Assembly: GCA_037447655.1 (NCBI GenBank) | Contig: JBBHKE010002644.1 | Coordinates: 62,001 to 126,000 of the forward strand | Reading direction: 5' to 3' | DNA: 64,000 nt | Source: Zygnema cylindricum | Lineage: Eukaryota; Streptophyta; Zygnematophyceae; Zygnematales; Zygnemataceae | Shown here: positions 1 through 64,000 of the stretch, one piece after another | Layout: the number at the start of each line of letters is the position of its first letter | Numbering within the stretch: position 1 is the first letter of the stretch | Made by a program: the position numbers and the translations under genes | Notes under the pieces: generated by a model | What the model was told of the DNA's origin: nothing | What the model saw: the letters and a program-made list of their open reading frames with translations, nothing else | The model's database searches: none

Positions 1-984
1 ATTATCACTCCTTATCCTCTTAATAGGGGTTTCATGCAATTTCTCACTCCATGCTTTATATACTTTGAAGTAAGTTGATGCTTCAGACTTATTTTTCAGA
101 AAGTAAACTCTAGAGTATCTAGACCAATCATCAGTTATTGTCATCATAAACCTCTTTCCTCCAACCAAAGGTACTTTTGCAGGTCCCCAAATGTCTGTGT
201 GGACCAAATCTAACACTTTCTCACCTCTATATGTGGCGGCTTTGGGAAAGGGAAGTCTGTGAGCCTTACCTTGAACACAACCACTACAATCATCCATCAC
301 TTCATTATCCCCAAACTGAATGCCATCTACTACCCCAAGCTTTTTCATTTCCCTTAACCTATCAAAATGCACATGCCCCAACCGCTTATGCCAAATCATC
401 ACCTTAGGAACACCAACATAGTAAGCATTCTTCTTTTCATTACTCAAGTTAAGCCTAAACATTCTTTGGCTACCCTTATCTGCTGTAAAGTAAACTTCAT
501 ATCGATACCTAGCTGTAAAGACTCCCTTTTTAGTGAAAGTATCAAACTCTTTGTCATCTCACACAGACGTAGAGACAAGATTTTTACTCAGCTGAGGAAT
601 GTAAAGTACATCTGAGAATGTTAATATGGAAGTCTTACCCTCCACTAAGACTTTCAAATCTACTGATCCCACTAGATCTGTAGTAACTACTCTCCCATCC
701 CCATACTCTATCTCTACAGTAGGAATCCTTCTTAACTTAGTGAAGAGTTTTTTATCACGACACATATGCATGGATGCACCTGAGTCGATGATCCATCCTT
801 CCTGTGGAGCTTCCCGAATTGCTCCAAGGGCACACTTTTGCCTCCGAGGGATCTCCTTCTCCTCCAGACTCTCGTCAAGAAGAAGCTCCCCATCCTCCTC
901 AGATGACTCATCCTCGGTTTCTCCTGACACTTTTGTAACCACAAGTGCCTTTTTCTTCCCTCCGGAAGAACCTCCTCCACGGTT
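1..984 (-). pseudogene. Element A: copia pol fragment (protease and N-terminal integrase), cut by window edge
   Basis: Continuation of the gag frame of element A. An open stretch (942 to 559) carries the aspartic protease motif DSGASMHMC after an acidic linker. It ends at a TGA where relatives have Leu in the VLDD motif. The same frame then resumes and encodes the integrase zinc-binding part (HKRLGH and CSGC) and the first part of the DDE core (TDIWGP, DDWSRYSRVYF). The rest of pol lies before position 1. With a TAG at the gag junction and this TGA, the copy is not expressible as one polyprotein without readthrough. Assignment to Ty1/copia rests on the domain order Gag-PR-IN and on strong similarity to elements B, C and D in this window. 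Confidence 0.85.
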
Positions 985-1929
985 CTATTGGAGCCTCGGC
1001 TCTGATAGCTTGACACAATCTGCAATAAAGTGTCCCGGCTTTTTGCAATAATGACAAAGACCCTTTGGGGGGCTCTGTCCCCCAGAATGATCTCTTTCCC
1101 CTCTATAAGGTTTCTTCAAGTCCTTCCCCCATCGGTCCCCTCCAGCTGCTAGAGCTTGAATGCTCTTTCCTCCTCTCCTAATCTCCATTGTGTTTTCCTG
1201 CACAAGTATCATCCTGACTACTGTGTTCCATTTCCATGAACTATCACGCATTCCCTGTACTCGGTACACTATGTTTTCGAACTCATCTGGTAATTTCATG
1301 ATAAGGGTGTTAACTTTCATTTTCATTGTACCTGTCCACCCGACACTTTCCATTTCCATATACAAATAAGAAAGATCATTACAGTATTCTAACATCTTTC
1401 CTCCTTTGTAAGTGTAACTCAATAGCTTTTGCTCAGCCAACTGGAGCTCCTGAATAGTTCCAGCTCTATAAATCTCCACTAAACTCTCCCACAACTCCTC
1501 CGCCTTGTAAATGTGAAGATGAGGAGTGGCCAAACCTTGAGTGAGGTGCATCAGAATGAAGTTCTTGGCAGCCATGTTTACATCCTCCCACATTTGAGTA
1601 TCGTTCTCCACGGTCTTCACGGTCGCCGCTCCCGATACTGTGGCAATAGGAGTGAGGGGTGTCTCCTTCCCTTTTTCCTTTTCGGACACACTGCTGTCCC
1701 CATCATCTGCCTCCTCCGCTGAGGCAGCCGTTGTTGCAGAAAACCTTACTCCCCCAAATCCTGGTGGAGTTCCCGAGGGTGGACGTTTCACTTGTCCACT
1801 CACGATACCCCAGTATCGTTTTTCACACAAAGCTCCCATCATCATGGCTTCCCAATAGATGAACCCAGATCCATTGAAGGTGGGCACCCTAGAGGGTGGG
1901 CCCATAACCTGCAATTCTGTGTCCTCCAT
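985..1929 (-). pseudogene. Element A: copia Gag (nucleocapsid) frame
   Basis: 314 codons from an ATG that lies inside the LTR, 20 nt before the LTR end. The start is chosen because the same position and frame hold ATG in elements B, C and the tandem array. The N-terminus has the family signature QVMGPPSRVP, partly encoded by the primer-binding site. A Gag helical region follows (KAEELWESLVEIYRAGTIQE, LIMKLPDEFEN), and then a CCHC zinc knuckle (CHYCKKPGHFIADC) near the C-terminus. It ends at TAG (LQ-stop) where the relative in element D reads Gln, so the stop is probably a decay mutation separating gag from pol. A programmed readthrough stop is possible but not supported by the other copies. 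Confidence 0.85.
1895..1909 (-). other. Primer-binding site of element A (anticodon-arm type)
   Basis: Directly abuts the LTR. In element sense it reads GGTTATGGGCCCACC, the complement of GGTGGGCCCATAACC, which is the anticodon stem-loop of plant initiator tRNA-Met as I know it. It does not start with TGG, so the tRNA 3' end is not the match. Drosophila copia is known to prime from an internal fragment of initiator tRNA, and this looks like the same mechanism. Confidence 0.75.
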
Positions 1930-2951
1930 TGGACTACAGAATACAGGAAGCCTCTAGATAGTGTTTAACTAACCCACTTTCAGCCACGACCACTTCTGCC
2001 CAAGAAGTCAAACTGACAATTTGACTGCACCCCTATGCAGCATGGACTCCCCTGAGTCCGTAGCAAAAAGAATCACTGAAAAACGGCCAACCGGCCGATA
2101 AGTTATAGGGTGGCAAAGATGCCAATTTATACAAACTCTCAGAGAGAGGACTATCTACCTAAATTTTCCTAAGTCCTAGTTTTTCCTAATTCCCTCTCAC
2201 AGCTCCTATCTACTGCCTGTACGAACCAATCACAAAACTGTATAGTACTAGGAAGTACTACTGCCGATGTACTTTCTGTACGGCCTCTGTACGACAAGGC
2301 CATTAAGTGGACGCGTGTCCACTTTCCACTCGTCCGTACGTTCCTCGGAATTCCCGCGACCGAATGATGTCTTCCCACGTGGCGCCAGGTCATACCACGT
2401 CACTAAATGCCAAAATGACCATTCCGAGATTTCGGCGATGATGTGCGCCGTTAGATTTGACGCGAAATTCAATCTCGGCCGTAATAAATACTTGCGCGAT
2501 ATTTGTTTCACTGTCGAAACAAAATGCGCGATATCCATTTCAAACAAGTACAATACTTCGTATATTGTAGAACTGTATCTATGTGTGGCGTTAAGGGTTT
2601 CAGTTAAATGAATCTAGTACATTACAATAGTTTGAATAGTAATGAAACCCTATATCTCCTATCGGACTTCTACGACAGACTGGTTAGAGCTAACGGCTAC
2701 GCCGCGCTCTGCCGGTCGGGGGTTCGAGTCCTGCCGGACTCAACCTTTTGTTGAGAGTGGCTTAAGCCACTCTTTAGTCCTTCCTATGGAGTTGAGGCAG
2801 CAATGGCTCCATTGATCTCTCTCTCTCTCCTTCAGTGACTACAACAAGTATGGGGGCGAGAGAGAGAGAAGAGATAGAGGCAGGCTGCCTACATTTTCTT
2901 TTCTAATAAATTTAGACCTAGAAAATATACTAAAAACTACTTATTTCAACA
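1910..2951 (-). repeat. Element A 5' LTR (1042 bp)
   Basis: Plus-strand ends are TG...CA (TGCAATTCTG to ATTTCAACA). In element sense it starts TGTTGAAAT and ends ATTGCA, followed at once by the primer-binding site. It carries a TATAAATT promoter motif near 2130 (element sense), ACGTG boxes near 2376 and 2396, a CGCG-rich inverted motif near 2490-2535, and the antisense Pol III-like module near 2685-2749. The other LTR is outside the window, so no target-site duplication can be checked. Its outer end interrupts the reverse transcriptase frame at 2952. Confidence 0.9.
2685..2749 (+). promoter_or_regulatory. Antisense Pol III-like module in LTR A
   Basis: Perfect B box GGTTCGAGTCC at 2721-2731, a weak A-box-like TAGAGCTAACGG at 2685-2696, and TTTT at 2746-2749, 15 nt after the B box. 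It resembles the 3' half of a tRNA gene but does not fold into a full cloverleaf. The B box lies 221-231 nt from the LTR start in element sense, and the module runs opposite to retroelement transcription. An 18-bp perfect palindrome (GAGTGGCTTAAGCCACTC, 2755-2772) follows the T run. Confidence 0.6.
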
Positions 2952-5052
2952 CCCTGGCCATAAAACGAGAGACAATAGTGGAAGCAACAAGGCACCAACT
3001 CCCCAAATAGGCGGCAGGAGCAACACGCGCCGTCGAGAGTAAACCCAAACCGCCAGCCGAGACAGGAAGAGAGGCTTGGATGCGTGCTGGAGGCCCAGGC
3101 TCCCGATCAAAAGCTCCACGGCCCAACAAAGTGTGGAGGACATCCATTAGGCGATCATCGAATGTAAAAAGTGAGGAAAAAAAGGATGGGGTGGGAGGGG
3201 AAGTCCGAGTAAGGTAGGAGGGTCGATAAGGGAAACAACGAGTCAGTAGAGCAAAGGCAACGTGGGGATCAGAAAGGTGAGGAAGGTCGTCTACGTGGGA
3301 TAAATCTGTCTGAAGAGCGGAATCAAGGAATGCCGTGACGTATGGATCGGAACTAAGCGGGCAACCCAACACACGAATGCTTTCGGACGGAGGAGGAGTC
3401 TGAAAACCAGGAGGGGGAGTGAAAGGAGGAGGAATAAGACGTGGGGACCAGACAACACACTTAGAGGGCTGGACCGAAAGATTGAGTTCGGCCAAGCGAG
3501 CCTTGAAAAAATCATAGGCTGGTATAACTTGATCTGAAGGACCAATAATGTGTGTGTCATCTGCAACTGAAGGGAAGAGGCAAGAAGGATAAGCAGCTGC
3601 GGAAGCTCGGAGGGCGCGGTAATGGGCTAGGGCAAACAAAGGGCTCCCAAGAGGATCACCCTGACGAGTGCCAATCGTGGAGGAAAGAGGGACCAAATAA
3701 TCATCACTGGAGAAAGAGAGGTTACTGCTCGGTGAATAAAAAGCTCTCACAAAAGGAAATATCTGGACAATCGGGGAAGGTGCAGCCATAAGCTCCCAAA
3801 AAATGGCATTCCGATCCACTGTGTTAAAGGCATTAGAAACATCCACTTGGAGGACTAACCAATCCGGATGGGCATCTAACAAAGCTCGGATCCTGTGGAC
3901 CACGGCCTCACAACCCCCCCGGGTTGCCACTCCGAACTGATGAGGAGAGAAGTAATCATGGAAAGCAGGCTGGAGCTGAATGCAGATGGCACGGGCCACC
4001 AATCGATACGAAACCTCGCCCACTGCAATAGGACGGATTCCCCCATTGGGTTTGGTGACAGCTACGAGGCGAGAGGCCGTGAGGAGATCACAAATACGTG
4101 AAGGGACAGTACCAGCCGCAATAAGGGAACAAACTCGAAAAAACATATCAAAACCCCGAGCACCAGATTTCGGAGGCAAAACGTTGCGAAATAGCTCATA
4201 AACAGTGCCCGAAGGACCCCCTGCTGAAAGATGTGGAGAAGTCGTAAGGGCCTTAATAAAGGAGTCTCTATCCAAGATAAAACACTCTGGCGGGTCGAAG
4301 GTGTGAATAGAGGGGGATTGTGGGGTAGGAGCTAGTGGATGAAGAGCCCGGAGAATCTCCACAGTCGCAAAAGACCGAGGAGCAGGATTATATGGCTGGA
4401 GGGACCGAACAGCTCGAGAGAGCTCACCAACTCGACCCAAATGAACCACACGACGATAAAAAGATGGCACATCTGAAGTCCGAGAGGTATGACGTGGTGT
4501 GAAGGAAGCACTCGCAACACGATCCTTGTGCTCGGCATGAAGGGCCCGCCAATCACCTCGAAGGAAACGTCGACATCGGGCCATAGTTTCTCGGGCCCCG
4601 CTACCACCGCCACGGCCAGGTAAGACTATAACCCAAAGTGAAAACATGAAAAGGAGGTGCCAAGGTCCAACATCCGCGGGATCCGAATAAATACGGGACA
4701 GAGGAAGGTGGAGGGCGTTCTGCACGATAATCCGCACAGCCATGGGAATTTGCGTGTATAATCGCAGACCGGGGGCCCCCAAATCATAAGCTCCGAGCAC
4801 GTCTAAATCGCGTACAAATGCCCAATCTTCGCTCGTAGGTCCGGACGGGAGTATGGTGGAAGAAAGGGTATTGGAGGAAGGTCCGCTCTGGGCCAAAAAT
4901 TGTTGACAACTCTTTGTATGTCGGGCAATACCGACACCGTTCGCAAAATGATCATGACACCCGCTACATTCTATCCGGGTTTTGGTTTGTGTGCAAAGTT
5001 TAGGTGGAGGAGGTGAACTAGTGAGAAGAGGTGAGGGTGTACGGTCGGACAT
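2952..5052 (-). pseudogene. Non-LTR (LINE-type) reverse transcriptase with N-terminal zinc finger, interrupted at 3' end
   Basis: About 700 codons from an ATG at 5052. The N-terminus has a CCHC-like finger (C29, C32, H45, C49) after a Pro/Ser-rich leader. The reverse transcriptase domain runs from about residue 320 to 510: PNGGIRPI (335-342), catalytic Asp404 in VDVSNAFNTVDR, GTRQGDPLGSPLF (461-473) and the ADD box (A497 D498 D499). The C-terminus has a GGLGL...AYLGSW block (667-686) common in single-ORF non-LTR retrotransposons. No endonuclease domain was recognised. The frame runs directly into the LTR of element A and stops three codons inside it (2941), so the last part of the gene has been displaced by the insertion. 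The coding region is more GC-rich than its surroundings. The family is unresolved: R2-like finger placement, but no restriction-like endonuclease signature seen. Confidence 0.8.
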
Positions 5053-5240
5053 GGTTATTGAATGAGAGGGAGAAGCATGGGACGTGATAGAGGGAGAGGA
5101 AGGGGGAAAGGGGAAGGAGGAAAGGAAAAAATGGGAAATAGATGGTGGAAATGGTAGTGGTCCTTTTTTTTATTTTATTTTTTTCCGGTTGTTTTTGTGT
5201 GTGAGCGTGTGTGTGTGTGTGTTCGTGGCGTGGTTTTAGT
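5053..5240. other. Purine-rich leader and TG/T-rich low-complexity DNA
   Basis: Upstream of the reverse transcriptase ATG on the plus strand lies a purine-rich tract (5060-5155), a poly-T/TTTTA stretch (5163-5185) and a (TG)n run (5199-5221). No promoter can be called. It may be the 5' end of the non-LTR element. Confidence 0.4.
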
Positions 5241-5359
5241 GAGAGGAAATGGGGTGTTTGGCGCTAAACAGAAGGGGGGGAAGGAATGTAAGGATTACGG
5301 ATGGGGGCCGCACCTATGCTTTCGCCCGTGGGCGTGCGGTTGGCAGCGGCCGCAGGCTA

Positions 5360-5631
5360 GATCCGGAGGTACATGGCAACGGGGAGCAGGTGTCGTCGCG
5401 TAGTTGGGAGGAAGACGACAAAAGTCAGATCCGGAGGTACATGGCGACGGGGAGCGGGTGCCGTCGCGTAGTGGGGGGGAAGACGACAAAAATCAGATCT
5501 GGAGGTACATGGCGACGGGGAGCAGGTGCCGTCGCGTAGTTGGGAGGAAGACGACAAAAGTCAGATCCGGAGGTACATGTCGACGGGGAGCAGGTGCCGT
5601 CGCGTAGTGGGGGGGAAGACAACAAAAATCA
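5360..5631. repeat. 68-bp minisatellite, four copies
   Basis: Starts at 5360, 5428, 5496 and 5564 begin GATCCGGAGGTACATG or close variants; the period is exactly 68 bp. Copies 1 and 3 share TAGTTGGGAGGAAG while copies 2 and 4 share TAGTGGGGGGGAAG, giving a 136-bp higher-order dimer. Because 68 is not a multiple of 3 and the units lack stops, several frames stay open across the array. Those open frames are not treated as genes. Confidence 0.9.
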
Positions 5632-5639
5632 GATCAACT

Positions 5640-7013
5640 CAAATATCTTTCTTGATTGAAGGCTTTAATTCATAAGTCATCTGGATGTTTTGTCTTTAGT
5701 TTGAAACACCTGTGGTAGTTCCTCCTGGCACATTCAAACCTAAAAGGGATATGGAACCGTTGTTTGTGTTAGAAACTATTGTTTGTAATTATGAAGGCAT
5801 TTTGTCTAACCTTACTCGTGCGAGAGAATCAATCGTTTTGGTTTAAGGGTTTTATTGTCGTCTGACTAGTCAGTACCATCCTTCTGAATACTTTTTCATA
5901 TGCACCATATAATATTATTGCATAAGAAGTTGAAGTGTAAGAAGTTTCCTTACACTCGACCCTGAAACCACCCTCTGAACCCTATCAATAAACTCGCACG
6001 AAACGAAATTAACTTCATACAAAATCAAAAAACGTACCCGCGTATAAATATCAATGAAACTAAAATGACGCTTCGTCACGCGCGACCAGCTAAAGCCACA
6101 CTATTTACGAATAACCATTCATATTTTTGCGACTAAGTGCCTAAGTCAAATGTCGGTGTGTGGAGCTCACGTGAAGTGAGAAACTACCCGCGCGCAGCCA
6201 TTTATATTTATATGTGGCTACCGCAGTTTTGTTTCAGTAAACCCGCGTCGGCCCTGTGAATTGTTTTTTTTCTTTATGACGGTCGACGTTCGCAACCGAG
6301 ACAATTTTTTAACCGCCGTTCCAACATTTCGCCAGTCAAAGTTGTTTGACGGATTGACTGTCAAATCTAAACTTAAAGGTACGTAGCTTGTACGAACATA
6401 AACCGTAAACATTCTTCTATTTTGCAACTACTACACCGTGAATCGTTATTAGCGTAATGGACGCTATTTAAGGTACCTGTTTTTTTTCCAAATTCTGAAA
6501 TAGCATAATTTATTCTGTTTTTTCTTTTACGCCATTTAGGGTTCTTTTCCAATTTGAGTAAAAAATGAAAGTACATTATCATTTAAATAGTGTGGTGTAC
6601 GGTTAGTGTCAGACCGTACAAAACAGTACCTTTGTAAGTGAAAAAGTATAATTAATGGGTTTTAGTAACCACGGACGCATGAGAATATGCGCTCTAAAAA
6701 GGGGATGAAATCGGGTTGTCAAAAATCACGTTCGCACATATTCGTCCGACAACCGCGATTCGACCGTGTGAACGTACGATTTATGTACGATTTGTCAGAT
6801 TTTGTACATGTACCTATATTAGTGTAAACATGTTTGGGGCGGATATTTAATTTTTTTAAAAACCAAATTAGTATAAGTAAATAATTAGAATGTATGTTTT
6901 TTTTTTTTAAATACTTTTTCTCAATTAGCGTAAATAACGGTAATTATTCCTTTACGCTAAAGAAACCTGTACGCCAATAACAATTCACAGTGTACTGCAC
7001 AGTCCATTTGTAG
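5640..7013. other. AT-rich intergenic DNA
   Basis: No convincing coding region. It contains only short open frames with no recognisable motif, an AT-rich run at about 6840-6920, and sequence resembling the inverted-repeat families further right. Confidence 0.5.
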
Positions 7014-7342
7014 ACGTAGGCGATTGCTTTTGTTGTCCACGCGAGGGCGTCTACAAATGTCAAGAGCTTGTTGGCGTCGACAAATGTTCGCAGTATGTCT
7101 AGAGCTTGTTGTAGTGTACAAATGTATGTAGTTTTTACGGAGGTCGTTGGCGTCTACAAATGTCCGCAATTTGTTGGATTTACATGTGTCGCAAGATTAG
7201 CGACGTCTACAATTGTCACATATTAAATGTAATGAACGCGCAAGTAACGGTTGACATATACACACTTTGAAAAGTACACCCTAAAATTTGCGCTAAAATC
7301 CAAAGTAGCGCTTCAAAGTTTCGGTTACATGGGGACACGCCC
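7014..7342. repeat. Fragment of a terminal-inverted-repeat element (relative of 15930-16667)
   Basis: Parallels 16362-16667: the same motifs in the same order (GTCTACAAATGTC repeats, AACGCGCAAGTAACG, CACTTTGAAAAGTACACC) and the same right end finishing CACGCCC at 7342. The matching left terminal repeat was not found, so this copy is truncated or rearranged. It is non-coding. Confidence 0.6.
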
Positions 7343-8381
7343 TTTAAAATGTCACAATCCTTAAACATCTACAATGTCACAAGAACCGTCGCTTGTCGTG
7401 AGTTTTGTAGTCGTCTACAACCGTCACAATTTAAATCCCTGTAACGATCTTGTTGCCGAACATCGAAACACTCTGAAAAACAAAGCAATAAAGATAATAT
7501 TCCCTAAGAAACAAAACAATACTAAGTTTCGGTTACATAGGAAAATGCCCTAAGTTTGTTGTAAAGTTTTGTTGTATAGGTCCGTGCCAGATTTTGTTCG
7601 TTCGGCTCAGTTAGGGCAATTTCACATGTAGCCGAAACTTAGGGTACTTTTGCATGTGCTAAAGTTATAGTTATTTTTTATCGTTTTCCTTTGTAACTTA
7701 CAAAAAAACAAGAGAATCCGCAGCCATACCAAAAAGTAAAAACTACCACCGTACAAGTTGCGTTACCTTGAAAATTTATATGTACTGTAGTTTGTCGTCT
7801 AGCGCGATGCAATTTGTCATCTAGCGCATTTCGACCAACTTTCGCGTCCTTTCTGCACATGTTCAAACTTTACATCAAATCACCTCGCGAGGTGATTTGA
7901 ATTAGAGTCCAATAAGGTGAGCGAATAGACAGACATTGTTGCACGTGTCGGTATTTTTTTTACAATTGTTGTGCGCGGAGAACCAAAGAAAAAAACACAC
8001 TGCACATTACCAGCCTGTGCGTACTGTTTTTCGTTTGTTGATTTCCGTACAGGCCGTCTCTCTCAAACACACGTGTCTTCACACATACGGCGTAGGAAAA
8101 ATCTTGGGCACCCCTCGGCAAGTGGGAAAACAAATAAAGAAACTGCATTTTTGTGCGACAACGAAAAGTAATTTAGGGTTTTGACACGTCGACAAAAGTG
8201 GCGTACGGACATTACAAAGTCACAAAAATTGTACAGCGTGCGGAGAGACGCCTCAAATTGAAGCTGAGTGGAAGCCTTGCCCGCCTCAAATTGAAGCCTG
8301 GAAGTTTTGCCTCATTTTGTGTACCACTTCATCTATCACATTGTTTCGTACACGTCTACATAAGTCACTTTTTTAAGTGAC
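7343..8381. other. Non-coding region with scattered inverted-repeat ends
   Basis: Contains further copies of a motif like AAGTTTCGGTTACAT followed by AAAATGCCCT or its reverse complement (about 7525-7553, 7613-7650), which resemble ends of small DNA elements. GTCTACAA motifs recur to about 7430. No coding region is supported. Confidence 0.45.
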
Positions 8382-8577
8382 AAGTTATTTGCGTTTACAT
8401 CCGAATGCTCTGAAAGTTGTATGGGGAATCTTCGCTAAAAAACAAAGAAACAAGACTAAGTTTCGGTTACATGCGAAAGTACCCTTAGTCTTGTTACTTT
8501 GTTTTTTTAGCGAAGATATTCCGTACTACTTTCAAAGCTTTCCGCTGTAGCGCAAATAAAATCGTTACTATAACTTG
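8382..8577. repeat. Foldback (MITE-like) hairpin, about 196 bp
   Basis: Left arm 8382-8460 and right arm 8484-8577 are inverted copies around a 24-nt loop that holds TTTCGGTTACATGCG. The inner 35 bp pair almost perfectly (TTCGCTAAAAAACAAAG against CTTTGTTTTTTTAGCGAA). Outer arms are more diverged but still match (ACAAGTTAT against ATAACTTGT, CTGAAAGT against ACTTTCAAAG). No coding capacity. Confidence 0.75.
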
Positions 8578-8846
8578 TTTTTAAACGAGCTAACCAAACA
8601 ACATTTTTTTTCGCTCATGGGATCCCTATAGCCTTTGAGAATGTACGAGTTCAAAGTATTAGGACTCCCTCCACTCCCTCCAACTTGCAACGACCCGGAG
8701 TTCAAGCTATAAGCTGTCGCCTTAGCGATATCAGATTGGCGACAACGTCTACCTCAAAAGGCATAATTGATTAATTTCAATGGATGCCAACCCGCACACA
8801 CTACCGTATACCACCGTAAAGTATTGTGCAAATGTATGAAACTGCG

Positions 8847-8851
8847 GCCTG
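8847..8851. repeat. Left target-site duplication of element B (GCCTG)
   Basis: GCCTG here is repeated at 15308-15312 just outside the right LTR. Five base pairs is the usual copia duplication length. Confidence 0.9.
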
Positions 8852-9903
8852 TGAAACTCTGAGACCTCCATAAGTCCTCAGAGTAGACAGCTTCCAAGAA
8901 GCCTCTAGGATAATCCTGACCCCTTTGTGTTCCAGCAAAAATAACTGCCACCCTGGCAGACAAAAACCCTGACCACCTCCACCCCTGTAAAGACAAGACT
9001 CCCTTGAGTCGGTTGCAAAAAGAATCTCTGAATTTGCTCCCCTGAGCAGTAAGTTATGGAGGGTCAAAGTTGACCTTTTGTACAGAAGCTCTCTGGGAGA
9101 GGGGGTCCTATCTTCTAATTTTTCTAAGTCCTATCTCTCTCACAGACTCTATCTACTGATGTACGGAACCAATCAGAATTGAGTTCCGTACGCAAAAGTA
9201 CAGCTGCCGGTGTACTTTATGTACGGACATTGTACGACATGTCCAAAATGTCGACACATGTCAAATCCGGATTCGGTGCCATAATCTCCGGAGATTCCAC
9301 AATCCAACTGAATTTCGCCACGCGTCATCTGATGTGGCGATGGCCACAAACCGCCGAAATCTTCCTCCGCGATCTCGGCGCTAATCCTGGCCGTCCGATT
9401 AAATTCGGATTTAATCGTGGCCGTAATAAATACATGCGCGGTATTTGTTTCATTTATGAAACAAAATGCGCGGTACTGATTAATGTCCGTACTGTAAGTC
9501 GTACATTACGTGTTACTGGATCTATGTATCCCGTAATTCATTACAGTTAAATGGTTTATCGAACGTATACATGTTTAAATAAATATCAAACTATATGCTA
9601 CGTAACACTACGGCTAGACTTAACGGCTAAGGCTACCGGCTATTTCCTGACTGCCGGCCGGCAGGTACAAGGATCAAATCCTGCCGCCAGCACACATTTT
9701 AAATAAATAAATAAACCCTAATATAAAAATTCCCGTAAACCTCAGTATAGCCAAGGTAGCCATGGCTCTAGCTTCCTCTCCGATTTCTCAGTGACTGCGA
9801 CAAGTTTGAGAGTTGGAGAGAGAAGTTAGAGATAGACTGCCTCGACTTCTATATTTCTTCTCAGACCTAGAAAATACTAATAAAAAAAACATTAGTTTCT
9901 ACA
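8852..9903 (-). repeat. Element B 3' LTR (1052 bp)
   Basis: Plus-strand ends TGAAACTCTG and TTTCTACA. Nearly identical to 14256-15307 (differences seen around 8971-8985 and 9005). Contains a CGCG-flanked inverted motif (TTTGTTTCA and TGAAACAAA, about 9440-9463), the antisense Pol III-like module and the conserved LTR hairpin (about 9768-9835). Confidence 0.95.
9615..9700 (+). promoter_or_regulatory. Antisense Pol III-like module in element B left LTR
   Basis: B box GGATCAAATCC at 9671-9681, A-box-like TAGACTTAACGG at 9615-9626, and TTTT at 9697-9700. The B box sits 223-233 nt from the LTR start in element sense, essentially the same place as in LTRs A, D and the tandem array. Confidence 0.55.
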
Positions 9904-9916
9904 CTCCCCTTATTTT
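9904..9916 (-). other. Polypurine tract of element B
   Basis: In element sense AAAATAAGGGGAG, immediately before the 3' LTR and immediately after the pol stop codon. The same 13-mer occurs before LTR2 and LTR3 of the tandem array. It would prime plus-strand DNA synthesis. Confidence 0.85.
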
Positions 9917-11479
9917 CTAGTCAATCTTTAATTTCAGACCACACTTCTCCTTGCAAAAAATTAGCTTAGGGGAAGGCACAGGTTTGGTCATCATATCTGC
10001 TACCATTTCACTATCTGGTCTGTACTCTAAACTGATTATTTTGTTTTCTACTTTCTCTCTAACAAAGCTGAGTCTGATGTCCATGTGTTTGGCTTTAAAA
10101 TGGTGTTTAGGATTGGCAGAAATAGCGATTGTTGCCTGATTATCACAAAATATTTTCTGCACACCACTCTTAAGGTGACCAAGCTCACCAAGCAAAGACT
10201 TCACCCACATCAATTCTTTTACAGCAGAGCAAGAGGCCATATACTCAGCCTCCATGGTGGACTGAGCAATAACCTTTTGCTGTTTGCTACTCCAACAGCA
10301 AGCCCCATCACCCACATATAATACATATCCAGAAGTACATCTCCTCATCGGAGCATCACCATAACTGGCATCACTCCAAGTAGTGATGTCAGTATTCTCC
10401 CCACCCAAATGCAACCATAGATATCTAGTTCCTACCAAATATCTAAGGACTCTCTTAGCTGCCTCCCAGTCCTTCTTAGTGGGAGCATTTAGACTTCTAA
10501 TCAGCACTCCTACAGCTGCAGCTAAATCCGGCCGGGTACAATTCATAAAATAGATTAGACTTCCCACTACTTGCCTGTAAGGAATAGTCTGCATGAACTT
10601 CTGTTCATCAGGAGAAAATTCCTCGTCTAAGACTATGACTCCTTCTTCCTCACTCCCCTCACTTCCCTTCTTCAACTCCATTGGAGTTGTACAACTATTA
10701 GCTTTATCCATTTGAAATTTTTCAAGCATGTTCCCTATTGCTTCTTTTTGAGTCAATCTTATAATTTTCCTTTTTCGGTCTCTCTCTACTTGAATTCCCA
10801 AAATATATCTTGCTTCTCCCATATCCTTCATTTCAAATCTCCCCTTAAGATCGGTTTTCAGTTTGTTAATTTTTTCCATTGATTTACTTAATACAAGCAA
10901 ATCATCAACATAAATTGCAATAAATATCAAACCTTCCTCATCTTTGAAAACATAGATTGAGTGATCTGAGGTGATCCGAATATATCCCAGACCGGTAAGA
11001 AACTCATCAAGCTTCTTATTCCATTGTCGAGGTGCCTGTTTCAAACCATAAAGAGATTTAATCAGCCGGCATACCTTACTCTCCTCTCCTTCCTCCACAA
11101 AACCTTCGGGTTGTCGCATGAAGATCTCCTCTTCCAATTCTCCATGCAAAAAGGCTGTCTTGATGTCCATCTGATGCACTTCCATGTCTTCCGCCGCTGC
11201 TAAACTGAGAAGTATGCGGACGGAGGGAAATCTGACCACCGGGGCAAAGGTTTCCTCGTAGTCAATTCCTTCCTTTTGTGTAAATCCCTTTGCCACTAAT
11301 CTGGCCTTGTAGCGTTCGATTGTGTTATCTGGGTTCAGTTTTAATTTGAAAACCCACTTACAACTGATTGGTTTTCGGTTCGGTGGACAGTCCACCAGCT
11401 CCCAAGTATCAGCTGCCATGATTGAAGCCATCTCCTCATTGATGGCTGTCTTCCACCGGTTTCTTTCTGGACAAGTCAT
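9917..11479 (-). CDS. Element B: reverse transcriptase-RNase H (C-terminal part of Pol)
   Basis: 520 codons, open throughout. RT begins NRWKTAINEEMASI and carries the first catalytic Asp105 (HQMDIKTAF) and the YVDD box (Y190-D193). RNase H follows with D370 (WSDASYGD), E410 (STMEAEY), D446 (FCDN) and D495 (ADMMTKP), so all catalytic residues are present. The listed ATG is not the natural start: the polyprotein frame extends upstream to about 11560, where a TGA replaces Arg and an extra G in a G8 run shifts the frame from the integrase part. Downstream the stop abuts the polypurine tract. Length and order are typical of copia Pol C-termini. Translation from this internal Met would be needed for expression, so function is doubtful although the enzyme core looks intact. 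Confidence 0.9.
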   Translation of the reverse strand: MTCPERNRWKTAINEEMASIMAADTWELVDCPPNRKPISCKWVFKLKLNPDNTIERYKARLVAKGFTQKEGIDYEETFAPVVRFPSVRILLSLAAAEDMEVHQMDIKTAFLHGELEEEIFMRQPEGFVEEGEESKVCRLIKSLYGLKQAPRQWNKKLDEFLTGLGYIRITSDHSIYVFKDEEGLIFIAIYVDDLLVLSKSMEKINKLKTDLKGRFEMKDMGEARYILGIQVERDRKRKIIRLTQKEAIGNMLEKFQMDKANSCTTPMELKKGSEGSEEEGVIVLDEEFSPDEQKFMQTIPYRQVVGSLIYFMNCTRPDLAAAVGVLIRSLNAPTKKDWEAAKRVLRYLVGTRYLWLHLGGENTDITTWSDASYGDAPMRRCTSGYVLYVGDGACCWSSKQQKVIAQSTMEAEYMASCSAVKELMWVKSLLGELGHLKSGVQKIFCDNQATIAISANPKHHFKAKHMDIRLSFVREKVENKIISLEYRPDSEMVADMMTKPVPSPKLIFCKEKCGLKLKID

Positions 11480-11561
11480 CGCCTCTCCATAAGTTTGAGG
11501 TTCATCTTGATGAGATAGTTTAGTTACCTTGTTATTAACCTGTTTTTCTTGCAGTCATTTG

Positions 11562-13703
11562 CTACTTCTCCTCCCCCCCCTCAAAATCTGAGGCCAGAAT
11601 AGATGGTTCTCGTGGATTCTTTCGAACAAACTCGGCTTCTCCCCTATCCGTTGATTCCGAATCAATTTCCACCACGTCTTCCGCTTCGAGTAGAGTTGTC
11701 ACTGGAGTTTCCACAGCCGAGTCCTTTTCGGTCTGATTTGTTCCTGCAAGAATGTCATCTTCTCTAAAACCTGGATAGTTAGGAAGCTCAAAGTCATCGG
11801 AATTTTCTGACTCAAATCTGATTTTTACAGACTTCGTATATTTGAAGGGATCCACAGACTTTCCTTCATCCATAACTACTAGATGCTTTACTAAGATTAT
11901 ATCTTCCCTTTTTAGATCATAAACTCTATATCCTTTTACATCTTCATCATATCCTAATAAGTATCCCGGTTTTCCTTTAGGATCTAGCTTCCAATTGGAC
12001 CGATCAGTATCTAGGCTGAACACTTGACTGCCGAAAACCTTTAAGTGAGATATGTCTGGTTTCCGGCCTGTCCATCTTTCATAAGGTGTTTGATCTCTTA
12101 TAGCTGAAGTAAGAACTCTATTCTTGAGGTAATTAGCACAGTTCATTGATTCTGCCCAAAACCTTTTCCCTATCTTTTTATCTGACAACATACTTCTAGC
12201 ACTATCACTTAGTGTTCTATTTAACCTTTCAGCTACCCCATTCTGTTCCGGATTTTCTGGAACTGTCTTTTGGTGTTGAACCCCATCTTCCCTCAGAAAA
12301 TCCTCAAACTGGTTAGAAGTATACTCTCCACCATTGTCACTCCTTACTCTCTTGATTGGAGTTTCATGGAGTTTTTCGCTCCATGCTTTATATTGTCTAA
12401 AACAATTCTCAGCTTCGGACTTGTTTTTCAAAAAATATACCCGGGAATACCGAGACCAATCATCAGTTATAGTCATCATAAATCTCTTCCCCCCCGGTGA
12501 GGGCATTTTAGCCGGTCCCCAAATATCTGTGTGTACTAGATCTAGAATTTTTTCTCCCTTATAGGTGGCTGACTTAGGAAAGGGTAATCTGTGTGCTTTA
12601 CCTTGAGCACATCCACTACAATCACTTATATCATCACTCTCACTGAACTGAATCCCTTCCACCACTCCCATCTTTTTCATCTCTCTTAACTTATCTAGAT
12701 TCACATGCCCAAGCCTCTTATGCCACATCATAATATCATGAACACCAGCATAATAAAGTTTCTTCTTTTCATTACTTAAGATCAGCCTAAACATCCCATG
12801 GCTACCTTTCTCAGCAATGAAATAGACATCATCCTCAAAACTAGCAGTAAAAACTCCTTCCCTAGTGCTAGTAAAAAAACCCTTATCATCTAATACTGAT
12901 GTAGAGATAAGATTTTTGTTCAGCTCCGGAATAAATAATACATCGGAGAATGTTAATATGGATGTCTTTCCTTCTACTAACACTTTTAGATCTACCGATC
13001 CTACAAGAGTAGTGGTGACTATCCTCCCATCCCCGTACTCTATCTCTACGGTGGGAATCTTTCTTATCTTAGTAAACAGGTGTTTATCCTTACACATGTG
13101 CATGGAGGCACCTGAATCTACAATCCAGCCTGCTTCACCTTTCAATCCACCGTAAGCACATTTCTGCCTTCGTGGAATTTTGACCTCATTTTTCGCCTCC
13201 AACTCCTCATCCAAAAGGAGCTCATCGTCCTCGTCCTCGGATTCAGCCTCAAGTACCTGTGTGACAAGGGCCTTTTTCTTTCCTCTCGGGGTACCACCAG
13301 TCTGCCCCTCCTTTAACCGAAGCTCGGTTAGCTTAGTGCACTCTGCCATATAGTGCCCCGGTTTCTTACAAAAGTGACATAGTCCTTTGGGAGCCCTTGG
13401 TTCGAACTCATCGGCTTGTTTTTTCTGCTCCCTACCCCCATAGTTTCCGACCGGTTTTCGGGAATCCCTGTTCCTCCAATCAGTCGCTGTTGCCAAGGCT
13501 TGGCCACTCTTTCCTCCCCTTCGGATCTCAATCGTATTCTCTTGAACGAGAATCATCCCTACCACTGAGTTCCATATCCACCTTGAGTCAGGCAAGTCCT
13601 GCACACGGTAAACTATGTTTACGAACTCATCAGGTAACTTCATCAGTAACCTGTTAACCTTTTCTTTTTCACTGAAATCTTTTCCCGCACTCTGTAGCTC
13701 CAT
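11562..13703 (-). CDS. Element B: Gag C-terminus, protease and integrase part of polyprotein
   Basis: 713 codons. Begins inside Gag (MKLPDEF motif), then a CCHC zinc knuckle (C109, C112, H117, C122), an acidic linker, the aspartic protease (D196 in VDSGAS), the integrase zinc-binding HHCC (H328, H333, C362, C365) and the catalytic triad D393, D456, E492 (D-x35-E). It ends in the Pol linker at a stop produced by the G8 run at 11573-11580, where relatives suggest seven Gs. The start at 13703 is created by an upstream 1-nt deletion and is not the true Gag start. The enzyme motifs are all intact, consistent with a recently active lineage. Confidence 0.9.
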   Translation of the reverse strand: MELQSAGKDFSEKEKVNRLLMKLPDEFVNIVYRVQDLPDSRWIWNSVVGMILVQENTIEIRRGGKSGQALATATDWRNRDSRKPVGNYGGREQKKQADEFEPRAPKGLCHFCKKPGHYMAECTKLTELRLKEGQTGGTPRGKKKALVTQVLEAESEDEDDELLLDEELEAKNEVKIPRRQKCAYGGLKGEAGWIVDSGASMHMCKDKHLFTKIRKIPTVEIEYGDGRIVTTTLVGSVDLKVLVEGKTSILTFSDVLFIPELNKNLISTSVLDDKGFFTSTREGVFTASFEDDVYFIAEKGSHGMFRLILSNEKKKLYYAGVHDIMMWHKRLGHVNLDKLREMKKMGVVEGIQFSESDDISDCSGCAQGKAHRLPFPKSATYKGEKILDLVHTDIWGPAKMPSPGGKRFMMTITDDWSRYSRVYFLKNKSEAENCFRQYKAWSEKLHETPIKRVRSDNGGEYTSNQFEDFLREDGVQHQKTVPENPEQNGVAERLNRTLSDSARSMLSDKKIGKRFWAESMNCANYLKNRVLTSAIRDQTPYERWTGRKPDISHLKVFGSQVFSLDTDRSNWKLDPKGKPGYLLGYDEDVKGYRVYDLKREDIILVKHLVVMDEGKSVDPFKYTKSVKIRFESENSDDFELPNYPGFREDDILAGTNQTEKDSAVETPVTTLLEAEDVVEIDSESTDRGEAEFVRKNPREPSILASDFEGGEEK

Positions 13704-14275
13704 GAAGAGTGTAGCAAGCTCATTGCAAAATCCAACATATTTCCCCCTTTGTATACATACTCCTTAACTTTCTGATCAGCCAACTGTTGTTGCTGAATCG
13801 TACCACTTCGGTACATCTCTATGAGAGCCATCCAAAGATCGGATGCTCTTTCTACCTGCAAATGAGGACATGCAAGTCCTTGAGTGAGATGGCGTAGGAT
13901 GAAGTGCTTTGCCGCCATATTGTTGAAGTCCCAGGTTTCAGTATCATTCTCCTCGTTCCTCGGAACAGGTGACATGAATGTCGAACCAGTTGCTATTGGT
14001 AAGGTCGTCTCCTTCTCCTTTCCTTTGTCCACCACCTCTCCTTCTTTTGTTTCCTCTGTTGAAGGTGGGTCCTCTTTCCTGGTGAATCTGGTTCCTCCAA
14101 ACCCTGGAGGAATTCAAAGACTTGATGGACGCCCCAACCGTCCACTCACTATCCCCCAAAACCTTTTTTCGCATATAGCTCCTATCATCATACTTTCCCA
14201 GTATATGAAGCCAGTTCCATTAAAGATTGGTACCCTAGAGTGTGGGCCCATAACCTGAAACTCTGAGACCTCCAT
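13643..14275 (-). pseudogene. Element B: N-terminal Gag frame, broken
   Basis: The natural start is the ATG at 14275 inside the LTR (20 nt before its end). The first codons give EVSEFQVMGPHSRVPIFNG, the family signature. A TGA near 14114 interrupts it in the Pro-rich segment where element A reads through. The frame then stays open to 13643 with Gag helices (FILRHLTQGLACPHL, LWMALIEMYRSGTIQQQQL), but a missing T near 13720 (after MLDF) throws it out of frame with the downstream Gag C-terminus. Two independent lesions make this copy non-functional. Confidence 0.85.
14242..14255 (-). other. Primer-binding site of element B (anticodon-arm type)
   Basis: Reads GGTTATGGGCCCAC in element sense, directly after LTR end TTTCA. 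Complementary to the anticodon arm of initiator tRNA-Met, not to its 3' end. Confidence 0.75.
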
Positions 14276-15307
14276 AAGTCCTCAGAGTAGACAGCTTCCA
14301 AGAAGCCTCTAGGATAATCCTGACCCCTTTGTGTTCCAGCAAAAATAACTGCCACCCTGGCAGACAAAAACCCTAACCACCTTTACCCCTGTAAAGACAA
14401 GACTCCCCTGAGTCGGTTGCAAAAAGAATCTCTGAATTTGCTCCCCTGAGCAGTAAGTTATGGAGGGTCAAAGTTGACCTTTTGTACAGAAGCTCTCTGG
14501 GAGAGGGGGTCCTATCTTCTAATTTTTCTAAGTCCTATCTCTCTCACAGACTCTATCTACTGATGTACGGAACCAATCAGAATTGAGTTCCGTACGCAAA
14601 AGTACAGCTGCCGGTGTACTTTATGTACGGACATTGTACGACATGTCCAAAATGTCGACACATGTCAAATCCGGATTCGGTGCCATAATCTCCGGAGATT
14701 CCACAATCCAACTGAATTTCGCCACGCGTCATCTGATGTGGCGATGGCCACAAACCGCCGAAATCTTCCTCCGCGATCTCGGCGCTAATCCTGGCCGTCC
14801 GATTAAATTCGGATTTAATCGTGGCCGTAATAAATACATGCGCGGTATTTGTTTCATTTATGAAACAAAATGCGCGGTACTGATTAATGTCCGTACTGTA
14901 AGTCGTACATTACGTGTTACTGGATCTATGTATCCCGTAATTCATTACAGTTAAATGGTTTATCGAACGTATACATGTTTAAATAAATATCAAACTATAT
15001 GCTACGTAACACTACGGCTAGACTTAACGGCTAAGGCTACCGGCTATTTCCTGACTGCCGGCCGGCAGGTACAAGGATCAAATCCTGCCGCCAGCACACA
15101 TTTTAAATAAATAAATAAACCCTAATATAAAAATTCCCGTAAACCTCAGTATAGCCAAGGTAGCCATGGCTCTAGCTTCCTCTCCGATTTCTCAGTGACT
15201 GCGACAAGTTTGAGAGTTGGAGAGAGAAGTTAGAGATAGACTGCCTCGACTTCTATATTTCTTCTCAGACCTAGAAAATACTAATAAAAAAAACATTAGT
15301 TTCTACA
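14256..15307 (-). repeat. Element B 5' LTR (1052 bp)
   Basis: Same length as and almost identical to 8852-9903. In element sense it starts TGTAGAAAC and ends GAGTTTCA. The Gag start codon lies 20 nt before the end. A TACAAAA-type sequence replaces the TATAAAT seen in other family LTRs. Confidence 0.95.
15019..15104 (+). promoter_or_regulatory. Antisense Pol III-like module in element B right LTR
   Basis: Second copy of the module at 9615-9700. B box GGATCAAATCC at 15075-15085, followed by TTTT. Confidence 0.55.
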
Positions 15308-15312
15308 GCCTG
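15308..15312. repeat. Right target-site duplication of element B (GCCTG)
   Basis: Matches 8847-8851 exactly. Confidence 0.9.
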
Positions 15313-15926
15313 CTGGTACTGTACTTTACTGTAGCGTCGTTATAAAAAAAATGCACTAGAACGAAACAGTTTCAACGGGGAAGCATATGACGTGCGAGGA
15401 AGAAGGATTATTGTACGGTAGGGCACTCTGGGCGTGGATATGGAGAAGCGTTCGAATAAGTTATAAACGTAACTTACGGACGGACGTTACTCAATCTCAT
15501 GATTACGGACGTTATTCATGATTTGGACTTTTGAATTTCTTGGCGGCCAACTTTAGTGTTATGCTAATTTCAATAATTTGCTTCACAAAGTTCTTCGAGA
15601 GCATTTTTAAATTTTTTGCGTGCCTTGTTACTTACCTTACATTTCCTAGAACAAGGATCCCATGCGTATGCCTATCATCGAATCCATCTCGTCTGTCTAA
15701 TGTCAACGTTCAACGGGGAGACCTTGATGATATTTTGCTATCATTGCAACCTTATGGTTACCATATGGAGTATCGTCTTCCTTCTTTGTTGGTCAATCCC
15801 TGAGGACATTGGTTCTGCTGCACGGGCCAATATTTACCAACGGTTTTATCATCTTTATTTTATGAGGCTAAAGAGCTTAGAGTAAATGGATTTTAATAAT
15901 ATCTTCTCACTGCATATTTGCTCGCC
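15313..15926. other. Intergenic DNA
   Basis: Short open frames only, none with recognisable motifs. No repeat structure seen. Confidence 0.4.
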
Positions 15927-15929
15927 TAA

Positions 15930-16667
15930 GGGCGTGTTCCCATTTAACCGAAACTTTGAAACGTTACTTTGGATTTTAAGCACAGATTTTACGGAGTACT
16001 TTTCAACGTGTGCATATGGGCGTGTTCCCATGTGTTCAAGTAAGGGTTTTTTCCCGTCGTTTACACAGAAAGTGGGACCTCCAACGAGAAAATATTACGC
16101 CGTACAAAAAATGGGCAAAAACTCAAATAAATTTTGCGTCATCTTGGAACCTGAAATGTACGGCGATTTGGCAGTATTATCATCGCGACCCACTTCCAGC
16201 TTATCTTCACACTTGCACTGGAATCAAATCGCGACCTGATTTTTATAAAAATACTACCTTACTGACGAATAGAAAGCCTGGATTGCACGCGTCAAAAGTT
16301 TTCATTTTTTTTTTTCATTTGGGAGAATACACGAAAAAATATTTGTTTGTCCGTTTGCTTATGTTGTCCACGTGTGGGCGTCTACAAATGTCCATTGGCG
16401 TCGACAATTTTATCAGTATGTTAGGAGCTCGTTGCGGCGTACAAATGTCCGCAGTTTGTTTGGATATCGTTGGAGTCTACAAATGTCCGCAGTTTGTTGG
16501 CGTCTACAGGCGTCGCAAGTATTGACGACGTGTACAACTGCCACACATTCGAAAGAATGAACGCGCAAGTAACGATTGACATAGGCACACTTTGAAAAGT
16601 ACACCATAAAATCAGCGCTAAAATCCAAAATAACGTTTCAAAAAATCGGTTACATGTGAACACGCCC
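15930..16667. mobile_element. Non-autonomous DNA transposon with about 88-bp terminal inverted repeats
   Basis: Left end GGGCGTGTTCCCATTTAACC and right end (reverse complement) GGGCGTGTTCACATGTAACC continue to match for about 88 bp, including TGAAACGTTA, TTTTGGATTTTA, GTACTTTTCAA and GTGTGC. Length is 738 bp with no transposase frame. Flanks are TAA on the left and TAT on the right, so a 3-bp duplication is at best imperfect and the superfamily is not assignable. The interior has GTCTACAAATGTC-type repeats, shared with 7014-7342. Confidence 0.75.
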
Positions 16668-16670
16668 TAT

Positions 16671-17215
16671 GTCAATCATTACTTGCGCCTTCATTACTTC
16701 AAATATGTCACAGCTGTAGACGTCTACAAAATGTGCTACAGTCTACGAAACGAAATGTGACGACTACGAAACTTCCTAAAATTTGTGACGTCTACAAAAA
16801 CGGCGACGGTTGTAGACGTCGATATTTTTGTGACGTTGTAGATGTTTAGGTTTTTGTGACATAGCGCAGTCATGGTACCATGTGACGTCATCAGTACGTA
16901 GATTTTCCGCCATGGCTTCACGATTTCGTTTTCTTATCTTTTATTATTCGATATGCCATCAAAATTAGACCAAAAATATATAAAAAAAAAGAAAAAAGAG
17001 AAAATCTTTCATTCGGTATTATTATTGCTGCATCTCGTGTAAATAAGTGAAAAAGAGGAGCTGTCTAGTGAGAGTGAGGGGGAGAGACAAGGACGACATA
17101 AAATTTTGCCAAGGACCCATGAATGAAAGTGGAGGTCCGAGACCCCAACGATTTTATTTTTCCGCACATGCTCGTCATTTTCGTAAGTACGTGCGCGTGA
17201 CGAGCAGGTGAAAAA
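16671..17215. other. Non-coding spacer rich in GTCTACAA/TTGTAGAC motifs
   Basis: Contains a perfect 14-bp palindrome TGTAGACGTCTACA (16715-16728) and further GACGTCTACAAA and TGTAGACGTC copies to about 16830. No supported gene. Confidence 0.5.
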
Positions 17216-17415
17216 ACAGAGTACTCCCCGTCGTTCAAAATTTTTGAAAACGTTTGACGCGTGCAATCCCACTTTTCTATTCGTCAATAGGGTAGTATTT
17301 TGATAAAAATCAGGTCGCGATTTGATTCCCAGTGCAAGTGTGAAGATGAGCTAGAAGTGGGTCGCGATGATAATAACGCCGAATTGCCATACCTACCAAG
17401 TTACAAGATGACGCA
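17216..17415. repeat. Inverted copy of the interior of the 738-bp element
   Basis: Reverse complement of about 16131-16312: shared blocks include GCACGCGTCAAA, AAATCGCGACCTGATTTTTAT, CACACTTGCACTGG and CATCGCGACCCACTTC. With 16131-16312 it forms inverted arms of roughly 190 bp around about 900 bp. The terminal repeats are missing, so it is a fragment. Confidence 0.75.
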
Positions 17416-18619
17416 AAATGTACGTCTTGTCGTGCCCTTAAGTGCGTACTAAATCGAGTCATCTTTCCGTACGAAGTTGAACAGAAAGCGTATCCGAACC
17501 ACTGATTGGGATTCCAGCATGCGAATTGATTAATCTGAAATTTGGAACAATCCCTGTCAGACACGTCGTGGAGTACGTTGAAGTTAGTGGAAAATGTATA
17601 ATATCCGACCTAGACATCAAATATTCTTATTGCAATTTCTAAGAAAAAGCTTGAGTTTTCCCGTACGAGTATCCCAAATGTAAATTGCCACTCAAGCCGT
17701 TTTTGGCATCATTCACTTCTGTTTTGCTTTCAGTGTAATGTTTTCAATAAAACCAAACTTTTTTCTGTCTTACATGTCAACTTGGACGCTAAGAGCACTG
17801 ATAGATACATTTTTGACCTGTCATCAATAATCGCCTGTTTCAAATACTTGGGGAGTTTTAGTTGCCGGAGATCGATGATTTTCAGAATTTTTTTAACTTC
17901 TCAATTCAAAAGCACCTTGTCAGAAGGAAGTAAAAATAAAAAACCAGCCATAAACATACAAAAAGCACAAAGAATAATAAGAAAGGGTAAAGCACAAAAG
18001 AAAGAAATTGGGAAAAAGCCTAGCGCAAAAAACACAATAAGAAGCAAAAAAACAAAAATAAACGTGAATCAAATAGAAGTAAGGACAACACACTAAACAA
18101 TGCCATAAAATCAATTTGACTCCAATCAATTTAATTAGTAGACAAAATTCCCTTGTCATAGTGGGATAAAAACTCATCCATAAGAAGTGTTTATATTTTG
18201 AATAATGGCATTTACATTAAGTATGACGGATCAATAACTACCAGTCATTCGATAACTCATAAAACCGTAAACTTGAATAATTACATTTATCTATAAACAA
18301 TTTGTAAGATGCTATCGAACAACAATCACAGAAAAAAAAACTTAAATAAAACGCCAAAAGTCGTTGTTCATTGGACATCAAACATCTAATGCTCACCAAT
18401 AAACTAGCTGTTAAGTTATCAAACGTAAATAAATTGTGAGAGTTGGTCTACAATAAATACCTCTGAACATTTCAACCAACAATGTATAATACCAACTTAT
18501 TGAAGACAAAAGACTTATTCGAGACGAACAAAAAAAGAGACACCAATAAGCAATCGACCAAAAAAGCGCAGATCGATCATGCGAACAACCTACAATATAA
18601 TGTTTTGTTTTGGGAATTC
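17416..18619. other. AT-rich intergenic DNA
   Basis: No supported gene. A Lys-rich open frame (17782-18096) reflects A-rich composition and has no motif. Confidence 0.4.
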
Positions 18620-18967
18620 TTAACCTACGTTTAATTTTAGCGCACTACTATTACACTTAGTTTTGAATGTATTTTTTGATCCCGGCCCGCATACTTTTTT
18701 GTTAACTGTGAGTTTCCTGTTGTTACAAGCAGCACCGGCATTGAGGCAAGAATAAAGAGAGATACTACATTTAAAAATCGCTTGAGATGTTAAAATTGTC
18801 AAACAACGCCATCCTTTTTTGAGGGTCACTAGAGTGGTGACTTTTTTCTTTATGTTTGCCTGAGTACAACCTTTGCCACAGCCAGTGGCTCCATAAACTT
18901 GAGGATCGGCCGGAAGGACACAAACCTGAAAAGAGAGAGAAGGAAAATAAAATAAAAATGGTTCCAT
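18620..18967 (-). other. Possible exon of a Cys-rich protein
   Basis: An open frame of about 100 codons follows a strong plant-type 3' splice-site context on the minus strand: a long pyrimidine tract ending in CTCTTTTCAG at about 18929. From there the peptide has nine cysteines in about 100 residues (VCVLPADP, GCGKGCTQ, then spaced Cys to the stop at 18620). The nominal ATG at 18967 only translates the pyrimidine tract. No upstream exon, signal peptide or family was identified, so this could be a gene fragment or chance. Confidence 0.25.
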
Positions 18968-19085
18968 CAGTTGAATTCACTTTAGTTTTTACGCTTTTTA
19001 TTCCTCTAGGGAAGGAACAAAAAAATTTAGAACTAAAACTCGGCTATTAGAGAATGGCAATCACAAAACCTCACAGACTAAACAC

Positions 19086-19233
19086 GGCATTTGTAAAAAT
19101 GTAAACAAGTGGTCGATGTGTACACTCAAGTAAAAAACGTGTATAAAAGGTTGTTCTTCGGCATTTGTAAAAATGTAAACAAGTGGTCGATGTGTACACT
19201 CAAGTAAAAAACGTGTATAAAAGGTTGTTCTTC
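19086..19233. repeat. Perfect 74-bp tandem duplication
   Basis: 19086-19159 and 19160-19233 are identical by eye, both starting GGCATTTGTAAAAATG and ending GGTTGTTCTTC. Recent slippage or unequal exchange. Confidence 0.9.
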
Positions 19234-19319
19234 AAACTTTAAACATAGAACATCAAATATAAAATACAAGTTATCATCCACAAAAAGACAAACTTCAACA
19301 GAAACCAGATTTCTTAAAA

Positions 19320-20012
19320 GTACGGAAAATGTGAAGCACTTGTACTTAAATATACGGGAATGTACAAAAAAGTACCCTAACAACCCCAAAATCCCCTTTA
19401 AATAACTCCAGAAAGTACGAAATATATGGACACTTTACCTCATAAATGTATGGAAAATGTAAAGTGGTTGGGTATGTACCCTACCATCCCTAAAATCCCA
19501 TCAAATAACCTTAAAAGGTAAGGAAATATACGAATATTGTACGTAGATGTACGAAAATGTAAGGCATTTACATTGAAATATACGAGAATGTAGGGGAATG
19601 TACCCTACCAACCCTAAAATCCCATCAAATAACCTTAAAAGGTAAGGAAATATACGAATATTGTATGTAGATGTACAAAAATGTAAGGCAGTTGCACTGA
19701 AATATATAGGGATTTACGGAAATGTACCCAAACAACCCTAAAATCCCCTCAAATAGCCCTAAAAAGTACGGAAATACACGAAAATTGTAAGTTGATGAAT
19801 GAAAATGTAAAGCAATTGCACTTAGATATACGATAATGTAGGGGAATGCACTCTAACAACCCTTAAATCCCCTCAAATAACCCTAGAAAGTACGAAAATA
19901 TACGAACACTAAACGTAGATATACGAAAACGTAAAGCAGTTGTACTGAAATATAAGAGAAGGTACCCCATAAACCCTAAAAAAACCTTAAATAACCCTAA
20001 AAATTAGAAATA
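19320..20012. repeat. Satellite-like array, about 124-bp period, about 5.5 copies
   Basis: The landmark ACCCTAAAATCCC or a variant recurs at 19383, 19487, 19611, 19735, 19859 and 19973, so the period is exactly 124 in the middle and shorter at the edges. Each unit has TACGGAAATATACGA, TGTAAGGCA and ATCCCCTCAAATAACCCTA blocks. The ACCCTAAA motifs resemble plant telomere-box sequences, but there is no telomeric array. Confidence 0.85.
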
Positions 20013-21699
20013 TACGAGAACTGCACTGATACAACCTCGGGTACTCATTTTACTAACAATTCATTAGTGTTCGATGCGCATTTTGAGTAGTAATCGTGAG
20101 TTTGATGCGTGCGTAATAGGTGAATTGAACAACTATGTATGAAACACACGCATGAAATGATTCAAAAATATGAATATGCACATGGAACAAATGCACTATT
20201 GATAAATGCGTTAACCGACTTTGATTTTATAATAATAATAAAAAAAAATTAATCAAAAATACTACTACGACAAAATCCAAACGAAACGAAACACATTTCA
20301 ACGTCACTTCAAATATATATTCCTCTTTCTACATCGTGAATCGTTGTTAGCGCAAATAACGCTGATTCAACGCCCCCAAATTTTGACCCTCAAACCAAAA
20401 ATAGAGTAAATAACTCTTTTTTATCAAATAATAGATGTATTGTTTCATTAGCGATTTAACGTTAATTCCTTTAATTTCGACTTTTAAATAGTGTAATCTG
20501 TTACGATTCATTGCAAGAATTGTAAGTGCGCGGAATCGGCTCAATTTTGAAGACGTACTTTCTAGAAAGAATTGCGAAAGCACTTTCAAGTACGATTTTG
20601 CGAAAGTACTATGATGTTTTGTTTCGCGATATATTTGTCGTTTCTTTTCGCGTCTAAAATTGTTGTAGGTTTAGTTTAGTACGGTAATACTTTAGATTTG
20701 TCTAGTACTTTCGTTATGGTTTGTCGTTTTGTAATGTTTTAAGTCCTTAGTGAAAACTAGAGTGTTTTAGGCTAATCTGCAAACAGGTGGCAAATTTCTA
20801 GTAGGTTTCTTGGCGGCGCACGCTTACACGTGCCGTGCCATAGTTGGTGTATTATTTAAGGGACACCATGGACTTATGTAATTAGCAATCAACAATCAAT
20901 TGAAGGATTAGATGGAGGAATAGAAGTGATAAAGTAGATGGAAGAGAAATTGTAATTTCGGTTTTTATTAATGTGATGATTTTTCCGGAATGTCTCTTCA
21001 ATGTTGATTTAATGTTTTGTAGTTTGAATGCTTCCGCTGCTATAGTTGGTATTAGTGAACATTGAGATTTAATATCTATCCTTTCATAATCTAAGAAATT
21101 TGTCAATCCGTACTAAAATAACTCATTATTTTTTACATACGTACAAATAAGTGTTAGATAAAGGCGTCGTCAAAAGAAATTGAGTGCGTCTCTATGTAAA
21201 AGCGTACTCAAATTTGGTTCCAAATAATAAAGACGAGGGAAAATCACGAAAATTTGTTCTCACATGTTCAAGCGTCAAATGTGTGAATACACACTATCGC
21301 GGCTACAATATGGGGATGTGATGCAAATTAGTGTTAACTGTATAATTTATCGTCATTTTATTTTGGCGAAAGGTCTTAGAATCTAAAAAAGAATTGATGA
21401 TATTAAATGTTTATTTAAATTTATTACTTTTTTACTATAGTAACGATCCACGATACACTCAAATTTCGTACATTTTCCGTACATTTTATCGAACACGAAA
21501 AGCATACAAATTTTACAAAAAGTATAAAATCTAGAAAAAATAACGCATTTTGGTAAACAAGTTAAAATTCGTATGAGTGGTACCTCTATGGTTTTGTTTA
21601 TGTTTACTAATTTCTGTAGTATTAACTATATACTTAGGTCTTTTAAAAAAAAACAAACTTTAAACCAAAGGTGAAGCTTGTTAAACCAAAAGTGTGGTT
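20013..21699. other. AT-rich intergenic DNA
   Basis: Short frames only. No repeat, RNA or protein signature recognised. Confidence 0.4.
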
Positions 21700-21704
21700 G
21701 TTTA

Positions 21705-22793
21705 TGTAGAAATTGATGGTTCTTTTAGTATTTTCTAGGTCTAAAATATAATGTAGAAAATAAGCCGAGGCAATCTGCCTCTAACTCCTCTCTTCAACTC
21801 CCACACTTGTTTCTTCAACTCCCATACTTGTTGCAGTCACTGAAAAATAGAGAGGAAGTTAAAGCCATGGCTGCCTATGCTATCCGGAGATTTACGGGTA
21901 AAGGATTAGTTGATATACGGGTAGTAGATTAGTTGATTTACTAAAAGAGTATCAGTCAAAGGCAAGATTTGATCCTGGTACCTATCTGCCGTCAAACTCA
22001 CATTAACCGGTAGCTTTAGTCGTTTAGTCTAAGACTAATGTTAGGACATATAGGGTTTGCTAAATATATAAATCTTTCCACGTCGACTAATTCATTTAAC
22101 AGTAACTATTTACTAGATACATAGATTCGGTTATATAAAATACAGATTAGGGTACGGATAAGAAACAAGTACCGCGCATTTGTTTCAATAGCGAAACGAA
22201 TACTACGCATTTATTTATGACGGCTAAGATTGAAATCTACATTTAATCGGACGGCCGGAATGAATGACGAGATCGCGAAAAAGAATTTCGGCGATTTGTG
22301 GTCATCGCCAAATCGGATGACACGTGGCACCATGACATTGGATTTTGGCATCTCCAGGGATTACGGAAAGAAATCCGGATATGACATGTGTCGACTTTTT
22401 GGCCATGTCGTACAATGTCCGTACATAAAGTACACCGACACTTATACCTTTCTGTACGACAGAGTAATATGATTGGTGCCGTATATCAGTAGATAGATTT
22501 TTAGAGAGAGGTAGGACTTAGAAAAATCTGGTAGATACGACCCTCTCTCTTAGAGAGCTTCTGTACAAAAGGTCAACTTTGACCCTGCATAACTTACTGC
22601 TCAGGGGAGCAAATTCAAAGATTCTTTTTGCCGTCGATTAGGGGAATCTTGCTTTCACAGAGGAAAAGGTGGTCAGAGTTTTTGTTTGCCAGGGTGGCAG
22701 GTATTCTTGTTGAAACACAAAGGGGTCAGGGTCATCCTAGTGGCTTCGTGTGAGCTGCCTACTCTGAGGACCTATGGAGGTCTCAGAGTTGCA
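21705..22793 (+). repeat. Solo LTR 1 (1089 bp) with TSD GTTTA
   Basis: Begins TGTAGAAATT and ends GAGTTGCA. GTTTA occurs at 21700-21704 and again at 22794-22798. The sequence parallels the LTRs of element B and the tandem array in plus orientation, including the stem-loop near 21775-21870, CGCG/TTTGTTTC motif, ATG-GAGGTCTCAGAG end and Pol III-like module. With no internal region, it is the product of LTR-LTR recombination. Confidence 0.9.
21943..22031 (-). promoter_or_regulatory. Antisense Pol III-like module in solo LTR 1
   Basis: Minus-strand B box GGATCAAATCT (21965-21975), TTTT downstream (21943-21946) and A-box-like TAGACTAAACGA (22020-22031). Offset from LTR start is about 261-271, slightly larger than in the other copies. 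Confidence 0.5.
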
Positions 22794-22798
22794 GTTTA

Positions 22799-23353
22799 CA
22801 TAAATTTGTACCTTTTTCCACAATGTCTTAGCGTTGTCATGTTGTAAGACGTCAACGTGTATTATTATTTAATCGTATACTAATTGACGTTTAGGTGACG
22901 TGACAAGTTCATATCCGAAAGTACAACTGGAGATGCGTACGAGACAAAGGTCGGATTATACTCCCGTACGACACAGTGGGAACATGATATGGAGTCCGTG
23001 TGGGACTAGACAGTGGTACGGCATCATCTATCAGGAATTCAAACGGTGTCCGCGTGGGACTAGACTGTGGTACGGCATCATCTGTCAAGAATTGAAATTC
23101 AAACGGCTTGAAACCTGACAGATGTTTAAAGTCATGAACCCTCGGAGGTTCTTGCATTATTTTTGCCTAGCTTAGGGAGGATTTTTATCCTCGAGGTGTA
23201 GACATAAGGCATCCCGAGGCGGCCACGAAGTGGTCATCTGTAGAATTTTTGATAGCGTTTGAACATAGAAACCTGAATGCTCAAAGACATATAGGAATTA
23301 GTGTAGCTGTACGATTATCGAAAGCATAAGATAAATGCCATTTGGCAAGATAT
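22799..23353. repeat. Intergenic DNA with a tandem duplication of about 54 bp
   Basis: At about 22990-23106 a unit beginning GTCCGTGTGGGACTAGAC and ending AATTCAAACGG occurs twice (second copy GTCCGCGTGGGACTAGAC), the second with a short AATTGA insertion. No gene supported. Confidence 0.7.
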
Positions 23354-24396
23354 TGAAACTCTGAGACCTCCATAAGTCCTCAGAGTGGACAACTTCCAAG
23401 AAGCCTCTAGGATAACCCTGACCCTTTTGCGTTTCAACAAAAATAACTGCCACCCTGGCAGAAAATAACCTGACCAACTTCACCCTTGAGAAGGCAAGAC
23501 TCCCTTGAGTCGATAGCAAAAAGAATCTCTGAATTTGCTCCCCTGAGCAGTAAGTTATGGAGGGTCAAAGTTGACCTTTTGTACAGAAGCTCTCTGGGAG
23601 AGAGGGTCCTATCTTTTAATTTTTCTAAGTCCTATCTCTCTCACAGACTCTATCTACTGATGTACGGAGCCAATCTGATTTCAGTTCCGTACACAAAAGT
23701 ACAACTGCCGGTGTACTTTCTGTACGGACACTGTACGACATGGCCTAAATGTCGGCACGTGGTATGTCCGGATTCGCTCCCTTAATCCTCGAAGATGCCG
23801 CGATCCAATGTCATTCCGCCACGTGTCATCTGATGTGGCGATGACCACAAACCGCCGAAATCCTCTTCCACGATCTCGGCGTTAATTCCGGCCGTCCGAT
23901 TAAATTCACATTTAATCGTAGCCGTAATAAATACATGCGCGGTATTCGTTTCACTAAAGAAATAAATGCGCGGTATGGGTTTCTTTTCCGTACTTTTACA
24001 TTTACTAGATATTTGTATCCCGTAAATAGTTACAGTTAAATGAACTATCCTACGTATAAATGTTTAAATAATTATCAAACCCTATAGTACGTAACACTAC
24101 TTCTAAACTTAAAGGCTAAGGCTAACGGCTACCGGCTGTCTGCCGGCCGGAAGGTACCAGGATCAAATCCTGTGGCCGGCACATATCTTTTAGTAAATAA
24201 AACCCCTAACTAAAATATATTTTCCCGTAAACCTCTGGATAGCCTAGGTAGCCATGACTCTAGCTCCCTCTCCAATTTCTTAGTGATTGCGACAAGTTTG
24301 AGAGTTGGAAAGAGAAGTTAGAGGTAGACTGCCTCGGCTTCTTTCTTATTTCTATTCATACCTAGAAAATACTTTAAAAGACCATTAATTTCTACA
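23354..24396 (-). repeat. Solo LTR 2 (1043 bp), no TSD seen
   Basis: Plus-strand ends TGAAACTCTG and TTTCTACA, collinear with element B LTRs but more diverged. Flanks are GATAT and CTTTG, so no target duplication. It may derive from recombination between different elements or a flanking deletion. Confidence 0.85.
24103..24191 (+). promoter_or_regulatory. Antisense Pol III-like module in solo LTR 2
   Basis: B box GGATCAAATCC at 24160-24170 within a T-arm-like stem (CCAGG and CCTGT), TTTT at 24188-24191, and CTAAACTTAAAGG upstream in the A-box position. Offset from LTR start is about 227-237. Confidence 0.55.
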
Positions 24397-25805
24397 CTTT
24401 GCGAATTAAATACGGGAATCCATCATTGGGAAGTTGTCGTTTTCTGGCAAGCTTTTTATCGGGATTTGTCGAACCTTGTTACTGTTAGGGTTTCACATAA
24501 ACAATTAGTGACAGTTTTTTTTTTGAGTTAGGGTTTTTTTTCAGACCCATAGTCTATGCTAGTGGCTGTCTCTAAGCTCTATATTTTCTTTGTACCAAGT
24601 CCTTACCTAATCTACCGACGCAAACCAGCAAGCAAGGTTTCCCTCCTGACTGTGTTCTACTTGTCGTGGTGTACGGATTGTGTTGTGCGGATTTGGTGTT
24701 TTCTTGCTGTCAGAATGCTGACTTTGCAGTCTAGCTCTCCTCCTCTCTAGCTTAGGGGAATACCGGCTATCTCGGCTCTTTCGTCCAGCTAAGGAAGGGT
24801 TCTTTCCTATTGGTTGGACTCTTGTAGGGAATATTAAAAGACTTCAAGGCATAGTGGCTACTGTCGCAAATTGAATTTCATCCTTACTTACCTGATCTCG
24901 CTCTGTCTTTTATTTTCTTGCTAAGTCCATGTGTTTGGAATAATTTGCTTTTTCGGGCAGATTCATTTATTATTTCTTGGGGTATATATGCTTTGTACTC
25001 TGGTTGTGGTCATAAATACTGTATATATGTAATGGATGGTCATTCATTTTGTGGTGTTTATCGGCGACCCACGCTGGATGTGATGCATGCCATTCTCGGT
25101 TGTACTGTCATGCACGACAGCGTTTTTATTTTATCCTCAAAACAACATTACGTAACGTCCGACCATGCTTTTAAAAAGTTCAAAAAATTAACACTGGCCA
25201 TTGAATCATACTTAGGTGTTCATCGGCGAAGCAATCGCTCCATCTGGATTTCTCTTAGGTGACCCACCTCGAGGAGGTGGCTACTAACTTAAAAAATGTG
25301 TAGTATCGGAGGATAGAGATAAGTGTTGGACTACCATCGAAATTTGTGCACGTCCCACAAGCCATGTGCCTTCGGACAAGGGGGACGCGAGTCCACCGAA
25401 ATCCAACCACAAATCATTGCCGAAATAGATTATATGACACTCTTTCGTCCATCCTTGTTGCTTTGTTGTTTCCCACCCAAAGTGTAAGGAATATGCGGTC
25501 GAATGACTTTGTTCACAACTACATGGTACTAAGCATACAAGTACATGGTATGAACATGAAGGTTCTAAAGACAAATTTGTCGGTGTGAAAAATATTTGAC
25601 GATATAAAATTTTCCAACCTTACCCTAATAAAGTGTAGTACCACCCAATCACAACACGTACACAACAGCTTGTTTACAAACACTACACGATAGCTTTTAT
25701 CAAAAATATTGAAGGCAGTAATGTTGTCCGTACATTACAAAAACCACCCGATATAATGTCAACCGTAAAAGACAATACGATGGGCTGGCTCGCGCTTTCA
25801 ATCTC
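24397..25805. other. Intergenic DNA without a recognisable gene
   Basis: A 114-codon frame at 24918-25262 has no recognisable motif and no repeat relatives in the window. It is recorded as unsupported rather than as a gene. Confidence 0.35.
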
Positions 25806-25810
25806 ATTGG
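25806..25810. repeat. Left TSD of tandem array (ATTGG)
   Basis: ATTGG recurs at 33352-33356 directly after LTR3. Confidence 0.9.
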
Positions 25811-25874
25811 TGTTGGAATTCAAGTATTTTCTAGGTCTAGAGATTGCAAAATAAAAAGCAAAATAGTAGATATT

Positions 25875-25966
25875 GACAGCCTGCCTCTAACTCCTCCTCA
25901 AGTCCCCACACTTGTCGCAGTCATTGAAGACTGAAGGAGGAGTTAGCCATGGCTGCCTGTGCTGTC
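25875..25966 (+). other. Conserved LTR hairpin (LTR1 copy)
   Basis: CTAACTCCTCC (25887-25897) pairs perfectly with GGAGGAGTTAG (25936-25946). Outer GACAGC (25875-25880) pairs with GCTGTC (25961-25966). The loop contains CACTTGTCGCAGTCA. Copies lie at +3174 and +6348. Elements B and D have the same loop with different but still complementary stems. Confidence 0.65.
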
Positions 25967-26006
25967 TAGAGGGAGACAGACAATTGTTTTATAGGGGGTT
26001 TTCTCT

Positions 26007-26095
26007 AAAAGATAGTTTTGCCAGGTCCAGGATTTGATCCTGGTACCTGCCACTTGTCCACCCGCAATAGCCGGTAGTCTTATCCAGATAGTCTA
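26007..26095 (-). promoter_or_regulatory. Antisense Pol III-like module in LTR1
   Basis: Minus-strand B box GGATCAAATCC (26030-26040) in a perfect 5-bp T-arm-like stem (CCAGG/CCTGG). The best A-box-like motif of the set is TAGACTATCTGG (26084-26095), and TTTT follows at 26007-26010. Offset from LTR start is 220-230. Confidence 0.6.
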
Positions 26096-26983
26096 AATTG
26101 TATTAGATATTATGAGGTATGATATTTATTTAAATAAATACAATAAGAATAATTCATTTAACTAGAACTATATGCATACTGCATAGAAACAGTTGTGGAA
26201 AGTACGACGTACGGTACGATTACGAAATAAATACCGCGCGGTTTGTTTGACGCCGGAAAGAATACCGCGCAGGTATTTATGACGGCCACGATTGAAATCC
26301 AAATTTGATCGGACGGCCGCGAAGGATGCCGAGATCGCGGCGTACGATTTTGGCGGTTTGCGATCACCGCCACATTAAGTGACACGTGGTAACACTACAT
26401 TGGATTGCGGCAACTCCGGAGATTACGGGAACAAATCCGGATATGACACGTGTCGACATTTTTGCCATGTTGTACAATGGCCGTACATAAAGTACACCGG
26501 CACCTGTACTTTTATGTACGATACAGTAATTTGATTGGTGCCGTACTTCAGTAGATAGAGTTTTAGAGAGGGAATAGGACTTAGATAAATTTTGGGTAGG
26601 CAGCTGCCTCTCCCAGAGAGCACCCTGTATAAATGGCAAACTTTGGCCAGCCATAACTATCAATTTACTTGACCATTTTCAGTGATTCTTTTTGCTGCGG
26701 ACTCAAGGGAGTCTAGGCTACACAGGGGTGTATTCGGTCAGAGTTTTTGTCTACCAGGGTGGCTGTATTTCTAAGGGAAAGTCAAAGTGGGTGAATGTGT
26801 CCAAATCTCATATTCTAACTTTGCATTCTGTGGTGGAACTGAGCACACAGAAAGTGTTATTTCACAGGGGTGAATCTATATTGGGGTTCTGACTGTCAAG
26901 GGGTCAGTCACTTGGGTTTATATTAACTTGTAGTCGGCACTATCTAGATTAGCTTCTTTTGGATCTGCATACTCTGAGGGCCA

Positions 26984-28966
26984 ATGGAGGTCTCAGAGTT
27001 TCAGGTTATGGGCCCACCATCTAGGGTGCCTATATTTGATGGAACAGGCTTCACGTATTGGGCGTTTACAATGGAGGGATTGCTTTTCGAGAAGCACTTA
27101 TGGGGAATTGTTGCGGGACAAGTGAGATGTCCGCCACCTAGCTTTGGAGGAGCTTACTACGGAGAATCATCTGAGACTGTCCAGAATATCACCCGGAGTT
27201 CAGATGCAACGGAAGGTGAAGGGAAAAACCTTTCCGTGGATGGGGAAATAGGGGAGAAGGAAAAAGGGACACCTATGGTGAGGGGAGCTAGGCTCTCAGC
27301 TATGGTACCACATGTAGGGATTAAAACTGAAGAAAATGACAGGAAAATATGGGAATACAAAAACACTATAGCAAAACATCTCATACTTAGATATGTGTCT
27401 AAGTCGATAGCTATCACTCTTTTAAGTCTAACCAAGTCTTCAGAGATATGGGAAGCACTAACTCAGATTTATAAGAGTGAGACTATTCAGAGGCAGCAAT
27501 TAGTAAAACAAGAAATAGATGCCTACGTTTATAAAGGCGGTAGCATGATAGAGTTTTGTAATGATATTGCTGCGTTATATGTTGAGCTTACTAGTGCGGG
27601 ATATGTAGAATCTGAGGAGAGTAAGATTAATACACTAATTATGAAACTCCCAGATGAGTACGAAAACATAATTTGTCGTATGCAGGCAATGGATGGCTCC
27701 TCATGGACTTGGAGCTTTACCATGGGGATAATTCTTGTGAGGGAAAGCACTTTGGAGCTTCGTAGGGGAAAAGACAGGGTCAATGCATTTTCAGCTGGTG
27801 GTGATTGGCGGAATCGTGATGAGAGGAACGGCGGTGACGAGCGGAAGCGTGATGAGAAGAACGGTGGTGACGAGCGGAAGCGTGATGAGAGAAAGAAAGA
27901 CAAAGGTAAACCTTATCGGAACTTTGGTGGAAAGAGAGGGAGAGGAAAAGGCACGGGAGCTTTGAAAAAATGGGTTTACTTCTTTTGTAGGGAACCGGGT
28001 CATTATATGGAGGAATGCCCTTGTTTGGAAAAACTTAGAAGTTGGAATGTGGATGAGGAGGACGAAGATGAAGAGGAGAAAGAGGATGAAGAAAAATTGG
28101 AGCTTCTTCACATCGGTAGAATGGGGAAGGGAGAAAAGTACACAGAAATTGCTCGAAGGCAACAGTGTGCTTTTGGAGGTATAAGGGAAGTAAAGAGAGA
28201 AGAGGTACTTGAGGATGTCAAGGAGTGTAGAGTATATGATTTAGAAATGAGAAAGTTAGATCTAGGATCCATAAGTGAAAACGGGAAAGATAAAATTAAT
28301 GAGGATAATTTTATACACAATAGGGAAACAGAAAACTGGTCGGAAAAGGAGACTTCAACGGATTCCGAGGAAAGGGGAGAAGTGAAACTCGAAGAGGTTT
28401 TAAAGGATAGGGGAGAAGAGAAATATTTGATTAAAGGTTTAGGGGAGAAGAAATATTTATTGGGAACTAAATTAGAAAGTAATAGTGGAAAGAATTCCAT
28501 GGGAGAGAGTGAGGGAAGTTCAGAAAATGGGGTAATTATCATGGATAAAAATATGAGTACGAAAGATATAGATCTTATGAGGAACTTAGTGGGGACTAGT
28601 GGTTTTTGGGAATATTTGGGGGTGGATGGATTTGACATCACTACTTGGTGTGACGAAGATGTGCCTGTAAAAGGGTTAGCATCTAGGTGTATGTTGCAGA
28701 TTGGAAATGGGGCTTGCTATTTGGATCGCAAGAGGGAAATCGGTTTGTGTGTGGATGAAAGAGTGATGAAGTGGATAAAATCTTTGCTTGAATTTAAGAA
28801 AAACGGGATGTTAAATAAAATGTGTGATATAATTATCATTTCAGTTCATTTAATGCACTGTGTTAAATACTTAAGTTTTATGAAAGGAAAAGGAAAAAGG
28901 AAAAAGAAAAGGAAAAAGGGGAGGGGATGTTTGTTTACTTGTTTGTGGGAGTTGAAAGAAAAATAG
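26984..28966 (+). CDS. Gag-centred 660-aa protein of the non-autonomous element, copy 1
   Basis: 660 codons from the LTR-embedded ATG. Residues about 1-345 are Gag: QVMGPPSRVP signature, helical capsid-like region, a charged 33-bp minisatellite (three RDERNGGDERK-type units at 27815-27893) and a zinc knuckle whose first Cys is Tyr here (Y332, C335, H340, C345). After residue 345 only slivers of Pol remain, in order and in frame: RRQQCAFGG, RVYDLEMRK, GVIIMDKNM, and RNase H-like DITTWCDED and MKWIKSLLE. The DSGA protease, HHCC/DDE integrase and YVDD RT are absent. The C-terminus is Lys-rich (KGKGKRKKKRKKGRG). Maintenance of a 660-codon frame through several deletions suggests selection for a long Gag product or an in-frame passenger; the function is not known. 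It ends 5 nt before the polypurine tract. Confidence 0.85.
   Translation: MEVSEFQVMGPPSRVPIFDGTGFTYWAFTMEGLLFEKHLWGIVAGQVRCPPPSFGGAYYGESSETVQNITRSSDATEGEGKNLSVDGEIGEKEKGTPMVRGARLSAMVPHVGIKTEENDRKIWEYKNTIAKHLILRYVSKSIAITLLSLTKSSEIWEALTQIYKSETIQRQQLVKQEIDAYVYKGGSMIEFCNDIAALYVELTSAGYVESEESKINTLIMKLPDEYENIICRMQAMDGSSWTWSFTMGIILVRESTLELRRGKDRVNAFSAGGDWRNRDERNGGDERKRDEKNGGDERKRDERKKDKGKPYRNFGGKRGRGKGTGALKKWVYFFCREPGHYMEECPCLEKLRSWNVDEEDEDEEEKEDEEKLELLHIGRMGKGEKYTEIARRQQCAFGGIREVKREEVLEDVKECRVYDLEMRKLDLGSISENGKDKINEDNFIHNRETENWSEKETSTDSEERGEVKLEEVLKDRGEEKYLIKGLGEKKYLLGTKLESNSGKNSMGESEGSSENGVIIMDKNMSTKDIDLMRNLVGTSGFWEYLGVDGFDITTWCDEDVPVKGLASRCMLQIGNGACYLDRKREIGLCVDERVMKWIKSLLEFKKNGMLNKMCDIIIISVHLMHCVKYLSFMKGKGKRKKKRKKGRGCLFTCLWELKEK
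27004..27018 (+). other. Primer-binding site, tandem unit 1
   Basis: GGTTATGGGCCCACC directly after LTR1: a 15-nt complement of the initiator tRNA-Met anticodon arm. It encodes part of QVMGPP in Gag. Confidence 0.8.
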
Positions 28967-28971
28967 ACTAG

Positions 28972-28984
28972 AAAATAAGGGGAG
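28972..28984 (+). other. Polypurine tract, tandem unit 1
   Basis: AAAATAAGGGGAG directly before LTR2, identical to that of element B. Confidence 0.85.
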
Positions 28985-30177
28985 TGTTGGAATTCAAGTA
29001 TTTTCTAGGTCTAGAGATTGCAAAATAAAAAGCAAAATAGTAGATATTGACAGCCTGCCTCTAACTCCTCCTCAAGTCCCCACACTTGTCGCAGTCACTG
29101 AAGACTGAAGGAGGAGTTAGCCATGGCTGCCTGTGCTGTCTAGAGGGAGACACACAGTTGTTTTATAGGGGGTTTTCTCTAAAAGATAGTTTTGCCAGGT
29201 CCAGGATTTGATCCTGGTACCTGCCACTTGTCCACCCGCAATAGCCGGTAGTCTTATCCAGATAGTCTAAATTGTATTAGATATTATGAGGTATGATATT
29301 TATTTAAATAAATACAATAAGAATAATTCATTTAACTAGAACTATATGCATACTGCATAGAAACAGTTGTGGAAAGTACGACGTACGGTACGATTACGAA
29401 ATAAATACCGCGCGGTTTGTTTGACGCCGGAAAGAATACCGCGCAGGTATTTATGACGGCCACGATTGAAATCCAAATTTGATCGGACGGCCGCGAAGGA
29501 TGCCGAGATCGCGGCGTACGATTTTGGCGGTTTGCGATCACCGCCACATTAAGTGACACGTGGTAACACTACATTGGATTGCGGCAACTCCGGAGATTAC
29601 GGGAACAAATCCGGATATGACACGTGTCGACATTTTTGCCATGTTGTACAATGGCCGTACATAAAGTACACCGGCACCTGTACTTTTATGTACGATACAG
29701 TAATTTGATTGGTGCCGTACTTCAGTAGATAGAGTTTTAGAGAGGGAATAGGACTTAGATAAATTTTGGGTAGGCAGCTGCCTCTCCCAGAGAGCACCCT
29801 GTATAAATGGCAAACTTTGGCCAGCCATAACTATCAATTTACTTGACCATTTTCAGTGATTCTTTTTGCTGCGGACTCAAGGGAGTCTAGGCTACACAGG
29901 GGTGTATTCGGTCAGAGTTTTTGTCTACCAGGGTGGCTGTATTTCTAAGGGAAAGTCAAAGTGGGTGAATGTGTCCAAATCTCATATTCTAACTTTGCAT
30001 TCTGTGGTGGAACTGAGCACACAGAAAGTGTTATTTCACAGGGGTGAATCTATATTGGGGTTCTGACTGTCAAGGGGTCAGTCACTTGGGTTTATATTAA
30101 CTTGTAGTCGGCACTATCTAGATTAGCTTCTTTTGGATCTGCATACTCTGAGGGCCAATGGAGGTCTCAGAGTTTCA
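28985..30177 (+). repeat. LTR2 of tandem array (1193 bp), recombinant
   Basis: Matches LTR3 at early variants (C in GTCACTGAAG near 29097; 29153 and 29157) and LTR1 at later ones (29189 onward, including CTCAAGGGAG, GTGTATTCGG, GTCTACCAGG, TTTCTAAGGG and CTTGTAGTCGG). The switch lies between 29157 and 29189. Confidence 0.95.
29181..29269 (-). promoter_or_regulatory. Antisense Pol III-like module in LTR2
   Basis: Copy of the LTR1 module. B box GGATCAAATCC at 29204-29214. Confidence 0.6.
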
Positions 30178-32140
30178 GGTTATGGGCCCACCATCTAGGG
30201 TGCCTATGTTTGATGGAACAGGCTTCACGTATTGGGCGTTTACAATGGAGGGATTGCTTTTCGAGAAGCACTTATGGGGAATTGTTGCGGGACAAGTGAG
30301 ATGTCCGCCACCTAGCTTTGGAGGAGCTTACTACGGAGAATCATCTGAGACTGTCCAGAATATCACCCGGAGTTCAGATGCAACGGAAGGTGAAGGGAAA
30401 AACCTTTCCGTGGATGGGGAAATAGGGGAGAAGGAAAAAGGGACACCTATGGTGAGGGGAGCTAGGCTCTCAGCTATGGTACCACATGTAGGGATTAAAA
30501 CTGAAGAAAATGACAGGAAAATATGGGAATACAAAAACACTATAGCAAAACATCTCATACTTAGATATGTGTCTAAGTCGATAGCTATCACTCTTTTAAG
30601 TCTAACCAAGTCTTCAGAGATATGGGAAGCACTAACTCAGATTTATAAGAGTGAGACTATTCAGAGGCAGCAATTAGTAAAACAAGAAATAGATGCCTAC
30701 GTTTATAAAGGCGGTAGCATGATAGAGTTTTGTAATGATATTGCTGCGTTATATGTTGAGCTTACTAGTGCGGGATATGTAGAATCTGAGGAGAGTAAGA
30801 TTAATACACTAATTATGAAACTCCCAGATGAGTACGAAAACATAATTTGTCGTATGCAGGCAATGGATGGCTCCTCATGGACTTGGAGCTTTACCATGGG
30901 GATAATTCTTGTGAGGGAAAGCACTTTGGAGCTTCGTAGGGGAAAAGACAGGGTCAATGCATTTTCAGCTGGTGGTGATTGGCGGAATCGTGATGAGAGG
31001 AACGGCGGTGACGAGCGGAAGCGTGATGAGAAGAACGGTGGTGACGAGCGGAAGCGTGATGAGAGAAAGAAAGACAAAGGTAAACCTTATCGGAACTTTG
31101 GTGGAAAGAGAGGGAGAGGAAAAGGCACGGGAGCTTTGAAAAAATGGGTTTGCTTCTTTTGTAGGGAACCGGGTCATTATATGGAGGAATGCCCTTGTTT
31201 GGAAAAACTTAGAAGTTGGAATGTGGATGAGGAGGACGAAGATGAAGAGGAGAAAGAGGATGAAGAAAAATTGGAGCTTCTTCACATCGGTAGAATGGGG
31301 AAGGGAGAAAAGTACACAGAAATTGCTCGAAGGCAACAGTGTGCTTTTGGAGGTATAAGGGAAGTAAAGAGAGAAGAGGTACTTGAGGATGTCAAGGAGT
31401 GTAGAGTATATGATTTAGAAATGAGAAAGTTAGATCTAGGATCCATAAGTGAAAACGGGAAAGATAAAATTAATGAGGATAATTTTATACACAATAGGGA
31501 AACAGAAAACTGGTCGGAAAAGGAGACTTCAACGGATTCCGAGGAAAGGGGAGAAGTGAAACTCGAAGAGGTTTTAAAGGATAGGGGAGAAGAGAAATAT
31601 TTGATTAAAGGTTTAGGGGAGAAGAAATATTTATTGGGAACTAAATTAGAAAGTAATAGTGGAAAGAATTCCATGGGAGAGAGTGAGGGAAGTTCAGAAA
31701 ATGGGGTAATTATCATGGATAAAAATATGAGTACGAAAGATATAGATCTTATGAGGAACTTAGTGGGGACTAGTGGTTTTTGGGAATATTTGGGGGTGGA
31801 TGGATTTGACATCACTACTTGGTGTGACGAAGATGTGCCTGTAAAAGGGTTAGCATCTAGGTGTATGTTGCAGATTGGAAATGGGGCTTGCTATTTGGAT
31901 CGCAAGAGGGAAATCGGTTTGTGTGTGGATGAAAGAGTGATGAAGTGGATAAAATCTTTGCTTGAATTTAAGAAAAACGGGATGTTAAATAAAATGTGTG
32001 ATATAATTATCATTTCAGTTCATTTAATGCACTGTGTTAAATACTTAAGTTTTATGAAAGGAAAAGGAAAAAGGAAAAAGAAAAGGAAAAAGGGGAGGGG
32101 ATGTTTGTTTACTTGTTTGTGGGAGTTGAAAGAAAAATAG
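30158..32140 (+). CDS. Gag-centred 660-aa protein of the non-autonomous element, copy 2
   Basis: Same protein as copy 1 with only two amino-acid differences seen: Met instead of Ile in the VPxFDG motif near residue 17, and Cys instead of Tyr at 332. This copy therefore has an intact CCHC zinc knuckle (C332, C335, H340, C345) and is the better candidate for a functional nucleocapsid. The start, 33-bp minisatellite, Pol remnants and Lys-rich tail are as in copy 1. It is driven by LTR2 and terminated in LTR3. Confidence 0.85.
   Translation: MEVSEFQVMGPPSRVPMFDGTGFTYWAFTMEGLLFEKHLWGIVAGQVRCPPPSFGGAYYGESSETVQNITRSSDATEGEGKNLSVDGEIGEKEKGTPMVRGARLSAMVPHVGIKTEENDRKIWEYKNTIAKHLILRYVSKSIAITLLSLTKSSEIWEALTQIYKSETIQRQQLVKQEIDAYVYKGGSMIEFCNDIAALYVELTSAGYVESEESKINTLIMKLPDEYENIICRMQAMDGSSWTWSFTMGIILVRESTLELRRGKDRVNAFSAGGDWRNRDERNGGDERKRDEKNGGDERKRDERKKDKGKPYRNFGGKRGRGKGTGALKKWVCFFCREPGHYMEECPCLEKLRSWNVDEEDEDEEEKEDEEKLELLHIGRMGKGEKYTEIARRQQCAFGGIREVKREEVLEDVKECRVYDLEMRKLDLGSISENGKDKINEDNFIHNRETENWSEKETSTDSEERGEVKLEEVLKDRGEEKYLIKGLGEKKYLLGTKLESNSGKNSMGESEGSSENGVIIMDKNMSTKDIDLMRNLVGTSGFWEYLGVDGFDITTWCDEDVPVKGLASRCMLQIGNGACYLDRKREIGLCVDERVMKWIKSLLEFKKNGMLNKMCDIIIISVHLMHCVKYLSFMKGKGKRKKKRKKGRGCLFTCLWELKEK
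30178..30192 (+). other. Primer-binding site, tandem unit 2
   Basis: GGTTATGGGCCCACC directly after LTR2. Confidence 0.8.
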
Positions 32141-32145
32141 ACTAG

Positions 32146-32158
32146 AAAATAAGGGGAG
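32146..32158 (+). other. Polypurine tract, tandem unit 2
   Basis: AAAATAAGGGGAG directly before LTR3. Confidence 0.85.
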
Positions 32159-33351
32159 TGTTGGAATTCAAGTATTTTCTAGGTCTAGAGATTGCAAAAT
32201 AAAAAGCAAAATAGTAGATATTGACAGCCTGCCTCTAACTCCTCCTCAAGTCCCCACACTTGTCGCAGTCACTGAAGACTGAAGGAGGAGTTAGCCATGG
32301 CTGCCTGTGCTGTCTAGAGGGAGACACACAGTTGTTTTATAGGGGGTTTTCTCTAAAAGATATTTTTGCCAGGTCCAGGATTTGATCCTGGTACCTGCCA
32401 CTTGTCCACCCGCAATAGCCGGTAGTCTTATCCAGATAGTCTAAATTGTATTAGATATTATGAGGTATGATATTTATTTAAATAAATACAATAAGAATAA
32501 TTCATTTAACTAGAACTATATGCATACTGCATAGAAACAGTTGTGGAAAGTACGACGTACGGTACGATTACGAAATAAATACCGCGCGGTTTGTTTGACG
32601 CCGGAAAGAATACCGCGCAGGTATTTATGACGGCCACGATTGAAATCCAAATTTGATCGGACGGCCGCGAAGGATGCCGAGATCGCGGCGTACGATTTTG
32701 GCGGTTTGCGATCACCGCCACATTAAGTGACACGTGGTAACACTACATTGGATTGCGGCAACTCCGGAGATTACGGGAACAAATCCGGATATGACACGTG
32801 TCGACATTTTTGCCATGTTGTACAATGGCCGTACATAAAGTACACCGGCACCTGTACTTTTATGTACGATACAGTAATTTGATTGGTGCCGTACTTCAGT
32901 AGATAGAGTTTTAGAGAGGGAATAGGACTTAGATAAATTTTGGGTAGGCAGCTGCCTCTCCCAGAGAGCACCCTGTATAAATGGCAAACTTTGGCCAGCC
33001 ATAACTATCAATTTACTTGACCATTTTCAGTGATTCTTTTTGCTGCGGACTCAGGGGAGTCTAGGCTACACAGGGGTGTAGTCGGTCAGAGTTTTTGTCT
33101 GCCAGGGTGGCTGTATTTATAAGGGAAAGTCAAAGTGGGTGAATGTGTCCAAATCTCATATTCTAACTTTGCATTCTGTGGTGGAACTGAGCACACAGAA
33201 AGTGTTATTTCACAGGGGTGAATCTATATTGGGGTTCTGACTGTCAAGGGGTCAGTCACTTGGGTTTATATTAACTTGGAGTCGGCACTATCTAGATTAG
33301 CTTCTTTTGGATCTGCATACTCTGAGGGCCAATGGAGGTCTCAGAGTTTCA
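32159..33351 (+). repeat. LTR3 of tandem array (1193 bp)
   Basis: Differs from LTR1 at about nine positions noticed. Ends GAGTTTCA, then TSD ATTGG. Confidence 0.95.
32355..32443 (-). promoter_or_regulatory. Antisense Pol III-like module in LTR3
   Basis: Copy of the LTR1 module. B box GGATCAAATCC at 32378-32388. Confidence 0.6.
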
Positions 33352-33356
33352 ATTGG
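33352..33356. repeat. Right TSD of tandem array (ATTGG)
   Basis: Matches 25806-25810. Confidence 0.9.
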
Positions 33357-35474
33357 GATGGGCATACAATGGGCGAGAGATGATGTGCATCGAGATACCA
33401 TGTGGCAAAGAAGGATACGGATGTATGCAATGTGAGAATACGATACGATATCTTGCGGAAATGTATGATATTGGCACATGTCGTTTTAGCTCATATCAAA
33501 AGTACATAGTAGTGTTTTTTATGTTGCACTACATACCAAAATTTCAACCGTATATTTTCGCTACACTATTTGTGTAATAATATTTATCTAAGAGGCCTTG
33601 TGTACATGATTTTCTAATTTGGGATATTGCAAGTTTTACAACCTTCTATATTAGTCATTTATTAATATTATAAAAAGTGTGAACAACATGCAACAACTTT
33701 TATTTCTTACTAAATTTGCACATGAGCTTATAACCTAAGCTAGTTATCAAAGCGTAATTTTCTTGGTGTCCACTTTCTAGAAAATACGAGAAAATATTAC
33801 GGTTTTTAATGTAGAGTTTGGAATTTTAAGGTCCATTAATTATCGTTTAAGTTCTCAACCTTTCACGCACGATTTTTTTGGGGGTTTTTTTTGTGACTAA
33901 CAAATTGTCTCTATATGTCAATTTTATCACCCAGAAATTTGAGGAGGTGTAATAAATGTGAACATGTATTAAATAACACTAAAAGATGTATGGATTCGAA
34001 ATACCGACAATTTTAGCCATACTAAGGTAATTTTAACCTTGTACTCTCAAAATTGATGAATATATACTCGACATGGATAACCAAGCCAACCCGAACACTT
34101 ATCGATGAAAAAGACTAAGCATAAATTCTTTTCGTTCGACATTTACCAATATGTTACGCCATTTTGTCATAAATGCTCCTAATATTTCATGTTGTTAAAA
34201 TAAAAATGAACGGGTGTTTCTTTTCCATAAGTATTTTTACAAAAATACAAGAGCATTGACAACGAAAACATTCGATTTCATTAAACGTTTGAGAATCCGA
34301 AAAACGATTTAAAATAAAATCTCGTCGCCATTTTTTACCATGAGACACATAATGCTTTGTCAAAAGCATTGCATCCAACATTAACAACATCGTTTTGCTG
34401 CACATCGCTTGTCAAATTGACCTAATGTAATACCCATCGCTAAACAATCCTTTAGTTTTTGAATTGTACAACCCATCCTTATTAGAATACGTTAGTGTCG
34501 CACATAAAAAAACATTATTTATGGTTTAGTTGTACCCACGAAAAAGTTGTTTTTGACATACCATGGTTTTGCACTTATTTCAACCTTAGTGCAAAGATGT
34601 AGTTTGACATATAGGCATAAAGGGTTTTTCTTAGTAACATTTTTATTGAAAAATATGTAAGAAGTTGTGGCATGGAGATGAAAGCTGGTTGTCAAGCTCG
34701 TGTGCATTCTCGACACATTTCTACTCCTAGGATTTCCGGGCCTCATTCCACCATGTACGGACCCCAGCGTACGCGGAAAGGGGAGGACAACCAGTTGAAT
34801 CAGATCCTTGTATTTTCATCTAGGAGCACAACGCACTTTAGTTCACCTCAAACAAAGGTCGAACAGCGGAGTTAGTCCGTTGCAACGGTGGCGACTCCAT
34901 AATATGACATCTGTTCTATGTAGCTCTAGCGGAGGGGTAGGTTGTGGAAAGTCACGTAACCTTTTGGATTTTCTTATAGATGCTGCTGTTAGCCGTCAGT
35001 AGGATGTTAGTTCAGGCCCAACAGACGGGCAAAGCATTTATTACGTTGGGTCAAAGTTAGGCGTTTTCACGTCAATTTAGGACTTAGTTGCCCATTACTG
35101 TACTATAGGAGGACCTTTGGCTGCAAATCCATCCGGAGCCAGTCGCCTAACTTTTTGCCTTGAGTGTAGTACAACCTGTTTTGTCTTATGTCACTACGAT
35201 AAAAATTGCTGGCCCCTGATTGGCTTCTGGCATTGCTTTAACTTTGGCACTTGCAGTAGGAAAAACCTTGGTTGTATAAGGCACTTGTGGCCGAAGTAGA
35301 CAGGCTGCTTTTTTAGTACTATCTCCTGAGAAAACCCCCAAAGAATCGAAGCAATCTTTTTATTGAAGAACTGTTGCATTGTGTTGTGGACTTTGTTACC
35401 ATCTTTGTTTTGGATTTTCTTTTGTGGAAATCGTAGCTCGGGTGGGTCGTTGGCACTATCCTCTCTTTGGGCGG
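33357..35474. other. AT-rich intergenic DNA
   Basis: Only short frames without motifs. No repeats recognised. Confidence 0.4.
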
Positions 35475-36374
35475 TGAAATTCCGTGGTCTCCATTATCCC
35501 ACAGAATGAGCAGCCTATGCAAAGCCTCTAGGATACTATTTTCCCCTTCCACTTTCTCACTGAATAGGTGCCGCCCAGGTACACAAAAACTTTAACCACC
35601 CTCACCCTGGTATGAACAAGACTCCCTTGAGTCAAACGCAAAAAGAATCACTGAATTTGCTCCCCTAAGCAGTAAGTTATGGCTGGCCAAAGATGGCTTA
35701 TAAATACAAAAGGTCATATAGAGAGAGGAGCCTCAAACACGCTAAGTCCCTTAACTCCTACTCATAACTACCTACTACTCTACCCTAGGCTAATCAAAAG
35801 AGTGTATAGTACAAGAAGGTACAGTGGCCGATTGTACTTCTTGTACGGCCTTTGTACCACATGGCCTTCTAGTTGACACTTATAAACTTGGGAGCCATCG
35901 TTCCTCCTCCCATCCTTTCCGGCGTCCAATGATGTGGCGCCACGTGGCACAACGCGCCGCTATGTCAAAAAGCCGCCAAAGGTTCATTCGGGTTTGGCGG
36001 GGCGACAACGTTTGTCAGATAATGTTTTTTACACAGTTAGATTCGCGTCCGCGAGGGTCGTTTGATTATAGATGACATTTCGTCAATTTTGGTTTGTTTA
36101 AGTGAAAGTGACGTTTTGCGTAACACTTTATTTAATTTCCGAACCATATACGTGTATCGTTTCGCTAACGCCTAAATGGTTCAAGCGTAAGTCTACATTG
36201 TACTCTGCAGACCAAGGTTCAAATCCTGTTTAGGGCAACATTTTGGTAATCTATCAATGTGTCTGCCTGTCTCATTGTTTCTTTCTGACTATGGCGGCAG
36301 CCATGGTGACTCTCTCTCTCTCTTCACTCCAGAGTCTAAATTAAGAAGTGAATAATAATTACTTCATTTCAACG
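35475..36374 (-). repeat. Element C 3' LTR (900 bp)
   Basis: Plus strand begins TGAAATTCCG and ends ATTTCAACG (final CA mutated to CG). The begin encodes METTEFQ in element sense, the family's Gag start at the usual 20-nt distance from the LTR end. It is shorter and more diverged than the others, so probably the oldest of the set. Confidence 0.8.
36164..36244 (+). promoter_or_regulatory. Antisense Pol III-like module in LTR C
   Basis: B box GGTTCAAATCC at 36216-36226 and TTTT at 36241-36244. The whole 36170-36234 segment is the most tRNA-like of the set: GCCTAAATGGTTCAAGCG resembles an acceptor plus D arm, and a TTTAGGGC stretch could pair with the start. Offset from LTR start is about 149-159. 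Confidence 0.5.
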
Positions 36375-39300
36375 CTCCCCTTAATTGTAAGTCAACTTTT
36401 AATTTAAGTCCACAATTTTCTCTGCAAAATTTTAATTTAGGAAAAGGCACCGGTTTTGTCATCATGTCTGCAATCATCTCATTATCACTTTTATGAACCA
36501 GTTTAATTATTTTATTCTCAACCTTCTCTTTGACAAAGCTTAGTGTTATATCCATATGTTTAGCTTTGAAATGGTGTTTTGGATTAGCTGCGATAGAGAT
36601 AGCAGATTGATTATCACAAAAAGACATTCTGAGTCCCAATTTTTATGAACCCAAGTTCTTCGAGTAGAGATTTTACCCACATTAATTCTTTAGTGGCAAT
36701 ACATGAAGCCATGTATTCAGCCTCCATAGTGGACTGAGCAACTACTTTTTGTTGTTTGATACTCCAACAACATGCACCTGATCCAATTTGCAACACATAT
36801 CCGATTGTACATCGTCTCAAAGGCACATCCTTATAACTGGCATCACTCCAAGTGGTGATGTTAGTGTGCTCCCCTCCCAAATGCAACTATAATTCCCTTG
36901 TTCCCACCAAATATCTCATCACTCTTTTGGCTGCTTCCCAGTCTCTTTTCCTAGCTTTATTTAGACTTCTATTGAAAACACCTACAGCCGCAGCTATGTC
37001 CGGACGTGTACAATTTATAAAGTAAATGAAACTGCCTACAATTTGCCGATAAGGAATTCCTTCCATAAACCTCTTTTCTTCCTCATCCATCTCATCATTC
37101 GAAATCAACATCCCTCCCTCTTCACTCCCCTCCGATACTTACTTTAGATCCATAAGAGTGGTACACCCATTTGCTTTCTCCATCTGAATTTTTTTTAGCA
37201 TATTACCGATAGTTTTTTTCTGAGTGAGTCTTATAATTCTATTCCCTGTATCCCTCTCCATTTGAATCCCCAAAATGTATTTTGCTTCACTGAGATCTTT
37301 CATGTCAAACTGACTTCTCAGATCCTGTTTGAGTTTGTTAAATTTATCTAAGGACTTGCTTAAGACTAACAAATCATCTATATAAATAACAATAAATATC
37401 ACTCCATTTTCATCCTCAAATATATATATGGAGTGATCTAAACTTATTCTAATGTATCCCAAACTTTTCAGTAATTCGTCCAATTTTATGTTCTATTGCC
37501 GCGGGGTTTGCTTAAGGCTATAAAGTGATTTTATCAGTTCGCACACTTTGCTTTCTTCTCCACTTTCCTCGAATCCTTCCGGTTGCCTCATGTAGATTTC
37601 TTCTTCCAACTCTCCGTGTAAGAAGGCGGTCTTAATATCCATCTGGTGTATTTCCATATCCTTTGCTGCGGCTAAACTTAAGAGGATTCTGATAGAAGGG
37701 AATTTGACTACGGGTGCAAAGGTTTCTTCATAGTCTATTCCTTCTTTCTGAGTATAACCTTTAGCAACCAACCTAGCCTTATATCTTTCAATGGTATTAT
37801 CTGGGTTTAGTTTAAGCTTAAAAACCCACTTACATCCAATCGGTTTTTCTGTCCGGTGAACAATCTACGAACTCCCATGTATTGGCTACCATGATAGGGG
37901 CCATTTCTTCATTGATGGCAGTGATCCACCGACTGCTTTCTAGGGTATTTATGGCTTCTAAGTATGTTTGAGGTTCTTCTGGGTGAGACATCTTTGTGAG
38001 TTTATTATTTACATGTCTTTCTTGAAGCCGTTTACTACTTCTTTTTCCTCCTTAAAAATCTGACGCTGGTATGGAAGGCATCCTCTGGTTTCGTTGAGGA
38101 AGATTTGCATCTCCCCTATTTTCCAATTCCGGTGTTTGATCAAGTTCCTCGTCGATTTCCACTTCGTATTGTGGTGTTACCTCGGATGTTCTTTTTTTGT
38201 CCTTCTCCTTTGGCACATCTACAGATTTTTCCTTCTCCCCGTCTTCCTTCTCTTCATTTTCCAAGTCAAATCAGAATACTGACCCGATTCAAATCTGATT
38301 TTGACTTTTTTGTTATATTTCAATGGATCAATAGACTTTACTTCATTCATCACCACTATATGTTTTACCAAATTGATATCTCTCTTTTTCAAGTCATATA
38401 CTCGATATCCTTTTGTGCTCTTATCATGTCCTACAAGACATCCAGGTTTCCCTCTTCCCTCTAAGTTCCATTTAGTCTTATCAGAATCAAAACTGTAGAC
38501 TTGACTTCCGAACACTCTCAAATTAGACAAATCTGGTTTTCTTTCCGTCCACCTTTCATACGGAGTTTCCTCCTTATTTGCCGAAGTTAGCACTCTATTT
38601 TTGATAAAGTTAGCATAGTTTATAGACTCAGCCCAAAACTGCAATCCTATTCATTTATCAGTTACCATACATCTGGACATATCTCCTAAAGTTCTATTCA
38701 CTCTTTCTGCTACTCCATTTTGTTTCGTATTTTAAGGAACAGTTTTCTCATGATGGATTCCTTCTTCTTTAAGTAATTCTTCAAATTCCTTTGAGGTGTA
38801 TTCTTTCCCATTATCACTTCTTATATCTTTTATTGAGGTTTCATGTAATTTTTCACTCCATACTTTGTATTCTTTGAAACATCTTAGTACCTCTGACTTA
38901 TGTCTAAGAAAATACACCTTAGTGTATCTAGACCAATCATCTGTAATAGTTAACATCCATCTTTTCCCCCCATGTGAAACATACCTAGCTAGTCCCCAAA
39001 CATCAGTGTGAACTAGATCTAATACTTTCTCTCTTCTAAATGTGGATGCCTTTGGAAATGGAAGTCTATGAATCTTCCCTTGGGCACATCCACTACAATC
39101 ATTTGAGGTCTCATCATCTCCAAACTCAATTCCATCCACTATTCTTTTTTTCTTCATTTTCTTTAATCTATCTAGATTCACATGCCCTAACCTCTTGTGC
39201 CAAAGCATCATATCACTTCCACACGAGTAGAGAACACCTTTTTCATTGCAAAGTACAATTCTGAACATTCCTTGGCTACCCTTTTCAGCTATGAAATAAA

Positions 39301-40034
39301 CCTCATTATCAAAGCTAGCTGCGAAGATTCCTTTCTTAGTTCCGGTTTCGAACTCTTTTTCATCTAGAACAGCTGTAGAGACTAGATTCTTGCTAAGTTG
39401 TGGAATGTAAAGAACATCTGAGAGTGTTACAATTGAAGCCTTTCCATCAACTAGAACTTTTAATTCAAACGATCCAACAAGGTTTGTGGTTTTTACTCTA
39501 CCATCTCCATACTCTATCTCAATTGTTGGAATTTTTCTTAATTTAGTAAACCACCTCTTATCGTTGCACATATGCATTGAGGCCCCTGAGTCTATCATCC
39601 ACCCATCCTCAGGTGGATCCTTCTTACTTATGAAGGCACACTTTTGTCTCCGTAGAATGTCTGCATGCTTCTTAGTGGTTTTAGGTTTAACAAGAAGCTC
39701 CTCAAGCTCCTCTTCTGGTTCGGTTACGTCATCTTCTTCCTCGTCATGAACTTGAGTCAAAAAAACCTTTTTCTTTCCTCCATCATTTGAGGAACCTTGT
39801 CCATATTTCACTCGAAGATCCGCAAGTTTGACACAATCTTCCATATAATGTCCCGATTTCTTGCAGAAGTGACATAATCCACCTCGATGAGCTCCTCTCC
39901 CTTGTCGATCAAATCTACCACCTCCTTGTCTTTTTCCTCCAAAGTTTCGATAGTGAACCTTTCCTTTTTCCTCATCACGCTTCTGCCAATCAGATCCTGC
40001 ACCCAATGCTTGAACACTCGGATTTCCTCTCCTA
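36375..40034 (-). pseudogene. Element C: decayed copia gag-pol
   Basis: In element sense from 40034: Gag C-terminus with CCHC (CHFCKKSGHYMEDC), acidic linker, protease DSGASMHMC (about 39560-39590), integrase (HKRLGH, CSGC, TDVWG, RSDNGKEY), then RT with YIDDLLVL (about 37380), and RNase H pieces (WSDASYKD, STMEAEYMA, DNQSAISIA) up to a degenerate polypurine tract at 36375-36387. It is broken by frameshifts and stops near 38731, 38640, 38055, 37860, 37490, 37140, 36886 and 36640. Gag N-terminus and the 5' LTR are missing because element D begins at 40035 and nothing matching them reappears later in the window. Confidence 0.85.
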
Positions 40035-41033
40035 TGTTGAAATCACCGATTAAGGGAAGGTATTTTCTAAGTCTTAATTAGGTAAAATAACTAAAAGAAA
40101 AAGCACGGACAACCTGCCTCCACCTTCTCTCTCTAGCCCCCATACTTGATGTAGTCACTGAAGGAGAGAGAGGGCGGTGGAACCATGGCTGCCTCAGCTC
40201 TATAGGCAGGACTAAAGAGTGACCTAAGTCACTTTCAACAAAAAGGTTGAGTCCGGCAGGACTCGAACCTCCGACCGAGAGAGCGAGGCGTAGCCGTCAA
40301 CTCTTATTTGTCTGTCGTAGTAGTCCGTTAGGATACATAGTGTTTGATAGTTATTTAAACATTAGCAAGATCATTAATTCGTTCAGCGGAATAATAAATT
40401 AAGGACATAGAAACTAGTTGAGTTTTAGTGCGTACGAAACAAATGTACCGGACATTTGTTATTTTGGACGGCGAACATTAAAAGTCGGTTTGGATCCAAC
40501 AATCCGCATCATCGCCGGGATCCCGGAATAGGCGCCTTAGTGGTTTTTTAGGACGTGACATGACATGTCGACACGTGGCAAGATATTATTGGGAAGCGAG
40601 AATCCCAGGGAGCGCGAGGAAAAGTCTAGAGGAGACAGACGTCCATTTCATGGCGTTATATTAGAGGGCGTACACAAAGTACATCGGCCCTAGTACCTTT
40701 CTGTGCTGTAGAGTCTTCTGATTGGTTCGTACATCACTAGATAGGGGTTGTGAGAAGGGTTTAGGACTTAGAGGGATGAGGAGGTATCCGCAACTCTCCC
40801 AACAAGCTTGTATAAATATTGGCATCTTCGCCACTTGATAATTAATTGCCTGGTTGGGTATTTTCAGTGATTCTTTTTCTTGTGGACTCAAGGGAGTCCA
40901 AACTGAACAAGGGTGCAATTAGATTACCTATTTGTCTGCTTGGGTGGCAATGAACCAAGTTGAAAGAGGGCTAGCCAAAAGCTATCTAGCGGCTTTTTGA
41001 ATTCAGTGATCCAATGGGGGACACATAATTGCA
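40035..41033 (+). repeat. Element D 5' LTR (999 bp)
   Basis: TGTTGAAATC to ATAATTGCA, followed by the primer-binding site. TATAAATA at 40811-40818. Hairpin stem CCACC..CTCTCTCT (40119-40134) against GAGAGAGAG..GGTGG (40164-40180) around CATACTTGATGTAGTCACTG. It lies in opposite orientation inside element C Gag. Confidence 0.9.
40240..40305 (-). promoter_or_regulatory. Antisense Pol III-like module in LTR D
   Basis: Minus-strand perfect B box GGTTCGAGTCC (40259-40269), T5 at 40240-40244, and A-box-like AAGAGTTGACGG (40294-40305). Offset from LTR start is 225-235. A shortened version of the LTR A palindrome follows (AGTGACCTAAGTCACT). Confidence 0.55.
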
Positions 41034-41048
41034 GGTTATGGGCCCACC
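41034..41048 (+). other. Primer-binding site of element D
   Basis: GGTTATGGGCCCACC directly after the LTR, anticodon-arm type. Confidence 0.8.
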
Positions 41049-41641
41049 CTCTAGGGTGCCCATCTTCAACGGATCTGGGTTCATTTATTGGGAAGCCATG
41101 ATGACACGGGCATTATGTGAAAAACGATACTGGGGTATCGTCAATGGACGAGTGAAACGACCATCTCAGGGGACTGAACCAGGGTTTGATGGAGTGAGGT
41201 TTTTGCATCAACATCCGCTCCAGCGGAGGAGACAGACGATGGGGACAACAATGTGTCCAAAAAGGGGAAATGAAAGGAGACACCTCTTACTCCTATTGCC
41301 ACGGCAACCTGAGCGGTGGTCGTGAAGACGGAGGAAAACGATATTCAAATGTGGGAGTACACCAACATGAATTCCAGGCGTTTCATTCTGTGGCACCTCA
41401 CCCAAGCTTCGGCGACCTCTCATCTTCACATCTTCAAGGCCGAGGAGTTGTGGATGAATTAGTGGAGATCTATAGAGCTGGTACCATCAAGGAGCTCCAG
41501 TTGGCGAAGCAAAGGTTGGGGAGTTATATTTACAAAGGACGGAAGATATTAGATTACTATAATGATCTCTCTTGCTTGTATATAGAGATGGAGGATGCCA
41601 GATGGACAAGCACAATAAAGATGAAAGTTAACATTCTCATC

Positions 41642-41646
41642 ATTAA
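41642..41646. repeat. Left TSD of element E (ATGAA, mutated to ATTAA)
   Basis: The right duplicate ATGAA is at 45923-45927. The Gag reading LIMKL across the empty site supports ATGAA as the original. Confidence 0.7.
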
Positions 41647-42280
41647 TGTTGAATTTTGTGGGCCTCACTCATCTTGCAACAATCTAGCTTCACAAAGCAA
41701 AAACTCTCTCACAGGTCACTCAAGAATCTTCCGAAGCCACAAAGAATTCACTCACAAAGTAAAAGCACACTTGCTCAAATTTTCGTCACAAGAAGAATCA
41801 CTTTATTATCTCCAAGTTCTCTTTACAAGGCTTCACTTATCTTTGTATCTCAACTCACACAGAGTTACAATGCTTTCTCACTATAGGGACTCTTACTATC
41901 TCTTCAACTATGGTCACAACCAATTCTCCAATTGTATTGATTTGTCTACTTCTCCTACTTCATATATACTCTTTTCTACTATACCTTTCTAGACATTCTA
42001 GACATTTCTAGCTCTAACTTATTGACAAGTGTCCTTCTCGTGGCTCTCCACGTCACAAGAACCTACTAGACATGTCCCCGAAACTCGTGGCTCTCCACGT
42101 CACAAGAACCTACTAGACATGTCCCCGAAACTCCAAGGAAACACTTAGGAACCACCTCGGAAAAGTCCATACCGTTTCCTGTGGAACCTTCTAGAAGCTT
42201 CTGCTTTGCACGCCTGTAACTTTTGATCTACGTATCCAAATCTTGCTCTCTATAGCTCGTTCGAAAGCTCTTTCTCTGTA
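41647..42280 (-). repeat. Element E 3' LTR, truncated (634 bp)
   Basis: Collinear with 45136-45769. The 153 bp corresponding to 45770-45922 (LTR start in element sense) are absent, and RT coding sequence follows at 42281. Confidence 0.9.
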
Positions 42281-45113
42281 GCTTCTTTAACTTGCACACA
42301 AGGTCCTCCTCTCCCTTCTTCACCATGCCTTCCGGTTGCTCCATATAAATTTCCTCGTCAAGCTCTCCATTGAGGAACGCCGTCTTCACGTCCATTTGAT
42401 GCATCTTCATGCCCTCCAATGCGGCAATCGCGACCAAACTCCTTAAGCTTGAAAATTTCACAACCGGTGCAAAAGTTTCATTGTAGTCAATCCCCTCCTT
42501 TTGGGAATATCCCTTCGCGACTAAACGGGCTTTGTAACGCTCCACGGTCCCGTCCGCCTTCCTCTTAATTTTGTAGACCCATTTGCAACCGACAATATTT
42601 TTCCCCTCCGGTCTTGGGACGAGTTCCCACGTGTCATTGTCATAGAGACTCCTCATTTCGTCGTCCATAGCCGCCCTCCATTTTTGTGCTTCGGCACACG
42701 TAATCGCCTCTTGAAAACTCTGCGGCTCCTCCTCTTGCGTAAGAAAACAATATGCAAATCCGGCAAATTCCTCATTCACACCACCAAGTCTCGTAGCGGT
42801 TAATCTCTTTGGTGTTGTTCTCACTCTTCCGGATCTCCTCGGTGCCTGCGGGCTTGTTTCCGGAGTTGAATTTGCCTCATCCGTCTCGGGTGGAGTGCTA
42901 GTCGAACTCGAAGGACTTGCTTCTTCTTCCACCTCCACCTCCTCTTCATGCTCCTTAATTTCCATATCCTCAAATGACTCCTCTTTAGCCTCTTGTTTTT
43001 CGTGGACAATAACATCTCGGCTTGATACGACCTTTTGCTTTTTCGTATCCCAAACGCGATACGCCTTTCTCGCCGCATCATATCCAACGAAAACTCCCGT
43101 CCAACTTTTCTTATCAAACTTCTTTCGCTTTTGTGAAGGAATAAATACGCTCGCTTTGCATCCGAACACTCGCAAGTGTTGCACACTCGGCTTGTAGCCA
43201 CTCCATGCCTCCTCGGGGGTAACGTCTTCTAAGTTTGCGCTTGGTGACCGATTTTTAACATGCACAGTGCAATAAATCGCCTCGGCCCAAAATGACTTGT
43301 CGAGGTCCGCCGAGTGGACCATAGCTCGTGCTCCCTCCACCAACGTTCGGTTTAATCTTTCGGCCACTCCGTTTTGTTGCGGGCTATAAGGGGTAGTAAA
43401 TTCTTGCCGAATTCCCTCCTTCTTACAAAACAACTTAAAAGCTCTTGAGGTGTATTCTCCGCCGTTGTCGGATCGTAGCGCCTTCACCTTCTTTTCGGAA
43501 TATTTCTCGGCTTCGGCCTTAAACTCCTTAAACTTCTCGAGAGCTTCCCGTTTCTCCCTCATGAAGTAAATCCACACTTTCCTCGTACAATCGTCCGTGA
43601 AAGTGATGAAATATTTACTCCCTCCAAGACTCCTCGGGTGCGATCCACTTATGTCCGTGTGGACAAGCTCAAGCTTCTCCCGAGTTCTTCTCTCCTCCGT
43701 GCGTTTAAACGGCTCTCTATGTTGTTTCCCCTCCAAACAACCGTCACAAACCCCCGTTAGAGTTCCACTAACTCCTTCAAGCCCCTTCACCATTTTCTTC
43801 TCAATTAACTTCTTTAAGTTGGCCTCTCCTAAATGCGCAAACCTTTTATGCCATAAACTAAAGGACTTTAACTCACTTGAATTTCCCTCGGCAATAAATG
43901 ATCCCCCTCTCACTCTTGGTATCCTTACTCTTAACTTAAATAAATTCCCTTCCGCTATTCCTTCACCTTTTACTCTACCCGTGCTCTCTTCAATAATCTC
44001 ACACTTATACTTCTCTTTAAATACAACTCTATGTCCAAACTTCACGGCATGGATCACACTAAATAAATTCTTCTTTAATTGCGGAGTATAAAACACATTT
44101 TTCAAAGTGACTCGGTTTATACCTCTACCCGTGGGTAAATCTACTCTCACATCACCCTCCATATTTACCTCTAAAGACTCATTATTAGCAACAATAATTC
44201 TTTTTGGTGTATCCAATTTAGTGAGAGTTACAAACAACGACTTTTCATTACACATATGATGCGTTGCTCCCGAGTCTACAATCCAATCACTTGAACTTCC
44301 CTTCTTCTCCACGAGATTTGCTTGTTGAAGTTCCACGGTCATCGCGTTGCCTTTCTTGTGTTTGCACTCATACGCTCGATGACCCTCCTTTCCGCAATTG
44401 TAGTATGCCGTTGAGCTCCCTCCCTTCGGCCTCTCATTTGCCTTCTTCGATAGTCGGCAATTCTTCGCCATGTGACCCGCTTTGCCGCAATTGTAGCACT
44501 TCCTCATAGTAGTGCTCTTGCGTCCTTTTGTGAAAAGCGCCGAATCTCCCGACTCCTCACTTTCTCCATGCTTGAGGTCGAGCTCCTCTTGTAGTAGCCG
44601 ACTTACGACGTACTCCAACTTTAACTTCTCTTGTGATTTTAACGCCGTCACGAGCATTTTATATTCACTTGGGAGGCTCCTCAATAACGTAAGCACGAGG
44701 TCTTCTTCGTCTTGTTTCTTTCCGACCGCGGTTAGTTGCTCCACAAGCTCCTTAAGTCGATTCACGTGCGTTTGAATCGAGTCCGTCTCCTTCATCTTAA
44801 AGGTGGCAAGTTTCTCCTTTAATTGCAACACATTTGCCGTTCCACTATCTTCATACACCTTGAGCAAGGTGTCCCACATCCCCTTTGCCGAATCGCATCC
44901 TAAAATGTGGGATACTTGAGTGTCGTCAAGACTCAACAAAATGTAACCTTTGGCCTCTTCCTCCTTTCCTTGCCACACCACAAGCTCGTCTTGTGCCGCC
45001 GGTGCCGGGTCGGTTCCATCAACGTGTCCCCATAGTTTCTTCATCTTGAGCACTTGCTTAATTTTCGCTTTCCATATGTGGAAATTTGCTCCAGCAAACT
45101 TGGAGAACTTCAT
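42228..45113 (-). CDS. Element E: Gag-protease-integrase polyprotein with truncated RT
   Basis: About 961 codons from the ATG at 45113, just after the primer-binding site (the frame is open further upstream into the LTR, but this ATG gives the typical copia Gag start MKFSKFAGANFHIWK). Gag is followed by a zinc knuckle (C206, C209, H214, C219) and a second one missing its first Cys (YYNCGKEGHRAYEC). Then come protease D280 (VDSGATHHMC), integrase HHCC, and catalytic D487, D549, E585 (D-x35-E). The RT N-terminus (WVYKIKRKADGTVERYK, QMDVKTAFLNGEL) runs to VCKLKK and then switches to LTR-derived residues at 42280, losing YVDD and RNase H. Gag, PR and IN look intact with no stops. Confidence 0.9.
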   Translation of the reverse strand: MKFSKFAGANFHIWKAKIKQVLKMKKLWGHVDGTDPAPAAQDELVVWQGKEEEAKGYILLSLDDTQVSHILGCDSAKGMWDTLLKVYEDSGTANVLQLKEKLATFKMKETDSIQTHVNRLKELVEQLTAVGKKQDEEDLVLTLLRSLPSEYKMLVTALKSQEKLKLEYVVSRLLQEELDLKHGESEESGDSALFTKGRKSTTMRKCYNCGKAGHMAKNCRLSKKANERPKGGSSTAYYNCGKEGHRAYECKHKKGNAMTVELQQANLVEKKGSSSDWIVDSGATHHMCNEKSLFVTLTKLDTPKRIIVANNESLEVNMEGDVRVDLPTGRGINRVTLKNVFYTPQLKKNLFSVIHAVKFGHRVVFKEKYKCEIIEESTGRVKGEGIAEGNLFKLRVRIPRVRGGSFIAEGNSSELKSFSLWHKRFAHLGEANLKKLIEKKMVKGLEGVSGTLTGVCDGCLEGKQHREPFKRTEERRTREKLELVHTDISGSHPRSLGGSKYFITFTDDCTRKVWIYFMREKREALEKFKEFKAEAEKYSEKKVKALRSDNGGEYTSRAFKLFCKKEGIRQEFTTPYSPQQNGVAERLNRTLVEGARAMVHSADLDKSFWAEAIYCTVHVKNRSPSANLEDVTPEEAWSGYKPSVQHLRVFGCKASVFIPSQKRKKFDKKSWTGVFVGYDAARKAYRVWDTKKQKVVSSRDVIVHEKQEAKEESFEDMEIKEHEEEVEVEEEASPSSSTSTPPETDEANSTPETSPQAPRRSGRVRTTPKRLTATRLGGVNEEFAGFAYCFLTQEEEPQSFQEAITCAEAQKWRAAMDDEMRSLYDNDTWELVPRPEGKNIVGCKWVYKIKRKADGTVERYKARLVAKGYSQKEGIDYNETFAPVVKFSSLRSLVAIAALEGMKMHQMDVKTAFLNGELDEEIYMEQPEGMVKKGEEDLVCKLKKLQRKSFRTSYREQDLDT

Positions 45114-45123
45114 GGCTTCGTTT

Positions 45124-45135
45124 GCTCTGATACCA
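45124..45135 (-). other. Primer-binding site of element E (canonical initiator tRNA-Met 3' end)
   Basis: TGGTATCAGAGC immediately after the 5' LTR. Complementary to a tRNA ending GCTCTGATACCA, the plant initiator tRNA-Met 3' end. Confidence 0.9.
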
Positions 45136-45922
45136 TGTTGAATTTTGTGGGCCTCACTCATCTTGCAACAATCTAGCTTCACAAAGCAAAAACTCTCTCA
45201 CAGGTCACTCAAGAATCTTCCGAAGCCACAAAGAATTCACTCACAAAGTAAAAGCACACTTGCTCAAATTTTCGTCACAAGAAGAATCACTTTATTATCT
45301 CCAAGTTCTCTTTACAAGGCTTCACTTATCTTTGTATCTCAACTCACACAGAGTTACAATGCTTTCTCACTATAGGGACTCTTACTATCTCTTCAACTAT
45401 GGTCACAACCAATTCTCCAATTGTATTGATTTGTCTACTTCTCCTACTTCATATATACTCTTTTCTACTATACCTTTCTAGACATTCTAGACATTTCTAG
45501 CTCTAACTTATTGACAAGTGTCCTTCTCGTGCCTCTCCACGTCACAAGAACCTACTAGACATGTCCCCGAAACTCGTGGCTCTCCACGTCACAAGAACCT
45601 ACTAGACATGTCCCCGAAACTCCAAGGAAACACTTAGGAACCACCTCGGAAAAGTCCATACCGTTTCCTGTGGAACCTTCTAGAAGCTTCTGCTTTGCAC
45701 GCCTGTAACTTTTGATCTACGTATCCAAATCTTGCTTTCTATAGCTCGTTCGAAAGCTCTTTCTCTGTAAATAAAGATCGTCTGGTCGCGTGCTCGATTT
45801 AACCATTTAACAAGAAAGTTATTCCACTTTGCACTTCTGCACTGTGCTTCTCCATTGCGCCACTGCGCTCTCTCCCTTTAATGCACTATCTTCTGAACTA
45901 ACTTAGGATTACTTTCTCAACA
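45136..45922 (-). repeat. Element E 5' LTR (787 bp)
   Basis: TGTTGA at one end and TCAACA at the other, a perfect 6-bp inverted terminal repeat. No B box of the A/B type was found in it. Confidence 0.9.
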
Positions 45923-48900
45923 ATGAAGCTACTTGAGGAGTATGAAAACACAGTGTACCGATTGGAAGAAATGGATGACAGTTCTTAGAAGTGGAACACC
46001 GTGGTCCGAATGATACTCGTACAGGAGAACACTATTGAGATCCGTGGAGGAGGTAAGAGCGTTCAAGCTCTAGCTACGGAAACGGACCGGTGGAGGAAGG
46101 ATCCGAAGAAGCCGTACAACAAATTCAAAGGAGAAAGAGATCAATATGGAGAACCTAAGCCCCCAAAGGGTCTTTGTCATTTTTGCAAAAAGCAGGGACA
46201 CTTCATAGCTGATTGCATCAAGCTGTCGTAGCTGAGGCTCCAACAAAACCGTGGAGGGAGTTCTTCCGGAGGGAAGAAGAAGGCACTTATGGTCACACGA
46301 GTAAAAGGAGAAACTAAAGAGGACGAGTCCTCTGAGGAGGAGGATGTGGAACTTCTTCTCGACGAGAATCTTGAGGAGAAAGAGATCCCTCAGAAACAAA
46401 AGTGTAATCTTAGCCATTCAAGAATCTCCACAGGCAGGATGGATCATCGATTCAGGTGAATCCATGCATATGTATCGTGATAAGCACATCTTCACTAAGT
46501 TGAGAAAGATACCTACGGTAGAAATATAGTATTGGGATGGGAGAGTATTTACCACAAATCTAGTAGGCTCGGTAGATCTGAAAGTCTTAGTGGAGGGTAA
46601 GACTTCTATACCCACCTTCTCAAATGAGCTCTACATTCCTCAGCTGAGTAAAAATCTTGTGTCTACTTCTGTATTAGATGAAAAGGATTTTGATACCTTC
46701 ACTAGAAAGGGAGTGTTTACAGCTAAGTACAGAGATTAAGTCTACTTCACAGCAGATAAGGGTAGTCAAGGAATGTTTAGGCTTAACCTGAGTAATGAAA
46801 AGAAGAGTGCTTACTATGGTGGTGTTCCGAGCTTGATGATTCGGCATAAGCGGTTAGGGCATGTGCATTTTCATAGGCTGAGGGAAATGAAGAAGCTGGG
46901 TGTGGTAGAAGGCATTCAGTTTGGGGATACTTAAATGATGGATGATTGTAGTGGCTGTGCCCAAGGTAAGGCTTATAGACTTCCCTTTCCCAAAACTGCC
47001 ACATATAGAGGTGAGAAAGTACTAGATCAAGTCCACACAGATATCTGGGGACCAGCAAGAGTACCTTCGGTTGGGGGGAAGAGGTATATGCTGACAATTA
47101 CTGATGATTGGTCCACATATTCTAGAGTCTACTTCCTGAAAACAAAGTTTGAAACACCAAAGTACGTCAAAGAATACCAAGCCTAGAGTGAAAAGTTGCA
47201 AGGAACCCCCATTAAGAGAAAAAAAGTGATAATGGGGGAGAGTACACCTCTAACCAGTTTGAAGAATACTTGAGAGATGAGGGAGTTCAGCATCAGAAAA
47301 TTGTACCGAATAATCTAGAACAAAATGGGGTAGCTAAGAGGTTGAACCGGACTTTGGGAGATAGTGTGTGTACTATGTTGGCAGATAAGAAAATAGGAAG
47401 AAGATTTTGGGCAGAATCCATGAATTGTGCTAACTACATTAAGAATAGAGTCCTCACTACAGCTGTCAAAGGAATGACACCTTATGAGAGATGGGTTGGA
47501 AGGAAACCGGATATCTCACACTTGAAAGTATTCGGTAGCAAAGTTTATAGTCTTGACACACATAGGAAAAATTGGAAACTAGATGCTAAACGAAAACCTC
47601 GATATTTTGTGAGATACCACGAGGATGTCAAAAGATATATAGTCTATGACTTAACTAAAAAAGATATCATTCTGGTAAAACACCTAGTTGTCATGGATGA
47701 AGGGAAGGCATTTGATCCCTTCAAATACACTAAGAAAATCAGAATCAGTTTTGAGTCCGAGAGTGAGGATGACTTATCTTCTCCGAAAAGACACAAGTGA
47801 AAACGTGATTGCAGATTCAGGGGAGATCCAAAATGGGGGAGATATACCGGAATCTCCTCATATTTTTGCACACTCTGAGGAGAGAGAGGAAGAGGAGCCA
47901 GAACCGGTTTTCATGGATAGGGGAGCTGATGGCAGAGGAATCCAAGAAATCCCTTCATTCCAACTTCGAACTTCGAGGGAGGACGGAGGTGCAGCAAAAG
48001 ACTACAAGATAAACAGGCTACTCACAAGGTAACAAAGCTATCTCACCCAGATGAGCCTCAGTCATACTCAAAGGCAATGGACAATACGGAGAAAGACAGA
48101 TGGGTCAGAGCCAAAAATGATGAGATGGCTTCTATCATGGAAGCAAATACTTAGGAGTTGGTGGACTCTCCTCCAGACAAAAAACCTATTGGGTGCAAAT
48201 GGGTATTTAAACTAAAGCTGAACCCAAATAATACCATTAAGAGATATAAGGCTCGGTTGGTAGCAAAGTGGTTCACCCAAATAGAAGGGATATATTATGA
48301 GGAGACTTTTGCTCTTGTGATTAGGTTCCCATCTATAAGGATTCTCCTTAGTCTAGCACCAGCGGAAGACATGGAAATTCACCAGATGGATATCAAAACC
48401 TCCTTCCTCAACGGTGAACTAGAGGAAGAAATCTTCATGCGGCAGCCAGAGGGTTTTGTAGAGGAAGGAGAGGAAAGCAAAGTTTGCAGGCTCATAAAGT
48501 CATTATATGGACTGAAGCAGGCTCGTAGACAATGGAACAAGAAACTAGATGAGTTTCTCACCGGTCTAAGATATATTAGGATCAGTTTTGACCATTCTAT
48601 TTATATGTTTGAGGATGAGAATGGTGAGATTTTTATTGCAATTTATGTCGATGATTTGCTGGTGTTAAGTAAGTCTATGGAAAAGATGAATAAGCTAAAG
48701 AAAGATCTTAGGAGCAGATTTGACATGAAGGATTTAGGGGAGGCTAAATATATTTTAGGAATTCAAATGGAAAGAGATAGGGGGAAGAGGATAATCAGAC
48801 TTACTCAGAAAGAAGCTATCGGAAATATGCTTGAGAAATTTCAGATGGAAAAGGCAAACATTTCTACCACTCCCAAGGACTTGAAGAAAGTAAGTGATGG

Positions 48901-48926
48901 GAGTGTAAAAGGAGGAGTGATGATAA
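45923..48926 (+). pseudogene. Element D: remainder of gag-pol, heavily decayed
   Basis: Resumes Gag at LIM-KL and continues through CCHC (CHFCKKQGHFIADC, about 46175-46215), the protease region (SGESMHMY, normally SGASMHMC, about 46455), integrase (CSGCAQGK, TDIWGPARVP, ERWVGRKPDISHLKVFG) and RT (48158-48926) with an intact YVDDLLVL box near 48647. Stops are frequent; at least three are TGG-to-TAG changes (45986-45988, 47184-47186, 48152-48154). It ends at 48926 where the LTR of element F begins. RNase H, polypurine tract and 3' LTR of D are not in the window. Confidence 0.85.
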
Positions 48927-49634
48927 TGTTGTATTTTTGGAAAGCTTTCAGTCTCAGCGCAGCAGCGCAGCTGCTATACAGACAAAGCATCGCAGGTGCT
49001 ATACAGCACAGCAGCGCAGCTGCTATACAACAGAGCCGCGTGGCTACTATACAGCAGAGCAGCGCAGCAGCGAGGTTGCAACACAAAGAAAAACGCAACC
49101 ACGATTACATTTGATATGGTCCGTACGGACAACGCTGCGTCTGATATTCTTAATGTGATTCTGTACACGATAGAGCAACTGCGATAGATACGATTCTAGG
49201 TAGCTTAGTGATAGCTTAGTGGTATCCTAATGATAGCTCAGTGGTAGCTTGACAGATTAGTGGTAGCTTGGTGGTTTGACGTACCTCTCAAGTACACTGG
49301 TGTTGCCAGTGCAACCAAAGTATAAGACTTAGGACTCAGAACATATCTTGTATCCAGACTTCCAAGTAGTAAAACTGCATAGTTTTTGGGAAACATCTGA
49401 GTATTATATCTTGATTGTTGTCAGGTCAATTGTGCTGAAACTTTGGGAGTTATCAATGTTTATGCTACTCTATATTCTGATAGATTTTTGTGAGGTTTGG
49501 ATGCTCGTATAAGAATTAGTGAGCACTTAAAAACAGCTGTTTGATAGGATTCTCGATAGCTTCTGAGAGTGTATCATGTCTACTTCTACTACTACTGCTG
49601 CTCCTCCAACTGCACCGGTGGTTGTAGAACAACA
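48927..49634 (+). repeat. Element F 5' LTR (708 bp)
   Basis: TGTTGTATTT to GTAGAACAACA, perfect TGTTGT/ACAACA inverted ends, followed by GGTTATGGGC (a 10-nt match to the anticodon-arm primer site). Near its start (48955-49075) is a short imperfect minisatellite built on GCAGCGCAGCTGCTATACA. No antisense B box was seen. The ATG at 49576 starts Gag inside the LTR. Confidence 0.85.
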
Positions 49635-50480
49635 GGTTATGGGCTTGTCATCAAGAATTCCTATCTTTTCAGGGGAAAAGTATATTTACTTGGAGGACAT
49701 GGTGGAGACACATTTTTGAGAATGTTAATCTCTTGGACATATTTGATGGTTCTCTGGATGAATCTGATCCGGCATGTTCTAAGAAAAACACGCAAGCTCG
49801 TTCTATTATAAAATTTTGTATATCTGAGGACTTAGCTATGTCTCGGATAAAAATGAAAAAAACAATTGATATCTAGAAATCTCTTAAAAATGATTACGAA
49901 AAAGCTAATGTCCAGGAAGAACTCTTTTTGGCTGGAAAAATTTGGGACTATAGGTACACTGGCGATACAATGGCTGAATATTCTAACAAGTTTCGCATCC
50001 TTGTAGATGCACATGCTTGTGTAGGTGGGGAGTTTCCTCTGTTTCAACAGGCAGCGTTGCTCATGAGGGGTCTCCCTCGTAGTATGAAAGGCGCATCTGA
50101 TATGCTCAAACGGAAAGATAAAGCTAGCTGGACTTTACAGCTAGCCATCAATATTTTGCTAGAGGAGGAAGCTACATCTAATATTATCAATGTTGAGCAG
50201 GTAGAGGCTTTTAATTCATACTTTGAGGGGAAAGGTTAGTTTAATCAGCAAAGAAATCAGTTAAATCAGTTCAGACAATTTAATCAGGGTGGGAATAGAC
50301 AATCCAACAATGCATGTTTTTATTGTACTGAGAGAGGTCACGGATACAAATTTTGTCCCAAGCTTAAAAAAACAAACGATACATGTTTATACAGGCCGGG
50401 ATAGCAACAAAGTGAGGTTTACAAAAACTTCACGGTGTCTACACCTCGTGGAAATGCACTGTTTTAAGCGGCTTCATCAC
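49576..50480 (+). pseudogene. Element F: Gag
   Basis: Starts in the LTR with a Ser/Thr/Pro-rich leader (MSTSTTTTAAPP), then QQVMGLSSRIPIF, the counterpart of the family QVMGPPSRVP. Broken by a frameshift near 49680, a stop at about 49875, and further shifts. The CCHC knuckle (CFYCTERGHGYKFC) lies near 50315-50360. Confidence 0.8.
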
Positions 50481-50493
50481 TCAGGGTGAGACT

Positions 50494-53400
50494 TTGACAT
50501 TTTTTGACGAAGATGAAACGGATCTATTCGCCATGGCGACAACGATGGAGCGCGCCAAGGACCCTGGATGGATAATGGACACGGGAGCGTCAGCCCACAT
50601 GTGCTGGAACAAAGCCATCTTCAAAAATATGAAAACAACGCTGGAGAAATATATTTATTATGCTTGTGGAATGAGTGTTCAGACTCGTGCTGTGGGTGAT
50701 GTGTCTTTGCTAGTGGATGTGGAGGGCAAAGCAACTGAAAGGACTCTTCACAATGTCTTATTTGTGCCTGACTTTAAGAAAAATCTGTTTTCTACGTCGT
50801 TGGGAGAGAGTAAAGGCTTTGAGGTTAATTTGAAAAATTGTCGGCAGGTTGTTAGCAAAAATGGCAAGGTTGCAATTACAGGTACTAGAGATAGTAGCAA
50901 GATGTATCGCATGGATATGGCTAATACCAAGGATAATGATTTTCTGTACTCTGGTGTTTTGCACTCACATGAGTTGTGGCATAAAAGATTAGGCCATGTA
51001 AACTATGATAGTTTGAGGAAAATGGTCCTTGCTGGAAAAATAGAGGGTGTATCAATCACAGATGAGCCAGTCAAAACTTGTGATGGTTGCGCTTTAGGCA
51101 AAATCCACAGACTACCATTTCCTAAAGAGACTGAGCATCGGTCCACGAGACTTTTACAACAACGTCATTCGGATGTTTTTGGTTCTGCGAAGGTTCCATC
51201 TGCCGAGGGAATGAAATATATGGTCACGTTTGTTGTTTTAGAAAGCTTTAGTCCTCTTTATGCCTCAGCTGTGAGAGAGAGTTGTTCAGGACTTAAGCTA
51301 TTTTTGGTTGAGTTCGGTTCAGTACTTACCGAAATTAGTGTGACAGTGAAGTTGGGAGTTCACGGTTCATTCACACTTGGGACAAGTGTCGTCACTTGGG
51401 AGAATGCGTGAGTATGTCCTCCGTGGACGTACGGAAATTCGGTAGGACCACTGGACTTCGTAAAGTCAATTCTACGGTGCCAAATCCTCTAATCGGACAG
51501 CTGACAGCCGCCGCCAACAAATAGTGACGAGGCGTGACTAGATCATTGTCACTTTACGTTGTCTTAACTTCGGTGTAAATATTTGTAATAGAATGTTAGA
51601 TGTACGGCTGGAATGCCTCCGTACAGCTTAGTGTAGTTTCGGTGTATAAAAGTAGGACTTAGTGAATTTGATTTTTAGGAACAAATGATATGAAAACTGT
51701 ACACTCAGTTTTATGTAATATCATTTCTACATATCTCACAGATTTGTGAGCGGAATTAATTGAAATTTTGTGTGTTTGTTATTTTGTTTGTTATATACAT
51801 TGTGGCAAATTTTCAAAACGTTTAGAGCCTTTTTCTGAAAGTTATAGTCTGTCAAAGTTTCTGTTCAGCCATCGGTATTTGTGGAAGCTTCCTCTCTTGA
51901 TTTGTTCTACGATGACTACTGCTGCATCTTCTTCATCTTCTTCATCTTCAGTGCCAGTAGTTGTGTCAGAACCACAACGTTCACAGATGATTTCTCCACG
52001 TTTACAAAAGTTTACTTCATGAAAGGGAAGAGTGAGGTGTTTGGTCACTTCAAACACTACAAAGCATGGGCTGAAAAACTTCATAATTTATCTATTTTAC
52101 AGCTCAGATCGGACAATGGTGGTGAATATACTTCGAAAGAATTTGAAACCTTTTTACTCGAGGAAGGCATAAGTCATCTGTTGACTGTTCCATATTCACC
52201 GGAACAAAATGGGGTGTCGGAAAGATTAAATAGAACTCTCACGGAGATCTCGAGGTCGATGCTCGCAGATAAAAATGTGGATCCGAAATTCTGGGCTGAG
52301 GCTCTAAATTGTGCAGTTTATATTAAGAATAGGATAGGATCAAAATCGGTAGAATCTACTCCTTACGAGATCTGGACAGGTAGCAAACCTGTTGTTAGCC
52401 ATTTCAAAGTCTTTGGTAGTAAATGTTTTATCTTAGATACGTCTACGGACAGATGGAAAATGGAACCAAAGGGATTACAGGGTATTTTGTTAGGATATGA
52501 TGACCACTCAAAAGGTTACACAGTCTTTGTGTTTGAGAGGCAGAAAATAGTTGTAGCAAGGAATATCAGTGTCAAAGGTGAACTAGACTCGATAGATTTA
52601 TTTCAAATGACAGAGTAGCGAAAGCAGCAAAAAGTACGAAGTATGTCATCTTAGATTCAAGAAATTGTCCCGCAGGTGCAACATTCTCCGGTGATTACTC
52701 CAGAATCAGACTCTCTTCGACTTCCTCAACACGTCTAGTCCCAACCAAACCAACAGCAGTCAATACACACGGATCGCAACTAGCGCAATCAGCGCAATCA
52801 GCACAATGCGCGGCAACCGACGATCTAAGCCTCAGAATTTCCGAGGGAACAAGATCCAGCAGTCGCTAGCAAGCAAGCTCTCACTTTGCCTACTCGGCAG
52901 CCTCAGGGGAGCCCTGGACCATCCAAGAGGCCTTCTCATCACCAGAGCAAAATCACTGGATTGAGGCGGCAAACGACGAAATGAAGTCGATCATGGAGGC
53001 ATAAACTTGGGAACTAGTGGACCTTCCTCCGGACCGAAAAACCATCGGCAGCAAATTGGTATTGAAGGTGAAGTTAAATCTTGATAACACCATTGAAAGC
53101 TATAAGGCCAAACTTATGGCGAAGGGGTATAATCAAAAGGAAGGAATCGATTTTGAAGAAACATTTTCTCCGGTTGTAGATTTACCAGTTAGATTTCTTC
53201 TCCCCTATTTGCTATAGAAGATATGGAAATTCATCAGATGGATAAAGGCGACCTTTTGCACGGAGTAGAAGAGACAATTTACGTAAAACTGAAAAATATA
53301 AAACCAAGAAAATAGCACCTAGTATGCAAGTTGCTAAAATCCTTGTACAGCCTTAAACAAGCCCCTAGGTAATGGAATCTAAAGCTTGATGAATTCTTGA

Positions 53401-54469
53401 CCAGTCTAGGATTTCAAAGGATACGTTCTGACCACTCTGTCAACGTTTTAAAGGGTGAGAAGGGGATAGTGTATATAGCGGTCTATGTAGATGATTTATT
53501 ATTAATTAGCAAATCAATGGCTGAAATTAACAAAATCAAAACTGCTCTAAACTCACGGTTCGAGATGAAAGACCTCAGTGAGGCAAAAATTTTTTTGAGT
53601 ATCCAGGTATAGAGGGACAGAAATAAGAAAGAAATAAAATTAACTCAAAAGGAGGCTATTGGAAACATGTTAGATGAGTATGGAATGCGGGGGGCAAAAG
53701 GATGTCTAACTCTAATGGAGTTTCGGTAGAAGTTAGAGGGAGAAGAGACAGAACCAGGGGTTATTATTAGCGAGTATTTAGAGTCAAGGGAGAATGATCC
53801 TATGACACTCATACCTTATAGAAAAATAGTAGGAAACTTAATATATTTCATGATCTGTACCCGTCTTGACATTTTTGCAGCAGTTGGGGTTCTAAGCAGA
53901 AGTCTAGAGAATCCTAGAAAATCTGACTTTGATGCAGCAAGAAGAGTCTTAAGATATTTGGCCGGAACCAAAGACCTCAAACTCACACTAGGCGGAGGAG
54001 AAGTAAAACTGCAAACGTGGAGTGATGCAAGCTATGGCAACATGCCAAGCCGGAAGTCCACAACGGGATTCGTTCTGTAAATTGGGAACAGGACTTGCTG
54101 CCGGAGCAGCAAACTTCAAAAGGTTACAACACAATCAACAATGGAGTCTGAATATATGGCAGCGAGCTCGACCCTCAAAGAACTCCTATGGGTTAAATCC
54201 ATGTTACAAGAATTGGGATACATGCAGGTTGGTCCACAGGTGATCTGGTGTGATAACCATGCTGCCATTGCCATTGCTTCTAACCCGAGTCATCACTTCA
54301 AAAGCAAGCACATGGATGTACGATTACACTTTGTAAGAGAAAAAGTATAATCTAGAGTGATTAAATTAAATTATTTGCCAAATGAAAAAATTATTGCTGA
54401 TATGCTCCCTAAAGCTCTTCCTGCTCCTAAGATGAAGTATTGTAGGAACGGAGTGGGATTAAGTGAATA
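50494..54469 (+). pseudogene. Element F: Pol (protease, integrase, RT, RNase H), split by a solo LTR
   Basis: Protease MDTGASAHMC (about 50575), integrase HHCC (HKRLGHVNY, CDGC), then an interruption at 51226-51981. Integrase resumes with DDFSTFTKVYF, RSDNGGEY and PEQNGVSERLNR. RT pieces include [17 protein letters not shown] (53065) and YVDDLLLISKS (about 53490); RNase H has WSDASYGN, ESEYMAAS and CDNHAAIAIAS. Stops and shifts at about 52618, 53218, 53373, 53610 and 54078. No matching 3' LTR follows the stop at 54469. Confidence 0.85.
51231..51976 (+). repeat. Solo LTR S (746 bp) inside element F integrase, TSD ACGTT
   Basis: TGTTGTTTTAG to CAGAACCACA, flanked by ACGTT at 51226-51230 and 51977-51981. 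Removing it with one duplicate restores the integrase reading MVTFTDDFS. It has TATAAAA near 51645 and, like LTR F, a start codon (51911) opening a Ser-rich Gag leader that runs to the LTR end, so it belongs to an F-like family. Confidence 0.95.
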
Positions 54470-54470
54470 G

Positions 54471-54948
54471 TTGAAATTATTGCACTCCAATACTGCCTGT
54501 AACAGGGACGATATAGCACACACCACGCTACAATGCACAGCGGAAAACACCAAGGATCTTCCTGTGGCAAGAGTAAGAGCACAGTACCAACAGACAAGGT
54601 TGCGCTTTATTACTTCGAAGAGAGTACAAGGTAGCGCTAGCTGTGTAGGTCTACTTCCGGTATTCTATTCACAAGCCCACCTGACTATTTAAAATAACTA
54701 AATGCTAGTCATCCTAGTACTGTATAGCTGTACACGTGGACCTTCAAAGTCAACCGAGATCAATCTAAAACTTCTTTCTAGAACTATACAGCTCCATCTA
54801 CATTCTGCGGCGTTGCAATGCTGCGTTGCTATGTTGCGGCGCTACCAACTAGCTACGCCGCTAAGTTGCTATGCTGCTACGCTGTGCTGGTCTGGAATCG
54901 CAGCTGCGCTGCTCTGGAATCGCAACTATAGCAGCCTAGCCTTAGCCA
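54471..54948. other. Unassigned block with GC-rich trinucleotide-like repeats
   Basis: 54820-54945 is built of TGCTGCG, GCTACG and AATCGCAGCTGCGCTGCTCTGG motifs, compositionally like the minisatellite of LTR F but in inverted sense. It may be a diverged LTR lying against the end of element G; not provable here. Confidence 0.35.
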
Positions 54949-56556
54949 CTAAGTACCCGAATCCTGTAACCCTATTACATCACCCTTCCTATAAACAATT
55001 CCAAGACTAAGTTTTCTAGCCAAATATCTAAAGATTCTCTTCACTGCCTCCCAATGTATTTTTTTCGGTTTGCTACAATACCGACTAACCACGCTCACTG
55101 CGGCACTAATGTCAGGCCTAGTACCGACACTCAAATACATTAAGCTTCCGACCGCCTCCCTATACGGGGCATAAACGTCGGGAATATTAACAAAATTAGA
55201 AAGCTTATCACGAGGATCAAGGGGAGTTCCAAGTGGCTTACAATCTAAAAACCCAAATCTTTTAAGTACCTCTTTTGCATATTGTTCCTGGCTTAACTTA
55301 ATATCTCCGTTCCTCCTTCTCTGAATCTGAACTCCCACAATGTATTGTGCATCTCCTAAGTCTGTGATTTTAAAATACTTCCGAAATTCAATCTTTAATT
55401 CTCCAAGTAAATCCAAGTTGTGAGAGATAGAAATGAAATCATCTACGTAAACACTGAAAATTACCATGTCCCTACCTTCTCCCCGAATATACACTCCACA
55501 ATCTGTAGTAAGCCTCCTAAATCCCAAAATTAGTAAGACCTTCTGAAGCTTATGGTTCCATGTTCTTTGTGCCTGATTTAAACCATTCAAAGCTTTCCAC
55601 AACCTCCATACTCTTCCATTCTTTCCAGGAACTCCTTCTGGGATTTTCATATACACCTCCTCTTCTAATTTTGCATTCAAGAAAGGTGTCTCTACATCCA
55701 TCTGTTCGATATGCATTCCTTCCGCTGCCGCCATTGCAATAATTGCTCGCAAAGAATCAAACTTAACCACAGGAGCAAAAGTCTCAAAATAATCAATACC
55801 CTCCTTCTGCTAAAAGCCTTTACATACTAACCGCGCCTTATACTTAAGAATTTCTCCCGAAGCTCCCGTCTTTGTCTTAAAAACCCACTTTGAGTCAATC
55901 GCCTTCTTACCAACTGGTAAATCTACCTCTTCAAAACATCCATTCGATTTTGCAGAATTAAATTCTTTGATAAACGCCGGTTTCCACTTCTCCTCCCATT
56001 CGTCCGAGTCTCGAGCCTCTTGGTATGATTGAGGATCCGCCAGACGATTTTCTGTAATTGCCTTTCATAAGAGAAAGGATTCCGCCCTTCCTTCTCTAAT
56101 TTCGGAAATTGCCCTCTGGTAGCTGGTTTGCTTTTTATATGACTGTTCAGGTGAAAATCGTTCCGGTGCCTTCCCTTTATTGGATCTTTTACTTCTCCGT
56201 ACGTCATCTGCAAATTCTTTATCCGAATCACTGTGCTCAATCTTGTCATCATCCTCATTTTCTAAGGGTGTCTCTTCTGATGTCACGTTGTCAATGCCTA
56301 TGGATGATTCTCTGGTGACCTTGTCTCCTTGTGATTTGGTGCCGCTAAGCTTAGGTGTCAAAACTTTCTCGTGGTTGGGACAATGCTCCGAAATCGGAGC
56401 ATTTTCCGAAAATATCCCGGTTTCGGACCATTTTATAAACCTTAATACCGGTGCCGTTTTAATAGTTTTTGGAAGAAAAGGGTTAAAGTGAATTGTGTTT
56501 CTTTTTACGTGTTGCCTTGGAATAAACTGCCGAAACTCGTTTCGGTCGAGTTTCAT
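54949..56556 (-). pseudogene. Element G: truncated copia RT of another lineage
   Basis: In sense orientation: a Pol linker (RRSKRSNKGKAPERFS), the start of RT (WVFKTKTGASGEI, YKARLVCKGF then [20 protein letters not shown]), QMDVETPFLNAKL, GLNQAQRTW, YVDDFISIS (near 55445), and GSLMYLSVGTRPDISAA. Frame lost at the start of RNase H at about 54950. No integrase, Gag or LTR attached. Sequence is clearly different from A-F (for example IQRRRNGDIKLSQEQY), so it is a separate, older insertion. Confidence 0.85.
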
Positions 56557-57300
56557 AACTTAGTTTTTTTGAGTCGAAAAAATTATAAAAAATGTTCCAA
56601 TTTCGGAGCATTTTTCCACTTTGAACCCGAAATAATACATCTCCACGTGTGATTGTGGGATCGGTGCTCACGATGGCTCGGTGGGTAGGTGAGAGTTCCC
56701 TCTGATAATAAAAAATATAATACACAGTATTCCATTTACAAAAACCTCCTAAAAACACGTGTTTTACAACCTTTGTTTTAGCCCATTTCCGGACCATTTT
56801 TTGTAGGGAGATCAGAAAAATGTATCTCTCCCGTCCCTTGTCCGTTTGCTGCCTTCTTCATATCGGTGGATAGATAATAGTGTATGGATTACCAAAAAAA
56901 TATAAAAGTATACCGGTACCATAGGAAAAACAACCGCAAATATCGTCGAGGCATCGCAGTCTTTGTCCATTTCCGCACCTTTATTCGTAGGGAATTCATA
57001 AAATTGTAACTCTCGCGTCCCTTCTCCGTCTGCTGCCCTCTATGTATCGTTGGATACATAACAATGTGAGGATGACCCTAAAAATATATTTCCATACAGT
57101 TACCATCGGAAGAACGACGGCTATTGTCGACGAGGAATCGCTGTTTCGGTCTTTTTCCGTACCATATTTGGAACTTGGAACAATTATATCTCTCCCGTCC
57201 CTTTTCTTTTTCTTGCCTTCTTTACGTCAACGGATAGGTAATAAACTTTACTCTAACATTAAAAATGTATCATCGCGTCGCTTCTCTACTAAGTTACCCG
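56557..57300. other. Non-coding DNA bordering the repeat array
   Basis: Contains early diverged blocks of the array to the right, such as GTCCCTT..CCGTTTGCTGCCTTCTT followed by a GGATAGATAA-type sequence at about 56835 and 57018. No gene. Confidence 0.45.
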
Positions 57301-57310
57301 CCTTTCTTTG

Positions 57311-59364
57311 TTCAAATTTGACTAGCATGACAGGCAGAGTCAAAAATTTTAGGCTCAAACCCCGTGGTAACGTCACCTTACAATCCGCTCTAGGAGCCTA
57401 AAAAATTTCGTTGGATAGATACTAATGTAAGGATGACCCTAAAAATATAACAGTATACCGGTACCATAGGAAAAAATCGCAAAATTATAACCCTACCGTC
57501 CCTTTTTTTTTTTTTTTGCCTTCTTTAGGTCAACGGATAGGTAATAAACTTAACTCTAACATAACTAATACGTGCTCGCGTCCTTTCCCGACTGAATTAC
57601 CCGGATATCTTTGTTCAAATTTGAGTAGCACAAGTAGCGGAGTCGAAAGACTTAGACCCAATCGCCGCGGTAACGTCACCTTACAGTCCTTTTTAAACCC
57701 TCAAAACCCTTTGAAGTAAAAATGCCTATTCTTGTTCAAATTTGACTAGCATGATGGGCAGAGTCGAAAGACTTAGGCAAAAAACCATCGATCCTACATC
57801 ACCTTACAATCCGCGCCTTCACTCGAAAATTTGAGGTAACATTGCCTTTTCTTGTTCAAATTTGACTAGCATAAGCCACAGACGCGGAGGTAGGGTCGAT
57901 GTTTTACAACCGGAAGACTTAGCCTACAACCGGAGGTATGTACCCAAGTCTTTCCTTGTTCGAATTTGACCGGCATTTTGACATTGCACGTCCGTCGTCC
58001 CTCCCCCGTAAATCTAGGTACACATGTGCGTTTTTGTTCGTTCTTGTTCAAATTTGACTAGCATAATCCCCTGACGCATATTTAGCGCCATCGTTTTATA
58101 ACCGGTGCCTTCCCTAAAATACCTATACGTAACATTTGTGTACGTTACTGTATTTTTTGTTCAAATTTGACTAGCATAAGCCACAGAGTCTAAAGACTTA
58201 GGCAAAAAACCATCGATCCTACATCACCTTCAATCCGCGCCGTCCTCAAAAATTTGAGGTAATATAACCTTTTCTTGTTCAAATTTGACTAGCATAACGC
58301 ACAGAGACAAAAGCCTGCCGGTCAAACCCCGGAGTACGTCCCCTTACAATCCTCAATCACCCTCGACAATTCGAAATAAAAATGTCCATCCTTGTTCAAA
58401 TTTGACTAGCATAAGCCCCCGACGCGGAATTAGATTCCGTGTTTTATAAGCGGAGGCTTAGCCTACGACCGGAGGTAACCACCCCGAGCGTTTCCTTGTT
58501 CAAATTTGACTAGCATAAGCCCTTGACGTCGCCATGCTTAGGCGACAAGCGGAGGCAGAGTGATTTTTTTATAACCGGTATTTTGAAGTTGCACGTCCAT
58601 CTTCCCTCCCCCGTAAAGCTAAGTAAACAAGTACTTTCTTGTTCAAATTTGACTGGCATAATCCCCGGACGCGTATTTAGAGCCGACGTTTTTTACCCGG
58701 TGCCGTCCCTACCAGACCTATACGTATCATTTGTGTACGTTACTGTATTTCTTGTTCAAATTTGACTAGCATAAGCCACAGAGGCTGTAGTAACCCACGA
58801 ATAACCGCAAACATTGTCAACATTTCCTTGTACCGTTGACAACGCTCCTTTACCCTACTTGGTGTATCCTTGTTCAAATTTGACGAGCATAAGCCACAGA
58901 AGTCGGAGGCAGTGTCCATGTTTTGTAACCGGGGTTACAGTCCTTTTTCACAACGTTTTTAGGGGCGGGGTTAGAAAATTGCGCGTGCGTCGTCCGTCGC
59001 CCTATCGACGCCTCGCCCTCGAAAACCCCTGAGTAAAATAGTGATTCCTTGTCCACATTCGACTTGCATAACCGCTGGAGTCGGGCGACTTAGGCTATGC
59101 TACAACGTGGAGGGATTTTTTTTTTTCTAACCGGTATTTCGACCCTTTTACGTACTTTTTTTCATATATTGTATCTCTAAAGTCCCTTCTCCGTTTAGCA
59201 CGGTCTTTACTTCGTTGGATAGTTCAAAACCCGTACAAAACGACAAAAATACAACACCGCCCACATGTCTTACAAAAAAACCACATGAAAACCGCGACGT
59301 TTCACCGACTCCTTTTGCATTTTTTTAGTTTTTTATTCACAACTTATACTCTCTCTCTCTCTCC

Positions 59365-59433
<69 letters not shown>

Positions 59434-59710
59434 CCTTTTTGTCTCTCTCTCTCGTCCCTCCCCCATTCTCCGTTGTAAAATCTTACGTTACACACTGTAT
59501 CCTTGTTCGAATTCGACTATCGTAACCATCGGAGTCGAATTACTTAGCCTATAACCGGAGGTATAGTCAATTTTCTCTAATCCGTATATCGGCCTATTCA
59601 ACGACCGACTATATCTCATATCTCTTAAATCTCCCCCGTTCGCCGCTGTCCGTTTACCCTCGATAAACGCTCAAGTACCATACTTAGTGTACCCTTGTTC
59701 GAATTCGGCT
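57311..59710. repeat. Array of a conserved 25-bp core, 16 copies at about 115-bp spacing
   Basis: The core CTTGTTCAAATTTGACTAGC followed by ATAA recurs. Its TTCAAATTTGA (or variant) starts at 57311, 57614, 57735, 57855, 57959, 58047, 58160, 58278, 58395, 58499, 58642, 58755, 58873, and more diverged at 59053, 59506 and 59699. The centre TCAAATTTGA is a perfect palindrome. Spacers are similar in pairs (GCCACAGAGTCGAAAGACTTAGG, CATCGATCCTACATCACC) but much less conserved than the core, so this is an old degenerate satellite or a set of conserved sites. Confidence 0.85.
59345..59455. repeat. CT microsatellite
   Basis: About 110 bp of nearly uninterrupted (CT)n, embedded in the core array. Confidence 0.95.
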
Positions 59711-59720
59711 AGCACAACCA

Positions 59721-60207
59721 CCGGAGTCGGAAGACTTAGCCCACGACCGAAGGTAGAGTGATATTTTTCTAACCGGTTTTTTGGCCAATTATTTTTCAAT
59801 ATTTTTATCGTTTCGGTCCTTTCTCCGTTTGCTGCCTTCTTTAGTTCGTCGTATAGGCAATCACCCGTACGCTACAACGCCGCGCACGTATAATACGATA
59901 ATTTTCTGAAATGGTGAAAGTTATTTTGGCCACTTTTAGGCCATTTTTTAGTTTTTAGTTCACCGACTTGTACTCGCTCTCTCTCGTCCCTCCACCGCTC
60001 GCCGTTGTACAATCTAAGTTAAATGTTGTATCCTTGTAAAAAAAAATATAACCTACGATCGAAGTACACCATTTTTAAGACCTACCTTAGGGACCTACGA
60101 CTTACCTTTTTAAAGACCAACCCTCGGTTGTTTTGACCCAACCAAACTTAGGTACTACCGCATCTTATTACCCGCATCGCATTATATGTTAGTAATTACA
60201 AAAAGTT
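59721..60207. other. Non-coding DNA between repeat array and tRNA gene
   Basis: Includes one more CCTTTCTCCGTTTGCTGCCTTC block (about 59818) and otherwise nothing recognisable. Confidence 0.4.
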
Positions 60208-60277
60208 GACGACACCCAGAATCGAACTGGGGAACGAGAATTCGAGATTCTCGGCCTTACCACTCGGCCATATCGTC
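60208..60277 (-). tRNA. tRNA gene, isotype uncertain (anticodon UCG by position)
   Basis: 70 nt that fold as a cloverleaf: acceptor GACGATA/TGTCGTC (7 bp with one G-U), D arm GCC..GGC, anticodon stem GAGAA/TTCTC extendable by a C-G pair, variable loop GTTC, and T arm CCCAG-TTCGATT-CTGGG. Discriminator A and a TTTTT terminator follow within a few nt. The 7-nt anticodon loop is TCTCGAA, giving UCG (Arg) but with C instead of U at position 33. The D arm GGCCGAGTGGTAAGGCC looks Ser/Leu-like, and CGA one base later would be Ser, but the long variable arm of Ser/Leu is absent. It may be an odd functional tRNA or a tRNA-derived pseudogene. Confidence 0.75.
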
Positions 60278-60525
60278 GGGTGTTTATATGATTAGGTTCG
60301 TTACATACAAAGCATAGACCACAACAACACAACCGACCAGCTTAATTAAAACGACAAATGCGCCATTCAACAAACACAATGGTAGAGTAGGATATAAGCC
60401 CGCATTGTCCATCATCATCCCTCCACTTTCCCCCTCCGACACCCCGAGTTATCCTACTACGTTTTAACTTACACACCCACTCTCCTCCCCTAAAAAGCTC
60501 CCTCTAAGCCTACCCCAAGATTCCC
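60278..60525. other. Intergenic DNA, 3' flank of the long gene
   Basis: No feature recognised between the tRNA gene and the stop codon of the long gene. Confidence 0.4.
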
Positions 60526-63515
60526 CTACGCGCTTTCTTCATCTTCTGCCTCGTCCCTTTCTATTCCATGTCTTCTACCGTCTTGCTTTCCGACTTCTCC
60601 GTCGCTCTCAACAACCACACGTCGTTTATGGGGCTTCGGCGCTCTTTCCGCTTCTTCGCTTGGGAGCACGTCCTCTATGACTTGGAATTGCGAGCCCGCC
60701 ACGTCAGTTGCTTGCTTTCCTTTATCTTTTACTGCCTTCCCCTTACGAATCCTTTTTCTATTTATCGGACGATCATTACCTTCTTCGCTTCCCTCTCCGA
60801 TTTCTTTCTCGAGCGTCTTTCCTATTCCGCCTCTACCCCCGTTCTCGTCTTCTCCACCGCATTTACAGTATTCCACTTTTTCTGCCTCCTCCTCTTCTAC
60901 TTCCTTTTCTTCGACCCCGTCCTCGTCATCGTCCTCGTCCTCCCCAGAGGACCCATCTTCCTCACTGTCATCGTTTATAAAACCGGCCATGTCATCTTCC
61001 CCTTCATCGTCCTCGTCCTCGGAAGCGGACCCGTCCACACCGGCTTCTTCGTCTATAAACTTTGATCTTTTTCGTTTTTGATGGCCTCTCTTACTTTTCG
61101 GAGGTCGTGTCTTTTTCGGACGTATCGCCGTGGTGTTAGAAGGTGGTTCAGCGGTTTTCGGAGGTCCACCCCCGGTTTGCGAAGGTATCTCTGCGGCTTC
61201 TGAAGGTACATCCACGTTTTCCGGAGGTCCACCCGTAGTTTGCGTAGGTCCCCCCGCACTTTGCGAACCTCTCTCTTCGGTTCTTGAAGGTACATCCGAG
61301 TTTTCCCGAGGTACACTCGAATTTTGCGAGGGTACATCTGTGTTTACCGTAGGTACACCCGTAGTTTGCGAACACGTCCCCGCAGTTTCCATGGGTATCG
61401 TTGTTGTTCGTCGACGCCTAGATTTGCGCCATTTCGGGACAAAAACCTCCTCGTTCAAGTGTCGTTGCTCGTACTTATACACCCACGGTCTTTTCATCTC
61501 CGGATACAAATGAATGTTGTACATCCCCTCCAATTGCATCGCGACAAAGAGCAACTCTTGACCCATCTCGTGCTCTTTTTCTAGAGCAAAGTTCAAGGCG
61601 TTTTTAATAGCTCCCTCTTGAACATCGAAAAGTCCCGGATCCAAACAGTTGTATGGATCCACGTAACAAAACGCGTTCTTGTCGTCGTCGAATCCCTCCA
61701 CCAACAACGAAGCGTATTCGAGGGAGCCCCCACCGGGCTCGATCCACACTACATTTGCCACCAGACGATCGTAGTGGTCATCGTACAACGGAGATATACG
61801 CACGGTACCTTCCTTCGAACCTACAAACTTCTCCAAACCGGCCCTCAACACGTCCATAGCACCGTCCCACCACGTCGCATCTTGACTCCTCTCAATCCCG
61901 TCCGCACTAGCGATACGAACTTCGATGGTTTTCGCTAGCCACTCCTCCGGTACATCGTCGTGAACTTCAAAACACCTTCCGCAAGCGGCCGTTGACGGCA
62001 TAACCTTCTTACCCGCGATAGTTACTTTTAAGCCGTCTAAATCGTTCACCCCCTCACCCAAGTCCACGACACCACAAAACGAATCTTGAAAACGACACGG
62101 GAATTGGCGAGAATGGGAAGCGACCGTTCGTTGCATTTGAATCAAAGCTTCTGGAAGGGTACCGGGAAGAGGAGAGTACGGCAACGTCTCTAAATAATCG
62201 CCGATGTATCCGTTTAACCTCGGAGCCCATTCAATCTTGTACGTCATCGGAAGTCCGGTACCTTCGCCTTCCTCGGGCGCTATGTGGCCTCTCCCTTTAG
62301 TAGAGCCGCTACTAGGCTGCGCGATGAAACGTAACGCGGGGTTAAAAGATGCGTTTTTGAAGTATCTCAATGATTTAAACATGTTCAAAATCTGTTTGAT
62401 GTCCGCAGTCAACCCGAAATGCTTCAGAAATTCCTTTGCCTCGACTTCGTATTTCTGCAACCATGGAAGGAACCCAATTGTCTTCACTCGCCCGTAGTGT
62501 ACGACAACTCGGTGTTCTGCATCTTTGGCGCGCTCTCTAAACGCCCTCTCTACACGCCATAAAAGTTTCCCGCCTTCATAAGCCTGATGCTCTTTAGCCA
62601 CCTCTTTCCAATCTTTTGGGCTCCTCACATCCCTTCCCCTTGACGGGTCGTTCGGTCCGACCAACCATCCGTTCAAATTTTGAACGTGGCCCCTTACATC
62701 ATCTAACCCCTCCGGCTCGACATAATCGTGAATACCTCTCTCTTCTCTAATTGCGAAAGTGTCCGCCTTCCATATAAAGAGCCTGTCGAGAATGTCCGCC
62801 GGGTCTGTTGTATCGAATTCGTTCCCTTCGCGAAGTATTCTAGGAGGGGGTGGCCTTCTACTTGGATCGTTGGCGCTTTTTCGACTTCTTTGCGTCGGCG
62901 TTTGACTACCGAGTACATGGTCCCTTTCGCGATCGGTCTCGGGAGCATTGGGTGTCTCGCGAGGCGCCCCGTTATCAGTGTTTTCGCGCGACACATTTAC
63001 GTTTTCCTCCGCAGGAGAACTACCACCAACGTTTACTTCCGGCGTCGAGTTTTCCTCCGAGTTAGGTACGCGGCCAATTTTCGGTGAAGTTTCCTCGGTG
63101 TTCGGAGGATCTCTATCTTTTTCTGCATTAGACTCCGTCGCTTGTGCTACGTCATCACTTTCTTCTTCGTGGCGACCCCTTTCCACTCCATCTTCTCTTC
63201 TCGGAGCGTCGTTATCATCGTTTTCTTCTTCCACTCTACCTTCGCTACGAAATTCTGAAGTTTCTCTCAATTTCTTAACTGTCTTGTCAAATAAAGCGGT
63301 AGATAGATCATCGATCTTTATGTTGAGATCGGGGTCACTTACTACTTCTTGAAAAAACAAAAATGTTGCGTCTTCGACCGAGTTACAATTTTCCGCCGAT
63401 AGTAACCGATTGGCTACACGGCGTATAAAATCTCTTTGGGAATTGTCAGAGGGGGTTGGGTGAGAGGAGAGGGAGGGGGAGGGGGAGGAGCATCGGAATC
63501 ATTGTCAATCGCCAT
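60526..63515 (-). CDS. Long single-exon hypothetical protein (about 995 codons), acidic and repeat-rich
   Basis: The uninterrupted frame runs from about 63452 to 60526; the first in-frame codons lack a good ATG. An ATG at 63515 opens MAIDNDSDAPPPPPPSP and would join the long frame if the G5 run at 63451-63455 had one more base, so a 1-nt deletion, a sequencing error or a short intron is likely near there. Layout: disordered Glu/Asp/Pro-rich N-terminus (to about residue 170 of the long frame), a folded region of about 400 residues (WKADTFAIREERGIHDY, FLPWLQKYEVEAKEFLKHFG, a CGRC motif, YDDHYDRLVANVVWIEPGG, FCYVDPYN), then Thr/Pro-rich imperfect 11-residue repeats (VPSxNxxVP type), a basic KKTRPPKSKRGHQKRKRSK stretch resembling a nuclear signal, and a strongly acidic C-terminus. 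No family recognised; it may be a host gene or part of an unrecognised mobile element. GC content is higher than the flanks, typical of real coding DNA. Confidence 0.65.
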
Positions 63516-63854
63516 AGCTCACTAACTTTTCTAGGTTGCTAAGCTTTGCTAATACAATCTACACTTTACTTTTATCTAGCACCTTTCCTTCTACCTTCAA
63601 ATGCTATTTCCCTATCTCTCCAACAATCTAATCCTACGAACTTAAAGCCTAACTAGTTAACCCTCAATCAACGTTTTCGTGCAATTATTACACCTCCCTG
63701 CACACACAAACACAAAAATGGTTATAGTCGATGAACAAACACAAGGCTAAATTTAAACGAAAAGCAACACAAAACAATTGAAATCAGCACAAAGCAAAAT
63801 TGAAAGGAAAAAAAACACAAGGCAAGATTGAAAAGAAAAGCAGCAAAAAGTAAA
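63516..63854. other. Upstream region of the long gene
   Basis: AT-rich with A-rich blocks (AAAGCAACACAAAACAATTG and variants, 63750-63850). No TATA box can be called with confidence. Confidence 0.4.
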
Positions 63855-63929
63855 CCGAAAGGCAATTATATTTATTTTTGGAAAATAAATATCTTTGCCT
63901 TTCGGGTCTATTTGGAGATTCGAACTCCA
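63855..63929 (-). other. Hairpin plus T-arm/B-box-like sequence
   Basis: CCGAAAGGCAA...ATATTTATTTT (63855-63878) pairs with AAAATAAATAT...TTGCCTTTCGG (63882-63905). Next to it TGGAG-ATTCGAA-CTCCA (63913-63929) is a perfect 5-bp stem with a TTCGAAT loop on the minus strand, like a tRNA T arm. It could be a tRNA-derived SINE or tRNA fragment; the window ends too soon to tell. Confidence 0.35.
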
Positions 63930-64000
63930 CGTCCGACATCAACATGTAACATGTGATGGGATGGGCCCAGCCATAGACTACATCAACTGTTACTCCCTCC

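Follow-up and report, generated by a model that had tools for sequence, protein, structure and literature searches.

LTRs with Pol III promoters have been described in short elements without coding capacity, namely Cassandra and, by proposal, Helenus, and these promoters are presumed to drive the element that carries them. Cassandra, which is said to have a 5S-type Pol III promoter in its TRIM LTRs, resembles the copia-type family described here in that a Pol III promoter-like module lies in the LTR; its promoter, however, is 5S-derived (type 1) and belongs to a TRIM, whereas our module is type 2-like, antisense and housed in coding elements, and no match to the 5S family was obtained at E <= 10 in the 64-kb window analysed. 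The antisense MIR in Polr3e, reportedly a type-2 Pol III unit and a precedent for interference with Pol II, likewise runs antisense but, as a tRNA-derived SINE, is a separate insertion in a host intron, outside any LTR. Ty1 and Ty3, which reportedly target Pol III genes, also link LTR elements with the Pol III machinery, although the boxes are there on the target and not on the element.

Helenus (TRIMp3) comprises TRIMs of 311-1263 bp, the tRNA-like part of which is taken to drive the element (Kojima 2024, PMC10886601). As described in the main text of that paper, Helenus and our family are alike in having an LTR with a tRNA-like stretch that contains A and B boxes and no functional tRNA, and the PBS of fungal Helenus is often directed to an anticodon loop, iMet included, as in this copia family (PMC10886601). 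Unlike the short non-coding Helenus TRIMs, the elements studied here bear gag/pol (element B, 8852-15307, on the minus strand), and unlike the Helenus promoter, which is taken to act in sense, the module is antisense in all window LTRs of the family and in the sampled copies, upstream of the presumed Pol II promoter; nowhere does the main text of the Helenus paper use the term "antisense" (PMC10886601). Among titles and abstract openings of the open-access literature, no report was found of coding LTR elements that carry a Pol III module in antisense. Our main reading, to which we assign a probability of about 0.58 on the sequence evidence, is that this copia clade carries in its U3 a retained, degenerate, antisense, tRNA-derived type-2 Pol III/TFIIIC module.

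The module in the LTRs of the window

The window is a 64-kb stretch within the 353-Mb genome of a photosynthetic eukaryote, in which chlorophyll a/b-binding genes are present. Its copia LTR elements show TG..CA LTRs, 5-bp TSDs (CAGGC for element B, ATTGG for the tandem), a PBS, a PPT and, by Pfam, copia-type gag and integrase domains. The PBS, GGTTATGGGCCCA, is presumably complementary to the iMet anticodon arm and recurs at about 6,000 sites genome-wide. No relatives were found in viral contigs.

The module spans about 80-100 bp of U3, antisense to the element and about 220 nt from the start of LTRs of about 1 kb (Table 1). With element strand read from ORFs, PBS and PPT, a B box occupies the opposite strand in 10 of 10 LTRs, where the original prediction had placed it, while the T run, which had been placed 15-40 nt after the B box, had to be moved closer, TTTT starting 14-19 nt downstream in 10/10. 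The weak A-box-like motif also described at the outset is present as exact TAGACTnnnnGG in element B and the tandem and with one change each in solo1 and solo2, but A, D and C have a different version of it. LTRs E, F and S had been said to lack the module, and indeed none is seen by module profile in the E-type and other window LTRs, since the matches at E <= 0.1 consist of the ten modules and a tRNA-Arg(TCG) gene, the sole non-LTR window sequence matched.

Table 1. Modules, primer-binding sites and the matched tRNA gene in the window
Feature	Position	Strand	LTR (position, strand)	B box	T run	Profile E
LTR A module	2667..2764	+	element -	2721-2731	TTTT 2746-2749	3e-15
B 3' LTR module	9613..9713	+	8852-9903, -	9671-9681	TTTT from 9697	8.8e-25
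B 5' LTR module	15017..15117	+	14256-15307, -	15075-15085	TTTT from 15101	8.8e-25
solo1 LTR module	21928..22039	-	+	21965-21975		4.4e-22
solo2 LTR module	24096..24206	+	-	24160-24170		6e-29
Tandem LTR 1 module	25993..26098	-	25811-27003, +	26030-26040		1.5e-19
Tandem LTR 2 module	29167..29272	-	28985-30177, +	29204-29214		1.5e-19
Tandem LTR 3 module	32341..32446	-	32159-33351, +	32378-32388		1.4e-19
C 3' LTR module	36161..36257	+	-	36216-36226		4.5e-15
LTR D module	40226..40321	-	40035-41033, +	40259-40269	TTTTT downstream	6.7e-11
PBS of element B, directly after LTR	14243..14257	-				
Further PBS copy	1897-1911	-				
Further PBS copy	27002-27016	+				
Further PBS copy	30176-30190	+				
Further PBS copy	41032-41046	+				
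tRNA-Arg(TCG) gene	60207..60277	-				0.0094 (window search); 0.052 (356-kb search)

The B box lies in a stem-loop and has the form GG[T/A]TC[A/G]AnTCC. Compared with GGTTCRANTCC, it is exact in A, C and D and carries one mismatch in B, solo2 and the tandem and two in solo1, the B/T lineages having A at the third position. The A box, which is degenerate and starts 48-56 nt upstream of the B box in window copies, reads TAGACTnnnnGG in the B/T lineages, deviating from the consensus at Y11, A14 and R15. The C lineage has GCCTTAATGGTTAAGGC, which resembles a D arm, and the C 3' LTR holds the best such motif of the window; in LTR D the A box has lost its GG. Of the features of a type-2 Pol III promoter, a B box close to GGTTCRANTCC and a T-run are present, the A box being a candidate. 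By itself the B box is not beyond chance in 64 kb: if up to one mismatch to GGTTCRANTCC is allowed, there are 10 window sites against 8.24 expected under a first-order model, 100 simulations of which gave 15 at most. Nine of these sites are LTR modules, and solo1, with its two mismatches, falls outside that set. A B box with TTTT within 24 nt was seen 9 times against 1.2 expected (maximum 4), in copies related by descent; it is the genome-wide pattern that decides.

Thousands of antisense copies and their likeness to tRNA genes

Genome-wide, the module recurs in thousands of copies. The A box + B box + TTTT pattern gave 3,352 matches against 3 for the reversed pattern, and GGTTCGAGTCC occurred 2,170 times against 55 for its reversed control. 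All 23 sampled GGTTCGAGTCC sites, judged by eye, lay in a module/LTR context, and among these and the loci fetched around LTRs the module did not behave as an independent SINE with body and tail. Among 56 related LTRs sampled by primer-binding site (including L055_1, a repeat of L054), a profile search detected the module in 53, the U3 part concerned being missing from the other three. The profile had been trained on 57 modules, 50 of them drawn from these 56 LTRs; 39 of 40 LTR pieces held out of training matched at E <= 5e-4. Modules were placed partly via hand-chosen anchors, with 57 of 62 group rows kept. In the sampled copies the module is always antisense to its own LTR, and the apparent sense-strand modules in L046, L094, L122, L123, L074 and L117 were discarded, as all proved to be inverted LTR DNA. 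The best antisense match came within one mismatch of GGTTCRANTCC in 30/56 related LTRs, against 2/56 on the sense strand, and the same antisense test yielded 0/14 in unrelated LTRs sharing the PBS. The boxes are decayed in some copies, exact TAGACTNNNNGG being present in just 28 of 95 modules; TTTT follows 13-19 nt past the B box in 89 of the 95 sampled modules, against a 9.4% background. The module is also kept in lineages in which the rest of U3 aligns poorly.

When the profile was run on 356 kb of loci fetched around LTRs, 156 of 160 matches fell in LTR-like DNA, and the non-LTR matches below E 6.7 were three ARAGORN tRNA calls only; the reversed control of the profile gave a single match (E 0.21). 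The module probably originated when a tRNA-derived sequence was captured. That the module is a full tRNA was rejected: the Rfam tRNA model RF00005 remained unmatched in the window modules and in 20 sampled loci, ARAGORN at default called no tRNA in the modules, and no tRNA-type acceptor stem was seen in them. Two Rfam window matches at ~8388-8556 are part of an inverted repeat that is unrelated.

Conservation of the boxes and competing explanations

Conservation was assessed on the tree of 35 LTRs (15 B, 13 T, 3 X and 4 A-like) taken from the 56 related sampled and the window LTRs. The A/D and C lineages were left out, as were truncated or moduleless LTRs (L046, L067, L090, L098, L034), near copies (L055_1, L059, L089), and L043, L073, L084 and L088. 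The B box turned out to be better kept than neighbouring U3, its ten fixed positions having changed 0.40 times on average on internal branches, as opposed to 1.54 times in the part of U3 that lies outside the module (Mann-Whitney p = 0.005). Within it, degenerate position 8 changed 4 times on internal branches and positions 2-7, 9 and 10 not at all. For both boxes together, 13 of 18 fixed positions were without internal change, compared with 232 of the 637 columns in U3 (p 0.0026 by Fisher's test). The idea of an antisense Pol III-like unit in the copia U3 stood as regards its near-universal presence in related LTRs, its orientation, the 3,352 matches against 3 and the match to tRNA genes, but less so in two respects: for the A box alone, the difference in conservation from U3 fell short of significance (p = 0.15), and the whole two-box mask was matched in conservation by 29 of 678 placements (rank 29th or better), so that other U3 motifs are conserved equally or better.

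These last two figures, together with the decayed boxes of some copies, are what would be expected had a tRNA gene or tRNA-derived SINE been captured in an ancestral LTR and passively inherited, its boxes persisting through young copies or chance. Capture probably gave rise to the module whichever reading holds; that passive inheritance is the whole explanation we regard as unlikely, as the fixed box positions change less than U3, with changes concentrated at B-box position 8, the T-run keeps its spacing in 89/95, and the module survives where U3 otherwise aligns poorly. We give a poorer chance still to a DNA or RNA hairpin, on either strand (for instance at the 3' end of the sense RNA), being what is kept, with the likeness to Pol III boxes secondary. 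Covariation in the hairpin around the B box is moderate: over a set of 64 modules (those left of 68 after removal of duplicates, L055_1, L119 and gapped rows) the B-box helix scored 0.235 against 0.146 (sd 0.010), with 0/500 shuffles reaching the observed score and slid versions scoring at most 0.120, and its cells were paired in 74.2% against at most 48.3%. The full set of 68 was drawn from 96 modules by setting aside L116 and those of C type (20, although the C-type L119 slipped in) and A/D type (7). In it the outer helix was 74.8% paired against 62.5% when shuffled (maximum 68.5%), and the G-T/A-C counts favour neither strand (29/30 in the outer helix, 23/16 in the T-arm). Sense folds are about as stable as antisense folds. 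Measures robust to the tree, however, did not stand out, with 10 pairs changed on both sides against 9.4 (249/500) and further pair types equalled in 47/500 shuffles. T-arm cells were paired in 75.0% against 74.8% shuffled, the A/D and C lineages form the hairpin in another way (mean fold z-score of only -0.6 in C), and a hairpin leaves the A box, the T-run and the tRNA-gene match unexplained.

It is also true that U3 read in sense is the complement of a tRNA T-arm, so that the sense RNA might bear a site for host tRNA 3' fragments, serving priming or targeting by tRNA-derived small RNAs; this we consider very improbable, given that the element already has a PBS adjoining the LTR, that the site is without a TGG-type acceptor complement at its end, and that the conservation of T-run and A box would go unexplained. 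Equally improbable is a chance B-box match carried by descent in one family: the 8.24 sites expected per 64 kb fit it, but it is insufficient for the three-part pattern, the strand bias and the match to tRNA genes.

Proposed action of the module at the LTR

The module makes a good candidate for an RNA polymerase III landing site that is built into the element. Host TFIIIC would bind it and recruit Pol III, and a short antisense transcript that terminates at the T-run may then be made. Silencing, insulation or targeting of the element, as first suggested, would be hypothetical roles. Most likely, the bound TFIIIC/Pol III complex would itself be under selection, the RNA perhaps being a by-product; such a complex could keep U3, upstream of the presumed Pol II promoter, accessible and screened off from the chromatin next to it, and in the 3' LTR it would face incoming Pol II. 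A bolder version, which we put forward tentatively and as less probable than the main reading, is that a tRNA gene was domesticated by a coding copia clade and now serves in U3 as a lasting antisense Pol III/TFIIIC platform, which selection has maintained in thousands of copies across many sub-lineages. Such sites in LTRs would then outnumber those in tRNA genes in one genome, and the platform might insulate or time the element's own Pol II promoter and yield a structured antisense RNA.

If true, the antisense module of a coding copia would represent another use of Pol III promoters in LTRs, in which the Pol III machinery is brought to the element's own control region, and several thousand sites in one genome would constitute a large natural set for testing the chromatin effects of extra TFIIIC sites. 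The modules would also be a possible source of false tRNA or small-RNA annotations.

Antisense modules in the LTRs of the window and of the genome

The U3 of these copia LTRs carries an antisense tRNA-promoter-like module (A box, B box and T-run), present in thousands of copies and showing reduced change at the boxes. All ten LTRs of the original prediction (A, two of B, three of the tandem, C, D, solo1 and solo2) proved to be real. Element orientation was read from the gag/pol ORFs, from the primer-binding site (PBS) that directly follows the LTR and from the polypurine tract that precedes the 3' LTR; the predicted B box was found opposite to the element strand in 10/10. A T-run follows it in all ten, as had been claimed, but TTTT starts 14-19 nt away rather than at the noted spacing of 15-40 nt. 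The B box by itself proves nothing, since GGTTCRANTCC with at most 1 mismatch occurs at 10 sites in the window, 9 of them modules, against 8.24 expected under a first-order model (maximum 15 of 100). A B box with TTTT no more than 24 nt away was observed 9 times in the window vs 1.2 expected, these copies being related.

The assembly containing the window comprises 352.8 Mb in 2,689 contigs, and the chlorophyll a/b-binding family has 88 matches in it. GGTTCGAGTCC gave 2,170 genome matches vs 55 for the reversed pattern, and an A/D-type module, judged by eye, surrounded 23/23 sampled matches. The three-part pattern TAGACTNNNNGG-N28..50-GGATCAANTCC-N8..24-TTTT gave 3,352 matches vs 3 for the control, alternative readings of one site each being counted.

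LTRs were also chosen by their PBS regardless of the module, which yielded 70 upstream stretches (69 usable of 70 loci, L055_1 being a repeat of L054): 56 related LTRs and 14 unrelated LTRs with the same PBS. The best antisense match had at most 1 mismatch to the B box in 30/56 related vs 0/14 unrelated LTRs; on the sense strand the figures were 2/56 and 2/14. A module profile, built from 57 modules (50 from PBS-sampled LTRs, 7 from the window), matched 53/56 related LTRs, and in the three misses (L067, L090, L098) the family match begins only mid-LTR. Outside profile training, 39/40 further LTR pieces matched (E 4.7e-4 or better). Sense-strand profile matches (L046, L094, L122, L123, L074, L117) all lie within inverted LTR DNA. 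The unrelated families (L038, L042, L044, L048, L053, L063, L077-L080, L083, L092-L094) have no module of their own; the two profile matches among them are an inverted related LTR (L094) and a tRNA-like sequence (L044). Five LTRs (L032, L045, L089, L095, L101) are closest to A as LTRs, yet carry a B/T-type module (GGATCAAATCT kind), which suggests that the U3 module may have been recombined or exchanged between lineages.

Conservation of the boxes and the T-run

For 35 LTRs, drawn from the lineages B, T and X and from one that is A-like, parsimony changes were split between internal and terminal branches. Among 18 fixed A+B box positions, 13 showed no internal change (mean 0.72), vs 232/637 columns of the U3 outside the module (mean 1.54; Fisher p 0.0026, Mann-Whitney p 0.005). 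The B box was, as predicted, better conserved than neighbouring U3 (mean 0.40 internal changes vs 1.54, p 0.005), with 4 internal changes at position 8, which is free in the consensus, and none at positions 2-7, 9 and 10. In these 35 LTRs the A box by itself did not differ significantly from U3 (mean 1.12, p 0.15); by column, TAGACT and then GG are quiet and positions 14-17 and 20 variable, and the exact A box TAGACTNNNNGG is present in 28/95 modules. Other U3 motifs, for example one near the start of the LTR, match or exceed the boxes in conservation: 29/678 placements of the same mask slid along U3 were equally low, and in 112/733 eleven-column U3 windows the internal changes were no more numerous than in the whole B box. 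In the T-run, three T's have 0-1 internal changes, and TTTT starts 13-19 nt past the B box in 89/95 modules (background 9.4%).

Relation to tRNA, folding and proposed role

Over 142 sequences (356,334 bases) of LTR-rich sampled loci, which do not amount to a genome-wide tRNA test, the profile gave 156 matches in LTR-like DNA and 4 elsewhere (L044, E 0.0028; L045, 0.019; the window tRNA-Arg, 0.052; one at 6.7); the reversed-sequence control gave one (E 0.21). In these sequences ARAGORN calls tRNA genes at three places and no others, namely L044, L045 and the window tRNA-Arg. The tRNA-Gln-like L044:36-107 and L045:2838-2909 have common flanks (~60 nt upstream, 35 nt downstream) and thus are copies of one dispersed tRNA-like sequence, so the independent tRNA-like targets of the profile number two. 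Each copy lies ~1.35-1.4 kb upstream of a PBS. A full tRNA is ruled out, as the Rfam tRNA model matched no module in the window or in 20 sampled loci; the module of A has a weak mascRNA-type Rfam match (14 bits, E 3.1). Because the profile finds tRNA genes and the Rfam tRNA model finds no module, the module by sequence resembles tRNA in the promoter half and the T-arm and is not a tRNA. The clearest D-arm is in the C lineage, where columns 22-27 pair with 33-38 (10 to 12 of 12 sequences per pair).

An outer helix surrounds the B box in the B, T and X lineages (GACGGAC/GTCCGTC in T, GCCGGCC/GGCCGGC-like in B), with 74.2% of cells paired in 64 sequences. Its covariation score was 0.235 vs 0.146 shuffled (sd 0.010; 0/500 as high) and at most 0.120 for slid versions. 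In the same 64 sequences, neither pairs with changes on both sides (10; reached in 249/500 shuffles) nor further pair types (32; 47/500) were in excess. In a set of 68 modules, T-arm pairing alone did not exceed the shuffles. Covariation lends moderate support to a putative hairpin enclosing the B box. The two strands fold with about the same energy, lineages differ (mean antisense fold z -2.4 in B, -2.0 in T, -1.1 in A/D, -0.9 in X, -0.6 in C), and G-T vs A-C pair counts favoured neither strand for the hairpin.

We infer that the U3 module may recruit TFIIIC/Pol III. Selection would act on the bound complex rather than on RNA, because RNA-level structure varies between lineages and the boxes and T-run do not; conservation of the T-run argues that transcription from the candidate module would occur and must stop there. 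MIR in Polr3e offers a precedent: there a Pol III unit in antisense is reported to interfere with Pol II (PMC5358760). The closest system found is Helenus (PMC10886601), a group of short non-coding elements whose LTRs contain tRNA-like modules; here, in contrast, the module is antisense, lies within coding copia elements and is retained over thousands of copies. Since the Helenus paper also describes not a few Repbase LTRs with tRNA-like parts, tRNA-like sequence in an LTR is as such already known.

Primer-binding site and neighbouring features

The PBS CAGGTTATGGGCCCAC has 6,089 genome matches vs 9 for the control. The gag ATG lies within the LTR, ~20-25 nt from its end. The PBS GGTTATGGGCCCA, which is of the anticodon-arm or half-tRNA type, is translated as part of gag (..QVMGP..), so that primer site and coding sequence overlap.

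Features in the window
Feature	Position	Strand	Remark
LTR A	1910-2951
Element B LTRs	8852-9903, 14256-15307		4 differences in 1052
Tandem LTRs	25811-27003, 28985-30177, 32159-33351
Tandem array	25811-33351
C 3' LTR	end near 36374
LTR D	40035-41033
gag/PBS overlap	1897-1930	-
gag/PBS overlap	14236-14290	-
gag/PBS overlap	26984-27016	+
gag/PBS overlap	41032-41046	+
Inverted repeat	8385-8559		~170 bp
Second hairpin	2750-2775

The 5-bp repeat ATTGG flanks the tandem array (LTR-internal-LTR-internal-LTR) as one unit; the array's two internal parts (1981 nt each) have 2 differing sites and a 660-aa ORF whose sole domain is copia gag. The near-perfect inverted repeat has weak matches to miRNA precursors and resembles a small foldback element. 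A second hairpin (GAGTGRCTTAAGYCACTCTTT) stands just beyond the T-run of A/D-type modules, in the window and at D/A-type loci.
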